Below, one piece after another: positions 1-64,000 of a stretch of 64,000 bases of DNA. The notes beneath the pieces are model-generated. The model did not search any database and was not told the DNA's origin. It worked only from the letters and a program-made list of their open reading frames with translations. The translations under genes and the position numbers were made by a program. Source of the stretch: Lentinus brumalis. Lineage: Eukaryota > Basidiomycota > Agaricomycetes > Polyporales > Polyporaceae. The stretch lies in the NCBI GenBank assembly GCA_001792895.1, contig MARA01000020.1, positions 186,001-250,000 on the forward strand. Direction: 5' to 3'. How positions within the stretch are numbered: the stretch's first letter is position 1; each line of letters begins with the position of its first letter.

Positions 1-505
1 GAGGCCGAGCTCAACGTCCACGCGGACAGTAAGTTAATATTCTTACATACATACGCTCAACTGCCTATCACTCACCGGCGTTCCGATGACCCCAGCGGTG
101 ACTGTGGACGGAGACAGGCGCATCAAGCTATGGGCCAGTGAGTCTCGAGCTTCAAATCCCTCTGTGGCACTGTACATAGCATACTGACACGCGTCCTCCG
201 CCCCACCTATAGAGAAGAACATCAAGAAGGGTCAGGAGCTTCTCCTGGGCTACGGCCCGGGATACTGGCTGAACGACGAGCAGCCAAACAGCGACGAGAA
301 GCGGGTCGACACAGAAAGCGTGACACTCGCAGACGAACAAGACAAGGACGAAGTCGGCAGGGGGAGAGTCGCACAGCGTGCGATGACGACGAGAAAGACA
401 ATGCATAAGTTAGTGTCTGTTGTACAACAGGGTATAGACCGTCTGAGAGCGCGAGAGCCGGAGTCTACCAGCCCCACCCTGCCTGCTGCAGCAGCGTGTT
501 TGTGA
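1..505 (+). CDS. SET-domain protein, C-terminal part (5' truncated by window edge)
   Basis: Three exons are read: 1-28, 96-137 and 213-505, joined by GT-AG introns of 67 and 75 nt. The joined frame runs through DGDRRIKLWAKKNIKKGQE and then LLLGYGPGYW, which is the pattern at the end of a SET domain: an acidic/basic strand, then IKKGxEL, then the YG that closes the cofactor and substrate pocket. SET proteins transfer methyl groups from S-adenosylmethionine to lysines. The substrate cannot be told because the N-terminal part of the domain and any preceding domains lie outside the window. About 80 hydrophilic residues follow the domain before the stop. The gene converges on EXO70, with only 94 bases between the two stop codons. 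The alternative, a non-catalytic SET-like protein, cannot be excluded. Confidence 0.72.
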
Positions 506-599
506 GCTTCTCCGGGGCTGGCGGAAGTGACAGAGAGCTCGCTCCGCCACTGAGAAAAACGTGAGCACGGTGATCATCCAGCGTGAGGGAGTGTGATAC

Positions 600-3282
600 T
601 CACGAGTAGAAGCCTTTGATGAGGTTCTCGACGTCCTCCGGGGGCATCTTGATATCTGCACGTCATCACGTCAGTCCAAGCAAGGCTCACAGCGCGGCTC
701 TGCTCACATTTCTGCGGGTCTGAGGGAAGGGGCTGATCAGCCTGGAACCACGCAACGAGACAGCGACGGCACACTCACTCTTGCTGAACTCCTTCCCCAA
801 GTTCCGCTGGATGAACCTCTGCAACGACGGCACGACGAGCTTCACCGCCTCGTCCGCGACCTGCGCGCGCCCCTCGGGGTCGTCCGCCAGCACCCGCGCC
901 ATCTGGTGCCGCTCCGTGACCTCGTCCAGCAGGTCGAAGAACCGGTTGAACTTCTCCTTCACCGCGCTCTTCCCCTTGTCCTTCTCGTCGATCAGCGTCT
1001 GCAGCAGCGGCGAGAAGTTCGCGTCAAAGTACCCCGCCTTGGCGACGCGGAAGTTGCTGTTCAGCAGCTCCTGCGACGGCCGCGACAGGATCGCGGTGAT
1101 CGCCGAGCGCTCCACGAGCAGCTGCGTGCGCAGGAACGAGACGTTGTTGAGCAGGAAGATCGCGCCGAACGCGGGCCGCTTGTTCATGCGCGAGAGCGCG
1201 AGCAGCGACTGGATCACGGCGTTCACGACGTCGTCTGCGAGAGCGCGTCAGAACAAGTTGCGGGCAAACGCGGGAGAACGTACATGTGTAGTGCTCGACG
1301 ATCGTCTTGTCGTCTAGCTCCGCCGGCTTCGTCTTCCCGACCTGTGCGCCTTCGCCCATCCGCCAGTTTCCGTCGCCGAGGGTCAGCAGTGCCGACGCTG
1401 CAGCATCTTTCACGGCCAGCAGCCGCTCCAGAAATTGCACGGTCTGACCATCAGGACATCAGCGCTCGCTCCGACTACAGCACCATGCAGTGCGCACCGA
1501 AATCGTGAACTCCGCGAGGCCCGTCCCCGTCTCTCCGCCCTTGCCCAGGCCCGCCATGCGGATGTCCGCGAGGAACTCGGGGAAGCTGCGCAGACAGGAT
1601 GCGCGGATAGAGTGCAGACCCTCCTTGAGCTCGTTGTCCTTCCGGTCCGCGCGCTTGGACATGATGTCCGTCCACAGGTTCTGTTCCTTGCTGAGGGCCT
1701 CGTACGCAGAAAGCGCGAGAAACGTGTTCTTGTTGAGGTTGCGCTTGATCAGGGACCCGAGCGAGCCGAGGATGGACGTGAAGAGCGTCGTGAGGGGCGT
1801 GATGAGCGTGGCGAACGTCGAGCCGAGTGCGTTCGGTGTGTTGAGAGGTGCGAGCTCGGTGAGCAGACTGTATTCTTCCTGTAGCGGCCCATGAGTCGAC
1901 TTGTGGACTGCCATAAATCATGGGAAGACTCACGTTCGCGACATTGAGAAGGTCCCGCGTCCATCTCCCCACCTCCTGGCCTGCAGTGACACCGTCGATC
2001 GTCTCTGCCCTGTCGACGACACGCTTCCCGAACGTCTCCAGGCACTTCCGTACCCACGCACCGCGCATGTCCCCGTAGCCCTTCTGCGCGTCCTTCAGTG
2101 CCGACTGGATGCCAGACGCTGCCGGATGTGATGGATGCGTGGCCGGCAGAGGGAGTGTGCGGAGGAAGGCGACGAGGGGTCGAAGGGTGACGAGCAGGTG
2201 CGCGGGAACGGGACAGAGGTGAACTCCGAGCCTCCGGGAGGCACACCAGACGACCCTTCCGCAACGAGCTTCGTGTAAAGCTGAATGAGCTTCTTCGCCC
2301 CGCTCTCTACCAGGCGTGCCTACAAAATGAGAATCAGCACGTTACAGGCTTTCAGAGGTGTGGCACAAGGAACGCCGCGCCTTCGCTCGAACAGGTCGAC
2401 AGACTGATAGCCAAACTGCGTCTCCTAGGCCGGGCTTCAAGACTCTCGGTGCATATGGAGAGACCCATATGGCTTCTGAGAGCTCATACGCTTGAACCTA
2501 TCGCATCGCCGACTGTGCAAGTCTGGCGAGAGCGTGGCAACTCCAGTAGTCGAGGAAGCATAATCCGACGATCGGTATGGCCAAGGGGACGATTCGAGCA
2601 ATCAAAGTCCAAGCGAGAATATGGACCATGGCCAGAAGGAACCCATTCGACCGCACAGACACAATGGTTCGTATCACAGCGTAACTGGGGACTATGTGTG
2701 TTGATACGGAGTATCGACGAACCTTGTCTCGGGAGTCGGCACTGTTGAATGCGACGCTCGCGTTCATGCGTTCCAGGACCTCTGTATATGCACTCAGCTG
2801 GTTCGGTTGTGGTCTGTGAATACCAGTGAGCCTCTGCATTAGAAGGTGCAACATTCGTGACACTGACCCTCGCAGAATCAAAGCTTCCTCCGCCGCGACG
2901 CCTTCATGGTAGCTCGCGATCTCGTCTATCTTCCCTAGGGCGCTGTCGATGTCTTCGCGAGCGCATATAGTCACTAAATGTTACCCCAGATCACTTAGTG
3001 ACTCACTGTTCGCTCGTCTTGTGAGCAGTTGCGTGGAGGTGTACAGGGGGAGGATGGACTTCTCGAGCTTGACGAGGCGGGTATCGAAGCTGGAGAGAAT
3101 GGCTGTCGAACAGTTCGTTCGAACGCACATGCTGCAGAGCGAGCGTCACGTACAGGTCATCCGCTGCGAGATTTGCCTCGTCTTGTTCAGGTTCTGCTCA
3201 AGCTGGGGCGGGATTGGCGTGTCTGCCGTGGCTATAGAATGGATAGACTTACCAGCTCGATCTCTGCAGTTTCATCATCCAT
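600..3282 (-). CDS. EXO70: Exocyst complex subunit EXO70
   Basis: EXO70 is the exocyst subunit that binds plasma-membrane phosphoinositides and Rho GTPases and tethers secretory vesicles at growth sites. Exons on the minus strand: 3253-3282, 3154-3202, 3007-3102, 2868-2952, 2723-2813, 1934-2319, 1498-1878, 1284-1443, 779-1234, 708-719 and 600-655. The N-terminus reads MDDETAEIEL then LEQNLNKTRQISQRMT, followed by a coiled-coil stretch with ILPLYTSTQLLTRRAN, the usual fungal start. The C-terminal helical rods contain LLVERSAITAILSRP, AGYFDANFSPLLQTLID and the ending MPPEDVENLIKGFYS. The penultimate exon is only 12 nt and supplies NPQK. The 386-nt exon 1934-2319 is one base short of being in frame; conserved sequence resumes after the GGG run at 2204-2206, so a missing base is inferred there. 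The second intron is about 50 nt, typical of the group. Identification is firm. Confidence 0.93.
2204..2206 (-). other. Frame break in EXO70 at a CCC run (coding strand)
   Basis: On the coding strand the frame before this run ends in FTSVPF and the frame after it continues HLLVTLRPLVAFLRTLP, the expected EXO70 sequence. One additional C joins both frames as VPFPAHLL. No plausible intron fits without deleting the conserved segment. Confidence 0.7.
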
Positions 3283-3906
3283 GTCGTTGCAACGGGTATC
3301 CTCTGCTTAGTGATATATACTTGCTTCACTTGCTAGACCCGTAGATACTGTAGTGTTGTCGTGAGCGAGGGTGTCACCAGATCGCCAGACTCAAGAGCCG
3401 CTAGTCTTCCTGCAGCGGGCACGCCCAGCGGGGACGTCCTCAGGTATCGCAACAGAGTAAAAGCCCAGGAGAGGTAGACTTTCTGATCAAATAGTCGAGC
3501 GTGGTGGCGGGAAGAGTCAAGCGCGTCGGGCGCGACGGCGGAGCCGCAGCGCGCGACTTGCTCGCCGTCGCTCAGGCTGTGGCGCAGAACTGACTCCCTC
3601 TCCTCCTCGCGCTCACCCGCCCATCACTCGCCGCCCATCACTAGTCGACGCCCGCTGCAGTCGAGTCACCGTCGCTCCGGGTACAGTACATATACCAGCT
3701 GCAGCACGCCGGGTCTCCCAGACTCGTCGCGCACACCTCTTTGCACCATATCGCCTCGATCTTTCCGCCTTTTCTTTCACCTCAAACGTCCACCCGATCC
3801 AAGGCTCCTTTGTTCTTCGCGAAACAGTCTTGTACTGCTACGCTCTATAACTCCCACTCGTACGCTCTCCACCACTCACGCAAAACGAAAAGAACAGCAA
3901 ATAGGC
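3283..3906. promoter_or_regulatory. Divergent promoter region between EXO70 and TRL1
   Basis: This 624-base gap separates two divergently transcribed housekeeping genes. It has no convincing open reading frame. The TRL1 side is pyrimidine-rich with many short CT and TC tracts, as in fungal core promoters without a strong TATA box. A weak AT-rich element (catataccag) lies near 3690. No individual factor site could be assigned. Confidence 0.4.
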
Positions 3907-6900
3907 ATGTCTGCGCCACCCCGCACGCCCTCTCCTCCCGTCGTCGCCGGCAGCGACAAGCCTGAGCCCTCCGAGGAGCTCCAGAAGCTCTTCTCCACCC
4001 TCAGCATCGACGACGAGGACTCACAGCTCATCGATGCCCTCAAGGCTCTCTCGAAGAAGTCCCCAAACTCGTCAAGTCGACGGAGTACGTCGCCCCCGCT
4101 GACCCGAGCATTCGTCTTCGCAGCTGGAAGATGAACGAGTTTAAGTACTATGACATTCCCTCGCCGTTCCCTACCCTCGCGCGCGGTCTCTTCACTATGG
4201 AGGTCAAGACCGCCTCCGGCCAGACGAAGAATCGCATCGTCGCGCGAGGGTACGACAAGTTCTTCAACATCGGGGAGGTGCCTTGGACAACGGTGAGTGC
4301 TCACTATGCTTGTCATCTATGCCATTGTCGCGTGTCCGCCGCCATGTTTCCTCCCATATCCTCGGAGCCGTGTCCCTTGCAGATGCATGTACTGTACGGC
4401 GACGAGGGTACATACTACAAACCGTGTGCCCGCGTCATCGAGTGTCGCAATTCTGCACCACGAGCGATTAGTTCGTGCCCTGCGGGTCGCAGCTGAAGAT
4501 CGAGGACCACTTCTCGCGATGAGGGAAGGGCTTCCCGCGTACTCGACGACCTAGCTTCTTTTTGATCTACGTTTATTCGGCTACTAAGGAGCACACGAGA
4601 GATTATTTATCTTGTCCATGCGTTACAGATAGTGGCTTGAGCCTTGCAAGGCCTTCTACTCTCGGAGGGCCAGCGCCAGGGGGACTGTCCGCTGGACAGA
4701 CGCCCTGGTGTTCAGGCCCTTGTTGGTCTGTATGCGCTATGCGCGGCGGATAAACCCGCGTGCATAGTGCATAGTATGCCTGCATCCCTTGTGCATCCAC
4801 CCAGTCATTAATTTCTGGCAGTTTTGGCTCACTAGAGGGAATAACGCCGTGGTGCAGGACCGGTCAAACCGTTCGCATTCTGCACGTCGGACATGTATGC
4901 GCGTAGAGTGCGAAGTGTGGCCCTCGAACCCGCATCAGCAGTCTTGGTCGCACTCTGCTTCGAAGGGGCCAGGGAAGTATCTTTGACATACGGGGAACGC
5001 CGTCGCGGCTCAACACTCGCCCAAATGCGCCTTCCCCGACTGAGCGTTCGGTGCCATCGATGACGCATGGTGTTTCTGGGTGGCTCGTTGGCTCTGGCCA
5101 ATATGCGCTCGTACCATCCAGCTGCTGTCGATGTGAGCGAGATGCGCCTTTGGGTCCGTCCAGTGGAGTAGACGTGTTCGTGGGGGTCGCATCTTCGCAA
5201 TGGGTTGTCGACGATGGATGCATTGGGACATGCACATCTCCTCCCATGCTCCTTAAGCTCCTCTTATACTCCCTGTGCCTTCGTGTGAACGTTGAGTCTG
5301 TGCGTCCCGTGCCCATCCCCCGTCATTCAACGCAGGCAGGCGATGGTGAGACATCTTCATCGGGAGGCGGGGAAACGGAGGGGGCGCACGGGATTAGACG
5401 CGCTACGACCGGCGTTGCGTTCATGAAGGGACGGGGTTCAGTTCTGGTCCTAGGAGTGGCTAAGGGGAGGAGAACCTGACGAGGTGCTGACATGATCAAG
5501 AGGATGTTACGGGTCGGAGGCAGACTCGAGATTTGCAGACTTTGGTCAGGCATTGTGTGGACGGCTGCTGGTTGTCCGGGTCGCCTGTGTCCGTGCTCCT
5601 CCCAGTGTCAAACGAGCTTGCACCGGGTCGACAGCACACCACAGCGATGGTCCAACATGCCGTGCTAGGAGAAGTGCACAGAGGCGGGAAGCGGCCGAGG
5701 GGGATGAGACCGACCCAGCCGCTGCTCTCTTCACATGCGGGTAGGGTTGGAACGCTGTAGACTCATTCTTCCTTTTATCCAACTCTTGACATGCGACTTG
5801 ACGCAGTCCTGACCTATGTGTGCACAGTGGGGCTCCCTCGAGTCGCATACAGCAGCGCCGTATACTCTCACACTCAAGTCTAATGGCTGCATCATCTTCA
5901 TCGCCGCGCTTACTCCCACCAAACTCGTCGTGACCTCAAAACACTCCCTCGGCGGATTGAAGGAGAACGGATCTGGGCCGGGAAGCCACGCGCAGGTCGG
6001 CGAGCAGTGGCTCCGCAAACACTTGGCCGCGGCTGGTAAGACCGAGGAGCAGCTCGCGAGGACGCTCTGGGAGAAGCAGTGGACAGCCGTCGCCGAGGTC
6101 AGTCCTGAGCTACCATACTCAGATGTGATCGCGCTGACTCCGTCCTAGCTTTGCGACGACTCATTCGAGGAGCATGTCCTGCCGTATCCGCCCGAGAAGA
6201 CGGGGCTGCACCTGCACGGGCTGAACGCGTGCACGAAGCGGTTCCACACGCAAGAACAAGCCGTCGTTGATGCGTTCGCGCGCGAGTGGGGCTTCATCGT
6301 CACGCCGTCGACGGTGCTGAACACGATCCCCGAAGTGAAAGAGTTCACGGAGCGGATCGGGCGCGAGGGCAGCTGGAACGGCGAGGCGGTGGAGGGCTTC
6401 GTCGTGCGCACACACGTCACGGAGCCGCCAACGAAGGGCGACAAGCCCGTATCCGCGTCGCCGTACCCCGTCGGGTCGTCGTTCTTCTTCAAGGTCAAGT
6501 TCGACGAGCCGTACATGATGTACCGCGACTGGCGCGAGGTGACGAAGACGCTGCTGTCGAAGGGCCCGGCGGAGAGCAACGTGCCGAAGAGCAAGCTGCG
6601 CCGCCCGGAGACGAAGGCGTACGTGCGCTGGATCATCTCGGAGATCAAGCGCGACAAGGACCAGTTTGCGGACTTTACGAAGGGGAAGGGCATCATTGCG
6701 ACGCGCGAGCGGTTCCTCAAGTGGCAGGCGAGCGAGGAGGGGAGGAAGGCGCAGGCGGCGGCGGACGCCATCCCTGAGGAGACGGGTTTGAGCACAGACG
6801 TGAGCCTGAAGGGCGGCAAGACGATCATCATGCCGGTGGCAATTCCTGGTGTCGGTGCGTGTTTCGTGGTGTTGCTTTGTCTGTGTTGACGCGTGTTGAC

Positions 6901-8211
6901 GAGTTGTGGTTGCGTATCACCTTGGCAGGCAAGACCACGATCGCGGTCGCGCTGACGCACCTGTTCGGGTTTGGCCACGTCCAGAGCGACGACATCCGGG
7001 CCAAGAAGCCTGCGCCGCTGTTCATCAGGAGGGTCATGGAGGCGCTCAGTCAACATGACGTCGTCATCGCAGACAAGTGAGCATTTGCACAATCTATATA
7101 CTAGCACGTCGCGTTAACTGCCTGTAATCGCAGGAACAACCACTTGAAGCAGCACCGCGAGCAACTTCGGGAAGCAGCGAACAAGTTCAAGCCGCCCGCG
7201 AAGCTGCTCGCGCTCAACTGGTCCTTCGACATCCCGCAGTCGACCGTGCACCGTATTTGCGGCGACCGCATCACCGAGCGCGGAAACAAGCACCAATCGC
7301 TGGTCGCGGACGAGAACAAGACGCATGAGGAGGTCCTCTGGCAGTTCCTCAAGCACGCCGAGGAGCTCACGGACGATGAGGCGGACGTCGTCGTCAGCAT
7401 GGACGTCGAGGAGCCGCTCGAGGACGCCCTCTCCCGCGCGGTCGGGGCCATCGTCAGGTACCTCGGGCTCCCCCAGCCGGACGCAGAGAAGATGGGCCAG
7501 GCGCTCGCAGCGGCGAGGGCGTACGAGCCCAAGTTGCGAGCCACGAAAAACCCGAACCCTCACGGGGTCGCAGACGGAGCGAAGCCGAAGGACAAGAAAC
7601 CGCCAAAGGAGCAGGGCGAGGAAGCACCGGGCACGCCCAAGAAAGCCAAGGCCGGCGCCGCCCCGCGGTACTTCGGCATCCTCGCCGAGGTCGACCTGCA
7701 GGCCGTCGTCGGGGCTGCCATATCTGCGTCCGCGCCCCAGCTCCCGAGCGAGGCGGTCCAGTTCTGGAACAACCTCGTGCAGGAGAAGCGCGTGCAGGGC
7801 CGGCCGCACGTCACAGTCGTGCACTCGAAGTCGCTGCCGGCGGAGGGCGCGCTGTGGGAGCGGTGCCGCGCGTTGAACGCGCTGCCGCGGCCGCCGTTGC
7901 TGTCCTTTAGGCTCGGGCACGTCGTTTGGAGCGAGCGGATCATGGCGTGCACGGTCGTGGACCTCGCGGCGGACGCGGGCGAGGGGGAGGTGCAGAAGGA
8001 GGCTGTGGAGTTTGTGGTGGGCCTGCCGGAGGAGGTGCGGGAGCGGCTGCACATCACGGTGGGGACGCGGAGCCCGAACGTGGCGCCGGTGGAGGCGAAG
8101 GACCTGGTCACGGAGTGGAAGAAGAGGGCAGGAAGGGAGATTCCTGGGGTGTGGGCGGTGCCGCTGAAGGATGTGTGGGTGAAGGGACGGGTGAAGGGGC
8201 TGCACTCGTAG
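3907..8211 (+). CDS. TRL1: Trifunctional fungal tRNA ligase (ligase / kinase / cyclic phosphodiesterase)
   Basis: TRL1 seals tRNA exons after intron excision and joins HAC1-type mRNA in the unfolded-protein response. Exons: 3907-4292, 5828-6097, 6149-6854, 6929-7076 and 7134-8211. The nucleotidyltransferase domain holds the motif I lysine in LTLKSNGCIIFIAAL and downstream WNGEAVEGFVVRT (motif IV-like). The polynucleotide-kinase P-loop PGVGKTTIAVAL is split by intron 3. The C-terminal cyclic phosphodiesterase domain carries two HxT motifs, PHVTVVHSKSL and LHITVGTRSP. Exon 1 is one base out of frame: sequence up to ALKALSKKS is in one frame and PKLVKSTEYVAPADPS in another, repaired by one more C in the run 4061-4064. 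The first intron (4293-5827) is about 1.5 kb, some 25 times the usual size here. Start chosen at the first ATG with a conserved-looking acidic leader. Confidence 0.92.
4061..4064 (+). other. Frame break in TRL1 exon 1 at a CCCC run
   Basis: Exon 1 (3907-4292) is 386 nt, one short of a multiple of three, although the downstream splice phases demand phase 0. Adding one C to this run joins LSKKSP to KLVKSTEYVAPADPS. The upstream part of the downstream frame has a stop near 3963 and no ATG before 4131, so a different start does not rescue it. Confidence 0.7.
4293..5827 (+). other. Oversized first intron of TRL1 (about 1.5 kb)
   Basis: The exon ends in PWTT at the donor gtgagt (4293) and coding resumes with WGSLESHTAAPYTLTL after gtgcacag (5827), in phase 0. 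Flanking protein sequence is continuous for this family, so everything between is intronic. The interior has several unrelated short open frames and small palindromes such as gccttgcaaggc near 4650. No terminal inverted repeats, target-site duplication or recognisable transposase could be seen. An old decayed insertion is the likeliest source. Confidence 0.6.
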
Positions 8212-10409
8212 GGTCGCTGTGGTAGCTCTTGTAGCGGCTCAGGCTGGTTGCTGAGGATAGTCTGTGGCGGGACTTTGAAAAGGCAGACGGACCGAGCGTT
8301 GTGGGGGAAGTAGACGAACATTTAGGACGTATATATATTCACTACACTGTATCCATAGTTGACGGGACGCCGTTGTACTAAAATCTACTCCGCCTTCTTG
8401 ATGTAAAGTAATGCTCGCCACTCATACCACTCCTGCACCATCTTCTGCATGAGTGCACGTCGTCAGAACTAGAAGAGACGCGCCCCTATTACGTTCTTTG
8501 CTGAGTTCCTGCAATCAATCTTGCATAGCGTTCTTGTGGTTGAATCTCATTTGTTAATCTCGACTCACAAGGCTCCTATCTGTTGCTATGGATATATTCA
8601 GTGCCATAAGGAACATAAGTACAGTATCGTAGTACGTGAACCTCCTCGTACAATTGGAACTGTCGCATTGTGATATCATGAACGCTCTGCGTCAGATGGA
8701 GAGTCGTGTTCGTGGTCTCTCTGTTCAACAGCTGGTGTATACATGGCGAAACGCACGTCCATGGAGATTTCTCCTCTCCAGATGATTGCGGGGGCATCGG
8801 GATCAAAGTACGTACGTAGATGGGCAAGACAAGACGTCTGGGACCCATGGCTCCGGTATGCGACCGTAGTGATGGGTGATTGGGACCGCCGCGGGTTTAT
8901 CATCCGGCTGGCTATCCGCTTCGGTGGAGTCTCAGCGCATGGTGCTATGTAGTACCGGCCTGGGGAGTCGCCAGGCCTCAGGGCTCGTCGATCAATGCGC
9001 TGAGGTTCGCCAACCTGATATACCGGCGACAAATATAGTTAGCCAGGAAGATTCTGCGTGGGTGACTCACAGAGTCCGTGCTTCGCCGTGTGAGAAGGGT
9101 CCTTAAAGACACGTACCACGGACAATGGTCTCGTAGCCCGCCGTGAGCTGCGGTAGTTGGGTTGCGATATTTTTGAACAACGGCAGGGTACGAGACCAGC
9201 AGCGCAAGAGGGCTGCATAGCCCCGACGCCGCCAGTGACCGGCGTAATGACAGCGCGAGGATCTGCTGCTATCTGCTGCTACATGTATCTAGTTGTGAGA
9301 CGAGATCCGTTCTACGGCGTGTTACGCCTCGAACGTTAGTGCGCCGAGCGATTTGCGCGCGACACGGGGAAGCATGCGGGCGTTGTGGAGTAAGCTTAAG
9401 CATATGAGTACGATCCAAGTAAGTTACAAGTACGATCGCAAACAAGCCCACCTGATTCATGAAGAGCCTTGAACGTTAAATGTATGTAAGTAAGAGCACA
9501 CGGCTGGGGTCCGGGGTGCCTTGATAAATCTTGGACAGCTTGGATCTCGTACCTGGCAACAACCTGGCAGCGCCACAACGTGGCGAGATCGGGCTCCGGA
9601 TCGCCACTCGGCTAAATCTCGGGGACACTTGGAACCTCCAGGCGAGACGAGCGAACGGACCATCCTGGTGTTCCTCCTCGACGTCGACCTCATCGGTGCA
9701 CTTGCGTCAACCAAACGACGAGAGTCCCATCTGGCGGTGCGCATGCAAACGCTGGGATAATTGCCGCGAATTCGCAGAGTGCGCAAGTCGGCGTGTACGC
9801 GGCGTGGTGAAAACTTCGAGATAGAGATGGCGGGGAGATGGTGACCGTGGCAGGATGGTGCAGTGGAGACGACTTCTCATGCCGCGTGGCCAGCGACACG
9901 CGAGGTGGTTGGGCGGGTGCATGTGTTCACCGCTGGCCGCTCATGAGGTTAGAGAACCTATCGTTCTATCGTTATCTGCTAGCTTGGATCTGCATCGTCC
10001 TCCTCGAGTTCAGGTACGTGCGAACACACGGCGCACAGCGGCTGCGGGGCGCATCAGGGCGAGGACGGTCTCACTGTGGGCGACTTGCGGGGATTGAGCG
10101 TCGTGGGGGCGGGGCGGGGAAGACGTCGGGGACAGCATGGTCGGAGGTCATATGAACGGACACAGCTGGTTCGAGGCTGGAACGAGGACTGGGGAAGCCG
10201 GGTGGGAGGAAGAGCGTGCCCAGTCTGCTGTCACGCCCGCATCAAACACAGCGCGCGACCATGTGGACGCCAACTCGCCACTTATCGTCTCGCCTCCACT
10301 CTCTCAATCTGCTATAAGTACCCGCGGTTCCTGCCATGCCCGACGAGCTTTTGCCCCGCTACCAACAACCACTCCTCTGCTCGCACCCTCGCGCTTCGTC
10401 TGGGTCGCA
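8212..10409. other. Intergenic region, about 2.2 kb, no gene recognised
   Basis: This lies downstream of TRL1 and upstream of the UNC93-like gene. The first 200 bases are probably the TRL1 3' UTR. The rest holds only short open frames of mixed composition on both strands, none with recognisable family motifs or an intron-consistent exon chain. The last 100 bases form the promoter of the next gene. Confidence 0.5.
10313..10318 (+). promoter_or_regulatory. TATA-like box of the UNC93-like gene
   Basis: TATAAG lies 97 bases before the ATG at 10410 and is followed by pyrimidine-rich sequence. The distance suits a fungal TATA element. This is a positional inference only. Confidence 0.4.
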
Positions 10410-13400
10410 ATGGTCGCTCTACCCTCCTGGTACACCACGCCTATGGCGCAGGTAGTCCTCGTCGGCATCACCTGGTCAGTTTACCGCGCTCCGAGCTACG
10501 GCTCTCGTCTCATGCACATCTCCCGCCCAGCTTTGCCACAGTCGGAATGTTCAGCGCAGTCTCCAACCTCGGGGCCGGAGGTATCAGCGACGTCTCGCTC
10601 TCCGACACCTCCAACGGTGTCCTCTACGGTGTCTTCGCCGTCACCGGTCTCGTCAGCGGTGGTATCAGCAACCGTGCGTCCCAGTCTTTGCGTCGTTCAT
10701 CTCTAGCAGCGTCCTGACATCTGATGCTCGCCCCAGTGCTCGGACCTCGGCTTACGCTCTTCATCGGTACGCTCGGATACGCCCTCTATGTCGGCTCGCT
10801 CTGGTGGTACGTGTTATCTCGCTGCCCTCTTTTCGTTCCCTTCTCTTCCATATTGGCCTGGTGCTTCTCCCCGATTCTCCTCCCGGGTCTCTTCGGGCGT
10901 CGCTTCCCCGCGAGAGCATGAGATCGAACTGTCGCTCGTCTCTCCGGATGCTCCACAACTCTTCGTGCATCTCATGTCTCTCGCATCCCGGATATGAGAG
11001 TTCACGGTCACGAAGATAAGCCTACCGTACTCCTTCGCCGACATCGGGGGTGCTTCGCATCACTGCCATATTGGCTTAATGCTTCTTCTCATCCATCTCC
11101 GCGAATTTCTGCGAGCGCGTGGTGCCGCCACATGACCCAATGTGGTTCATCCATCCCCCGCAAGAGCTCGTGCCTCCGTGTTATCGGGATGTCACTCCTT
11201 CGTATTTATTACATTTCACGTCTCGCTATTTTTGCGTTCGAGCTGGACTGTTTGCGGTCTTGAGAGAGTTCGTTCCTGACGTGCTCCTCTGCCACGCCAT
11301 TACGATCTCGGGGTGCAGTAGGCGTTATGATAATCTCTTTCGCATCCCTACCATGATGACTTCGTGCTTCTCCTCGAATTCTCCGAGCGTGAGCCGTCGT
11401 GTGTCGGGGTGCTGTTGTGCAGTCTCCGATTTTGCAATTTTGTGACTGTTCATGCATTTCAAGCCACGGTTGGTTCTCGCTTCTTCAACATGGCAGATCG
11501 TGGTCGTGGAGAGATGTCATTATGTGCTCTTCGTGATCTCGCCCTGCGATGAAGCTTGTGTTCGCAGTCCCTGATTTTGGCATCGCTGCTATCGCGCTAT
11601 CGTGAACGCTAGGCATTATCAGCTCTCAGATACAATGGCCCGCGGCCTCCTGCCGCCAGAGTTTCACGCGAGAACGGCGCGCCTTGGCGAGTAGACCAGG
11701 ATTGGAGAGCTGCTCGTGCTTGCGATTGCAACGTTTCATTGTGATCTGTGCTGGTCAAGATGGGCCCGGCCCGTGTCGGGTATAACTCGCCTTTCCCGCA
11801 CGAGAGCGTACCGCGTCTGGGTTGCTGCTGGTCAGAGTCTGCGGATGCAGCCCTCGTCCTTCGTCCTTGTCTACTTATCGGATTGTTCGTGCACTCGAAG
11901 TCTCGTTGCTTCTCGCGTCTTGGACATAGAAGCTCGCGGTCGTCGAGGGATGTCGTAATGTACTCCTCGTGATCTCGAGGGGTGCCCTAACGATGCCAGT
12001 GCTGCCATCGTGTTATCGTGACCGCCAGATATTCTTAGCTTCCTGGTATCATGGCTGCACCTCGCCGTGACTTCTCGGAGGTTTCAGCACGAGCGACGCG
12101 CTTTTACCAGCATTTCGGGCATGCAGCGCTGCTTATGCTCGCATTGCGAGTTACCTTTGCGTCGGACAGCCTGTGCTGGCGTGTCGGACCGACATGTTAT
12201 CTCGCTATCTCTTCACGCCCGCTCTCTCTTCCCACCGCGAGCAAACATGCTGACTTCCATCTCAGCTACCAGACGCAAGGCACGGCGTGGTTCCTAATTC
12301 TCGCCGGTGCGATCCTGGGTGCGACCGCTGCGCTCCTGTGGTCGGCGCAGGGCGCGATAATGATGTCGTACCCGCTTGAGAAGGACAAGGGCAAGGCGTT
12401 CGCGATCTTCTGGGCCATCTTCCAGTTCGGGTCCTTCATCGGGTCTATCATCGCCCTCGCCATCAACATCAAGTCTGGAGGCCTCTCCGCGGTGTCGACG
12501 TCGACGTACCTCGTGAGTGCTCCATGTGACATGGGTCTCTGAGTGTGTTCTCACCTTTCGTACGCAGGCTTTCTTGATCATCATCTTCATTGGTGTGGCC
12601 TCAGCGTTCTTGATTTTGCCCCCCAACCGGGTCATCCGATCCGATGGCACCATCGTCAAGCTCGAGGCCGCCTCGAAGCCGCATGAGGAGATCGTCGGCA
12701 TGGCCCGTCTCTTCAAGGACTGGCGTCTGCTCGGTGAGTCTCACGACACCCTTGACATTCTGACAGCGCAGCATATGCTCACCGGCCTCGTGCCCCGTCT
12801 CCAGCGCTCGCGCCCATGTTCTTCGCCTCGAACTACTTCTACGCATACCAGGGCGCGGTGAACGCGAACATCTTCGACGGCCCGACGCGTGCGCTCAACG
12901 CGACGCTCGAGGGTGCAGGGGCCATCGTCGGCGCGCTGTTCATCGGCTACTGTGTGCTCGATCTTAAGTGGTTCCACCGCCGCACCCGTGGCTACATCGG
13001 TCTCGCGACGGTCACCGTCCTGACGATCATCGTGTGGTCCGTCGGGCTCTCGTGGCAGGTCACGTTCACGCGCGCGGACTTCACGGACGAGAACCGCATC
13101 AACTACCACGACGCGAACTACGCGGGCAAGGGCGCGCTCTACTTCTTCTGTGCGTTCTTCCCCTCACGCTTCCCCTCGTGCGGTCGCTGACATCTGCGTC
13201 CCTGCAGACTACTTCTCGGACGCGTGTTACCAGGCTCTCGCATACTGGATCATGTCCGCGCTCACGAACGACCCCTTCAAGCTCGCGCGCTACGCCGGTC
13301 TCTACAAGGCCCTCCAGTCTGCGGGCGCAGCGGGCTCGTTCGGGATGGACGCGGTGAAGACGCCGTTCCTGAACGAGCACCTCGCGTCGTGGATCATGCT

Positions 13401-13584
13401 GCTGGTGTCGTTCCCGCTCGCATGGCTCGTGATCCGCACGGTCAAGGAGTCCAACTACGCGGACGAGGACGTGGTGTACGTCGACGACGTCAAGCGCGAG
13501 GAGGCCGAGCTTGGCCACGCGCATGATGTGCCGGCGGCGGTGGAGTCGTCGAGCATCGAGAAGGCGAGCGTCGATAAGGCCTAG
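10410..13584 (+). CDS. UNC93-like major facilitator superfamily membrane protein
   Basis: Exons: 10410-10474, 10531-10673, 10737-10806, 12266-12512, 12568-12733, 12805-13149 and 13208-13584. The joined protein (about 470 residues) has roughly 11 to 12 hydrophobic spans, with motifs of the UNC93/DUF895 branch of the MFS: CFATVGMFSAVSNLGAGG at the first helix, YVGSLWCYQTQGTAWF, AALLWSAQGAIMMSYPLEK and LAFLIIIFIGVASAFLILPP, and a late segment with CYQALAYWIMSALTNDP. UNC93-like fungal proteins are multi-span membrane proteins of mostly unknown cargo; ion or small-molecule transport is inferred. The C-terminal tail is acidic and hydrophilic. The third intron (10807-12265) is 1459 nt and filled with diverged tandem repeats. 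All exon junctions keep phase, so the gene looks intact. A TATA-like box lies about 97 bases upstream. Confidence 0.85.
10807..12265 (+). repeat. Long intron filled with diverged tandem repeats (unit about 440 bp)
   Basis: Segment 11495-11800 matches 11935-12220 in order: gtggtcgtggagagatgtca against gcggtcgtcgagggatgtcg, then ctcttcgtgatctcg against ctcctcgtgatctcg, then gctatcgcgctatcgtgaac against gccatcgtgttatcgtgacc, then both copies share ctgtgctgg. The spacing is near 440 bases. Weaker relatives appear near 10985 and 11270, so the intron may have grown by three or four rounds of tandem duplication. The copies contain no long open frame. Confidence 0.6.
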
Positions 13585-15408
13585 GTGCCGCGTTGGTGCC
13601 TCTTTACCTGATACCTTCCCTGCCTTGGACCAGGTCCGCTCACGGGGACGAGGGGAGACGATCGCGTAGACCGGGTGTCCCTGCTCTGGAGACTGGTGGT
13701 GTTGGATTGGACGCGTTCTACGTTCTCGGACGCAGGGTAATGTATTTGACGACGGCTCGCTGACCTTATGCTATATCATGGTGCTCACGACGGCGGTGGA
13801 CGATAATGTACTACACACATACCACGGTGCTGCTACTTACTTACCCAGGAAGGACGGGGTCCCCATCGCCTTGCTCGGACAGACCTGGATGCGTGCATAC
13901 ACTGTAGGATTACATATACATACTTATTCCCTATCTCTCTTGGGTCGTAGTCTCTAATGGCTCTCGCTTCCCTCTATCTCGTATCGCGGGTGTTGGGTAG
14001 GACGATTGCAATGGACGCCCTTGGAAATATCTGTTCGCTCTCAGGCTCAGTGCGTTACCGCCTCGAAGTCGAAGGTTCGCCTCGAGGCTCGAATTAACCT
14101 CCGTGCGACCGTCGGATCCATCACTTAGAACCATGCTCCACGCGTGCGAGGCTGAAGGTCTCGATCTCTCCATATGCACATGTGTACTTGACTCTACTTG
14201 AGTTTTGGAGGCCATGTGCTCCTTTGTGCTCCCTATCGACCGCTCCACTACCACGAACTTCGCAGTTCAGTTGCCCGGAGATTGGCTCGAATACTTACCA
14301 GCGCCGAGCCGTATCACTGGTGACTGGTACTGGACTTATCATCGTTGGAGACTGAAGTGGACCTCAGCTGTGGACCAAGACAGACCAAGACTGGGTGAAC
14401 GGGAGTCTCCGTCCTCGTTGCGCATACCGGGATACTTACTACTTACGACTAAGTAGGAGCTCGAGTAAACCGCGGTCACGTGTCCGGCGCGTCGACTGGA
14501 GACGCGATCGGCGCTCATTTCGGACGCGTCTTGCGTCCTGTCTTCTACTCTCATCTCCTCTCGTTTGCTTCGAATCTCTAAGAGTCTTTTATGCTGTACG
14601 AGAGGTTCCGGCTGGATTGGCTGGTGGTCGACTGACGACAAGGGCGCGATAGGTCCGTCACATCTCGCGCAGACTGATGGTCATGATATAGCTGACTATA
14701 TGCGTACCTCTCTCAGTCAAACGCCTACGCAGAATTACCTATCTGTTATAGCAAGCACGTTTTTGCTGCGCTTACATGTGCTGCCAGAGACGTCGATGTA
14801 CCTTCGCCTGACTCCCCCAGTGTTGGGTGGATGTGTTTGCAACAGAGTCGTCGTCCCGTTCATACCCCCCTCTCCTCTATGACTCAATTTTCCGGACCCA
14901 CGAGACGTTATACTTATGGTTAACAGCTCGAAGCTTACAATGGAGAGGACAGCCAGAATATAGCGCTACCGCTGCGACAGAGGGTCACGAAGACAAGCAG
15001 TTATGGTCAGCAACTTCGCTCTCATCTGAGGTAGGCACTTCGAAAACCGTTCTTATGATTTCGCCGCCGAGCTTGTCACGATTGATAACTCACTAGCTCC
15101 CCGGCGACCTCAAGGCAGCAGCGACCTACACACTAAGGTGTGTTCAACTTGGCTGTGAGCGCTTGCGACTCTGCAAACTTGCTACGTACATTCATTCGAG
15201 CTGAATTACTATGCCTCTTTCCTGAACCCAGCTGTGTTAGCAGCACGATCCTGTACTCTTGGCGCAACCGGCGACCCAGCTGCGGACTGTCTTGCACTAA
15301 CCATACCGGTATGTGTGAATCACTGCCATCGGCCCCGAATAAATCCCACGGACGCAATCGCCACAATCGTGTCGACGACGAGCGGCCAGTTGTCCTCCAC
15401 CCATCGCA
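13585..15408. other. Intergenic region, 1.8 kb, no gene recognised
   Basis: The sequence contains only short open frames without domain signatures. The part after about 15230 is likely the 5' leader of the next gene, since it is CA-rich and free of long frames in that sense. No repeats with terminal structure were found. Confidence 0.45.
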
Positions 15409-17394
15409 ATGGCGCCTCAAGCGCGTCCTCCCCAGTCCCGCACGCGTTCTGCCGCCACCAAGTCGTCTGGCGGTGGAGGCGGGCGCAAGGGAGGCGTCCT
15501 TCACCCCGTCGACACCAATCCGGCCGCGTACGACCGCACGGACCCGTTCACCGCGTTGAATGTCCTCCGCAAGCTGCTCTCTGCGCTCCCGTCGCGTCTC
15601 GGCGGGTGCCAGTACAAGCTTACCCCGGAGGAGCACAAGCTCACGCTGCACCTGCTTACGGTCGTCGAGCCGTTCGTGGGACTCGCCCCGTGTGCGTCGC
15701 GTCGCGCGCTCGCCCGGCAGCCGACGGAAATCTTGGACGCGATCGCGTTCCATATCGACGGGAAACGCGACTTGCTCTCGCTAGCACTGTCGTGCAAGAG
15801 GCTGTACTCGATCGTGTTTCCGAGGCACTATGAGTATCGCGTCATCAAGTGCAAGGCGAGCGCGCTGAGCGTGTGGAATCACCTCGTCGTGCATCGGTCG
15901 CTGGCGAGGAACGTGCGGAGGGTGGAGATCCTGGATGAGCGGGCGGGAGAGGCAGAGCAGGCTGTACCCTCGGATATCATGACGACGGACACGGACATGG
16001 AGTCAACGGACGACGAGCTGGCGCTGCACGATAAGCAGGAAAGGTTCGTCGTGTCTGCTCTCGGGAGGATGACGGCGCTGCAGTCGTTCAAGTGGTCGTG
16101 CAACCATTCCCTCGTCGCGTTCGAGCGCGTCTGGCCGGCCCTGGTAAAGTGCCAGACGGTCAGCGAGGTCGAGGTCAACGACAACTTGATCTTCCACGCC
16201 TTGCCGGTGGACGAGTCGCACGCGTCCACAGCGCACAAGTCGAAACGGCGCCCCGCTGTGGTACGTGCTTCATCCCTGATTTGTTGTCCATTGACGAACC
16301 CGCGATCGCCAGCTGCTCGATCTGAAGAAGGTCGGACTGCACGGCACGAAGAGCACGTTCGGCGCGTCCAAGAACCCGGACCTGTCGCGCATCTCCACGA
16401 TGCTGCACAACTGTCCGAACCTCGAAGCCCTGGACATCAGCTACGTCGCGCGGCACTCCCCCGGCTTCTTCAACCCCGTCGCAGACGACTTCCTGCTCTG
16501 CGGCCGTTGGTCGTCGCTGCGCGCCCTCACGCTCACGAACCTCTGGTGCACGCCGCATGCAGGTCTTGACGCGGCTGCGTCGTTCTTGGCTGCGCACGTT
16601 AGTCTCGAGGTTCTCCATCTCGACGTCTCCTTCGGCACAGGCGCGAACAATCACGGCAATGGAGTGCTCGCGTCGTTCAAGTTCCCGCCGAACTGCCTCC
16701 CCCGCCTCCGCGAGCTCAAAGCCAGCCGGGACCTTGCGACTGCGCTGCTCGCGTGCCCGTGCGACGCAGACGGCGGCCGGCCGCTGGAGACGCTGAAGGG
16801 TGTGCGGCTCAGCAACTCTGCGCGCGACCGGGTGTTCTTGGAGAACCTGCGGGCGTTCGGCACGCAGGTCAGACGGCTGGAGCTGGGCGGGTGGACCGAG
16901 GTGGAGGACGTGCGGCAGCTCGCGGAGTGCGTCCCGCGCCTCGTGTGGCTGGACATCGGCAAGCGCGGCGGGTCGGCGACCAACCCTGTCATCGCTGCAA
17001 TATCGCACTCGGGCTCAGGCTCGCACGCAAAGGCGACGCCCAACCACGTCGTCTCTAACTTAGTGGGTGCTTTTCACCGTATTCGACGCTGGACGTGCGC
17101 TGACGGCGGCTGCAGGGCGAATGGGCGAGCATCCTTGCGCAGATGCCGGAGCTCACGACGTTCCACGGGATCCGGTTCTTCTACGAGGTCGCGTGCACGG
17201 ACAGCGCATCGCTCGCGCTGTCGATGTCAGACCGCAGCCGCGCGCGCAAGAACGACGAGGTCGCGTCGGTGCTCGCGTGGAAGTGCCCGAAGCTGCGCAG
17301 GCTCGACCACTGGGACGACGGCGCGGGCCGCGTCGTGGTGCTCGTCAGGGACGCGGAGCGCGTGCGGTATGAGGTACGGAGGGTCAAGGTGTAG
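15409..17394 (+). CDS. F-box/LRR-like protein of unknown target
   Basis: Exons: 15409-16260, 16313-17062 and 17116-17394, with short GT-AG introns in phase 0. The N-terminus is low-complexity and basic (a Ser/Thr/Arg-rich leader, then six glycines interrupted by a few residues). An F-box-like segment follows at about residues 105-135 (RQPTEILDAIAFHIDGKRDLL then SLALSCKRLYS), and then leucine-rich repeat-like stretches such as NCPNLEALDIS and SSLRALTLTNLW. F-box proteins usually recruit targets to SCF ubiquitin ligases through Skp1; that role is inferred from family, and the F-box is divergent. The 600 or so residues contain no transmembrane span. A Ser/Asp-rich acidic loop (TDTDMESTDDE) lies near residue 195. 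It is not closely related to the other F-box genes in this window. Confidence 0.72.
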
Positions 17395-18127
17395 AGTATC
17401 GAGATACCCATCAATCGAAGGACGAGGTTCGTAAACTTGATATGGCTATGCACGTTCCCTGTACCTGTTATATCGCTGCTATACCTGTGCTGACGAGTCT
17501 AGTGCCCTTGATACCTCGTTTTGCCTTCTTTCAAGATCGCCTGGCTACCGGGTGAATAGAGGGTGCAACCTGTGTGCGTGCCATGCGCTCGGCGGGCGCA
17601 AAATTTGGGTTGCTGCTTCGTGCGATATAGTATCAGAAGCTCCTTATGATCAACAGGTGTCTTACTTCCATCTGGCGAGTTACTCAGTGCTTCTACCATC
17701 TGTCACATTGCTGACTCGTTGCCTTGTCATTGCAGTTGGGACCTCTGCGTTGTCGAAAGGCTATTGGAGTGCAGATCACTTTCGGTGCCAACTGAATGCA
17801 ACACCACCTTCAGCACGCGAGGCGTGAACTACGCATCCAGACCGCAGCTGTTTGGAATCTTGGTACAGTGCCCCGGGCATTGGCTGACGAGTCTTGTGGT
17901 AGCTTCCACACTGGAGCCAGAAAGCGTCGTCACGAGAAGCTCCCGGAGCTACTACTATCTGCGGCACAACAGATGTAGAAGCTTGCAGCATGCGCTTCGT
18001 CGGGGCAGTATGACACGAAGGCTCCGCAGTGGAGGCAAGGACCCCTGCAGTACGGGAAGGAGAGGGTATACATAAGTGGCCCAAGCTCGGGTGCAAGGCT
18101 CAAAAGCGTCCCCGCATCCACACAAGC
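17395..18127. other. Intergenic region with promoter of DUF6533 gene 1
   Basis: No coding potential is recognised. A gtatacataag element near 18066-18076, about 55 bases before the ATG at 18128, could serve as a TATA-like site. Small frames on either strand have no family features. Confidence 0.35.
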
Positions 18128-19836
18128 ATGTCTCTCTCCGCTGAAGCAGAAGCTGCCGAGCTATTCGCCGCTTTCGACAGTCTGTGAGTCTCATCCTGTC
18201 ATCCCGCCTGGACTGCGTATTGACGTCGATTACGCGGTGCAATGCAGTCGAACGTCCGATTGGGTCGCGTTTGCATCCACAGGTGAGTTTCGTCCCTTGG
18301 CGGCCCCCCCGTCGAAAGCTTGGGCGTCGTATGTTAACGTCCTCGGTTCTTGCAGCCTTCCTCATATACGACTACACGCTCACGCTCGATCGAGAGGTAA
18401 AACTCTTCTGGACGAAAAGGTTCACGAGCGTCACCATACTCTACCTCGTCATCCGCTACTCCTCGTTGACATACGTGGTCCTTGATACACTGGAGCCGGC
18501 ACCTATCCTTACTGCCGAGGTGAGCCCTCTTGCCAGCTCCCGTAGACCTCTCGTATCGATGCTGAGGCCACACAGAGGTGCGTGCATAGTTTCTCTGCGC
18601 GCTGTAGCACATTCTGTAACGTAACATTGGTGCCAGCTGCCTCGCGCTCTTCAAGGTGGTCGATGGCATAGAAGCCGGACGCTGGATCCCCTTAGCAGGT
18701 GAGCAGGCCAGAAACATCGGCGTGTACGGCTGAACAACGTCGTGTAGCGTTCTCCGCCATGAGAGCATATTCCTTGGCGAAGTCGCGCACCATATCTGCT
18801 CTAATCTTCATCTCGTCCCTCGCGCCGCTAGCGGCAAACTTGGTACGTCCGTGTCAACATGCTCGACAGTGAGCAGCTCGTTTTGACCACAGGAACCGGG
18901 GTGTACGTAGGTTCAGTACGGAAAGGGCATGGACTCAGTGATCATCCCTATCAATCATCTCTGCGTAGAGACCGACACGTTCACCCCGGAAGATGTTGTG
19001 ATGTGCGTTTCAACCAGAGTAATCTGCCTTGACCTTGACTAACCCGTGGCTCAGACGTACGTCAGGCAGTCTGCAGACACCCATGGCCATGATTGACTCA
19101 CGCCTAGCCAGTCACACTCGTGTCTCGTCTAGGGCTGATCATCGCCGATGTGGTCCTCGTTGTGCTCACCTGGCGCACGCTTGGACGTGGTCCCCTTCGC
19201 CCTCGTCTACCACATGCGAGCCGTGGCTCACTCGCGAGCGTGATGCTTTGGAACGGTGCGTGGCGCAGTGTCCAGCACTCTCCGTTTAGCACGTTTACTT
19301 ACAAGCTCAAGCTACACAGGCCTGCTCTACTTCATGCAAGTCGCGCTGTCGTCTTGCGCTAAGTATCCGCGACATGCTCACCTAATCTCCTCACGTAGTG
19401 CCCTGCTGGTACTCAACGTGCTCCACCTTTCCCTGTCGCTAGCCGCTGTTCGTACTCTTCCTACGCGCAGAATCATGATCATGCACCGCTGACTGTCAGC
19501 CGCAGGTGTTTGGGACCACAAACGGTCCCAGCAACGTCACGCTGTTGATGGATCCGTACGCGACTTGCTCTCCGTCCGAGGTCGCACGCTGACACGGCGC
19601 GCGGATGTCGCAGGATCATGACCATCCTCGTCGCGCGCCTCATGCTCGACTTGCAGGAGGCGAACCAGCGAGACGTGAAGCTCGACTCGGGCGACGCCCT
19701 CCACCTTTCCCAATCGGAAGGATCGTCAAGCTTCGTGCGGGGAATGGGTTCTATTCGTTCGCTTGTTTTTGTCGATGACGGGCAGGAGGACTCCAGAGAT
19801 GGCGAGGTGCAAGATAGTGGAAGTTCGCACGCATGA
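18128..19836 (+). CDS. DUF6533-family multi-span membrane protein 1
   Basis: The family signature sits near the N-terminus: FLIYDYTLTLDREVKLFW followed by LYLVIRYSSL. Further spans are AAFSAMRAYSLAKSRTISAL, VSRLGLIIADVVLVVLTW and LLVLNVLHLSLSLA, and the family-typical tail is ILVARLMLDLQEANQRDVKL. DUF6533 proteins have about seven hydrophobic helices, are expanded in Agaricomycetes and have no known function. Exons begin at 18128-18183 and 18248 onward. To keep frame, the gene needs a 2-nt exon AG at 18576-18577 and another, AC, at 19055-19056, each between a canonical acceptor and donor. A later intron uses a GC donor (gcaagt near 19336). Paralogues lie at 21497-23270 and 40484-42103, on the other strand. 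Confidence 0.8.
18576..18577 (+). other. 2-nt microexon AG in DUF6533 gene 1
   Basis: Upstream coding ends in phase 0 at ...LTAE|gtgagc. Downstream coding must begin with C-TGC (…C-LALFK). Two nucleotides are required, and the sequence acag-AG-gtgcgt supplies them, giving Ser-Cys. Both flanking introns are of normal size (about 55 nt each) with branch-like gctgag and tgtaac. Confidence 0.7.
19055..19056 (+). other. 2-nt microexon AC in DUF6533 gene 1
   Basis: Coding ends GTG-AT|gtgcgt and resumes TC-ACA-CTC-GTG after ctagccag. The frame needs two bases, supplied by ctcag-AC-gtacgt, giving Ile-Leu. Branch sites gactaac and tgactcac precede the two acceptors. Confidence 0.68.
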
Positions 19837-20181
19837 AACTTGTTCATGGACGGTCTTGCTGGACAAGTACGCTCGCTCTTTACCGCCACAATGTACAATT
19901 CCTGATACCAGATCGCCTCCGACGTCAATGCCGGGAGAGCAGAAGTCGAACGTTCATAACACCCGAAATGTACTCACCGTCGGATGTCGCGCGACGCTAT
20001 CAAGGCGAGAGTGGGATACCGGCCGCGGGCTCTGCTTGAACTCAAGCTCTAGTTCCGCTATTCTCCGGTGGTGTTGCTCGTCCCATCGGTGAACAGTGCT
20101 CCTCGCAGTCAACTTGTGAGTATCATCAATCCCCTGATACAACATAGAAGACGAATGCCGAGTTCACCATCACTGTCAGCG
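19837..20181. other. Short convergent intergenic spacer
   Basis: About 345 bases separate the stop of DUF6533 gene 1 from the stop of the ICMT-like gene. It presumably holds both 3' UTRs. No further gene is seen. Confidence 0.4.
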
Positions 20182-20998
20182 TCAGTACAAGAACGGGAGT
20201 ATGCGGTAAGGCGTCTTCTGAGACCACTCTTCCCAGCTCTTCCCAAACTCCCTCTTCATCAGCTCATCTTCTGTTCTCGTCCTGTAGAGAGACCCGACAG
20301 CCACCCATGTCAGGTGCGCCACGACTGTCGTGGCGATAACCTTCCCGACCCATGTGCTTCGCAGTCCCGACTCCGTGAAGAACGAGCCGCGGCTCAAGAG
20401 CAACATGAAGTTCCCCGCGATCATGAGCAGCCCTCCTATGTAGGCCGGGTGTCGGACGATACCGTACGGCCCCGAGGTGACGAGCTTGTGGCCGTCCTGT
20501 ATTCCGACCTCCAAGGTGAAGAAACGCCCCAGCGTCCGGTGGCACCACCGCCTGAGCAACCCTCCGCTGATCGCGAGGAGACAGGCGGCAACGGAGGCGG
20601 GAGTGAGTCTGAGCGGTACACTGTCTAGCGGGACGTTCGCGGATGAGAGGATGGCGCCGACGACTCGATGGAGGAGGTTCGCCGGTGCGGACCAGAGCGC
20701 AAGGAGTATCACAGCTTCTGCTACAGCGAGCACGCACATGACCGTCTGCGGGGACGGCAAAGTATTCGATGAGCTATGCACGGTAGTAGCCCTTACTTCT
20801 GCGTACCCTGTCCATGGCGAATATGGCCATCTGCACGCGAGGATGCCAGCGCATGAAGTCCGGAGCGCGAATCAGTTTCTGCCGTGGTGGAGGCGATACC
20901 ACAGGAGGAGTGAAGCCCATATATGTGCTTATCGCATGTGCGAGGAGCAATCCGATTTTGAGTAGAGGAGTGTTGGCGAGAGTCATGGAGAGGAGCAA
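20182..20998 (-). CDS. Isoprenylcysteine carboxyl methyltransferase (ICMT)-like membrane protein
   Basis: Two exons, 20807-20998 and 20182-20745, joined FAMDR|TVMCVLAVAEAVILL across a 61-nt intron. The first exon carries a hydrophobic N-terminal helix (LLKIGLLLAHAISTYMG) and a proline-rich linker. The second has three hydrophobic spans, the ICMT/PEMT-type core LVTSGPYGIVRHPAYIGGLL and the closing block EDELMKREFGKSWEEW. ICMT enzymes methylate the C-terminal isoprenylcysteine of Ras, Rho and mating pheromones at the ER membrane using S-adenosylmethionine. The RHPxY and E-x3-REFG elements fit that cofactor site. Basidiomycetes have many ICMT-like paralogues, so whether this is the canonical STE14 orthologue or an accessory copy is not decided. 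It converges on DUF6533 gene 1. Confidence 0.82.
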
Positions 20999-21496
20999 CA
21001 GGGTGGGTGACTGCAGAGCCCATATGGCGTGTCGAAGTACTGCGAACCATTTATACGAGTACTTAGTCGTGAGCGCAGACGCATATCAATACTCGGAAGC
21101 GATCGGTACCTGCCTCGAAGAGCGTGGCACGCTGGGAAGGCGGATTAGTGCATGGTACGTATGACATGTATGACACCGCTTCCGGCGTGGGTGGTGTCGA
21201 TAGTGCGTGCCCGCTATGTCGATTTCGACAGAGTGATTGCCTCTCGGGACTTTGCAATGAGACTGACGCATTGATAAGCCCAGACTGCGAACAGCCGATG
21301 TGCACTCTTCAGCAGGCACAATTCCAACTCCGTAGATCACGAGGCGTGCAGTCGTCCAGTGGGAGCATGTATAGATTGGTGTGCCATTGGGACCGATTCT
21401 GACATCTACAGGGTATACAAGCCCAGCCCCAAACCTAAGCAATGTCAACCTCAACGAGATATGCAGTCACTGCAAAACGTACGGGCAGCAGCACTC
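20999..21496. other. Intergenic spacer, 498 bases
   Basis: This lies between the start of the ICMT-like gene and the stop of DUF6533 gene 2. It should contain the promoter of the former and the 3' UTR of the latter. Open frames here lack family features. Confidence 0.35.
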
Positions 21497-23270
21497 TCAG
21501 CAGTGCGACTGCGGAGTATCCTCGTTCGAAATAACGCTTCCATTGCTTCTCTCAAGCTCCTGCGACGACTCCGGCTCGCCAATACTCTCGCCACCCGCGA
21601 CGAATTCTTCCTCCTCCCGAGCTACGCCCGTGCCGATGACCTCGCCAATGGAGCCCATAGCGCGCGCGAAGCTCAGCGTGCCGGCCGACCCCCCGGAGAA
21701 GTGCAGCGGGTCGTCGGAGTCGAGCTTCACGTCGCGCCGGTTGGCCTCCTGTAGGTCGAGAAGGAACCGCGTGATGAGGATAGTAGTCAGCCTAAATAGA
21801 AGGTAGAATTTTGAGCATTTCGAGGAGCGCGAGAGTGAAGACGGCAACTGCGTACGGTTCGGTGAACTCCGTGATGAAGCTGAGGCTGACTCCGAAAATC
21901 TGCAGTAAGGGTCAGTGCATCGTCCGACGTGATGGATAGTAGACGTTCGAACGCACGGAGGTGAGCGTGAAGGTCAGGTGGAGAACGTTGAGCATGAAGA
22001 GCACGCTCGGGTTGGGGTGAGCTGCGCCTGACTAGTGCATCGTACTAGGCATCATGCTCACACAAAGTATAGCAGCCCTAGAAAGAGGTGAGCTCGTCGC
22101 AACTGCCGTACTTGCTACCGATAAAGCCTGGACGTACCATTCCACAACATGATCGCCGCGAGTGACCCCTGGGACATCTTGGTCATGCTGGGGCGAATCG
22201 ATGTCGCCCCCAGCGTGCGCCACGTCGCGACGACGAGTATGAAGTCCGCTATGATCAGCCCTCCACGTGAGACTATCGGGACTGGAGTGGCAATCCACGT
22301 TCCAATTAGCAGAAGGAGGAGAAGGAACGCCGACATTCTCACGCACATCTATACGGAGACACACGCTGAAGATGAGTGATGGTGTGGGACGACGACGACG
22401 GAGAGAGACGAACATGAGATCCTCTTGCGGAGTGCTGTTGCGACTGCTCACGCATCCGACGATAGGTTCCGCGATACCAGTCATTCCGATCGCAAACTGC
22501 GCCTAATCAGGACACTATGAGCGAACACATCCTGCGGGAACTCGATGCGGATGGACGTACAAGATTGACCACTAGGGGAGCGATGGACAGCGTGAAGATC
22601 ACCGTGGCAGTCGCCCGACTCTTCGTCAATGCGAATCCTCGCATTGCGGCGAACGCTGAGGGTTCCATCACCATCAACTAGGTGAGCACTGAGCTAGCAC
22701 CGAGGCTTCGCTATGAGACTCACCGGCCCATGGCAGAAACCGAATATCCTGCATGATGCTGGCTGCCTTCGACAGACCATTGCAACTGCGAAAAGCAAAC
22801 ACAGGCCGAGTGAGCTATACGGGGACGAGGGCCTCTCAATATTCATTGACGATGTACCTCTGCACGAGTCAATCAGCACAAGTCGAGTCATACCACCAGG
22901 AAACGTGCTTACTACGTCGGTCAAGGTAAAAGACAGCTCGGCCATAGCGAAGAGCTCGAGTAGTATTGCGATGTACCTGTTGGAAAGGAACAGCAGCGAT
23001 GCGCCTGTAAACTTGCGCGTCCAGAACAGCTCGGCCTCGAGATCGAACGTGACAACATAGTCGTATATCAGCAGAGCTTTGTGATTGAAAGGAAATCAGT
23101 GCACGTATATAGGCACTCAGGGTGAGTACGTACTGATTGGTACGGTTGAGACGTAGCTGCCTGTTCGACTTCACGGGAAGTCAGCATCACACCTACTCCA
23201 ACATGAGTAGGGAAGCATACAGAGTACCAATTAAATCCACAATCTGCGCATCGTCGGACGGAGATGACAT
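21497..23270 (-). CDS. DUF6533-family multi-span membrane protein 2
   Basis: Starts MSSPSDDAQIVDLIGTLY at 23270, nearly the same opening as paralogue 3. The DUF6533 core reads LLIYDYVVTFDLEAELFW, then SLLFLSNRYIAILLELF. Later blocks are AFAAMRGFALTKSRATATV, VSRGGLIIADFILVVATW, VLFMLNVLHLTFTLTS and ILITRFLLDLQEANRRDVKL, ending in an acidic tail. About seven membrane spans are expected; function is unknown. Coding needs two 2-nt exons, AG at 22858-22859 and AT at 22347-22348 (minus strand), exactly as in the other two paralogues. The gene lies just downstream of the F-box gene that was split by the retrotransposon, on the same strand. Confidence 0.78.
22347..22348 (-). other. 2-nt microexon AT in DUF6533 gene 2
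   Basis: On the coding strand, GAT-CTC-AT|gttcgt precedes and TC-CCG-ATA-GTC-TCA follows ccactccag. Context tatag-AT-gtgcgt supplies two bases and yields Ile-Phe-Pro, matching the Ile-Phe-Pro of paralogue 3. Confidence 0.68.
22858..22859 (-). other. 2-nt microexon AG in DUF6533 gene 2
   Basis: Coding-strand context tgcag-AG-gtacat lies between TLTDV|gtaagc and T-TGC-AAT-GGT. The two bases restore frame and give Ser-Cys-Asn, as in paralogue 3 (Ser-Cys-Asn) and paralogue 1 (Ser-Cys-Leu). Confidence 0.7.
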
Positions 23271-24145
23271 CTTGCAACTTGAAGAGTGCACGGTGTGCTT
23301 GGTCCTGCCAGTGCCACCTATATACCACGCGAGATGATTTTGTCGGAAGCTGCTAGTCGGACGCAATTGTACGGCCTCGACGGCTGGATCCACTCTGGCA
23401 CCGTCACTTGTGAACGTCCCTGTTTCACTGCCCAATGTGGAAAGGTTCTTGTTCATCTGAACAAAGACACGGGAGTAGCGAGTCGCGAGTAGCGCAAATC
23501 GAAGTGTTGCTAACCGTCGAAGCGTCCGTGACAAGGTGCCCCTTGAGAGCGCCTGCCGAAGTATATAGCGTCGACCAGTTCATACAGGGGCTCTCAAAGA
23601 AGCTGCGTGGTTAACGAGGGTTACTCTCCCGCGAACAGTGTAAGGAATGGCATCACCAATGGAAATAGAAATCATGATGTCGGAGAGCTCTTACGACACA
23701 AACAAAATGGAACATAGCATGCGATACGAGAAGGACGTCTCCTACGCCGCAGAAAGAGATGATCAGTGAGAATTCAGTTCTTGACTGGGACTGCGTACCT
23801 CATTGTCATACGACCGCCTAGAAACGAAGTCCCAGCGCACGGTCTCCAGGCAGATGTAGACGAGCCAATTCTGCAAAGCAGTGACAATGGGGACAAGACA
23901 GTATGGGAGATCGTCGTGGTTAAAGTGTAACGTATCAGCCGTCGTGCAGCCGTCTTGCCGTGATCACGGCCACGTGGGATAGCGCTTATTCGAGTTCGCC
24001 AACCAAGTTGAACAAGCTGAACGTGAACCTCGAACCCGGCCGCCCGACCGAACCAGCACATAACATGGTTTGGTAGACTACAGAGAGCGCAGGTAAGAGT
24101 ACCAACGAGGCACAGCAAGAAATACTCAAAAAGACGCAGCACAGC
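23271..24145. other. Intergenic region between DUF6533 gene 2 and the F-box stop codon
   Basis: About 875 bases with only short open frames. The side near 23271-23400 is the presumed promoter of DUF6533 gene 2. No repeat boundaries were seen apart from the target-site duplication that begins at 24155. Confidence 0.4.
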
Positions 24146-24169
24146 TCAGTAATCAAGATATTCGATCCG
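24146..24169 (-). pseudogene. Displaced last codons of the F-box gene (RIEYLDY-stop)
   Basis: Read on the minus strand, this stretch gives Arg-Ile-Glu-Tyr-Leu-Asp-Tyr followed by TGA (24146-24148). The F-box gene body at 37458-39660 ends in LKRIEYL where the retrotransposon starts, and its intact paralogue ends in LKRIEYLDY-stop (54868). This is therefore the original 3' end of that gene, moved 13.3 kb away by the insertion. Confidence 0.9.
24155..24169. repeat. Target-site duplication, left copy (15 bp)
   Basis: aagatattcgatccg here is identical to 37458-37472. The two copies bracket the retrotransposon, and the flanking host sequence is one continuous F-box coding end when the element is removed. 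Confidence 0.9.
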
Positions 24170-25338
24170 AAGGCTCCTCTTCCACAAACCGCCACCACGG
24201 CGCGTTCTCTCACGGTCCCTGGCTCCTAGGAGCGGCCATACCGTGTATCTCTGTACAACAGGCAGTGTCTAGATACCGCCGGAATGAGTATTGACTATGC
24301 AAGGGTCACGATGATGTCGGTACAATCCCCTGCGATCAAGGAAGAGTGCGCTGCACTAGCCTTCTGGCTGCAGGCGTTACGCCTGCCTCTTCAGCTACTA
24401 GACCGGAAGACCCATCGAGGACATCCGCCCGACGCTGATGCGCTGAACCAGCCTCTACCTGACCTCTTCGGTCTGTACGCCCTCCTGTCGAGACGACGGA
24501 AGGCATGCCGCCTCGGACTTGCGGACGGTTCGTTTCTGAACCTGACAAAGCTACATGACTACAAGACGCGCTCTCCGCGCCTCTCTCTCCCGTAGCGCTG
24601 GCATCGCGGCGCTCGGGCTCTCGGCCTCCTCGGCCCAACTCTATAGCAAGACGTTGGCTGGCCGGTCGAAAAGGACTCCACTCTGCTGAGACAATGCTAG
24701 GCTCCCCGTTCCCTGAGGCTCCTGCTTCGAGGGTCAGGTCCGTTTACAATTGTCCCATACGCGACGAGACGCACGGCCAGTCCGCGACGTACCACCGCGG
24801 CGCCCATGCCTGCCGATTAGCACTCGACCGACTGACCTCCTGCTGAACGAGATCTCGGCGGAAGCCCGAACCGGACGTAATGTCGTACGTCTGGAGACTG
24901 CGTGTCGGGGTGCGATGCCCCCGTCTCTATGCGGGGGTCCTACTTGCAACCCAGCAACTAAGTACTGCGTCGCTCTCACCCTCTCGGCTGTTTGTGTCGC
25001 CACTCCCCGAGAAACGTCGATGCCGCGCCCGTCCTCGTACGAGTGTGTGCGGGGCTGCTAGCCTCACGGCGTATGCAGGCTCTACTCCCTTCGCGGCAGT
25101 CAACAGTACGAGAACGGTCCCTCCGCGTCCATCGGCCGTCTGAGGAACACGATGTGGCTGCAGCTCTCAGCCTGCCGGTCGTTTAGCCTCCCTCGGGACC
25201 CTCGTCTCCGACCACCGTCCCCAACAACGCACGGCAGCTGGCCTCGGCTCTTGCTGGCTACTGATACTGGACATCCTCGGCGCGAGGCGATCTATGCAGG
25301 AAGTCCCATGCGGTCCCTAGGTTCGAACTCCGTCCTGT
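24170..25338 (+). other. 5' leader of the retrotransposon
   Basis: The first 1.2 kb of the element has no recognised domain. One 103-codon frame (24284-24595) starts with ATG but has no recognisable features. A 5' UTR with an internal promoter is expected for a LINE. No tandem monomers of the kind seen in some LINE promoters were noticed. Confidence 0.4.
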
Positions 25339-26184
25339 ATGCATGTCCATAGCCTATACTGGCCCTTCCTCCAATTGAGATGCTCACACGTGTGCGCGGT
25401 GGCGAGTGTCATAGAAGGGGACCGACGGGTCTATTTCGCTTCCGCCCACCCCCCAAAATTTCTATGTGTCATAGCCAGCTCACCATGGATGAGCCTTAAG
25501 ATAACCTGTGTCTCCAGTCTACGCCAACAAAGCTCTGCAGCAGGCCTGCCACAGACACCGCAATCCGCACACCCCCTCTCCATCATGACGAAACGTCTAG
25601 TCAACTTCTACTCCGCGGTCGTCAGGAAGACTGCGATTGGAGTCGAGAACAACCCTGACACGTATGTGCTCATCAAGAAGCCCGCGATCCTGTTGAGGGT
25701 TGGAGTCAGGCTGAGGCTCTACACGCGGGACAAGCAGATCTACTCGCACCTTGGATGGGCCGTCATCGAGAGAGTACGGACCGTGGAGCGGGAGGAAGTA
25801 GAGTTCATCATCTGCCGTGTCGGAGAGGATTCGGAGGACGAGATCAGAGGCGTCCGACATTTCCTCGTCGCCGAAAGGAATCTAACGGCGGCGGGTTGGT
25901 CGACGAGGCACCTCATCCCAAGGATAATAGCCACCTGGAGGAATCTGTATGAGGGCGTCGAGCGTGTCGAGAGAACGGTGCCACCTACCCCTCCTGCATC
26001 CCTGCCGGCAACCCCGCCTCCCTCAGAGGTGTCGCTATCGACGATCAGCTTCGACCATGATCGCGACAACACCCTCGCAGGCCAGATCCCCAGCCTGGAA
26101 TCGTCCGTGGGGGCGACGGTAGACTGCCGCTCACTTGCGGCGAGGTCGAGGACGTCCATCGCATCCCAGACGATCAACGAGTAG
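25339..26184 (+). CDS. Retrotransposon accessory ORF A, unknown function
   Basis: A 281-codon frame from ATG 25339. An internal ATG at 25585 (MTKRLVNFYSAVV) gives a 199-residue form that looks more protein-like: after a poorly structured first part comes a block of alternating hydrophobic and charged residues (ILLRVGVRLRLY, GWAVIERVRTVE, VEFIICRVGED), suggesting a small beta-rich domain of about 110 residues. A Pro/Thr/Ser-rich tail with two PPTPP/TPPP-like motifs follows. No catalytic motif or zinc ligand pattern is seen. The gene lies 5' of ORF1 inside the same TSD-bounded element and in the same orientation. It may be distantly related to accessory ORF B. Whether it is translated is unknown. 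Confidence 0.5.
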   Translation: MHVHSLYWPFLQLRCSHVCAVASVIEGDRRVYFASAHPPKFLCVIASSPWMSLKITCVSSLRQQSSAAGLPQTPQSAHPLSIMTKRLVNFYSAVVRKTAIGVENNPDTYVLIKKPAILLRVGVRLRLYTRDKQIYSHLGWAVIERVRTVEREEVEFIICRVGEDSEDEIRGVRHFLVAERNLTAAGWSTRHLIPRIIATWRNLYEGVERVERTVPPTPPASLPATPPPSEVSLSTISFDHDRDNTLAGQIPSLESSVGATVDCRSLAARSRTSIASQTINE

Positions 26185-26555
26185 CTGTGGCGGTCGCAAG
26201 GATTGGAGAGGACGCTCTTGAGTTTGTGCTAGCAGCATCGAAGTTCCGCCCCTATCGTTCTCATCGCGCACGAGTACTTATGTCGCCATCGTCCAAAGTA
26301 TGACAAAGATTCCTACGTAGCGTGATCGATTGTCGGAGTCTTCTATCATACGGCCCCGGCCCCGGCCCCTGTGATCAGCCGACCTCTAACATACGCCGCG
26401 TGGAATCATCGGCTGATACTTGCCACCCACTGTCTGGGACAAGGCACATAACCGGAACTACGTCGCGTGCCGGTGTAAGTAGCAGAAGCAAGGCGCTGCC
26501 GGGATCTCCCTATTCGTGCGCGTCCCTGCGCTCCAAGGTCTAGCTATGCGATGAG

Positions 26556-26562
26556 TATAAAG
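26556..26562 (+). promoter_or_regulatory. TATA-like box before accessory ORF B
   Basis: TATAAAG lies about 170 bases before the ATG at 26728, followed by a pyrimidine-rich leader. Such an internal element could drive a separate transcript of ORF B, but position is the only evidence. Confidence 0.3.
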
Positions 26563-26727
26563 GCAGACCGGTAAACGTTGCAGACTGACCTCTCTCCGCC
26601 CACGTCGCGCACCACGCTGCCCCTGCTCAACAGCGCCGGCTGCTGAAACACGTCCCTCGCCGGCACTCTCCTGCGCAGGCAACGATCCTCCCCTCTAGAC
26701 CTCCCGCTCCAGCACGCGTCCTCACCG

Positions 26728-27369
26728 ATGTCCGAGCCGGTGACTGTGTACGCCAGATGGGCTGGCTATTTTGACGGGCATCCCAAGAGCGCGGTCCCCT
26801 CGGGCGATCGCGCGCACGTCTACTCCGCCTCTATTCTCCCCGAGCAACCCCTGAAGATTGGAATGAGAGTCAGACTACTGGCCACGACACCCGCGTGGTA
26901 CTACACACCTGAGGAAGACGCGGACGTCTACGACGCCTACGACGCGCACATCGTGGGGCCGATCATAGGAGTTGTCGGGTGGAAGGGAAGGAAGGTTGTT
27001 CTCGAAATCCAGAACGAGTGCGGCCTCAATCCTGTAAAGAAGGCGAGGATCAGGATCCCTTTCGCGCCGGAAGCAACGGTGCAGCTGGAGGAGGACGTGC
27101 TGCCGATCGGGAGACGCGAGGCCTTCGAAGAGGACCTAAACACTACGGCGGTGGTTAGAATCCCGACGGAAATTGCCCGCTGCGGGGCGGACACGTGCTC
27201 CATGCCATGGAGACGTCTCGTGGGCGAGGATTTCCTCTCAGAGCCAATGACGGAGGACGTTGGCGAGCCGCCCTGGGCCCTCGGAGGCAGAAGGAAGAGG
27301 CAGCTACGCCTCATCGGCTGGAGCGATGCCGCCGGTCCCGGTGTGATAGCTAGATCTCGCGCATGTTAG
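26728..27369 (+). CDS. Retrotransposon accessory ORF B, unknown function
   Basis: A 213-codon frame starting MSEPVTVYARWAGYFDG. Residues 30-130 alternate hydrophobic and polar positions in a beta-rich pattern: LKIGMRVRLLAT, IVGPIIGVVGWKGRKVVLEI, KKARIRIPF. This resembles accessory ORF A in the same relative place (PxxLxxGxRxRL, then a GW/VG-containing strand, then a basic-to-hydrophobic strand). Two cysteines sit near residue 155 (CGADTC) in a CxxxxC arrangement, and the tail is basic (GGRRKRQLR). No known domain is recognised. The frame is open and its codon use resembles ORF1, so it is likely coding. Role unknown; RNA or nucleic-acid binding is only a guess from the basic tail. Confidence 0.5.
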   Translation: MSEPVTVYARWAGYFDGHPKSAVPSGDRAHVYSASILPEQPLKIGMRVRLLATTPAWYYTPEEDADVYDAYDAHIVGPIIGVVGWKGRKVVLEIQNECGLNPVKKARIRIPFAPEATVQLEEDVLPIGRREAFEEDLNTTAVVRIPTEIARCGADTCSMPWRRLVGEDFLSEPMTEDVGEPPWALGGRRKRQLRLIGWSDAAGPGVIARSRAC

Positions 27370-28167
27370 AGTCTTGAACAGAGCCAATCCTGTAACTCAC
27401 CGGCCTCGCACGCGATACACCTTTTGTAAACAAGTCGCCGTGGCTGCCCTCTATACTCCTGCGTGAGGCGACCTTTCGCCGCGTAAGCAGTCAGCTGCTC
27501 GACGCGCAACGTAAACCAATATGCCGTGGCGGGAGAACGTCTCCTCTTCACGCTGGACGCTGCAGAAGTTCTCGGCGTGGTGGTCGGCCCAGGCTGTACG
27601 ACGTGGCAAGCCTGCCCCCAGCCGCGCGCCGAACAGCAGCTGAACGGCCGAGTGCCTGGGCCGGTGCGATTGCTGGCGTCCCGAGAGCGTAAGTACCAAG
27701 CAGCGACGAGCGAATAAGCAGATAGCAGCTACGAGGAGGAATGGTAAAGTCCCGGGCTGGGAGATGCTGCTGTGCGCTCTCCACACGAACCAATTACACG
27801 TGGCCGGCTCGCGCGTGTCGACCAAATATGGGAGGTGCGCGATCACATGGTCTGGTTCCGCTGACTCGGTCCTGCATCCTCGACCCCAAACCATCACCTC
27901 GGCGCCTGCCATCCTATGGAGAAGAAGCATACGAGACAGCGGGTAAGCTCGTGCTGACCGTCTCCAGCATGCTGGAAGCCGTTATAGGAGGGGGTAGGCT
28001 TACCCTGGTACGCAGACATGATGGTCTCGCCCGCTGCTGACAGCGCATACAGCGCGAGTGTGCACTGAAGTAATAAGTATCTAGGGCCAGCGTTGGGGGT
28101 CGCTCAGCTCCTCGAGCCCTCCCTCGTACAACCCCCAGCTGCCCCTCTGCCCAATCTGCCTCTCAAC
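27370..28167 (+). other. Retrotransposon spacer between ORF B and ORF1
   Basis: About 800 bases inside the element with short open frames only. No inner target-site duplication or terminal repeats were seen that would mark a nested insertion. Confidence 0.4.
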
Positions 28168-31100
28168 ATGCCCGGCCAGGAGAAAACTGGCAAAAATCTG
28201 CAAAGTAAGCAAGCATGCGCCCCGTCCACCCCGACGCAACGTCAAGGCTCCCCTGTCATCCTAGTCCCGGCCACGCCGGTCGCCCAGGCGCAGGCCCCGA
28301 GCACCTCTGACGACGCACTCACGCCGCCCCCTGCGACTCAACCTCCTCAGCAGAGCTATGCTCAGATCGCCGCGCTTCCCCCTGCGATCCTCAACGCCGC
28401 TGCTAAGCTGAGGAAAGTCACGGCCGCCCGCGGCACCGTGGCCTCCTCGACAGCCGACATGGGCACGGCCAACGAGGCCCCCGCTGGATCGGAAAACGCC
28501 AACGGTAACCCGCTCTCCGCCAACACGCTGGTCACCGGCGCCCTGCATGCTCCGTCTACTGGTGCGACGGGTGCTCATGCGCCCCAAGCTGCCACGTATC
28601 TGTGGACGGGCTTCCCAAGCACGGTATGAACCTCCCTCTTCTCCGAGGTGACCTTCCTCACCGTCGATGTTCAGGATGCTGCGACGATGGGCAACAACGC
28701 CACGTCCATCTCGGCGGCGAGCTCACCGATATACGTCCCCTCTACTGCGTCAGCCACGCCCACTCCGGCTGCTGTGGTCGCAACGAGTCCGACGCTCGAT
28801 GTCCCGCTCACTTTCGGCGCCCTTGAAGACCAGGCTGCCGAAACCTACGAGGAATTCTGGGCTCACTTCCGCACACCGACTCTCTCCGCAACGAACCTCC
28901 CGTCTGCCCTCCAGTCCCCGCGCATCCTCACATCGCACGTCAACTCGACCCAGCCTGAGCTAGGCTGGCTGACGTCCACCCAGACGGCTGCCGACAACAC
29001 TACGGCCGATCGCGAGAACGTGCCGCCCGGCCTGAACGCCACTACCACGGAGAACTCACACCCGCCAGTGGCTAGCAGGATGCGCAGGAAGCGTCGGGCG
29101 ACCTCTCCCGCGATGGGAGAAAGGAAGAAGAAGTCGATCAAGAGGAAGCAGAAATCGAGAGCGGCGGACACGGCACCCGGCTTCCTCCCGGACCCGAACG
29201 TGAATCCGTGGGCAAGCTCAAGCTCCAGGCCGCACGCCGACTCTTCTACACGACAGTATCCTCGGCCAACCTTCATTCCGCTCGCGCCGTCGTCCCTCCC
29301 TATCAACCAGACTCCGTACGACTTCCACACGCGGCCGAGTAGCTTTGCTACCAGCTTCTTCCACCGGCCCAACGACTCGGGCTCCTATCCCACCCCGCGC
29401 CGTGGAAGCGGCTCATCGTCGACACCTGCTCCGAGCCGACTGTCGCGCGCCACCCCTCATCAGTCGCCGACGCACGCGACGACCCTGCCATCATCATCTC
29501 TAGCCTCACGAGGCAGCGAGGCAGCGAGCGCGTCGATCCCCATGAACGTCGACTGGCCAGAAGACTCGCAGGAGGCCCGTGAGATTCTTGAATCAAGCCT
29601 CCTCGTGCCCGCCCGCGGTCAGGACGTCTCTATGGAGTCGGGCTCCCTTCCATCATCTGGCACCGTCTCTGATTCGAGGAGAAGACTACGCGATATCCTG
29701 TCGGACCCTAGATCCCTCGACAACTCTCCCCGCACTTCTCGTAGGTCGACTGCCGAAGACGCCGCTGAGGACGGCGAAATCAACAGGCTCCGATACGAGA
29801 GAGACAGGCAAGGGCTGGGATGGCGCGGCGGCGAGTATTTCGGCCACGACGAGGGGCTGGAAGGCTACACACTCCCGCCGATCGAGAGCTCCGGCTGGCA
29901 AGACCGCGAGGCTGAGTACTCATGGTCAAGTCGCGCGGGCGGCGAAACTACTCTACGCACGAGCTATGTGCGATCGGGAGGCAGATCGCCCGATGATAGA
30001 GAGGCGCGTACGCCGAGGAGACTTGCACGCGAGGACGCGGACGCACGTCGCGCCTCCTATGTCTCCAGGACGCCATACAGCCGACGAGCATCTCCTGCAC
30101 CACGCGCTCAACGCGGCCCCAATCAGCACGCGCGCCAGTCACCGCCTGCCCCACCCACCCCGTCTAATCGCATCCACAGCCTCGACATTTTCGATGTCGG
30201 CGACGACGATAACCTCCCGGAGGCGGTTCGCCGCGGAGGCGTTGCCATCGAGGGCGACGACGAGCGGCCTACCCCCATCTCTCGCGACGGCGACCCCGAG
30301 GTGCACCATCACGACCCGGAGGCTCACCTCCGCGGACTATCGGATGACTGGGTGCAGGAAGTCTGGGCCGATCCCTCGGGCACCAGCATCACGCTAAACA
30401 CGTTCAATCCCCGCTTCACCAGAAGCTACGGCGCCAACAGGAGGGCGGCCTCCGACCTCAGAAGAAGCATCACCCACATCACGGGCGAGTCAAACTTCCT
30501 GGTCATCGCCCCCGATCAAGCTGCAGACTATCGCGGCAGAGGACCGGTCGAATGGGCCGTCACGGGGCTCACGCGCGAGGGAGTCGAGCGACTTCTCCGG
30601 CGTCGCGTCTGGTCTTTCAAGTACATCTCCTTCTTCCCTCGTCGACGCGTTCTTGAACTCCCCAGGTGGCTCCTCGCGGTGGAGGGTTTCCTAGACGATA
30701 ACGTGGCCAACATCGAACGCGCGATTCGCTCGACTTTCGAACGTCCGCAGGTGCGGCAAAGAATCGAGCAAATGATTCGAGCCAATCCCGAATACAGCAG
30801 AGTCCCCACCGCAGAAGCCTTCCGCCGCATCATGGCCACGCTCCGTGTAACTGTTTACACTCTCGACAATGAAACCGTGGTCGCCAACATCTACCTCAGG
30901 TCCCCCACCCAGAGCGTCAAGGTCTGGCGACGCTGGATCCAGGAGCTGCGCGAGCTCACTTTTGGCTCATATCGTACCGCTATCGCCCGCGTCAGGAGGG
31001 TCTCGTCCTGCGCGGGCTGCCTCGGCGTCGACCACCCGTCTCACCTCTGTCCCTTCCCTCGCATGGCGGGATGGAACGGGCCGGAGGCGGCGGGTGGCTC

Positions 31101-31437
31101 TGCTTACTCTGCGGACGGTCGCGAACTTCGGGGCCGTCAAACGACCACTGGACCGCCTCCCTCGTCGTCGGACAACCCGCCCCAGCGTCGGCAACGTTAC
31201 CAACCCCCATATGGCCAGGAGTCAGCACAGGCGGGGCCATCAAGGGCGGGCAACTCGCGTGGCGCACGCGAGTGGGATAACCAGGAGCTCGAGCATGGAC
31301 ACGAGCGCGGCAGAGATCGCGGACGCGACGGGGACAACGGCCGTAGCCGTGGCGGCCCTCAGCGACGCGCGAGGAGGGATGCCTCGAGGCAGCCATGGGG
31401 AGGGAGGGACGGCTATCGGAAGGATGGACGGCGCTGA
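28168..31437 (+). CDS. Retrotransposon ORF1 (gag-like, CCHC zinc knuckle)
   Basis: Likely start MPGQEKTGKNLQ at 28168. The frame runs to a TGA at 28627 and continues in the same frame to 31437. The TGA lies inside a 51-nt segment (28624-28674) that begins gtatga and ends ttcag, so it can be removed as an intron without changing phase. The product would be about 1070 residues. The first two thirds are Ser/Pro/Thr/Ala-rich and disordered, with a strongly basic nuclear-localisation-like patch (RKRRATSP and KKKSIKRKQKSR) near 29080-29160. The C-terminal third is structured (WAVTGLTREGVERLL, RWLLAVEGFLDDNVANIERA) and ends with a CX2CX4HX4C knuckle, CAGCLGVDHPSHLC, near 31010-31050. LINE ORF1 proteins coat the RNA and act as chaperones. 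A Arg/Gly/Asp-rich tail follows. Confidence 0.78.
28624..28674 (+). other. Intron-like segment holding an in-frame TGA in ORF1
   Basis: The segment is exactly 51 nt (17 codons), starts with GT and ends with AG. It contains the only stop codon between two parts of one long frame. Canonical splicing, stop-codon readthrough or a recent nonsense mutation could each explain it. Confidence 0.45.
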
Positions 31438-31879
31438 GACCCTCTAGACAGCCACTACTACGTCGCAGCTTATTGCTGCCCCCGTCTCCCCCGGCACTTC
31501 TCTGGTAGATGTAACGATACGTGTGGAATGCGATGCTTGTTCAGCGCGACTAAGGCGAGCCAAGGCGGTACTAATACGGACGGTATGCGAGATATGGAGT
31601 TGGCGAAGTAACGTGGACGCCCCGGCACTAGTCCATGCCGACATGGGCGGAACTCTAGCAGCGTAGCGGCGCACAAGCTAGGGGGAGAGCCGGACTACTT
31701 GATGGACTAAATTTACTGGCCCAGATGGGCGCAGGACATCCAGCAAGGAAGCGGAGGCTTATTCAAGCCTGGTGCCCGCGCAAGAGCGAAGCGTATGATA
31801 CGACTGACGTCCGCTAGCCGTCACGAGTAGGGTACGCACACCTCCCGGGTTGTAGGGTAAAACAACTAGGGCACGGGGT
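31438..31879 (+). other. Inter-ORF spacer of the retrotransposon
   Basis: About 440 bases between the ORF1 stop and the ORF2 start, with no open frame of interest. ORF2 is in a different frame from ORF1, so translation would need reinitiation or a separate transcript. Confidence 0.4.
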
Positions 31880-34800
31880 ATGGTTGTACCCGTGCCGACA
31901 ACTGCAACTGCCACATATACAAACAATACTGAAACCCCCATGGTCGTAACGCTCGGTAACGGTTCGATTCTCTCCGGCGGGGGTAGAGGAGAGAGGAGTG
32001 TGCATGCAACCCCCTTCTCCGTCGACACCCTCGCTGGCAACGGTCGCATGCCCCGTCCACCTCTCGGGGCTGGTCCCCGTGGATGCGGACGGGCTTCTAG
32101 TCTCAGTTCGTCGGACAATCGGCCCAGTGCCGATCCGACTTCAGCCCCCCCCTCTCCGGAGCAGTCTGCAGCGTCGACGGCGGCCCAGCTGCGCTTCCAG
32201 CCGACTCCCCTGCCTCCTCAAACTGGCCACGCTACGCGCGGCATTGGCCAGTCGCCACCTCCCCAGCCAGTAATCTCTGTCCGGCCGCGCCCAAATCGGT
32301 CAGGAACGCGAAGAGATGAAGAAAACGCACGTAAGACCGCCATACACATTGCCACTCTTAATATAAATGGTTTCGGATCCTTGATTCGCGATCACGACGA
32401 TAACAAGTGGGGGCGTGTGTATAGAATGATGACTGACAACCGAATTGGTGTCCTGCTACTGCAAGAGACCCATCTAACCGAAGAACGGAAGGCCAGCCTA
32501 CACAAGATGTTTGCACGTAGGGTTAAAATATTCTTCTCTGCGAACCCAGACGCTCCTACGCAGAGAGAAGGTGTCGCGATCGTCCTGAATACTAGACACG
32601 TCAGCACGGCGGACGCAGTGGCCACTGAAATCGTACCGGGCCGCGCACTCCAGATCTCTCTCCTCTGCCAAGGTGGCGAGCGCAGATACCTTCTATGCGT
32701 CTACGCCCCGACCTCAAGCGGCGCGGAAGAACGCAGAGAGTTCTTCAAGGGTGTCCAGAAATACTACGAGGATCGCCCGGACTTCCCGAGACCGCATTTG
32801 ATGGCAGGAGACTTCAATAACGTTGAGGACTGCCTAGACCGCCTCCCTGTAAACGACCAATCCGACGCATCAGTACTCGCGCTCGACTCGCTCAAACTGT
32901 CTCTTGGGCTTATGCTCACGGACGGTTGGCGTACTACATACCCGACGGTAAGAGACTACACGTTCCATCGCGGAACGGGACGGGACGCCGTTTTCTCGCG
33001 GCTAGACCGCATTTATGTCTCCCCAAGGGTCTTCGAGGGAGCCAGAGAATGGAAAATATGCGAAGCCGGTGTGAAAACCGACCATAGCCTCGTTTCCGTT
33101 CAACTCACATCCGCCAGTGCGCCTGAGGTTGGGCCAGGACGCCCGATTTTCCCGCTGCTCCTGCTCAAGAACAAGACGCTTGCGAAACGCATCAAGGCGC
33201 GAGGGGTGGAGGCTCTGCGCGACCTCGATACGATCGCAAGTACGGGACGCAGAACAGAAGCTAACAACCCCCAGACCGTCCTCCACCAATTCAAAGGTGC
33301 TCTGATGCAACTGGCTCGTGAACGAGAGCGTCAGGTCGTCCCGAAGCTCCTGGCTGAGATACGCAACTGCGAGAGCGCTCTAAAGCGGCTCAAGGCAAAT
33401 GGGTCGGTCTCTGACCAGGCTGTCCTGGAAGAGTCGGCTGCCCTAACAAAGCAGATCCGTCGCCTGAAACTGACACGCTACAAGCAACAGATGCAGAACT
33501 CCAGAGCTACGCACCGTCTCTATGGAGATCGGCCGACCAAGTACTGGTCGAAGCTCCATCGAGAGTGTGCGCCCCGCGACATTATTCTGGCCTTCGAGGT
33601 GGAAGGTCAGGTAGGACCCGCAGGCGGGAAGGTTTACGTAGCAGACTCTTCCAGAATGGCGGACATGGCGCGCTCTCACCATATGAACATCCAGCTGGAC
33701 GACCCTTCAATGAAGCCTGCCGAGGAGAGAGCTGCAGACATAGACACGGCTCTCGGCAATATCGATGTCAAAGTATCAGCGACGCAAGCAAGGTCCATGG
33801 GAGGGGAAATCACATACGAGGATTGCATGCTGTCCCTCCGTTTCGCTAAGAATGGTACCGCCCCCGGACTAGACGGGATCCAATTCGAGGTATGGAAAGT
33901 ACTTCATGCCCGGTATATCGAGGACGCACGTTTCCCCGACCGGCCAAACTTCGATATTATTCGCCTCCTAACCGCGGCCTTCGAAGACATGAGACTGCAC
34001 GGGGTATGTGCGCGGACAGGCCTCGCAAATGGATGGATGGCACCTATATACAAAGAGAAGGGTGAACGCTCCAGAGTTGTGAACTACAGGCCGATTACAG
34101 TCCTCAATACGGACTATAAGCTGCTCAGCAAAGCACTCGCGGTACGCTTAGCCGAGGTGGCCCCGGAAATCATCCACCGTGCACAAGCTGGCTTCGTGCC
34201 AGGCAGAAAAATTCATAATCACACCCAGCTAGCCCGTATGATGATGAGCTGGGCGGAGGCGAATAATGCCGACGGGGCGATTGTCGCGCTCGATCAAGAG
34301 AAAGCTTACGATCGTATCGACCACGCTTACCTATGGAGAGTGTTGGAGAAATTCGGGCTACCAGCCCCGTTCATACGGCTTGTCCAGTCCTTGTACAAGC
34401 ACGCAGAGACGTCAGTAATGATAAACGGCTTCCTGAGTAAACCGTACCGTATCCATCGCGGGGTAAGACAAGGGGACCCCCTCTCTTGCCTCTTGTTCGA
34501 CCTTGCTATCGAGCCGCTCTCGGCGATGATCAGGAAGTCGGGCATTAAAGGGTTTGATATTCCAAAGTGCGACGAGGTGCTCAAGGCTGTTCTATTCGCC
34601 GACGACACGACCGTGTATCTTTCGGCTCAAGACGATTTCACCACGCTGCAAGTAGTCCTGGATACGTGGTGTTCCGCTGCAAAAGCCCGTTTCAACATTA
34701 GTAAAACCGAGATAATACCTATCGGAAGCGCGGCCCATAGAGACGAAATGGCGACGACGTACCAAGCTACCGGCTCGTGGAAGGACTACCCCCAAGGGGT

Positions 34801-36805
34801 TCACGTCGCCCAAGAAGGTGAGCCTGTACGCATCCTAGGCGCGTTCTTCGGAAACGGTGTCAACCAAGTCGACGTATGGTCACTGGTACTCACCAAGATC
34901 GTTGCCATGAGGCAACCACTCATGCAAGTCCTGGCACGCTGGTCGTCTGGCAGTGCGACGCTTCAAGGAAAGAAGCATATCGTCCAAATGATTGTAGGCG
35001 GCATTACGCAATTCTTGACAAACGTCCAGCGCATGCCGGCGACGATAGAGAAACGCCTCGAGAAAGTGATACGCAGTGTCCTATGGAGCGAACGCTGTAG
35101 CTCCCCTGTTGCTCTAGAATATACCTACCTACCCGTGGAGCTCGGCGGACTAGGCATTCTAGACCTTAATGCTAGAAGTGAGGCTATCGACATTATGTGG
35201 CTTAGGGCGTACCTCGACTTTGGCCCAAACCGTCCCCTTTGGGCCTACCTGGCCGACGACCTTCTCGCCACCCACGTCACGAAAGACGTCCGACCCCGCC
35301 AACCTCAGCTAAGACTCAATCCCTTCCTCCAACACTGGAAACCAAGAGCGAGAGGCCTACCCAGCGCACTCACAGGCATGATGAGTGTCGCTCGCAAGTA
35401 TGGAGTGCGCCTGGAGGGCCTAGCCTTCTCGAACAAAATCCTACGCGCAATGCCCATGTGGGATCACACGTACGCAAATCGGGTCGCGCTAGGCCGACTG
35501 TCTGTGCCGTCAAGACTACTTACCTGTCTGCAAACTCGGCACGCCGCCACGACGGTCGGTGATTTCCTGGACCTTGCTAACACGCTGGACAACCCCACGC
35601 ACGTACCCTCTGCCAGGTGTGGCTGTCCTGAATGCTCTCGTATCAGGACGGACGTCGATTGTGAGAACCCTCACCTGTGCAGTACTAGGGCAAGGGACAT
35701 GTTAAAAACCCTACCCGATAAATGGAATCCCAAAGTACGACAGCCAGAGGACTTCGAGAATGAATCCTGGAATAAGCTGACCCAAGAGGAACTCAGTAAT
35801 GAACTTGTTCCCTTCGACAGACGAGTGACGACGTACGGGGACCTCGGACACGCCTTCCGCATCTTCACGAGCCCGGTGCCGGTGTCCAACGACGGTATAC
35901 CTATGGAAGTCATCGAGGACGGTTCGGCCCTGACCGTCGCAACGGACGGATCGTGCCTGAACAATGGAGAGAAGAACGCCCAAGCGGGCGCGGGCATTTT
36001 CATCAGCGAGGGCCACGCTGGAAACCGGAGCTTTCGGCTTCCTGAAGACCTGGAGCAATCGAATCAGACGGCAGAAATCACGGCCACATTCCTGGCGTCC
36101 GCGTTGGTCAAGACCAGTACCAGACTCACCCAGGAGACCGACTCTCAGACGACCATGAATGCACTCACTAAGTGGCGGCAAAGGCACGAAGACACAGGCT
36201 ATATTCTCCAGAAAAACGCGAGCCTGACTCGGGTTACTGTCGCGAGATTGCGGATGAGACGCGCACATACCGTCTTCAAATGGGTTAAAGGTCACGCCGG
36301 GCATGCTGGGAATGAAGCCGCTGACCGACTGGCCGCTGAAGGCGCCGCAAAGCTAACGGCTGAGAAACTATGCCTCCGCATACCCTCCCCATTCTCTGTA
36401 ACCGGCGCAAAACTACAGGCGATTACCCAGAAACTGGCGTACAAGGCCATCCGGGCCCGCAAGGACGTTCGAACAAGTCCTCGAGCGAGAACGACGGCGA
36501 ACATTGATCGTATTTCAAGCGGCCTTCAGGCGACCTTCGGCATCCAAATCCGTGAGGCCGCGATATGGCTCTCGCTGCGCTCGAAGCACATCTCTCGGCC
36601 GATCTCCCAGTTCATGTGGATGGCGATCCACGACGCCTATATGGTCGGCACGCACTGGTTACGCCCCACGATGTCCGACGATCTGCGGGCTCGTGCAACG
36701 TGTGCTGCCTGTGGAGAATGCGAGACAATGACTCACATTGTCCTTGAATGCAGCGCCCCAGGACAAGAGCTGGTCTGGGGACTCTTGAAGCAATTGTGGG
36801 GCTGA
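31880..36805 (+). CDS. Retrotransposon ORF2 polyprotein (endonuclease, reverse transcriptase, RNase H)
   Basis: 1641 codons. The APE-type endonuclease starts near residue 157 (IATLNINGFGS), with LLLQETHL and MAGDFNNVEDCLDRL. The reverse transcriptase includes VNYRPITVLNTDYKLLSKAL, AGFVPGRK, ALDQEKAYDRIDH, HRGVRQGDPLSCLLFDLAIE and the catalytic FADDTTVYL near residue 906. RNase H follows, with DGSC near residue 1356, the second acidic residue in QTAEITA, a third in TDSQTT, and KGHAGHAGNEAADRLAAEGA near 1470. A CX2C...HX4C finger (CAACGECETMTHIVLEC) lies near 1608. All catalytic residues seen are intact. The frame ends at TGA 36803-36805, but conserved-looking coding continues in the -1 frame, so the natural protein is probably about 130 residues longer. 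Confidence 0.9.
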   Translation: MVVPVPTTATATYTNNTETPMVVTLGNGSILSGGGRGERSVHATPFSVDTLAGNGRMPRPPLGAGPRGCGRASSLSSSDNRPSADPTSAPPSPEQSAASTAAQLRFQPTPLPPQTGHATRGIGQSPPPQPVISVRPRPNRSGTRRDEENARKTAIHIATLNINGFGSLIRDHDDNKWGRVYRMMTDNRIGVLLLQETHLTEERKASLHKMFARRVKIFFSANPDAPTQREGVAIVLNTRHVSTADAVATEIVPGRALQISLLCQGGERRYLLCVYAPTSSGAEERREFFKGVQKYYEDRPDFPRPHLMAGDFNNVEDCLDRLPVNDQSDASVLALDSLKLSLGLMLTDGWRTTYPTVRDYTFHRGTGRDAVFSRLDRIYVSPRVFEGAREWKICEAGVKTDHSLVSVQLTSASAPEVGPGRPIFPLLLLKNKTLAKRIKARGVEALRDLDTIASTGRRTEANNPQTVLHQFKGALMQLARERERQVVPKLLAEIRNCESALKRLKANGSVSDQAVLEESAALTKQIRRLKLTRYKQQMQNSRATHRLYGDRPTKYWSKLHRECAPRDIILAFEVEGQVGPAGGKVYVADSSRMADMARSHHMNIQLDDPSMKPAEERAADIDTALGNIDVKVSATQARSMGGEITYEDCMLSLRFAKNGTAPGLDGIQFEVWKVLHARYIEDARFPDRPNFDIIRLLTAAFEDMRLHGVCARTGLANGWMAPIYKEKGERSRVVNYRPITVLNTDYKLLSKALAVRLAEVAPEIIHRAQAGFVPGRKIHNHTQLARMMMSWAEANNADGAIVALDQEKAYDRIDHAYLWRVLEKFGLPAPFIRLVQSLYKHAETSVMINGFLSKPYRIHRGVRQGDPLSCLLFDLAIEPLSAMIRKSGIKGFDIPKCDEVLKAVLFADDTTVYLSAQDDFTTLQVVLDTWCSAAKARFNISKTEIIPIGSAAHRDEMATTYQATGSWKDYPQGVHVAQEGEPVRILGAFFGNGVNQVDVWSLVLTKIVAMRQPLMQVLARWSSGSATLQGKKHIVQMIVGGITQFLTNVQRMPATIEKRLEKVIRSVLWSERCSSPVALEYTYLPVELGGLGILDLNARSEAIDIMWLRAYLDFGPNRPLWAYLADDLLATHVTKDVRPRQPQLRLNPFLQHWKPRARGLPSALTGMMSVARKYGVRLEGLAFSNKILRAMPMWDHTYANRVALGRLSVPSRLLTCLQTRHAATTVGDFLDLANTLDNPTHVPSARCGCPECSRIRTDVDCENPHLCSTRARDMLKTLPDKWNPKVRQPEDFENESWNKLTQEELSNELVPFDRRVTTYGDLGHAFRIFTSPVPVSNDGIPMEVIEDGSALTVATDGSCLNNGEKNAQAGAGIFISEGHAGNRSFRLPEDLEQSNQTAEITATFLASALVKTSTRLTQETDSQTTMNALTKWRQRHEDTGYILQKNASLTRVTVARLRMRRAHTVFKWVKGHAGHAGNEAADRLAAEGAAKLTAEKLCLRIPSPFSVTGAKLQAITQKLAYKAIRARKDVRTSPRARTTANIDRISSGLQATFGIQIREAAIWLSLRSKHISRPISQFMWMAIHDAYMVGTHWLRPTMSDDLRARATCAACGECETMTHIVLECSAPGQELVWGLLKQLWG
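36798..36801 (+). other. Frame break in ORF2 at a GGGG run
   Basis: QLWG-stop in the ORF2 frame overlaps TLEAIVGLTGEPWTDPSWG in the -1 frame. One additional G in this run joins QLWG to LTGEPWTDPSWGTIFG. The alternative is a programmed -1 frameshift; no classical heptamer slippery site is present. Confidence 0.6.
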
Positions 36806-37206
36806 CTGGTGAACCCTGGACCGACCCCTCCTGGGGAACCATCTTCGGCGCGGCTTGCGTGACTTTCAAGACTGAAACAGGAGGCAGGAAGACCGGGCTG
36901 GAACGCCTATGGTGTATCCTATGCTCGGAAGCCTTACATCTCATCTGGAGATTAAGATGCGAGAGAGTTATTCAGAACGAGGGACTGAACTTCTCGGAAC
37001 AAGAAATTACGAACCGTTTCTATGCGACTATGGAAACGCGCCTTACCCTTGACAGGCGCACTGCGGCTCTATCGAGAGGGAAAAGGGCTCTGAAACCAAG
37101 AGACGTTGAGCAAATATGGCTCCCGATTCTCCAAGACAAGGATAACCTACCGCCCAAGTGGGTTGTAGATGGCGGGGTTTTAGTGGGTATAAGACGAGGT
37201 AGATGA
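36802..37206 (+). CDS. C-terminal extension of retrotransposon ORF2 (-1 frame)
   Basis: The open frame covering 36748-37206 reads SWGTIFGAACVTFKTE, then GLERLWCILCSEALHLIWRL and RCERVIQNEGLNFSEQEITN. This helical, Trp/Leu/Arg-rich block is the kind that follows the zinc finger in related fungal LINE polyproteins (recalled family pattern). It ends in a basic tail. It should be read as part of ORF2 once the GGGG break is resolved, not as a separate gene. Confidence 0.65.
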   Translation: MTGEPWTDPSWGTIFGAACVTFKTETGGRKTGLERLWCILCSEALHLIWRLRCERVIQNEGLNFSEQEITNRFYATMETRLTLDRRTAALSRGKRALKPRDVEQIWLPILQDKDNLPPKWVVDGGVLVGIRRGR

Positions 37207-37457
37207 TGGAGACGCTGGCCTGTGCGGTGTCTCCAAATGATTCTCTCCGTCTCGAGTCCCACACTCTGTGCGTAATAGCATTTCCCCGCGGTGATCATAT
37301 AGTAAGTAGCACGTACCTTGTCCCAGGTCTACGGTCCTTGGATTAGCTACACAGCGCACCTGGTCAGCACTCGCTGGCCACAAATTGCATGACAAGCCCC
37401 CTTGGGGACCATTGCAATTTAAGGTAAATTTGCGCCCCACCAAAAAAAAAAAAAAAA
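37207..37457 (+). other. 3' UTR and poly(A) tail of the retrotransposon
   Basis: About 230 untranslated bases end in an uninterrupted run of A at 37442-37459. The last one or two A residues are shared with the right target-site duplication. Confidence 0.85.
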
Positions 37458-37472
37458 AAGATATTCGATCCG
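37458..37472. repeat. Target-site duplication, right copy (15 bp)
   Basis: aagatattcgatccg, identical to 24155-24169. Directly after it the F-box coding sequence resumes on the minus strand. Confidence 0.9.
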
Positions 37473-38398
37473 CTTCAGACGCTTGACCGTCTCCATCTTC
37501 CAGAGTGCGCCCTTGAACCCGCGCGTCATGGCGTAGCCAGAAACGAGCTGCACCCTGCGTAGCTTCGGGCACCAGTGGTTCCACGGGATGAGGAGGTCGC
37601 GCATCTCCTCCTCAATCGAGCCCCACGTGTTGTCGAACAGGTGCGTCGGGTGCTCGGGCGTGTACCCTCCCTTCGGCGGAAGCTTGTACATCTCCAACGT
37701 GTGCAGCTCCGGCAGCTCGAGTTCCGCACCGAGATTGACGATGTAGTTCTACGCGCAGCAGGCAGTCAGCGAATGCACGGACGAAGAGAGGGAATGTCGA
37801 CGTACCTCGTCAGGACCGCCGCGGCCATAGACGAGCTTCAAACGGCGAAGCTGCTTGAAATGCCGGGAGATCGCAGCCACGACCTCAGCGTCCCAGGTCT
37901 TGACTTCGAACACGAGTACCTCGAGAGCCGGACGCGCGAGCGCAATAAGGGCGAGCGCCTCGATAGCTTTGGGCGTATCGAGCCCACACTTAAGCACTCC
38001 CAAAGCTTTGACATCGCGATGAGCAGCGACAAACTGCGCGGTGTCCAACGGCGCCGCGAAGGACACCAGCCCATGCGGGAGTTCATCAGGATCCATGGTG
38101 ACATCGGATGGAGCGAAGACAGGCGCAGAGATCGTCTGCAGGCGATGCGCCCGCGAGCAGAAGTTGTACAAACTCGGACTGTGGTAGTCCTCGACGTGAT
38201 CCCTGACCTTGGCCGTAATCGTGCGCACCTGGAGGACGTGGAGATGCTCCAGCATCGGAGGGGCAACCCATCCGCGATCTTCGGCCCCAGGCGCGTCGAA
38301 CACATGGCGGAAGACATCCGTAGACGAGTCGACCTTCAACGTTCTAAGGGTTGGCGCGGCGGCAAGCGAGAGGGCCTGAGCGAAAGAATCTGGGCGAC

Positions 38399-38404
38399 GG
38401 GGGG
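38399..38404 (-). other. Frame break in F-box gene A at a six-G run
   Basis: On the coding strand the frame before reads GNPPP and the paralogue-like frame after reads DSFAQALSLAAAPTLRTL. One extra C in this run joins them as PPPRRPDSFAQALSLA, matching DPFAKALSLAVAENLRTL of the paralogue. Confidence 0.65.
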
Positions 38405-38903
38405 CGGATTCCCCTGATTTAGTAGAACTTGTGCGATAGGAAGATTGGCTTGGGCGAGAGCTAGCTGCAGTTGGGGCAGCGGGATGGGCTGGACGGGCGC
38501 GAAAAAGGCAGGATTATGCCAGGCATGAGCATGGACAGTCGCTCCGCGTCCGCGGCGAACCCCGATCATCGTCAGCGAGGTGATCGGGAGGGCCTGATTG
38601 TTGAAGCCATCAGCGGCGCCGTGGTCCACATTGCAACCGATGAGGCTCAACGAGCGCAACTGGGCAAGATTGTGTATGAGGCGGAAGTGGCCGTTTCTGA
38701 TGGTCATGTCTTTGAGGACGAGGGATGAGAGGTTGGTGAACGTCTCGACGCGCGCCCACAGGACAGCCTGCACCTGTTCCGGCCTGAACAGGACTTGCTT
38801 ATTGGGAGCGAGCAAGGCCTGATGCGCGGCAGGGGTAAGTCCTTTGAGGGCGGAGGGCCAGACGTAGTTGCCGAGGATGAATGCGTTCTGCGCGGGGGTG
38901 TTG

Positions 38904-38911
38904 TTTGCAGG
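38904..38911. repeat. 8-bp target-site duplication of the MITE, left copy
   Basis: tttgcagg, identical to 39389-39396. Eight bases is the length produced by hAT transposases. Confidence 0.85.
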
Positions 38912-39388
38912 TAGTGATGTGCGAGCTCGGCTCGGCTCGAAAGCCGCGGCTAAAGCTCGGCTTCAAGAGCTACGGCCTGGTGAAACCCCAGGCCGAGCTC
39001 TCGAGGACGGCTCAAGCTGAGCTCGAGCTCGGCTCGGCCTGAGCCGGAGCCTCGAAGCGGTGGGCGCTGCCTCACATAGGACTTTCCAGCCGTCAATTCA
39101 GACGGCTCTGGGGTTTCTGTGGGAGGTAAACGTAAGGGACCAGTGTTAGAAGGCTATTTAGTGGTACTCACTCACTTTGTAGGTCGAAATTCATGCCAGG
39201 ATCGACTAATCACTGGTCTTCCCAGCACCACCACGGAGCCCGAGCTTGGGAGCTCGGCTCAAGCTTACAGTGGTTGTGGGCCGAGCCGTCAAGCTCCCCA
39301 AGCCGTCTCGAGAGCTCGGCCCAGCTCGGCCTAAAGACGGCCGGCTTTGGGAGCCTGACGGCTTCAGGCCGGGCTCGGAACATCACTA
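38912..39388. mobile_element. Non-autonomous hAT-type element (MITE), 477 bp
   Basis: The ends are inverted repeats: TAGTGATGTGCGAGC at the left and, on the opposite strand, TAGTGATGTTCCGAGC at the right. An 8-bp duplication (tttgcagg) flanks them. The ends, with the TAGTGATGT start, and the TSD length are typical of fungal hAT elements. The interior is rich in GAGCTCGG-type sub-repeats on both strands and has no transposase frame, so movement would depend on a transposase elsewhere. It sits in the first exon of F-box gene A, between codons for GGVPA and NNTPAQ; excision of element and one TSD restores the frame exactly. Confidence 0.88.
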
Positions 39389-39396
39389 TTTGCAGG
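39389..39396. repeat. 8-bp target-site duplication of the MITE, right copy
   Basis: tttgcagg, identical to 38904-38911. Confidence 0.85.
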
Positions 39397-39660
39397 TACA
39401 CCGCCGATACTGAGCACGAGAGAGCGTACGCGGCTCGCCATCCCTGCGTCCGTCTGCCACACGTCAAGGTCCTGTGCCGCCTGACGCTCCTTGTCCCAGA
39501 CGAGATCGCGGTGAAGAGCCCGCGTCGTAATGCTGCAGCACTTGCGCGAGGCGACGCTCAGGCTGTGCAAGTCGGTCGACTTGGGCACCTGCTTGAAGAT
39601 CTCCAGCCACACTTCCACCGGGACCTTCTCCACGGCCGACGCGCCAGGTTGCATCGCCAT

Positions 39661-40483
39661 TGTATTGTCTGTACGTAGTTAGCCTGCATGGTCATGGGGC
39701 TATGATTAGTGGATTCCCTAACTTGATAAGTAAAGCTCGTACGGGCGCACGCAACTCAAGCTCTCGCTGAAGAGGAGTACGTGGGATGAGTGAGAGTGAG
39801 AGCGAGAGGGGCCGTAGGCTTCAGAGCTTCAGACGCGGGGCCCCTGAAAACAAACTCATTGTGAGGGCGCTAGGGGCCAGGCTGATCCAAAATTTGAGTT
39901 CACATTTTTCGGGAATGCGGGACATTCTCCTGCATGTCGTCTGAAGGATCAGAGAGGTGTGCTCGACATACTAACGCTGCAAAGATACTGCTGCGCAGAT
40001 GGACTCACTTCTTCAGTGTCGAAGGTCTGACCGGTGCTTTTGTGCGTATTATCTCAAGCCTGTTGTGGGTCGGGCATTGCAGGCTGCCACAGCCAAGGCG
40101 GTATGGCAAATCCGAGAGCTCACCGCGAGACAGTGCATAGGAACGGCGACACTCAATCAGTGGTTGACAGTGGTTGAAATGTTGAGGAGGAAGATGACGA
40201 GGAGGCCTGAGAAGGCAGCGTGTTCGGGGCTTGCATGAAGCGCGCGGCAAGCGCGCGGGGGTTAAAGCTGACGGGCGCCTGTGATCCGCGGTTCAGCATA
40301 CAGAAAAACCGCCGAACATGTTGTGCGTATGTCTTCCTTGGTCTTCCCTCCATGTCCGGGAGCTAACATTGTCCATGAATGTGGCGGCGACAGGTGCATA
40401 CCGAAGCATAGTTGCCCGCTTGCTCGCATACTACTGCACTGATACAGTAGTCTAAGTATCAGGACGAGCGTCCATACTACTAT
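39661..40483. other. Intergenic region between F-box gene A and DUF6533 gene 3
   Basis: About 820 bases with no recognised gene. It should contain the promoter of F-box gene A and the 3' UTR of DUF6533 gene 3. Confidence 0.4.
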
Positions 40484-42103
40484 CTATTCCGCCAGATCGT
40501 GGTTCTGGGTAGCGCCTGGAACAATGGTGGAGTTGATCGAGCCAAGAGCTCGCGCAAAGGTGAGCGATGCCTGCGAATTAAGGCTCGTGTCTCCGACGTT
40601 ATCATCGTCCGTGCCGAGTTGGACGTCCTGCCGGTTGGCTTCTTGGAGGTCGAGTAGAAAGCGGGAGATCAAGATCGTCGTGAGTCTACAGAGTATAGTA
40701 CATCAGCTTGGGACGAGGGAGAGAGGGAGGAGCAAGAGCAGCGCACGGGTCGGTGAAGACGGCAATGAGGCTACGCTCGAGCCCAAAGATCTGGAATTAC
40801 CATCAGAAAGGTAAACATCGCTGATGTTGAATGTATTCACCGACGTGAGGGTGAAGGTCATGTGAAGCACGTTCAGCAGAAACAAGACCCTATAGCGCAA
40901 GGTCAGACAGCGCGCGATGCGCGGAGGAGGGGGCATACACGAAGTAGATGGTCCCTGCGGAACGAGAGTGAGAAGATTCAGGCAGCAAGCGGTGAGTAAC
41001 ATCAGCACGCACCGTTCCAAAACATGATAGCAGCGAGGGACGTGTGCGCCTTTTCGAACGAGAAACGCGGGCGGGCCGAACTCCTCGCCAAGGTCCGCCA
41101 TGTCACGACGATTAGCAGGAAGTCCGCGACGATCAGACCACCGCGAGATACGGCAGGAACTGCGGGAAATATAGTGAGTCTATGGTAGGACAACTAAGCA
41201 TGTGGCATACATCTGCGTGGTAATCAGCAGAATTTTCCCAGACTCGGAAATAGGCAACTGACATGATGGTCTCGATTGGAGTGACATTGATTTGTGCTTC
41301 GCAATTTCCGATGGGAAGCATTGACCCTCGGATCCCTTGTCCGTATTGAATCTACGCACGCCCGCATAAGATGAGAACGCTGAAATTCGGCGGGACACGG
41401 GTAGACTCACGAAGTTCACCACGAACGGTGTGAGAGAGAGGAGGAAGATCACCGCGGACAGTGTCCTGTTGGTAGACAACGCATACGCTCGCATAGCCGA
41501 GAACACTGAAGAATGTCAGCATTTTGTTTCGACTGTTCACCAACAAGGCCGACTCACGACCGATGGGAAGGAACCGGAGGAAGTTGACTACATTGAACGC
41601 TTGGGCGAGCAAGTTGCAGCTGCCGAGGGAGCGAAGGTGACATGAGCATGTGTCAAAGGAGTACCGTGAGACGATGTCACCTCTATTCACGCGAGGACGT
41701 TAGCTTCTGAAAGGAAAACGGACTGACGGTAGACTCACTGTATCAGAGAGTGTAGGAACATACTCCACAATGTCGAGCACCTCGTACAGGAGCGTGCTAT
41801 ATCGTATGACGAAGAACAGCACCGATGCTCCCGTGAGTGTGCCATTCCAGAAGAGGCCGACCTCGCGCCCCAACGTGAGGACATAGTCGTATAGCAGAAA
41901 AACTGGAGTGCCACTCCGCTGTTAGTCATTTTGTCGTCCGCAGAGACTACAGACATGCATACCAATTGGGACAAGTCCGATGTACGTCGCCGATAGCCTG
42001 CATTCGAGAGAAGTCAGCGTCAAATCGGATACTGAGTGTCCGAAGACGTCCCGTACGTGGAGCTATAGAAGTCGATGAGCTGGGCGGCGCTTGGAGAAGA
42101 CAT
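40484..42103 (-). CDS. DUF6533-family multi-span membrane protein 3
   Basis: Starts MSSPSAAQLIDFYSST at 42103. The signature domain is FLLYDYVLTLGREVGLFW, then VLFFVIRYSTLLYEVLD. Later come FSAMRAYALSTNRTLSAV, VNFIQYGQGIRGSMLPIGN, VSRGGLIVADFLLIVVTW, VLFLLNVLHMTFTLTS and ILISRFLLDLQEANRQDVQL, ending in AE-stop at 40484. About seven membrane spans; family function unknown. Frame maintenance requires 2-nt exons AG (41681-41682) and AT (41211-41212), homologous in position to those of the two other paralogues. It lies between two F-box genes on the same strand. Confidence 0.8.
41211..41212 (-). other. 2-nt microexon AT in DUF6533 gene 3
   Basis: Coding strand: GAG-ACC-ATC-AT|gtcagt, then acgcag-AT-gtatgc, then TT-CCT-GCC-GTA after cccgcag. 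The product is Ile-Phe-Pro-Ala. Both flanking introns are 45-55 nt and canonical. Confidence 0.7.
41681..41682 (-). other. 2-nt microexon AG in DUF6533 gene 3
   Basis: Coding strand: TCT-GAT-ACA|gtgagt, then gaatag-AG-gtgaca, then C-TGC-AAC-TTG after ctcggcag. The first intron has an ideal branch site (gctaac). The product is Ser-Cys-Asn. Confidence 0.72.
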
Positions 42104-42918
42104 ATTGAGCAAAGGTCATGCGAGAGCCATCCGGAGGGACATGGGACTTATATCCTCTCCTCGACGTCGACCTTGCTTGCCCCTCGACCATTCATCATGT
42201 TGCGCTCGTGATTTCTCCGACTCGAAACGGCGGAGAACCGGCGGAAAAACCAGACATACGGCATCGAGACTCACAGAAGCATGCAAGCTTTCATTAACAG
42301 TGGTCGATCTGCTGCAGGCCCAAACCTTGTGCAGTACGAAGCTTCTGTGTGTCTCAGATATAGAATGAATTGCCTGATGGTCTCACGGCGGCTCGCCGCA
42401 CGAGCTGCGAGGGTTCGCGTACTGGCTTCTTTATCTTGATCAGACTGCGAAGAATGGGGTGCGTAGGAGCTTCAGAAAGGGAAATCAGGAGCAGCGCTTT
42501 GGGAGGGTTTGAAGGAGCTCACCCGCTGGGACGGTGTCAACCGTTGGCCGGCGTCACCCACGGCCGCGCAAAGCTGTGCGAATGTACGATCGACATGGAA
42601 GACTGCGACCTCAATGTCAGGAAAGGAATGCTGGGAAGACGATAGTGAGTATGTGTTGCGCTGCAGTCATCGATGAGAGAAGAGGTACAAATGGAAGTGG
42701 GCAGCACAGCCCGACTGCGTCTCCCGGCGAATGGCGCTAAAACAAGTTCGGGAGAACCGCATAAGATGAATGACATTCATGAAAAACTGGACATAGTGTC
42801 GGGAAGATACTTGTGTACGATAAGCTGTATTGCGGGTTTCAGCGAGCGGTAGGTGGAGAAGCACGACTGGCACTCACCTCAGCTTGAACGGATCGTGCCA
42901 ATTATTACCGATTACCGT
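42104..42918. other. Intergenic region, 815 bases
   Basis: No gene recognised. The segment combines the promoter of DUF6533 gene 3 and the 3' UTR of the next F-box gene; both lie on the minus strand. Confidence 0.4.
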
Positions 42919-44538
42919 TCATTCCGAAAATTGGTGGAAGTGGAACTCCACGTCGTCCACCAAGTCCCCCAGGTCTGGAGGGTACTTCCGCTCCATCTCT
43001 TCGTCTCGCTCCTGTCCCAGGCTTTGCAGTTCAAGGTCCAGTTTCTGCAGTCGATGGGCGCCGCCCGTCGCACGGCCGAGGAGACAAGCGAACATCTTCT
43101 CGAAGAATGCGTTCGCTCGCCCCGGCCCTCCATACGACAGCCATGCATCGTGACGCTCCGTAACCGCGGACAGATCAAGTCATGCTCTGTGGCGTCGTAA
43201 TCAAGGGCAGACCATACGGCTGTCGGGGTAGATCCGCCGCAAGCTTCGAACTCTAGGACCTCCAGCCTCGAGAATGTGAGGAAGACGGTCTTCCAGTCCG
43301 GACCCATTACGCTATCGAAGTCTCCCTCTACTGAGAGATGCGTCAACGGGGCGCCACAGAACACGTCGACGAGATCATGGAGCCCGCATGATTCGAGGTA
43401 ATACTCCCAGTCCTCGATATCGTCCGATACGAGTCCAAAGGTTGTCGTGCTTGATGTGACATGGTCCAACTCCACAGAGGCGCACATAGTATAATCTCCA
43501 TAATCCATCCGGAGATCGACGCGGGTGACCGTCGATAGTACGGGAAAAGTGGCGGCACGATTGGCAGGAAGGATCGCGCTCATGCGGGGGGTGGGTTCCA
43601 AGTCGTCGGGATCGAGCATTGCGTACACCGTAACCTTCATCATCGCGGGAGAGAGTGCAATATTGGCAAGGAACTCGGCCACCTCCGAATGGTACTCCTC
43701 ATCGATGACGAGCGTATTCAGATGAGGGATGGAGATTGGCGGCCGGTATGCTGCTGGTAGGGTCTCGCCTAGATGCGAAAGTCCGTCGAGGAAATTTGAC
43801 AGAGAAAGCGTCTCGAGGTGCGTGCATGCGCTTAGAATGGAGCAGAAATCGTCCATGCTGATATCGCTGTTGCAATTATGGAGAGATAGCTCGCACAAGC
43901 CGGCATATATCTCCACATTCCGCGGGATGGAGTCGATGTGTTCAATGCTCAGGTCTCGCAGGAGGGGTAGTTTCTAGTCGTCATCCCGACGTCGAAGAGG
44001 CCGGCAGCGACCTCTGGTTCACTGGCAGAGAGATCGAGTTCTTCTAGCAAGGGCATGAGCTCGTGGAGGAAAGAGAGAGAGCCAGGAGCCTTGAAGTCGC
44101 AGATGGTGAGGCTCTTGATACGGGGGGTTTGAGAAGCGACGGACTTGAGCAGCTCATCGGACGGAGTAAGCAGAGTGATTCTGAGCGGAGTCGTCGCAGA
44201 GCGGGCAAGGCAAAGATCAAGCCAGGCCACGTTGGCACCGGACGCCTCGATGACACTCCAGAGTAAGGGAGTCCCACACGCGATACTGTGCCAATGTCGG
44301 CAAACCGACAGGCCATGCGTGCGGGGACACGCCTAAGGTCCTCGTCACTTTGCTCGTAAAGAGCTAGGATATTGAAGACGATCTCGTTCGGAAGGCGGTT
44401 GATAGAGACAGAGGCGTTCCATCGCATCTTCAGCTCATGCTCTTCCTCGTCCAACGTCCTTCGTGCTGCCTGAATTTCGTCAAGTCGCTTGGATATGGAC
44501 GTTCGTAACCCAGAAGAAGCATACTGGTCGATCATCAC
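42919..44538 (-). CDS. F-box/LRR protein C (three one-base frame breaks)
   Basis: Starts MMIDQYASSGLRTSIS at 44538. A coiled-coil-like segment (SKRLDEIQAARRTLDEEEHE) precedes an F-box-like motif INRLPNEIVFNILALYEQ, then SVCRHWHSIACGTPLLWSV and leucine-rich repeats such as LVIDEEYHSEVAEFL. It is colinear over its whole length with the intact single-exon gene at 51002-52660 (INRLPNEIMVKLLVLYEE, SVCRHWHNVACATPLLWST, WLDLCLARSA in both). Three breaks, at the G/C runs 44323-44326, 43964-43967 and 43120-43123, are each repaired by one extra base, which restores an uninterrupted frame of about 540 residues ending FHFHQFSE-stop at 42919. A pseudogene is possible, but the pattern fits base-calling loss. 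Function: likely SCF adaptor. Confidence 0.72.
43120..43123 (-). other. Frame break in F-box gene C, third (CCCC on plus strand)
   Basis: Before the run the frame reads GCRMEGRG; after it the paralogue-like frame reads ANAFFEKMFACLLGRA, then LDLELQSLGQERDEEM. One extra base joins them. Confidence 0.65.
43964..43967 (-). other. Frame break in F-box gene C, second (GGGG on plus strand)
   Basis: TTRNYP before and LRDLSIEHIDSIPRNVEIY after, matching RNYPFLRVLEITSIDSIPRN of the paralogue. One extra C on the coding strand gives RNYPLLRDLSIE. Confidence 0.68.
44323..44326 (-). other. Frame break in F-box gene C, first (GGGG on plus strand)
   Basis: LRRVP before; with one more C the frame continues RTHGLSVCRHWHSIACGT, matching VTSVCRHWHNVACAT of the paralogue. 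Confidence 0.62.
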
Positions 44539-45193
44539 TTCAAATCGACGCTGAGAATTGCCACTGAATCCAGCGGCGTCGAGTGTCGCCTGGGAGATAC
44601 ACCCTATTGAACATCAGATTCATTGGGCTTGCGTCTTGTGCAGAACAAGGCAACGACTGACCTCTGCAGAGACCCCTCTGCTTGGACTCCGAGGTGGAAG
44701 GGGATAGATCCTGAAGGGCCAGTGTGGTATGCGACGGCTTTTCAGCAGCGTAGCTCGGTCGGCCCCAGTCGACAACATTGAGGTTCAATCAGCTTTGTAG
44801 CCGTTCAGAGTCCCATTGAGGCCTTACGAGCAAGATTTGAAGGAAATCAAGCGCATGTCGTAATCAGCTCGAGCGGACTGTAGGACGGCTGAGCTCAGGC
44901 TGCTGAGGATGATGGGCGTCGGGATCGTGGCGGGATGTCTTGAAAAGGAAAATGCCGCCATTACGCCAAATATTTCCCATCGGCTTGCTTGCCGGCTGCT
45001 TGCGTCCTCCTCCTTCCCCTCCCCCTCCTCCTCGCCCCTCCTTCTCCCCTCCTCCTCATCATCATCGTCGTCGTCGTTCTCGTCACCCCTTAGTTCTTTC
45101 GTTCGCTCCGACACGCTCTGACACGGTCTTACCCTCGCCCGCCCGCCTCGGACGTCCGCCGATACGCTTGAGCATATCGACATCCAGGCCGAC
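44539..45193. promoter_or_regulatory. Divergent promoter region with pyrimidine tract
   Basis: Between F-box gene C (-) and the TMEM242-like gene (+). Positions 45000-45100 form a long C/T tract ending in TCATCATCGTCGTCG triplets, about 100-190 bases before the ATG at 45194; such tracts are common just upstream of fungal transcription starts. No open frame of note. Confidence 0.4.
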
Positions 45194-46048
45194 ATGGTCG
45201 ACTCCGAACCCCAACCATCTGGCTCTAAGTCAATCCTTGGATTGGAACTACCACAAGACAGAAACAAGAAACCAGTTCCGAAATGGGTCCCGGTCACTCT
45301 CGTACGTGTCCATGCATCCTCCTCAACCCAATTCTCATAATGAGTGTAGTTGGCGTTCTCCACAGTAGCTATGACGGTGCCCATTGTCCTGCTACTGCGA
45401 CACCGTGCGGCGAATGTAGGGAAGAGACTCGCGGACGCCCCGCCTCCACCCCGACGAACGACCAGCTCGAAGGGGACTGCGCTTGCGAACCCGAACCCAT
45501 CCTTGTTCTCCGTGAAGGACTCTGCGATACCGTCTGCACAAGCCAGCACCTCGTCTGCCTCCGCCTCTACCGCGGCCAACGCAGGCGACAACTTCAATGG
45601 TGCATTACACTGCGCGAAGGCGTTCGGTATCGCGACGATGATGGTCGGCGCGGGAGCAATGGCGACGGCCTGGGGCGTGCGGAAGTATATGGGGGTCGAG
45701 ACGGTGAGTATCCAACCCTGTCTTTGTTTGTTCTCCCTCCAATCGTTCCCTTCGAAGACCCAGGAGTTCGCGGATCGAATGCGCGTCGCCATCCTCACCC
45801 GCATGCCCGTCCTCTCTTCCCGCATACACCGCCCGCCAGAGCCCGAAGATGGGGACGCCCTGCTTCCAGAGCCCGTTGTTGGTGCGACACCATCACTCGA
45901 CGCAGGAGAGGAGTGGACATGGACGGCGGCGGAGGGTCGACTGAAAGAGGCCTTCGACAAGCACGGGTTCTCCGGCTGGGTTGCAGCGGTCGCGCGGGAG
46001 CTTGAAGCAGAGGGTCGATTAGAGCGGTCGAAGAGGGGACATGTGTAG
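45194..46048 (+). CDS. TMEM242-like mitochondrial membrane protein
   Basis: Exons 45194-45301, 45350-45703 and a third ending at 46048; the last acceptor is either ttcgaag (then TQEF) or gacccag (then EF), both in phase. About 235 residues. Two hydrophobic helices: WVPVTLLAFSTVAMTVPIVLLL near residues 33-55 and AKAFGIATMMVGAGAMATAWGV near 118-140, the latter followed by RKYMGVET and QEFADRMR, the signature region of the TMEM242 (DUF1358) family. TMEM242 in animals helps assemble ATP synthase and complex I in the inner mitochondrial membrane; the same role here is inferred. A Ser/Ala-rich loop links the helices and the C-terminus is soluble. No typical presequence was recognised. Confidence 0.72.
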
Positions 46049-48213
46049 TCGGCTGGCATCAGGTATGTGCCTGACCGGATATCGCGACGACTGGTCTCAT
46101 GGCCGTCCCCCAGCGTACGCATTGCTGTATCTAGTCCGAGCCATTGGGACACCACGGCGAAAACATGGAATACAAGACAGCGCTGAAGAACCATCTTCAG
46201 GCGCAGCGCTGCCTCGTTTCATGCTGCTTGACATTTGGGACCCTTACGAAGTCTCCATACGCGCGCGACAGTCCCTTTCTACGAAGTGGCGTTCACTAAC
46301 TCGTCGCGCTTCATCTGTGTCCTCGTGGCTACCGGGCGCGTCATGGCGCATCTTGGAGCGTCCACCTTACTAGCGCAATTGATATCCAAGGGATGGAAGA
46401 CACAGGTTGGCGGCGGTCAAGAGTCTCGGGGACATGATTGGGTCCTAGGCACAGGACTGCATATCACCTCTTCGGCGCGTACACTTGCTACAGGTCCGCC
46501 ACAGCCAAATACTGGCAGACTGGGCACGAACCATCGTGATCATGAGGCGTCCGGGGTCATGGACGGGGCTTGAGCATCGGGTGCGTTTCCGACTGCATAT
46601 CACCTCGTCAGCGCGTATGCTACTCATGTTTTGCCAGCGGATCGCCGCTAAGTACGAGTATATGTCGACATCGGGCTCGGCAAACGCGCACCATTGCATG
46701 CATGCATTACGATCTCGTCTCGACGCAGCATGCAAGTTTAGGCGACGCACCGGCCCAGGTGAGTTCGCATTCGCACCGCATGGTCGTGCGGAACGTGACG
46801 ACGAGTGCGACCATCAGCAGCTGCCTGTTTGGTCGTCATTCCCGAGCGAGCTGCCGTACGACCGTGTTGCTGCCGACCACAATGTTCTACAGCAACTAAC
46901 GACGAAGAATATACATACCACAGACAAACCACAGAGCTCCTCCGCTACGCGCAACAATCACACTACTTAGATAACACCCATGTCTTCCGGGATACTCGGA
47001 ACCGGCGGCACGCGTGGCAAGACGCGCCCGGCGTTCTCGGAGGCATTCAGATCTGCATCTGATGTATGTCCTCGACCACCACGGGCTCGTCTTGCGACCG
47101 CTAGGTCGCTTATGTATAGTATGACTGCATTCAAGCGAGACTTGGCCTTAACTATGTCCAGATGTCGCTAAAAGCATTGTCTCTATCGGTCGCTCAGCGG
47201 GTACGTGGGTCATTCGTTCTCCGTCGATGCCCGTAGCTGATACCGCTTGTTCGTCCAGCGGACTGCAGGGCGAGGACGAGATCCAAGACAGTCGGCCTCG
47301 TGAGAGTGAGCCATGCGGCTTCGCTGTCGAGCGATATTCAGTCGAACTTGTTCTCTCCGGTCCCATGAGAATACAAGGCGTTCGGAAATGCGGACGTATG
47401 GTCTGGATGATGGCGTATCTCGTGTGGCCAGGCGGGGCTGCTTCTTTCTGCCAAGACAATCCCCGCAGAAGTGATGGCGAGCTGTCGGTTTGTTGATTCT
47501 GGCAGATCGTGATGACTGCTGATGTTCTTTTGTCTCTTTGCCGGCGTCGTGCAGCGCGTACTCCGAGGGCGCATATGGGATGTGGCGATGTCATGTCGGG
47601 ACCATTGCATGGTGGCGATAACGTCGTCGCTCTGAGTTCTGTTGTCATCCTATAGCGCACGACTGGAGCACTGCTTGGCACCGGCATAGAACGCGTCGAC
47701 CTCGTACGACCATGCGGACGTGGGGAATGCCTCCACCAGTTGTCCTCAATCGACCCGTGCTCCGCCCTTTCAAGGAAGCAGAGGTGGCGGATCCGTTCGG
47801 TGCGTCCCTGGCAGAAGCTATCGAAGCAGCCTATCTAACAAACAGTGAGCGGGAGGAAAGATAAGTGTGCCCGCTGTGCCGGGCAGTTGGATCGCCAGTC
47901 AAAGTACTGATACATATTTACCGTCCGCCTGCCTATATGGGGCTTTGCCTCTCCGACATGGGAACTCGGGCTCCATGAAGCCGGCGGGACAAATCCGAGT
48001 CCCGTATTCGTCGCAGCAGTTCAGCTTCCGGCGGATCTATCGCGCTGCTTCGCAACCTCGTGATGTTGCGTGCCTCTGGCATGCATGGACACTGTTGAGC
48101 AGTACGCTCTCTCGCAGCGACACGCCCGAGGGATCCATGCGGTCGCACCTCTCGAGCGCGGTCCCGCCTACGCAAGCTGAAACGACGCGAGCAGCACGCG
48201 ATAACGGTGAAGG
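46049..48213. other. Intergenic region, 2.2 kb, with unresolved coding hints
   Basis: No gene could be assembled with confidence. Possible exons on the plus strand include 46980-47060 (MSSGILGTGGTRGKTRPAF) and 47713-47862 (MRTWGMPPPVVLNRPVLRPF, ending in a charged tail and TAA). They could belong to one small intron-rich gene, but the joins are not determined. A direct repeat of about 28 bases (gactgcatatcacctc, then gcgcgta) occurs at 46457 and 46592. Confidence 0.3.
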
Positions 48214-48220
48214 TATAAAA
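48214..48220 (+). promoter_or_regulatory. TATA box of the fungalysin gene
   Basis: TATAAAA, 145 bases before the ATG at 48365. The downstream leader is C/T-rich. A strong TATA fits an inducible secreted enzyme. Confidence 0.5.
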
Positions 48221-48364
48221 GCTGCCTGGGTCTCCTCCAGAGTGCGCCAGGCGACTTCGTTTACCGTCGTAGCTCAGACAGACTCTCACCGGTCTCAGTC
48301 TCTCCCCGCACCCGCGCACTTCCGCACCCGTTCACGGACTCCTCCTCAACCACCCGCTTGAGCC

Positions 48365-50330
48365 ATGTTCACCTTCAAGAAGGTCTTCGCTTCCGTCTTC
48401 CTCGCGGTGCTCTGCGCCCACACTGCGACTGCGGTCCCGTACCCCGTCACCTCGAAGTACGCCACCCATCGCACTCGTGAGGTCGGGGACTTCAAGATCG
48501 AGGCTTACCACCCCGCCTCGACCTACGAGGTGATTTCCCTCACTCGTCTTGTATCCGCCCGCCGCTGACCCATTGGCGTCCATCTAGACCTTCGGGGAGG
48601 GTATCGACCACCCTCTGTCTAAGCGTTCTGACGCGTCTCTCGAAGACTCCGCCGTTGCCTTCGTGCAGTCGCGCCACGGTGTCGACGCCGACGCCGTCCA
48701 CGTGCGCTCCTCATTCGAGGGTGAGGCCGCCAGCCACGTCTACTTCAAGCAGGCTGTGAACGGCATCCCCGTCGCCAACGCTGTTGCGAACGTCGCCTTC
48801 AACAAGAACAACAAGGTTGCCGCGTTCGGTTCCTCGTTCGTGAAGGCCTCCAAGGTCGCTGCGGCCACCCCGTCCGTCAGCGTCGAGGATGCCATCGCGG
48901 TCGCTGAGAAGCAGCTCAACGGCAAGTTCGACGCCGACAAGTTCCCCGAGCCTCAGCTCGAGTACTTTGCCAAGGACGACGGCTCGCTCGTCCTTACGCA
49001 CTCCTTCCAGGTCCGCAACGAGGAGGCTAGCACCTGGTTCGAAGCATTCGTCGACGCCCACACCGGCGAGGTCGTTTCCGTTGTCGACTTCGTCACTAAG
49101 GCCTCGGTGAGAATCTTATATTCATCTTTGATTAGGGCTCTAACTGATCCCTCATTCACAGTACCTTGTGCTCCCTATCACCAAGGAGATCCCCACCGAG
49201 GGATTCCAGACGCTCACTGACCCCCAGGACACCGTGGCCTCTCCCCAGGGCTGGCACAGCGACGGCACGACCTCCACGACGACGACCGCCGGTAACAACG
49301 CGATCGCGTTCAAGAGCAGCCAGAGCTCCACGACCTCGCAGTCCAGCACCGGTCTCGTCTTCAACTACCCCGTCAACTTCTCCACCGCGCCCACGACGAC
49401 GGCGAACGTGAACGCCGGACGCGTGAACGCGTTCTACCTAGTCAACTCCATCCACGACATTCACTATCGCTACGGCTTCACCGAGGCTGCGTTCAACTTC
49501 CAGAACAACAACTTCAACAAGGGCGGCAAGGGCAACGATCGCGTTACGGTCTCCGTCCAGGACTCCGCCGGCATTGACAACGCCGACTTCTCGACGCCCC
49601 CTGATGGCCAGAGCGGAGCGATGCGCATGTTCCTCTGGGACCAGACCAACCCCGAGCGTGATGGCGCCCTCGAAAACGACATTGTCGCTCATGAGAACAC
49701 CCACGGTCTTACCAACCGCTTGACCGGCGGTGGTACCGGCCGCTGCCTCCAGACCACCGAGGCCGGCGGTATGGGTGAGGGCTGGTCCGACACCTTCGCT
49801 GAGTGAGTTTTCCAGTACAGTCTGCCCCAACGATGAGAATGCTCATGGTCTTTGACAGCTGGCTCCACCAGGACGCGACGACGGACGACTACGTCCTCGG
49901 CCAGTGGGTCATTAACGACCCCGCGGGCATCCGCACGCACCCCTACTCGACGTCAGCGTCGACGAACCCGCTCCGCTACTCGTCCATCAAGACGCTCAAC
50001 GAGGTGCACAACATCGGCGAGGTCTGGGCGAACCTCCTCCACAACGTGTACGCCTCGCTCGTCACCGAGCACGGCTTCGCTTCCGACGCGCGCACGAACC
50101 CCGCCAGCACGGCAGGCAACTCCGTCTTCCTCCACCTCTTCCTCGACTCGCTCGCGCTTCAGCCGTGCAACCCGACGTTCCCGACCGCCCGTGATGCGTG
50201 GATCCAGGCCGATGCCAACCGCTATGCCGGTGCGAACAAGTGTTTGCTCTGGAAGGCGTTTGCGAGCAGGGGTCTCGGAGTCAACGCTGCGAACCACAAC
50301 GACGACACTACCGTCCCCTCTGGCTGCTAG
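48365..50330 (+). CDS. Fungalysin, secreted zinc metalloprotease (MEROPS M36)
   Basis: Exons 48365-48529, 48588-49106, 49162-49802 and 49859-50330, all GT-AG. The signal peptide is FASVFLAVLCAHTATA with cleavage expected near residue 21. A fungalysin/thermolysin-type propeptide follows (HVYFKQAVNGIPVANAVANV; FVDAHTGEVVSVVDFV), then the catalytic domain. The zinc site is VAHENTHGLTNR (HExxH form: H-E-N-T-H) with the third ligand in GMGEGWSDTFA. The mature enzyme degrades extracellular protein for nutrition and in some fungi attacks host proteins. Length (about 600 residues) is normal and all catalytic residues are present. It ends in a short Asn-rich helix and DDTTVPSGC. Upstream there is a TATA box at 48214. 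It is flanked by a TMEM242-like gene and an F-box gene, with no obvious functional link. Confidence 0.93.
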
Positions 50331-51001
50331 ACGTATCGTATCGCTCACTATGGGTGTCATATGGGTAGAAGGACGATCTCTGTAAAATGCCTTTGTACAC
50401 GAGTGTATTATCAGTACCGCTTGGACGTGCAATACGATGTTGTGAGCCTTCTGGCACGGTCCGAGCTGTGCTGCTTTCGTGGATGTAACGTTACAAGTGA
50501 CCACGAAGTTAACCACTGTGTATCAAGTAGGCAGAAGTCAATTGTTGTCATTAATTAGGCTTAATGCGTAAGCTTGACGTGGCGCCGGCGGCGGTTCTTC
50601 ACGGTCGCCCGCCTCCGCCTCCTCCTCCTCCTCCTCCTCCTCCTCCTCCTCCTCCACGCACTCATATCATCGAAACGTCTCTTCTATCTCTCGTGTACCC
50701 TGCTGTGAGACTTGTTCAGAGAGACAGTCTGTAAGCTCTTGTCTTGTGAGGCATCTATGAAAATATTAATCAGTGCTTCGACTTTTTCCGTTCATGACAA
50801 GGCGCACGCAGTACTGTTTCCCCCTTTGAACCAGCCGAGCTCTTTCGACCCTCTCGCGAGCTTTATTCTGGTGGCTCTCAAAAACCGTAAGCCGTCTATC
50901 GCGTACAAAGTCTAAGTACTTACTGATGTCTGTTCAAGTACAGTTGCTCTCGTATACCACGCCTCCGACGTCTAGCCTAGTGGCCTCCGAAAGCTACTAG
51001 T
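50331..51001. other. Intergenic region with a CCT microsatellite
   Basis: 670 bases between the fungalysin and F-box gene E. Apart from the triplet repeat no feature is recognised; AT-rich stretches near 50540-50560 may be the fungalysin 3' end region. Confidence 0.4.
50618..50655. repeat. Trinucleotide microsatellite (CCT)n, about 38 bp
   Basis: An uninterrupted run of about 12.7 CCT units. It lies outside any gene and is likely polymorphic in length. Confidence 0.9.
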
Positions 51002-52660
51002 ATGCATCAACTTACCCGACTTGATGCAAACGTCGGCCAGTCCAGCGGCACTCCCGAGGAGGTCCTAGCGTATATATCCCACAGGCTGGACGAGATCAAC
51101 ACGATACGAAGAAGCATCGATGACGAAGAGCTCTTGCTCAAAGCGCGACGGAACTCCTTCGTTCCCATCAACCGTCTGCCCAACGAAATTATGGTCAAGC
51201 TGCTCGTTCTCTACGAAGAGTACTGGTATGGCCGCCCGCAAATCGCGGCTCCGGTGGCTTGGATACGCGTCACCTCGGTGTGCCGCCACTGGCACAATGT
51301 CGCATGCGCGACGCCTCTACTCTGGAGCACGATAGAGGTATCGAAGACAAACGTGGCATGGCTGGACCTTTGCCTCGCCCGTTCTGCGATGGCGTCCCTC
51401 AGCCTCACTCTCAGGTCCCCGTCAGACGAGCTGCTGAGTCGAGTCGCTTCTCACAGTCGTCGCATCAAAAGTCTCACTGTCATGGGCGCGTGGAATTCCC
51501 GCTCCCTCTCTTTCTTGCGCGGGTCGATGCCCCTGCTGGAAACCCTCGACATCACTGCGATAACACCAGAAGTCGCTCCTGACTTCTTCGATTTCGAGAT
51601 GTCGCCCCGCAATTATCCCTTCCTTCGCGTCCTGGAGATCACCTCTATCGACTCTATTCCACGGAACGCGGAATCATACACCGGATTGCGTCAGCTGTCA
51701 CTCAGCACTTGCTGGCTCGACATCAGCCTGGATCAATTCCTCGATATTATCTCCGCATGCACCCGCCTCGAAAGCCTCTCTTTCAACGACTTCTTCGCAG
51801 GACTGGCCCATCAAGGTCGGACTAGCAGACTGGGACCAGCGCCGTGGAGGCCGCTCATCTCTCTCCCACAACTCACCACGCTCATGCTCGAGGATGAATT
51901 TCATCACGATGTAGCCCGATTTCTCGCGCATCTGGTCCTCTCCCCTGCTGTAGAGCTCGGCATACACGCCGTCTTCCATCCCAGCGGAGGCCCCGCGAGA
52001 ATGAGCGCGGCTCTCCCTGCCAATCGGGCGACCACTCTTCCCTTGCTGTCGACCGTCACATCCGTCGAGCTCGACATGAGCCCCGACGAATACGTCCTGC
52101 GTGCTGCGAAGGACGCGACCATGCGCAACGATGATGCGGTACTCAGCCTTGTATCGACCGAACATGTCGATTGGTACGACTACCTCAGACATGGGCTCAG
52201 AGACCTGGTGGATATATTCCAGGCTGCTCCGTTGACGCGCCTCTCGGTGGCGGGAAACTACGATTGTGTCGCAGATCCGAACGATTGGAGGACGGTCTTC
52301 GCCGCGTTCCCGAAGCTTCGGGACTTGGAATGCTATGCCTTCGGGACGAGCTCTACGACCCTTCTTTGGACAGTGCTCAGTCATAACGAAGCTGCTCAGG
52401 CAGTACTCTTGCCCGAACTACAGAGCATCAGGATGTACGGCTGTCGCATCAAGGGCTCGCAGGAGGCAGGGAGCTTCTTCGAAAGCATGCATGCTTGTCT
52501 CCGTAGCCGTACTATGCCAGAAGGGAGAGGGATGCAGAGGCTGGATCTCGAGGTGCAAAGCCAGGGACAGGAGCTGGATGAGAGATTGAGACGGGATTAT
52601 GGCCCAACCCTGCAGAACCTGGTGGACGAAGTGCGGCTGAACTTCAAGCCCTACTACTAG
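51002..52660 (+). CDS. F-box/LRR protein E (intact paralogue of gene C)
   Basis: A single exon of 552 codons. A helical leader (EEVLAYISHRLDEINTIRRS) is followed by the F-box-like motif INRLPNEIMVKLLVLYEE and the linker VTSVCRHWHNVACATPLLW. About eight irregular leucine-rich repeats come next (for example LRQLSLSTCWLDI, LESLSFNDFFAG and LRDLECYAFG). The C-terminus is amphipathic (LDLEVQSQGQELDERLRR). It matches F-box gene C (42919-44538, opposite strand) along its full length, with many substitutions but the same blocks. Role: probable substrate-recognition subunit of an SCF ubiquitin ligase; targets unknown. The ATG at 51003-51005 is the first in frame. Confidence 0.8.
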   Translation: MHQLTRLDANVGQSSGTPEEVLAYISHRLDEINTIRRSIDDEELLLKARRNSFVPINRLPNEIMVKLLVLYEEYWYGRPQIAAPVAWIRVTSVCRHWHNVACATPLLWSTIEVSKTNVAWLDLCLARSAMASLSLTLRSPSDELLSRVASHSRRIKSLTVMGAWNSRSLSFLRGSMPLLETLDITAITPEVAPDFFDFEMSPRNYPFLRVLEITSIDSIPRNAESYTGLRQLSLSTCWLDISLDQFLDIISACTRLESLSFNDFFAGLAHQGRTSRLGPAPWRPLISLPQLTTLMLEDEFHHDVARFLAHLVLSPAVELGIHAVFHPSGGPARMSAALPANRATTLPLLSTVTSVELDMSPDEYVLRAAKDATMRNDDAVLSLVSTEHVDWYDYLRHGLRDLVDIFQAAPLTRLSVAGNYDCVADPNDWRTVFAAFPKLRDLECYAFGTSSTTLLWTVLSHNEAAQAVLLPELQSIRMYGCRIKGSQEAGSFFESMHACLRSRTMPEGRGMQRLDLEVQSQGQELDERLRRDYGPTLQNLVDEVRLNFKPYY

Positions 52661-53239
52661 CAAATTGGACCGCAGGAGGAGCGATGAACTCAGCCGACTG
52701 TCGGTAAGCGACGTGCGTACAATTATGCCGCATACCGACCGCTGATAGTGACTCTATGACAGTGTACTAGTATAACGTGTATTTCCCCACTTTGCAGCTT
52801 TTTGTGTCGCTATAATATTGTGCCGTCGTGTCTGGAGTTCCTCCGAAATCAATTCTGCAACCGCCGTTCGTGATTATGCCAAAAGTGAGACTTATTGGGG
52901 CTAACCTAGTGTCCGTTACACTCCTTCGTGCCGACGAATGCCGCCGCAGTCCCGTCACTCGACTTTACGGCTTGATAAATGAGAAAGGAGACGGAGGAGA
53001 GTCCAACAGCATTATGGTAGGCTCTTAAGTCACAATTACTTAACCCCGTGGCGATGCAGTTTGTTATGTTCATGTTGGGGCGCCAATTCGTAGCAGCTTG
53101 CTTTCGTACCACCACCATCTTGTCTCTCTAGTCGTCCACGTCATCTGCATCCTGCAACGTGTGGGTTACGTATCGCTCCCATCAGGACACGATTGGACTC
53201 TGCGACCTTAGTGAAATTCGCGCAAGATTTATACCGGAG
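52661..53239. other. Intergenic region between F-box genes E and D
   Basis: 580 bases with short open frames only. The last 100 bases are the leader and promoter of gene D; no clear TATA box. Confidence 0.4.
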
Positions 53240-54868
53240 ATGGAGCTTGGCACGTCAATCGTGGAGAAGGTACCACCAGAAGTATGGCTCGAGATCTTCA
53301 AACAGGTTCCAACGTCCGGCGACCTGTACAGTATCAACGTCGCCTCGCGCCGGTTCCGTGATATCTCTACCCGCGCGCTCTACCGCGATCTCGTCTGGCA
53401 GAATGAGGAGCACGCTGAGCAGACCCTCGATGTTTGGGAGGCGCAGCCGGGCATGGCGGCCGACGTCCAATCTCTTTGTCTAGGCATAGGCGGCGAACCC
53501 GCCGAGGAGCCATCGGAGATCATTGATAGCATCTTCAATGCCGGACCCCGACCACAGGCCCTCGCGAACAACCTTCCCGCCATAGAACAACACCCCTGGA
53601 CGTCACGCTCCTGGATCCAGATCTCTCCGGCACAGGCGGTGTTGTGGGCGCGTGTTCAAACGTTCACCAACCTCTCCTCACTCAAATTTCACAACACGAC
53701 TCTCGGCGACGGGCATTTCCAGCTCATTCACGACCTTCCACAGTTATGCTCTCTGCGTACCGTCGGGTGTACGTTCAACGGCGCCGCCGGAGATGCCTTA
53801 GACAACCGGACACTTCCGATCACTGAGTTGCTCATGGTTGCCGTTCACAGAGGGCACCAGGTCACTATCATCACTCACGGACTTCAGGGGATCCAGCCAT
53901 TCACTTTCCGTGACCCCTTCGCCAAGGCTCTCTCACTCGCAGTTGCAGAGAACCTCAGGACGCTCACGGTCGACGGATCCTCAGACATCTTCCGCATTGT
54001 TTACGGCGCGCCCGACGCGGAGGTTCGTGGGTGGTTGGTCCCACCGAGGCTGGAGCATCTGTACATCCTCCAGAGATGTACCATCACTGCTACCAGGCGC
54101 AGGAACGCGGATGGGGTTGTCGAGGAAGCGTTCCAGGATGCCCACCTGTACAACTTCTGCGCGCAGGCTCGCAACCTCAAAACAATCTCCACGCCTGTCT
54201 TCACTCCTTCGCGGGTTGCGCTGCTTCCTGAGAAGCTTCCCCCCGTCTGGAGGCGTTCGCGGCTCCGATGGACGCCGCGCAGTTCGTCGCTGCCCACCGC
54301 GATGTAAAGGCGCTTGGAGTGCTGAAGTGCGAACTCGAGCGACACGAGGCGGTCGGCGCGCTCACGCTGATTGCGCATGCGCGTCCGGGGCTCAAGATGC
54401 TCGTGTTCGAGGTGAGGGCGTGGGATGCGGCGGTCGTGTCCGCCATCGCACAGAACTTCAAGGAGCTCCGCCATCTCAAGTTCGTCTACGGCAGTGGCGG
54501 CCCTGACGAGGTATGCCCACATCTAGCGACTGTGATTGTCATCGCTGATACGTGCTGCTTTCCAGCAATTTATCGTCTCTCTGTCTCAATATCTCGCGGA
54601 GATGCCTGACCTGCATACGATCGAGATGTACAGGCTTCCGGGTCGCGGCGACTTCAAGCCTGAACACCCGAGCCACCTTTTCGACTCGTCGTGGGGCTCG
54701 ATCGAGGAGGAGTTGCGTGACATTGTGATCCCGTGGAACAGGTTCGGTCGGAAGCTGAGAAGGGTGCAACTCATCTCCGGATATGCTCTGACCCGTGCGT
54801 ACGAGGGCGCGACGTGGAAGTTGGAGAAAGTCGACCAGTTGAAGCGCATTGAATACCTTGACTATTGA
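53240..54868 (+). CDS. F-box protein D (paralogue of interrupted gene A)
   Basis: Exons 53240-54510 and 54566-54868. Starts MELGTSIVEKVPPEVWLEIF, an F-box-like motif at the very N-terminus. The remainder is LRR-like: VLWARVQTFTNLSSLKF, DLPQLCSLRTVG, GWLVPPRLEHLYIL and SHLFDSSWGSIEEELRD. The protein ends LKRIEYLDY-stop, which identifies the true end of gene A. Near 54240 the frame changes; one more C in the run 54239-54244 joins EKLPP to RLEAFAAPMDAAQFVAAHRD, matching gene A. Otherwise the gene is intact at about 525 residues. Probable SCF substrate adaptor with unknown target. It lies downstream of gene E in the same orientation, mirroring the order of genes C and A on the opposite strand. 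Confidence 0.8.
54239..54244 (+). other. Frame break in F-box gene D at a six-C run
   Basis: LPEKLPP in one frame, then LEAFAAPMDAAQFVAAHRDV in another; gene A has LPHGLVSFAAPLDTAQFVAAHRDV at this place. One extra C restores a single frame. Confidence 0.7.
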
Positions 54869-55240
54869 TCTGTATACTCTACGAAATCGCACCTGTAATC
54901 GTTGTTTCGGCTGACACCTTGGACCGCTTCGGCGTTGTTATCTCCTCGCGCTGAGGGGCACTAGGCCAGCTGCTGTCCGAGATCAGCCGAGATCGCGTCG
55001 CGTCACGCGTTACCGAACGCGAATTCATCAGGAAGCGTGACCTTTTCACGCTTGTCACGCTTGTCGGGTAACCACCATGACAACTGGAAGACAACGGACC
55101 GTAAAGCTTGACTCACAGCAACTGCATGTATCGATTCATTCTGGAGCGTATTCTTTCAGGGAAGGAGATACGACTATCCTCTCTCAAGGATCAATTCGGC
55201 GCAAACCCGGCGGATGTCCGTGACTTGTCTATGACTCCAG
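54869..55240. other. Convergent intergenic spacer
   Basis: 370 bases between the stops of F-box gene D and the glutathione transferase. No gene or repeat boundary seen. Confidence 0.4.
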
Positions 55241-56250
55241 CTACACAAGATCCTTCCACTGCTGCGGGACGCTCACGGATGGCTGGGAACTGCTGAGTGT
55301 ACTGTTCTGCGCACTGGCACGTCTCGTCCGGCGGTCTATCTGCGCCAAGCCGGCCATCTGGCGAAAACGAGCGTGAGTAATCGCGAACTGGAATGACTGG
55401 CAAGAGAGGGCCATACTCACCTCATCCCAGGTTCTCGTCATGCTCTCACGCGCGACGTTATCCTCCAGGTAGCTCCGGATTTTGGCGAACTTCGGTGCAT
55501 GCAGCTCCGTCAACGTCTTCTCGGCGACGCCTTCCGCGAACGCCCAAAACTTGTTCTTGAGGAGAGACTCCAGGCGAAGAAGGAAAGGCACGAATGCAGC
55601 ATCCGCGATGGACCATTTGCCGATAGCGAAACCCGTATTGGGGAGCAGCGCCTGCATCTCCATCACCGCGTCGAGCATATCATACATGCTGCCCCCGCAA
55701 GAACGAATTTGAAGAAGGCCTTGCTGAACTTCTCGTCAGCGGTCTTGATGAAGAAGCGTGCTCTTGCGCGGAGGACGGGGTCCGCCGGGAGGAGAATCAG
55801 AAAGAGGTCGGCAAGAAACTCGAGAATCACCAGGGACTCGGAGATCGTTGCTGCCTCCGGAGAAGGCGCATCGTCCTCGTTCAAGGCCGGACCACCGTAG
55901 ACGAGGACCGGAACCTATGAAGACGTAAGCAAATGTTACTCTGGTTGAGCGTGTTGGGATTCACCTTTGCTACGGGGTAGACCTTCTTGCCATACCATTC
56001 GGGTTTGTTGTACAGGTCAATTAAGATGACGTCGTACTCTGCCCCGGCTTCCTCGAGCGCAAGGCGCACCTGTAGTAATGCTGTGAGTGATGTTTACTCC
56101 CACAGTCTCATAACATCGCCGTGCTGACCCTGTGAGGAAATGGAGAATCCTATCGTCCAAGCAGACCGTCAGCAACATGGCAGGAGAGGGTGGTTGGACA
56201 TCCATGCGTACCACAGCATTGTAAAACGTCAGTCTTTTGGTCGCGGGCAT
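55241..56250 (-). CDS. Glutathione S-transferase-like protein
   Basis: Starts [13 protein letters not shown] at 56250. A 21-nt exon (56129-56149) supplies DSPFPHR, then exons 55965-56069 ([20 protein letters not shown]...), from 55914 down through [20 protein letters not shown], and two further coding blocks to the stop at 55241. The thioredoxin-fold N-terminal domain has the active-site region [15 protein letters not shown] and the glutathione-binding VPVLVYGG and then [14 protein letters not shown]. The helical C-terminal domain includes [22 protein letters not shown] serine rather than cysteine is likely at the catalytic position, so a transferase rather than an omega-type thiol reductase is inferred. 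The frame breaks in the run 55692-55696; one more base gives [23 protein letters not shown]-like element (tatata) lies about 57 bases upstream of the start. Confidence 0.82.
55692..55696 (-). other. Frame break in the GST gene at a five-C run (plus strand)
   Basis: Coding strand: FKFVLAG in one frame and [17 protein letters not shown] in the next. Adding one G gives [12 protein letters not shown] with no stop. Confidence 0.68.
56129..56149 (-). other. 21-nt microexon of the GST gene (DSPFPHR)
   Basis: Bounded by acceptor gacgatag and donor gtcagc on the coding strand. Together with neighbours it yields [19 protein letters not shown], the expected active-site region of the family. Without it the protein would lose the catalytic loop. 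Confidence 0.75.
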
Positions 56251-56306
56251 CTTTCTTAGTCGCTGAGCTAGTTCTTTACGCTCCCCTACAGCTGCTCAGC
56301 TGCTCA

Positions 56307-56313
56307 TATATAC
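56307..56313 (-). promoter_or_regulatory. TATA-like element of the GST gene
   Basis: tatatac on the plus strand (gtatata on the minus), about 57-63 bases upstream of the GST start. Confidence 0.35.
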
Positions 56314-56476
56314 CCCGCCGTTGTTAGACTGGCGTCTGAGCCGGTGAGTCCACCGTTGAAAACGTTTCGATTGTCGCCCGATGCCATGGATGTGCGTATG
56401 CGACGGCATCTACTATCCTGGGAATTCTCACCAATCTGACGCATAGCCGCGAAGGTTACGTCCTCTCGACCGCTGT

Positions 56477-56863
56477 ATGCCCACACAGATTGAGACCACC
56501 ATCAACGTGCCAGCCAAGCCGAGGAACATCGTCAGCTTCTGTGAATGGCACCAACCCATTGTTATAGACTTCGATCCGGGCAGCGGCTATGACTGGCCAA
56601 CGCCGTCATGCTATCAGGTCACAGGTGCGTCGTTCGACAGATCTTCGTAATGGTCATTCGGCACTGTCATGTCAGTGCTGATACTCTATGACACATGAAC
56701 TCTGTCGTCGCTTAGCAGGCGTTTTCAAGGCTACGCTGAGACGATCCTCGATGACACCTACATGACGACCCTGAGTGATGAGACAATCCGCCTGCACACC
56801 CAGCTTCCACTTGTGGCGGGAAGAGACTCCGAGAGAGGTGGAGATGTGACAGCCGCAGTATGA
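56477..56863 (+). CDS. Small hypothetical protein, 104 residues
   Basis: Exons 56477-56646 and 56719-56863, joined by a 72-nt GT-AG intron (gtaatg to ttagcag) in correct phase. The reading begins MPTQIETTINVPAKPRNIVS and continues CEWHQPIVIDFDPGSGYDWP; exon 2 reads RFQGYAETILDDTYMTTLSDE and ends GGDVTAAV-stop. Composition is protein-like in both exons, with acidic bias and no signal peptide or transmembrane span. No family is recognised. The start could lie further upstream, but no better ATG is seen in frame. It is too short per exon to stand out as a single open frame. Moderate confidence that it is real. Confidence 0.45.
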
Positions 56864-57486
56864 ATCGCTGCATCAGAGAGCCAAGACGGGAGATTTCGGT
56901 CAGTATCCTCATTACTGCTAGGAGATCCCTTGCTGATGGACTCCGACAAGCCGCCGTAGAGATGCGGAGCTGCTCTCTTCGGCGTTCGGATCTCAGTCGA
57001 GTGAGTGGCATCCAGTATTGGAAGTAAGTAGCCTGTGGATGCAACGCTCATGGCCAAGCCGGTCTCGTCAGTAACGGGGCCGTCGGGACTAGACCTTCCG
57101 GAACTCCACAAGCCGTACTGTAGTACGCGATTTCGATATCAATTGAGACCAACGTTTACTGAGGACAACACCCACTCCGTCTACCGACCACAGCTTCATC
57201 TCAGGCCGTATTGCAATCGGCGACGAGCCCTCAGTCTACATCGCAACATCCAGGGACGATCCTCGAGTTCGGTCCGCACCAAAAGGCAGCTCCACAGACC
57301 AGATTGCAACGCGACAGCGCAAAGTACCCGAACCGTATGAGCCGTTCTGAACTGGACTACGGGTGACTGCAAACTGTTGCCGGGTAGGTACGTCTTCCGA
57401 AGGCCCGCTACTCAGTACTCCTGTACAGCTCGGAAAAATCTTCAAGTCTCAGATTCCGGTGCTTTCAATGAGAGGGCCGAGAAACG
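56864..57486. other. Intergenic region
   Basis: About 620 bases before the promoter of the secreted repeat protein. No gene recognised; small minus-strand frames here overlap the small gene's exon 2 and lack features. Confidence 0.35.
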
Positions 57487-57495
57487 TATATAAGG
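57487..57495 (+). promoter_or_regulatory. TATA box of the secreted repeat-protein gene
   Basis: TATATAAGG, about 100 bases before the ATG at 57595, followed by a C/T- and CA-rich leader. Spacing and sequence are close to ideal for a strongly expressed fungal gene. Confidence 0.55.
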
Positions 57496-57594
57496 ACCCG
57501 TATCTGTACCGAAAGCCTCATCACCATCTGCTCTCGTCATCTGCTCATAACACCACCACTTTACCACTTTCGTAACTTCCTCACCGCTATCACG

Positions 57595-58560
57595 ATGCTC
57601 TCCCCCAAGTTTGCCACCCTCGCGGCGATCGTTGTCTTCGCGACTACCGTTCAAGGTGGTGAGTACAACCACGCGTTGCAAGACTTAGTTCCTCGTACTG
57701 ATTGACTTCTTGCAGTCGCTGTCTCCCGGGACGTCCTTCCCGCGGTCCCTTCCCTACCGGTTGCCGTGCCTTCGGTCAGCGCACCCTCTGCACCGTCTAT
57801 GAGCGCGCCGTCTGCCGCTCTTCCTTCCGCACCGGTCAGCATACCCTCCGCACCGGTCAGCATACCCTCCGCACCGGTCAGCGCACCGTCGGTACCCATC
57901 ACTGCGCCTTCCGCGCCCGTTAACGCGCCCTCTGCGCCGGTCAGGGCACCTTCTGCGCCCGCACCATCTGCCGCTGTTCCTTCGGCCCCTTCGATCCCTA
58001 AGGTCTTCGTTGACCTCCCGTCGGCCCCGGTCAGCGCACCCTCCGTCCCGGTCAGCGCACCGTCGGCACCGGTCAACGTGCCTTCTGCCCCGGTCAGCGC
58101 GCCCTCTGTGCCAGTCAGCGTCGACGCACCCTCCGCACCTTCGCCCAGTGCACCTTCCGCGCCGTCCGTCAGCACGCCCTCGGCCGCTACTCCTTCGGCC
58201 CCGACGACACCCAAGGTTCTCGTTGAGCTCCCTGTCCAGTCGGACGCGGTCAGCGTACCCTCCGACAGCACTCCTTCGCCTCCTGCTGTGAGTGCGCCGT
58301 CGGTCCCAGTCAGCGTGCCTACCGTCAGCGCACCCTCCACCCCTTCGGCTGGCGTGCCGTCGGCCCCGTCGGCCAGTGCACCTGTCCTCCCCATCAGTGC
58401 GCCTTCTGTGCCGGTCAGCGCACCAAGCATGAGCACTCCTTCCGCACCGGCAGTCGACGCGACGTCGAACATCCCCGCTGTGCCAGTCTCCAGCGCTCCT
58501 GTTGCCGCTCCGACGAAGAGGGGAGACTCTCACCCTCACGGGCTCCCTGCCCGGGACTGA
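57595..58560 (+). CDS. Secreted low-complexity repeat protein (Pro/Ser/Ala/Val)
   Basis: Exon 57595-57658 encodes a signal peptide (MLSPKFATLAAIVVFATTVQ, cleavage expected near VQG-V); a short intron follows and exon 2 runs to 58560. The mature part, some 260 residues, is built of degenerate 4- to 8-residue units such as SAPSAPVS, SAPSVPVS and NAPSAPVR, broken by longer spacers with PKVFVDLPS or PKVLVELPV. It has no cysteine and no globular domain. Such Ser/Thr/Pro-rich chains are usually heavily O-mannosylated and sit in the cell wall or extracellular matrix (inference). The C-terminus reads PTKRGDSHPHGLPARD: a single Lys-Arg site that a Kex2-type protease could cut, releasing a His/Pro-containing peptide of 13 residues. 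A strong TATA box suggests high expression. Confidence 0.72.
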
Positions 58561-59477
58561 AAACGACTCGGGCTGGCGAAATAGAGAACGGTGAATGCCG
58601 GGTTGCACAAATCAGATCCTGGCGATCAGACATCGCTCTGCGAATTGTATCTCTACTAGAGTTGTCGGAATCCATGTGTCGAGAAAATCACAGCTCGTTC
58701 AGTGTCATCAACATTTTGCGCAATTGGGATTTACATCGCCACGGTAGGTAGGCCATAAGCACTTCGCATATGGCGTTGGACGGAGTGAGACCTTCATTGC
58801 TCATTCTCCTCGTCTTCCCGAATCCCCGGCCTCCGCCTCTTCCGAACAAGCTCTCCGATCGGCCTCAATAGCTGCCTGCATGGTGCATTGCGTATAAGAC
58901 GTCTATTTATGAGTTTCCAGTGTCCTACCCACTCTTAGAAAGAGCTGAAGCGTACATGGGCCCGGGTCAAGCCCGACTCAAAGGAGGAGGAGGAGGCGCC
59001 AGAGCGCTTGCTTGTCGGACACGTCGTGGCGCTTCTTAGCCACCGTGACCGTAACCATCATGACAGACCTTCACTCCGAGGGGTTGGGCGCAGCGAAGGC
59101 ATATGATGGTTTGCGTGTCTCTATCCTATGCTCCTGGTCGCTGCTGAGGTTCTCCGACTCTGCAACGAGTTTAAGTAGAAGACCTGCACATGGGTCCGCA
59201 GGTTATATCGGACTCTGAGGACGAGCATCGTAAGTGCTGCTCCGGACTCAATAGAGTGTATGTCATTTTACGATCCGCTGACTCGAAATGGGGACCATCG
59301 CTTGGAACTCTGCCTGCTCTACGGTGAAGAAGAGCCCGCTCGACCCTCTTAGACTATCACCGTTCCTCTTCAGGCTTTCAGTGCGCGATAGCGATTACGC
59401 CGCCGACAAAGTAGTTGTAAGCATCATGGAAGCGTTTGATCTCATGATTCGCTTCCCGTACTCATAAAGGCCCAGAT
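58561..59477. other. Intergenic region before the NCS1 permease
   Basis: About 900 bases with only short frames. The permease N-terminus may begin further upstream in this region if an additional exon exists; none could be joined with confidence. Confidence 0.35.
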
Positions 59478-61609
59478 ATGCGTATGAGCTGGCCTACTCG
59501 CCCGCCCGTCATGCAGTTATTCGACGTACTCAAGCCAACAACATGGGCATTGGACTCGGCACGTTCTCTTCGGTCGAATGCAGACATGGAACCAGTGCCA
59601 GTAGACAAGGTAACTCCGACATTGTGTCTGATATTGGCTGAATGCTCATTTGTTGTGTCCGCAGCGCACGTGGACTGCCTTCAATTATGTCGCTTACTGG
59701 ATATCTGACGCATGGACTGTTCCATGTTGGCAGCTCGCTTCTGGGATGCTCGCCGTAGGACTGTCATGGTACGCATGCAAAGGACAATCTTGAACTGATG
59801 CACGTATTGAATGTCGTTTCGCGTCTTCCACAGGCGACAGGCACTTCTGGCTGTCCTCACAGGGGAGACCATCGTCGCGGTCGTGATGGTTCTGAACGGA
59901 ACCATTGGCGCGAGACTCCATGTCGGCTTTCCAGTGCTCGCCCGCTCGTCTTTTGGGTTCTGGTTCAGCTACTTCGCTGTCATAAGCCGCATCGTGCTGT
60001 CCATGATCTGGTCCGGGATAACCAGCTATGTTGGGTCCCAGTGTATCTATCAGGTAACTAACTTCGCATCCACTATGGGAGCAACATTGATATACTCATC
60101 TGGCAGATGTTGAGGGCCGTATGGCCGTCCACCGCTCATATGCGGAACCAACTCCCGCAATCTGCGCACATCACTACCTCTGGTGCGCTAATCGAGCAGC
60201 AGCCCTGTAACACATATGCTCACGTCACCTATCCCTCTAGGGATGATATGCTACTTCCTCTGGTGGCTGCTCCTGATGCCGTTTATGTTCTTTTCTCCGC
60301 AGCGCATTCGGTTGCTTTTCACCCTGAAGGCAATCATCGTACCTCCGGCATATATCGCGATCCTCATCTGGGCACTTGTACGAGTGCCGGTACGAGAGGA
60401 CCTCCTACAGCAGCAAACCCAGCTTTCCGGAAGCACACTGTCGTATGTGTGGCTGAGCGCAATGAACAGCGCTATTGGAAACTACGCATCACTCACGGTC
60501 AACATCCCTGACTTCACTGTAAGTGTGCACAGTGGGAACCTTTCTATGGTGGAGTTTCTCTTATAAATCTCCTACAGCGGTACGCGAAGAACGCAAGAGC
60601 GTAAGTCGACAACAATTCCCGTCCGTGCTCCTTCTCATCCACCTGCTCCAATCTGCATAGGCAATACATCCAGCTCTTCATTATCCCGGTCGCCTTCACT
60701 CTCGTGGCATTTACCGGCATCGCAGTTACTTCAGCGGGAACAGTCCTCTACGGTGAGGTGCTTTGGAACCCGCTGAAGCTCATCGAGCATTGGGAGAGCC
60801 GCCCCGCCGCGTTCTTTGCAGCACTCGTATTTACCGTAGCGACGCTCGGCACAAGCGTGTCCAGCAACACGCTGTCTGTCGGTAACGACCTGACCTCGTT
60901 GTGCCCAAAGTACATCAACATCAGGCGCGGGCAACTCTTTGCAGCCACGGTCGGTCAATGGGCCGGTGTCCCTTGGGATATCCAGTCGAATGCGCAAGGG
61001 TTCTTACGGTTCCTGAGCGGGTACACCGTGTTTCTGGGACCTTTTGCTGGGATCATGGTCGCAGATGTACGTGGTTTCCTGTCCTGATCCCCTGATCCCG
61101 CCGGGCTCATCTGGATCTAGTACTGGATTGTTCACCGTTGTAAGGTGGACGTTCTAGCTATGTACGATCCACAAGGACGCTATCGATACACCTACGGCGT
61201 TGTGAGTACTCGACGGAGTGCGTCCGCCACTTTGTTACGCCCGACTCATACCGCGACACGCAGAACTGGAGAGCAGTTGTAACCCTGCTCCTTGCTGTCC
61301 CGCCCAACCTCCCGGGCTTGATTGCAAGCATCAGCCCCGCAATAAAGACTCGAATAGGAAATGCTTACATAGTATACGACGTCGCATGGCTCTTCGGGGT
61401 ACGTACTTACTACTTAGAACGGCGTTCGCCGACTCGGAGCCTCCGAGTGAACACTTACTGCTCCTGCATCACAGTTCTTCACTGCTCTCTGGGTGTATTC
61501 GGCTCTGTCGCTCTTGTTCCCTGCACGGGAGACGTTCGTCCATGAAGAGTGCAACAGCGTGGATGGGCCAACTTCAGAAGGGGAACTCGCTGATGCCGAG
61601 AAGTCGTGA
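59478..61609 (+). CDS. NCS1-family nucleobase/allantoin-type permease
   Basis: A multi-exon gene; the joined protein has about 12 membrane spans. Diagnostic blocks: SNADMEPVPVDKRTWTAFNY, VAYWISDAWTVPCWQLASGM, VVMVLNGTIGARLHVGFPVL, RSSFGFWFSYFAVISRIVL, QMLRAVWPSTAHMRNQLP and MNSAIGNYASLTVNIPDFTR, then SSNTLSVGNDLTSLCPKYIN and YWIVHRCKVDVLAMYDPQGR. These place it with the Fur4/Dal4-type branch of the nucleobase-cation-symport-1 family, which imports uracil, allantoin, uridine or thiamine with protons across the plasma membrane. Substrate cannot be fixed from sequence. The start at 59478 is the first in-frame ATG before the conserved SNAD block; an upstream leader exon is possible. The C-terminal tail is acidic and ends ADAEKS-stop (61607-61609). 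No frame breaks seen. Confidence 0.85.
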
Positions 61610-62063
61610 AAGCACGCATGCCTGCCATTGACATCCGTTACCAGCATCGGTACTACAGATGCCCATGCGCTTTCGCTTTTCGATACGTGCGCTGTATTTA
61701 TTCTTGCGGTCGAAAGTGACAGTGCGCCTCCAGCAGGTGACCGTTGTCGTTATCATAATTCGTCATGTTCGTGTCCATATCCTATGAGATACGGCACGAA
61801 GCTCACGGCTTGGCAAGTGCCGCAGGATGGATTATCGTCGCATCATTGAACGCCTTCTTTGCCTTCGTGACGAACCTGCGCGCCGGCGAGCGTTTCTTGT
61901 ACCACGTCTGCAAAAGTGACTCCACCTCCAGCTTCGAATCTCGTTGAGCCGACAGCGGGGTAGCGCGTGGGACTGCGATCTGCATGCTTAAGGGTACCCG
62001 CTGCCAGAACGAGATGCAAGAGATAGCAGGGTCAGCACTGTGCGTTGGGGTGATTCGCCGTGC
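61610..62063. other. Convergent intergenic spacer
   Basis: 450 bases between the permease stop and the stop of the final F-box-like gene. No gene recognised. Confidence 0.4.
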
Positions 62064-63252
62064 CTAAGCAGTCGTACTCACCTCGCCAGCAAAGGAGCCG
62101 TACGGGGGTCTAATGAATCGAAATTCGACCCCATGGTCCTCGCAGAACTCATACAGTGCCCGGACATCGTCTAGGCGATCCTCTCTGTCGATGCATTGTC
62201 GGTGGTATGTGAGAACCTCGAGGCTTCCTCCTGTACGTTCAGTCCATGCTAGAAGGTCGGAGACAATTTCTTCGTGGTTTGCGCTTTCGCCGAGGGCCTC
62301 CAGTGTGATATAGCGTATGCTGGGCGGAAGCGGGGCGAATGCAGGCGGCGGGTGCCGGGGATGGGTCATCCACACCTCTTCGAGCTGTGTGAGAGCGGAA
62401 AGATCGTCCTCGGCAGTAACTCGGGGGACGAAGAGCGAGCGAACACGTGTGGCACCAAGCTCGGGGAGGGTCGAGGGAGAAAAGCTGGGACAGTGAATTT
62501 GGAGCGCCTCGAGCGTCTCGCATGAGCCTACGGCGGCACCGGACAACGCCCAGTCTACGAACACGTGTGTCCCTCGGCGAAAGTTTGTGTATCGCAGCTC
62601 ACGAAGTCGCCATGCGGGAGCCGGGAAGGAGAGAACAGGGAACGGGTCTTCAGCAGGGCTGCAGTCGACGTCGAGTATCTCGACTGCGTGGAAGAGCGGA
62701 AGGGTCTGGAAGAGGACGGAGTGATTGTACGCTCGTACTCGAAGCATCTTGATGGAAGGCGCCACGCGGGCGATGCGTGTGAGGACGTTGGGGCGGAAGG
62801 ACGCGTGGTACAAGCACATTCGCAGTTCCTTCAAGTTTGAGCACAACTCGATGATGTGTGCATATATCTCCTGGTGGTCGAGCGACATGGAGAGGGTGTG
62901 TATGGATCCCGTGAGTAGAGCAGCGTGTTCCCTGTCTTGGATCGAGGACATGGACTTCAGGAACGCCTTGCAGTGGCTGGCGCCGTGATTCAGCGCGACG
63001 CGATGGAAGAGGAGCCTCTGGACGTGGGGCCTCCATGCGCGGCAGACCAATGCGTACTTCTTCAGCCATGCATAGCACGGGACGAGGTCGTCGTACTGCC
63101 CCTCGCCGAGGATGTCAATCCAGAGCTCGATCGGTAACCCAGGAGAGCCCTGTCCGATTACAGGCTGCGCTCTGTTAAACAATCAGCGAATCGCCACGCG
63201 TCGCACGGGGATAGACTCGCCTCTTCTTCCCCTTCCTGCTGAAAACTGACAT
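62064..63252 (-). CDS. F-box-like/LRR protein with GC-AG first intron
   Basis: Exon 1 is 63221-63252 (MSVFSRKGKKR), followed by a 49-nt intron with a GC donor (gcgagt) and a normal AG acceptor, then exon 2, 62064-63171, reading AQPVIGQGSPGLPIELWIDI. The F-box-like motif LPIELWIDILGEGQYDDL is followed by YALVCRAWRPHVQRLLFHRV, and then LRR-like strands (IHTLSMSLDHQEIYAHI, ALQIHCPSFSP). About 380 residues. It is not closely related to genes A, C, D or E. A TATA-like sequence (ctttata on the plus strand, TATAAAG on the minus) lies about 40 bases upstream of the start. A shorter alternative start at 63182 (MFNRAQPVIG) exists, but the basic leader in exon 1 with the correct splice phase is preferred. 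Probable SCF adaptor, target unknown. Confidence 0.75.
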
Positions 63253-64000
63253 GATGGAGAGGTAGGGACACTGCGACACTGTCACCGCTCCTTTATACTC
63301 TGGCGACTAGCCCCTCGGATCGCCCTCTGTCGTGTCCAGCTGACAGGCACGCTCGAGCGCAAGCCTACGCCATCAGCGTCCGACTGCGTACTTCCGGTGA
63401 ATATGGGCCGCTAGTCTCTCGTGATTGCCCGCTCTGTACCCATTCCCAGAGTATGTCAAGTCGTCGCACGGACATGCACGTGTCCAAGGCCAGGAAGCGA
63501 TGCCATAACGGTGATATAAGTATATACCCTCTACATAGCGTGGCGTAGCACACAAAGTCATGTCGTCAACGTCACAGGGATACGCACTTGTGCAGAGTGG
63601 TCACTTGCCTGATGAACCTGGCATTCTACGAGGGAGGCTTTCGAGAGCTCCTTCACGACGAAGTGAGGCAGGGTAGGATCAAACGAGGCGATGTTCACAA
63701 TGCTTGAACCATTTGATTTAGAGCAATGCATGATGAGCACGAGGGGATGATGAGCGACCTTCGGGGTTTCCTCGGAGACATTCCTTGTCTATGAAGTCTA
63801 GAGTTAAAAGGCACCCTTCGAGTAACGAAAGACATCAACGCACCAGAATGTAGCTTGTTACAGTGCTCGTGTGGCAGTATTGATGCTGGAAGTCACGGTT
63901 CGCGGTCAGATGGTACCACAGGTAGAGGACACACCTGAGACACATGGCCTGGGCTATTAACCACGCACGGCAGGGCGCGCGGCGCAAACGCCGCGTAGGG
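63253..64000. other. Window end, no gene recognised
   Basis: The first 60 bases are promoter of the preceding gene. A 60-codon minus-strand frame (63558-63740, MLIMHCSKSNGSSIVNI) is open but featureless; it could be a first exon of a gene running the other way or noise. Confidence 0.3.

Follow-up and report, generated by a model that had tools for sequence, protein, structure and literature searches.

Exons of a single nucleotide are already known from plants and from Fusarium, and the comparisons below hold for the accessible portions of the reports cited. The single-nucleotide exon of Arabidopsis APC11 is constitutive and experimentally proven, and its authors favour intron definition with stepwise removal (PMC4674806). 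Like the exons predicted here, it is too small for exon definition and essential for the frame, and the stepwise model parallels the one proposed below; yet it is 1 nt long, belongs to a single gene and was proven by experiment, whereas the present exons are 2 nt long, family-wide and read from sequence. In Fusarium, a one-nucleotide exon of the P450 CYP621A is common to 24 genes, with SRA reads and an intronless relative supporting the orthologues (PMC12940212). That case is likewise fungal and was discovered by equivalent logic, but it concerns 1 nt in orthologues, while here the paralogues of one genome carry two predicted 2-nt exons per gene. The microexon clusters of APC11 and VPS55 resemble the present exons in their cross-species conservation and common misannotation, but they are from plants, and the named clusters below 3 nt are of 1 nt (PMC8831610). 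Stwintrons likewise involve adjacent short introns that are removed consecutively; in their case, however, the mRNA keeps nothing between the introns (PMC9024468). The P450 genes of Phanerochaete chrysosporium also represent a white-rot fungus with small introns and a large family rich in microexons, but the shortest exon given in the accessible text is 6 bp (PMC1184071).

The literature searched contained nothing on 2-nt exons, the titles listed on microexons in basidiomycetes and Agaricomycetes included no report on the DUF6533 family, and the DUF6533 literature searched gave, in its accessible portions, no treatment of exons. The novelty of the present case is its scale and the presence of two predicted 2-nt exons per gene.

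Two sites in the three genes of the window

The window, a stretch of 64,000 nt from Lentinus brumalis, holds three genes that match the DUF6533 domain (Pfam PF20151; 48.3 bits in gene 3 versus a gathering cut-off of 24.1, with genes 1 and 2 also above it). When the sequence was re-read, the three 2-nt exons that a sequence-only reading had placed at the second site (site 2) were all present at their coordinates (Table 1), and the Ile-Leu or Ile-Phe deduced for the junctions was borne out, with genes 1, 2 and 3 giving I-L-T-L-VS, I-F-P-I-VS and I-F-P-A-VS, respectively. Direct joining of the large exons shifts the frame and in gene 3 results in a premature stop; with both of its 2-nt exons, gene 3 has a complete open reading frame of 13 exons, encoding 316 residues plus the stop.

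Table 1. Predicted exons at the two sites and DUF6533 matches in the three genes (window positions; slashes mark exon boundaries)
Gene	Feature	Positions	Strand	Sequence context	C50 coordinates
1	DUF6533 domain match	18349..18468	+		C50:204349-204468
1	Site-1 2-nt exon AG	18576..18577	+	cacag/AG/gtgcgt; Ser before conserved Cys	
1	Exon before site-2 2-nt exon	18911..19002	+	ends GAT/gtgcgt, phase 2	
1	Site-2 2-nt exon AC	19055..19056	+	ctcag/AC/gtacgt	
1	Exon after site-2 2-nt exon	19112..19255	+	cag/TCACACTCGTG; TC + ACA CTC GTG TCT CGT = T-L-V-S-R	
2	DUF6533 domain match	22961..23077	-		C50:208961-209077
2	Site-1 2-nt exon AG	22858..22859	-		
2	Exon before site-2 2-nt exon	22414..22496	-	ends CAT/gttcgt	
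2	Site-2 2-nt exon AT	22347..22348	-	tatag/AT/gtgcgt	
2	Exon after site-2 2-nt exon	22138..22281	-	begins 22281, cag/TCCCGATAG; TC + CCG ATA GTC TCA CGT	
3	DUF6533 domain match	41787..41903	-		C50:227787-227903
3	Site-1 2-nt exon AG	41681..41682	-	aatag/AG/gtgaca	
3	Exon before site-2 2-nt exon	41263..41351	-	ends CAT/gtcagt	
3	Site-2 2-nt exon AT	41211..41212	-	gcag/AT/gtatgc	
3	Exon after site-2 2-nt exon	41013..41159	-	cag/TTCCTGCC; TT + CCT GCC GTA TCT CGC	

The second site across paralogues

Seventy-nine regions were considered, a non-random sample in which the 39 distinct genes among the located loci were joined by 40 manual selections, most of them taken from one junction-spanning search. 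Four of them (L080, L095, L097 and L099) had no placed downstream exon; for that reason they were excluded from the counts and examined separately, which left 75 paralogues of DUF6533 type, all from the 53.4-Mb genome to which the window belongs. In the 85 nt immediately upstream of the VSR-type exon, 73 of the 75 show the unit AG-NN-GT(R)NG with precisely two nucleotides between AG and GT (k=2), versus a mean of 1.9 and a maximum of 7 in shuffled sequences; other lengths (k from 0 to 15 nt) never exceed 4 of 75, and the zero-length unit, in which GT directly follows AG, occurs in 0 of 75. As the background of [ACT]AG-NN-GT[AG]NG over the whole window is 0.033 per 85 nt, this recurrence is not due to chance. 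The remaining two paralogues have weaker donors (GC/gtagc and GG/gcacg, the latter being a GC donor). Canonical GT-AG introns flank the 2-nt exon in the family, with median lengths of 54 and 56 nt on either side. Among the 31 non-GC loci, the introns adjoining the unit show an identity of 0.26, which is the random level, versus a nucleotide identity of 0.59 in the next exon; the 2-nt exon is conserved among homologues beyond its flanking intron sequence.

Further carriers were found outside the 75, namely L080 (AC, with the exon at the very end of the region) and L099 (AT, on the other strand); in seven more loci, for which the DUF6533 domain was the sole anchor, the 2-nt exon was recognised by eye. 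The sequence-only reading had proposed that such exons are an inherited trait of the family's gene structure, which all these loci strongly support; it had described them in three genes, and all three hold, but the trait extends far wider. As for the other regions, that of L097 had been extracted with misplaced limits, L095 retains the upstream exon but lacks both the unit and the exon that should follow, and L007 has the unit followed by an unconvincing peptide. An intron-free copy with both bases inside one exon was found neither in two junction-spanning searches (18 matches listed; 150 of 194 candidates scored) nor by a pattern scan over the paralogue loci, where two pattern matches were due to chance.

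Frame and junction length

The frame was readable in 72 loci, with L059 and L118 (misassigned or broken upstream exon) and L025 (no fitting donor) left out. In these 72, the two nucleotides are required for the frame and result in a nearly constant junction length: the upstream donor lies 13 codons plus 2 nt after the Cys in 67 loci and at +14 in five, and the second junction residue is Leu or Phe in 66. The absence of stops is partly built into this count, as it admitted only a phase-2 GT no more than two codons from the expected place and with an open upstream exon. When upstream donors were ranked by a small donor matrix, the top-scoring one had the required phase in 51 of 70 loci, whereas it was a phase-0 donor in 11 and a phase-1 donor in 8.

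Public polypore proteins

The predicted junctions agree with several public proteins. Among the 16 (of 159) that are nearest to a predicted junction peptide, ten pass through in register and six, which are close relatives, depart. For example, P0001, P0006, P0027 and P0135 are identical in sequence to predicted junction peptides, P0007 contains the Trp encoded by T+GG across the predicted junction, and P0016 has Lys-Ile, matching the prediction from an AA exon. Many other public proteins have a different length at the junction, based on a distance scan that took the motif pair nearest to 20 in each protein, did not find the motif in 51 of the 159, overlooks the true cases P0027, P0035 and P0135 and includes at least one false case (P0060); among its 20-residue rows, P0055, P0063 and P0070 are unlike a predicted junction. 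The expectation that automatic models would miss the exons and break the proteins is thus correct in part: it suits the six departing models and the many other lengths, but not the ten in register.

Alternative explanations

At each site, a single longer intron with a shifted donor or acceptor might restore the frame, with residues gained or lost and the AG-NN-GT unit acting as a decoy. The orthologue of gene 3 in P. arcularius (P0002; 93% to gene 3) is modelled in this way, with an acceptor 20 nt upstream and six added residues, an option that exists in gene 3 too, and other public models differ in length. Under enumeration rules of GT with G at +5, an HAG acceptor and an intron of at least 45 nt, a single-intron model of other length is possible in 40 of the 72 loci, including gene 2 (+23 residues) and gene 3 (+6 and +17); in gene 1, an intron with a poor donor outside the +5 G rule (GATGTT/gtgatg to cctag/CCA) would preserve the frame. 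However, the length change varies by locus (from −7 to +31), these rules yield no length-preserving alternative in any of the 72 loci and no alternative at all in 32, and the 73 exact k=2 units inside introns of random identity would be left unexplained. Single introns were therefore rejected as a general account, and we consider this explanation very unlikely.

A stwintron or a recursive ratchet, consisting of nested introns with no exon left behind, would similarly comprise a pair of neighbouring short introns that have to be excised in succession, and stwintrons do occur in fungi. Yet stwintrons, as described in the accessible text (PMC9024468), lose the whole intervening sequence, whereas here the frame needs 2 nt retained and complete removal shifts it (gene 3); with k=0 also missing from all 75 paralogues, neither a stwintron nor a zero-length-exon ratchet fits, and such an arrangement is extremely improbable. 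That the loci are pseudogenes or contain frameshift errors, with the motif present by chance, is almost certainly wrong: a few copies do look broken (L098, L118 and perhaps L095), but the identical 2-nt need recurs at the identical place in the 72 readable loci, gene 3 has its complete open reading frame, and the unit scan excludes chance.

Proposed splicing and implications

Judging from the genomic sequence, a genuine exon of 2 nt, set between a pair of short GT-AG introns, is thus very probable in each gene; that its inclusion is constitutive, we infer. Its first base would complete the codon begun in the upstream exon, while its second base would open a codon, mostly for Leu or Phe, to be finished by the downstream exon. 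The site very probably goes back to the ancestor of this fungus's DUF6533 genes, and the exon would be retained because its loss shifts the frame. Short fungal introns are presumably recognised as whole introns, so that exon size would be no barrier, and the two introns would be excised sequentially, since two spliceosomes cannot fit 2 nt apart. The first donor of the large GC-type subfamily is weak (gtttgg, gttcgg) and the second is stronger (gtaggt), which suggests that intron 2 may be spliced out before intron 1.

With about 80 loci, many two-base sequences and both weak and strong donors, the family constitutes a natural series in which the handling of a 2-nt exon by the spliceosome can be measured, as single-gene cases do not allow. 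The exons would also account for the unreliability of gene models around helices 3 and 5 in this large mushroom family of receptor-like proteins. A more speculative and rather unlikely reading is that both 2-nt exons form a common splicing checkpoint for the whole family of GPCR-like receptors. If so, inclusion would lead to the seven-helix protein and skipping of either exon to a frame shift at helix 3 or 5 that shuts the product off, so that all members of the family could be turned on or off together by a single splicing factor.

The first site across paralogues

At the first site (site 1), a strict donor gave the k=2 unit in 19 of 39 loci versus a shuffle mean of 2.8, some of them being off the expected spot. 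The k=0 unit was raised as well (16 of 39 loci), and these cases are read as AAG/GT donors of the preceding exon. A looser pattern, HAG-[ACG]G-GT, chosen after the sequences had been seen, is absent from L014, L022, L025, L026, L035 and L059 and present in the other 33 of the 39 loci; by this pattern, the 2-nt exon of site 1 (AG) looks likewise family-wide.

Two-base exons in the three genes

The sequence-only reading had proposed six two-base exons in three DUF6533-domain genes of the window (C50:186001-250000 of a genome of 53.4 Mb in 136 contigs), one at a first conserved site (site 1) and one before the VSR-type exon (site 2) in each gene. Inspection of the sequence and gene models placed all six at the positions it gave. 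The full gene 3 model comprises 13 exons, two of them of 2 nt each, and an ORF of 316 residues plus stop; among the matches listed, its closest public proteins belong to the polypores Lentinus brumalis (96%) and Polyporus arcularius (93%).

Coordinates (window positions) of the three DUF6533 genes and their small exons
Feature	Position	Strand	Basis or remark
Gene 1	~18128-19830	+	DUF6533 domain; modelled as far as tenth exon
Gene 2	~23270-21500	-	DUF6533 domain; structure read by eye
Gene 3	~42103-40484	-	DUF6533 domain; full model
Site-1 2-nt exon AG, gene 1	18576-18577	+	sequence and gene model
Site-1 2-nt exon AG, gene 2	22859-22858	-	sequence
Site-1 2-nt exon AG, gene 3	41682-41681	-	sequence and gene model
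Site-2 2-nt exon, gene 1	19055-19056	+	sequence and gene model
Site-2 2-nt exon, gene 2	22348-22347	-	sequence, by eye
Site-2 2-nt exon, gene 3	41212-41211	-	sequence and gene model
16-nt exon after VSR exon, gene 1	19320-19335	+	apparently closed by the GC donor
Apparent GC donor CAT/gcaagt, gene 1	19336-19341	+	
16-nt exon after VSR exon, gene 3	40954-40939	-	

The site-2 unit across paralogues

Because the unit AG-NN-GT (acceptor, two exon bases, donor) is easily found in 130 nt of intron, three genes are weak proof, and paralogues were therefore used. The family is very large in this genome, with at least 150 DUF6533 matches scored among 226 candidates (contigs C35 and C45 hold many). The sample consisted of 79 regions: 39 distinct genes from downstream-exon searches, and 40 short stretches selected manually, most of which came up when a peptide spanning the junction served as query; counts are based on the 75 in which the downstream exon could be placed. 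When the 85 nt upstream of this exon were scanned for [ACT]AG-N(k)-GT[AG]NG, the unit with k=2 was found in 73 of 75 loci (dinucleotide shuffles: mean 1.9, maximum 7), and any other k from 0 to 15 in 0 to 4 loci each. The background of the k=2 unit across the whole window is ordinary, at 0.033 per 85 nt. In the two non-matching loci the sequence reads as a 2-nt unit whose donor is weaker (L059, gtagc; L119, gcacg). The exon reads GC in 42 loci, AT in 12, AC in 8, GT in 4, TC, CT and GA in 2 each and TG in 1.

Of four regions outside the counts, L080 and L099 have the unit, L097 had been cut wrongly, and L095 lacks both the unit and the next exon. By eye, the unit is present in all seven further loci (L001 and L003-L008) among the eight best DUF6533 matches, L002 being the same gene as L057; the continuation after it is unconvincing in L007. 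Copies L098, L118, L059 and L095 look broken, truncated or misassigned. In L119 (C51:17540-17900, minus), a GC donor, gcacgt, follows the 2-nt exon GG, and L. brumalis protein P0074 still has the predicted junction residues.

Across the 31 non-GC loci, the sequence next to the unit (30 nt on its upstream side, 25 nt on its downstream side) has a mean identity of 26%, the random level, against 59% in the exon that follows. AG, GT, the +3 purine and the +5 G are set by the search pattern; beyond them, only +6 T is clearly conserved (1.0 bit). The GC group, whose site-2 exon reads GC, has introns 39-42% identical and is younger. Random-level flanks around a retained pattern argue that selection maintains the site-2 unit, recent copying alone being insufficient.

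Reading frame and single-intron alternatives

As the downstream exon opens with two bases, 2 nt (mod 3) are required between the large exons. To read the frame, phase-2 donors were sought at about a set spacing downstream of a conserved Cys. This made 72 of 75 loci readable; the spacing between Cys and donor is 13 codons plus 2 nt in 67 of them and one codon longer (14 codons plus 2 nt) in the other 5. The codon opened by the second exon base encodes Leu or Phe in 66 of the 72, and the introns on either side measure 46-75 nt (median 54) and 49-73 nt (median 56). A small donor matrix applied with all phases allowed ranked a phase-2 donor first in 51 of 70 loci, a phase-0 donor in 11 and a phase-1 donor in 8, so that donor strength alone would not be decisive at every locus.

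The alternatives considered were single GT-AG introns whose donor carries G at +5. At least one open alternative exists in 40 of 72 loci, changing the length by -7 to +31 residues; none preserves length in any of the 72, and 32 offer none of any length. Under this rule gene 1 has no option, gene 2 one (+23) and gene 3 two (+6, +17); in our own reading, one intron with a poor donor would also keep the frame in gene 1. If site 2 of gene 3 were skipped, the tail would be read out of frame and reach a stop. Against the 2-nt exon there stands P. arcularius P0002 (93% to gene 3), whose model has a single intron and places the acceptor 20 nt farther upstream (TIILTIFPAVPAVSR); gene 3 offers this possibility as well.

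Of 159 public proteins compared, 16 show an ungapped match of at least 75% to a predicted junction peptide; RNA may or may not underlie the public gene models. Ten are in register through the junction, with P0001 (L. brumalis, gene 3), P0006 (P. arcularius, gene 2), P0027 and P0135 identical to the predicted peptides, alongside P0003, P0005, P0007 (whose junction includes a Trp explained by T+GG), P0009, P0074 and P0123; six depart there (P0019, P0029, P0057, P0069, P0103 and P0120). Additionally, P0016 has Lys-Ile as predicted from the AA exon of L001. The distance from Cys to the SR-type Arg, measurable in 108 of 159 by a rule that favours 20 and yields some false rows, is 20 residues in 24 proteins and 21 in 9, the remaining values spreading over 8 to 61, each shared by at most 10 proteins.

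Site 1

With the strict donor, a 2-nt unit was found at site 1 in 19 of 39 long loci, at times off the expected spot, and k=0 was also raised (16 of 39), an excess that we read as ordinary AAG/GT donors. The looser HAG-[ACG]G-GT, a pattern picked only after the sequences had been seen, occurs in 33 of 39 loci (shuffle mean 3.3, maximum 10), in 31 of which N-TGY follows the acceptor; site 1 is thus probably a family-wide feature too, with weaker donors. Against the AG exon, L. brumalis P0001 carries eight additional residues at this place, which means a longer exon. A 26-nt exon in place of AG (window stretch 41706-41681, minus) would give such a length; in gene 3 of the window that stretch runs, by our reading, into a stop.

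Splicing and precedents

Introns this short would be recognized as whole units, so that exon length itself would be no limit. The two introns flanking a 2-nt exon would be removed sequentially, because two complexes could not sit at sites 2 nt apart. One-after-other removal is the model proposed for the 1-nt exon of Arabidopsis APC11, whose authors recall potato invertase, where the second intron is removed first (PMC4674806). On a small matrix built from genes 1 and 3, the first donors of the GC group score 0.78 (gtttgg) or 1.92 (gttcgg) versus 4.98 for gtaggt, and this weak first donor suggests that intron 2 would leave first. The combination of a weak intron-1 donor (gtttgg, gttcgg) with gtaggt at intron 2 recurs in GC-type paralogues such as L030, L036 and L038.

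Exons of 1 nt are known from Arabidopsis (PMC4674806) and from Fusarium P450 genes (CYP621A; PMC12940212), and for Arabidopsis, Drosophila and humans the literature cites exons of 2-5 bp. The literature searched described neither 2-nt exons in DUF6533 genes nor the fixation of such tiny exons throughout a large paralogue family.

For the homologue P0006 and genes 1-3 of the window, the best alignments of the predicted helical fold are to G-protein-coupled receptors (Ste2, class A), with one Cys, in the hairpin, invariant and another, where helix 3 begins, nearly so.
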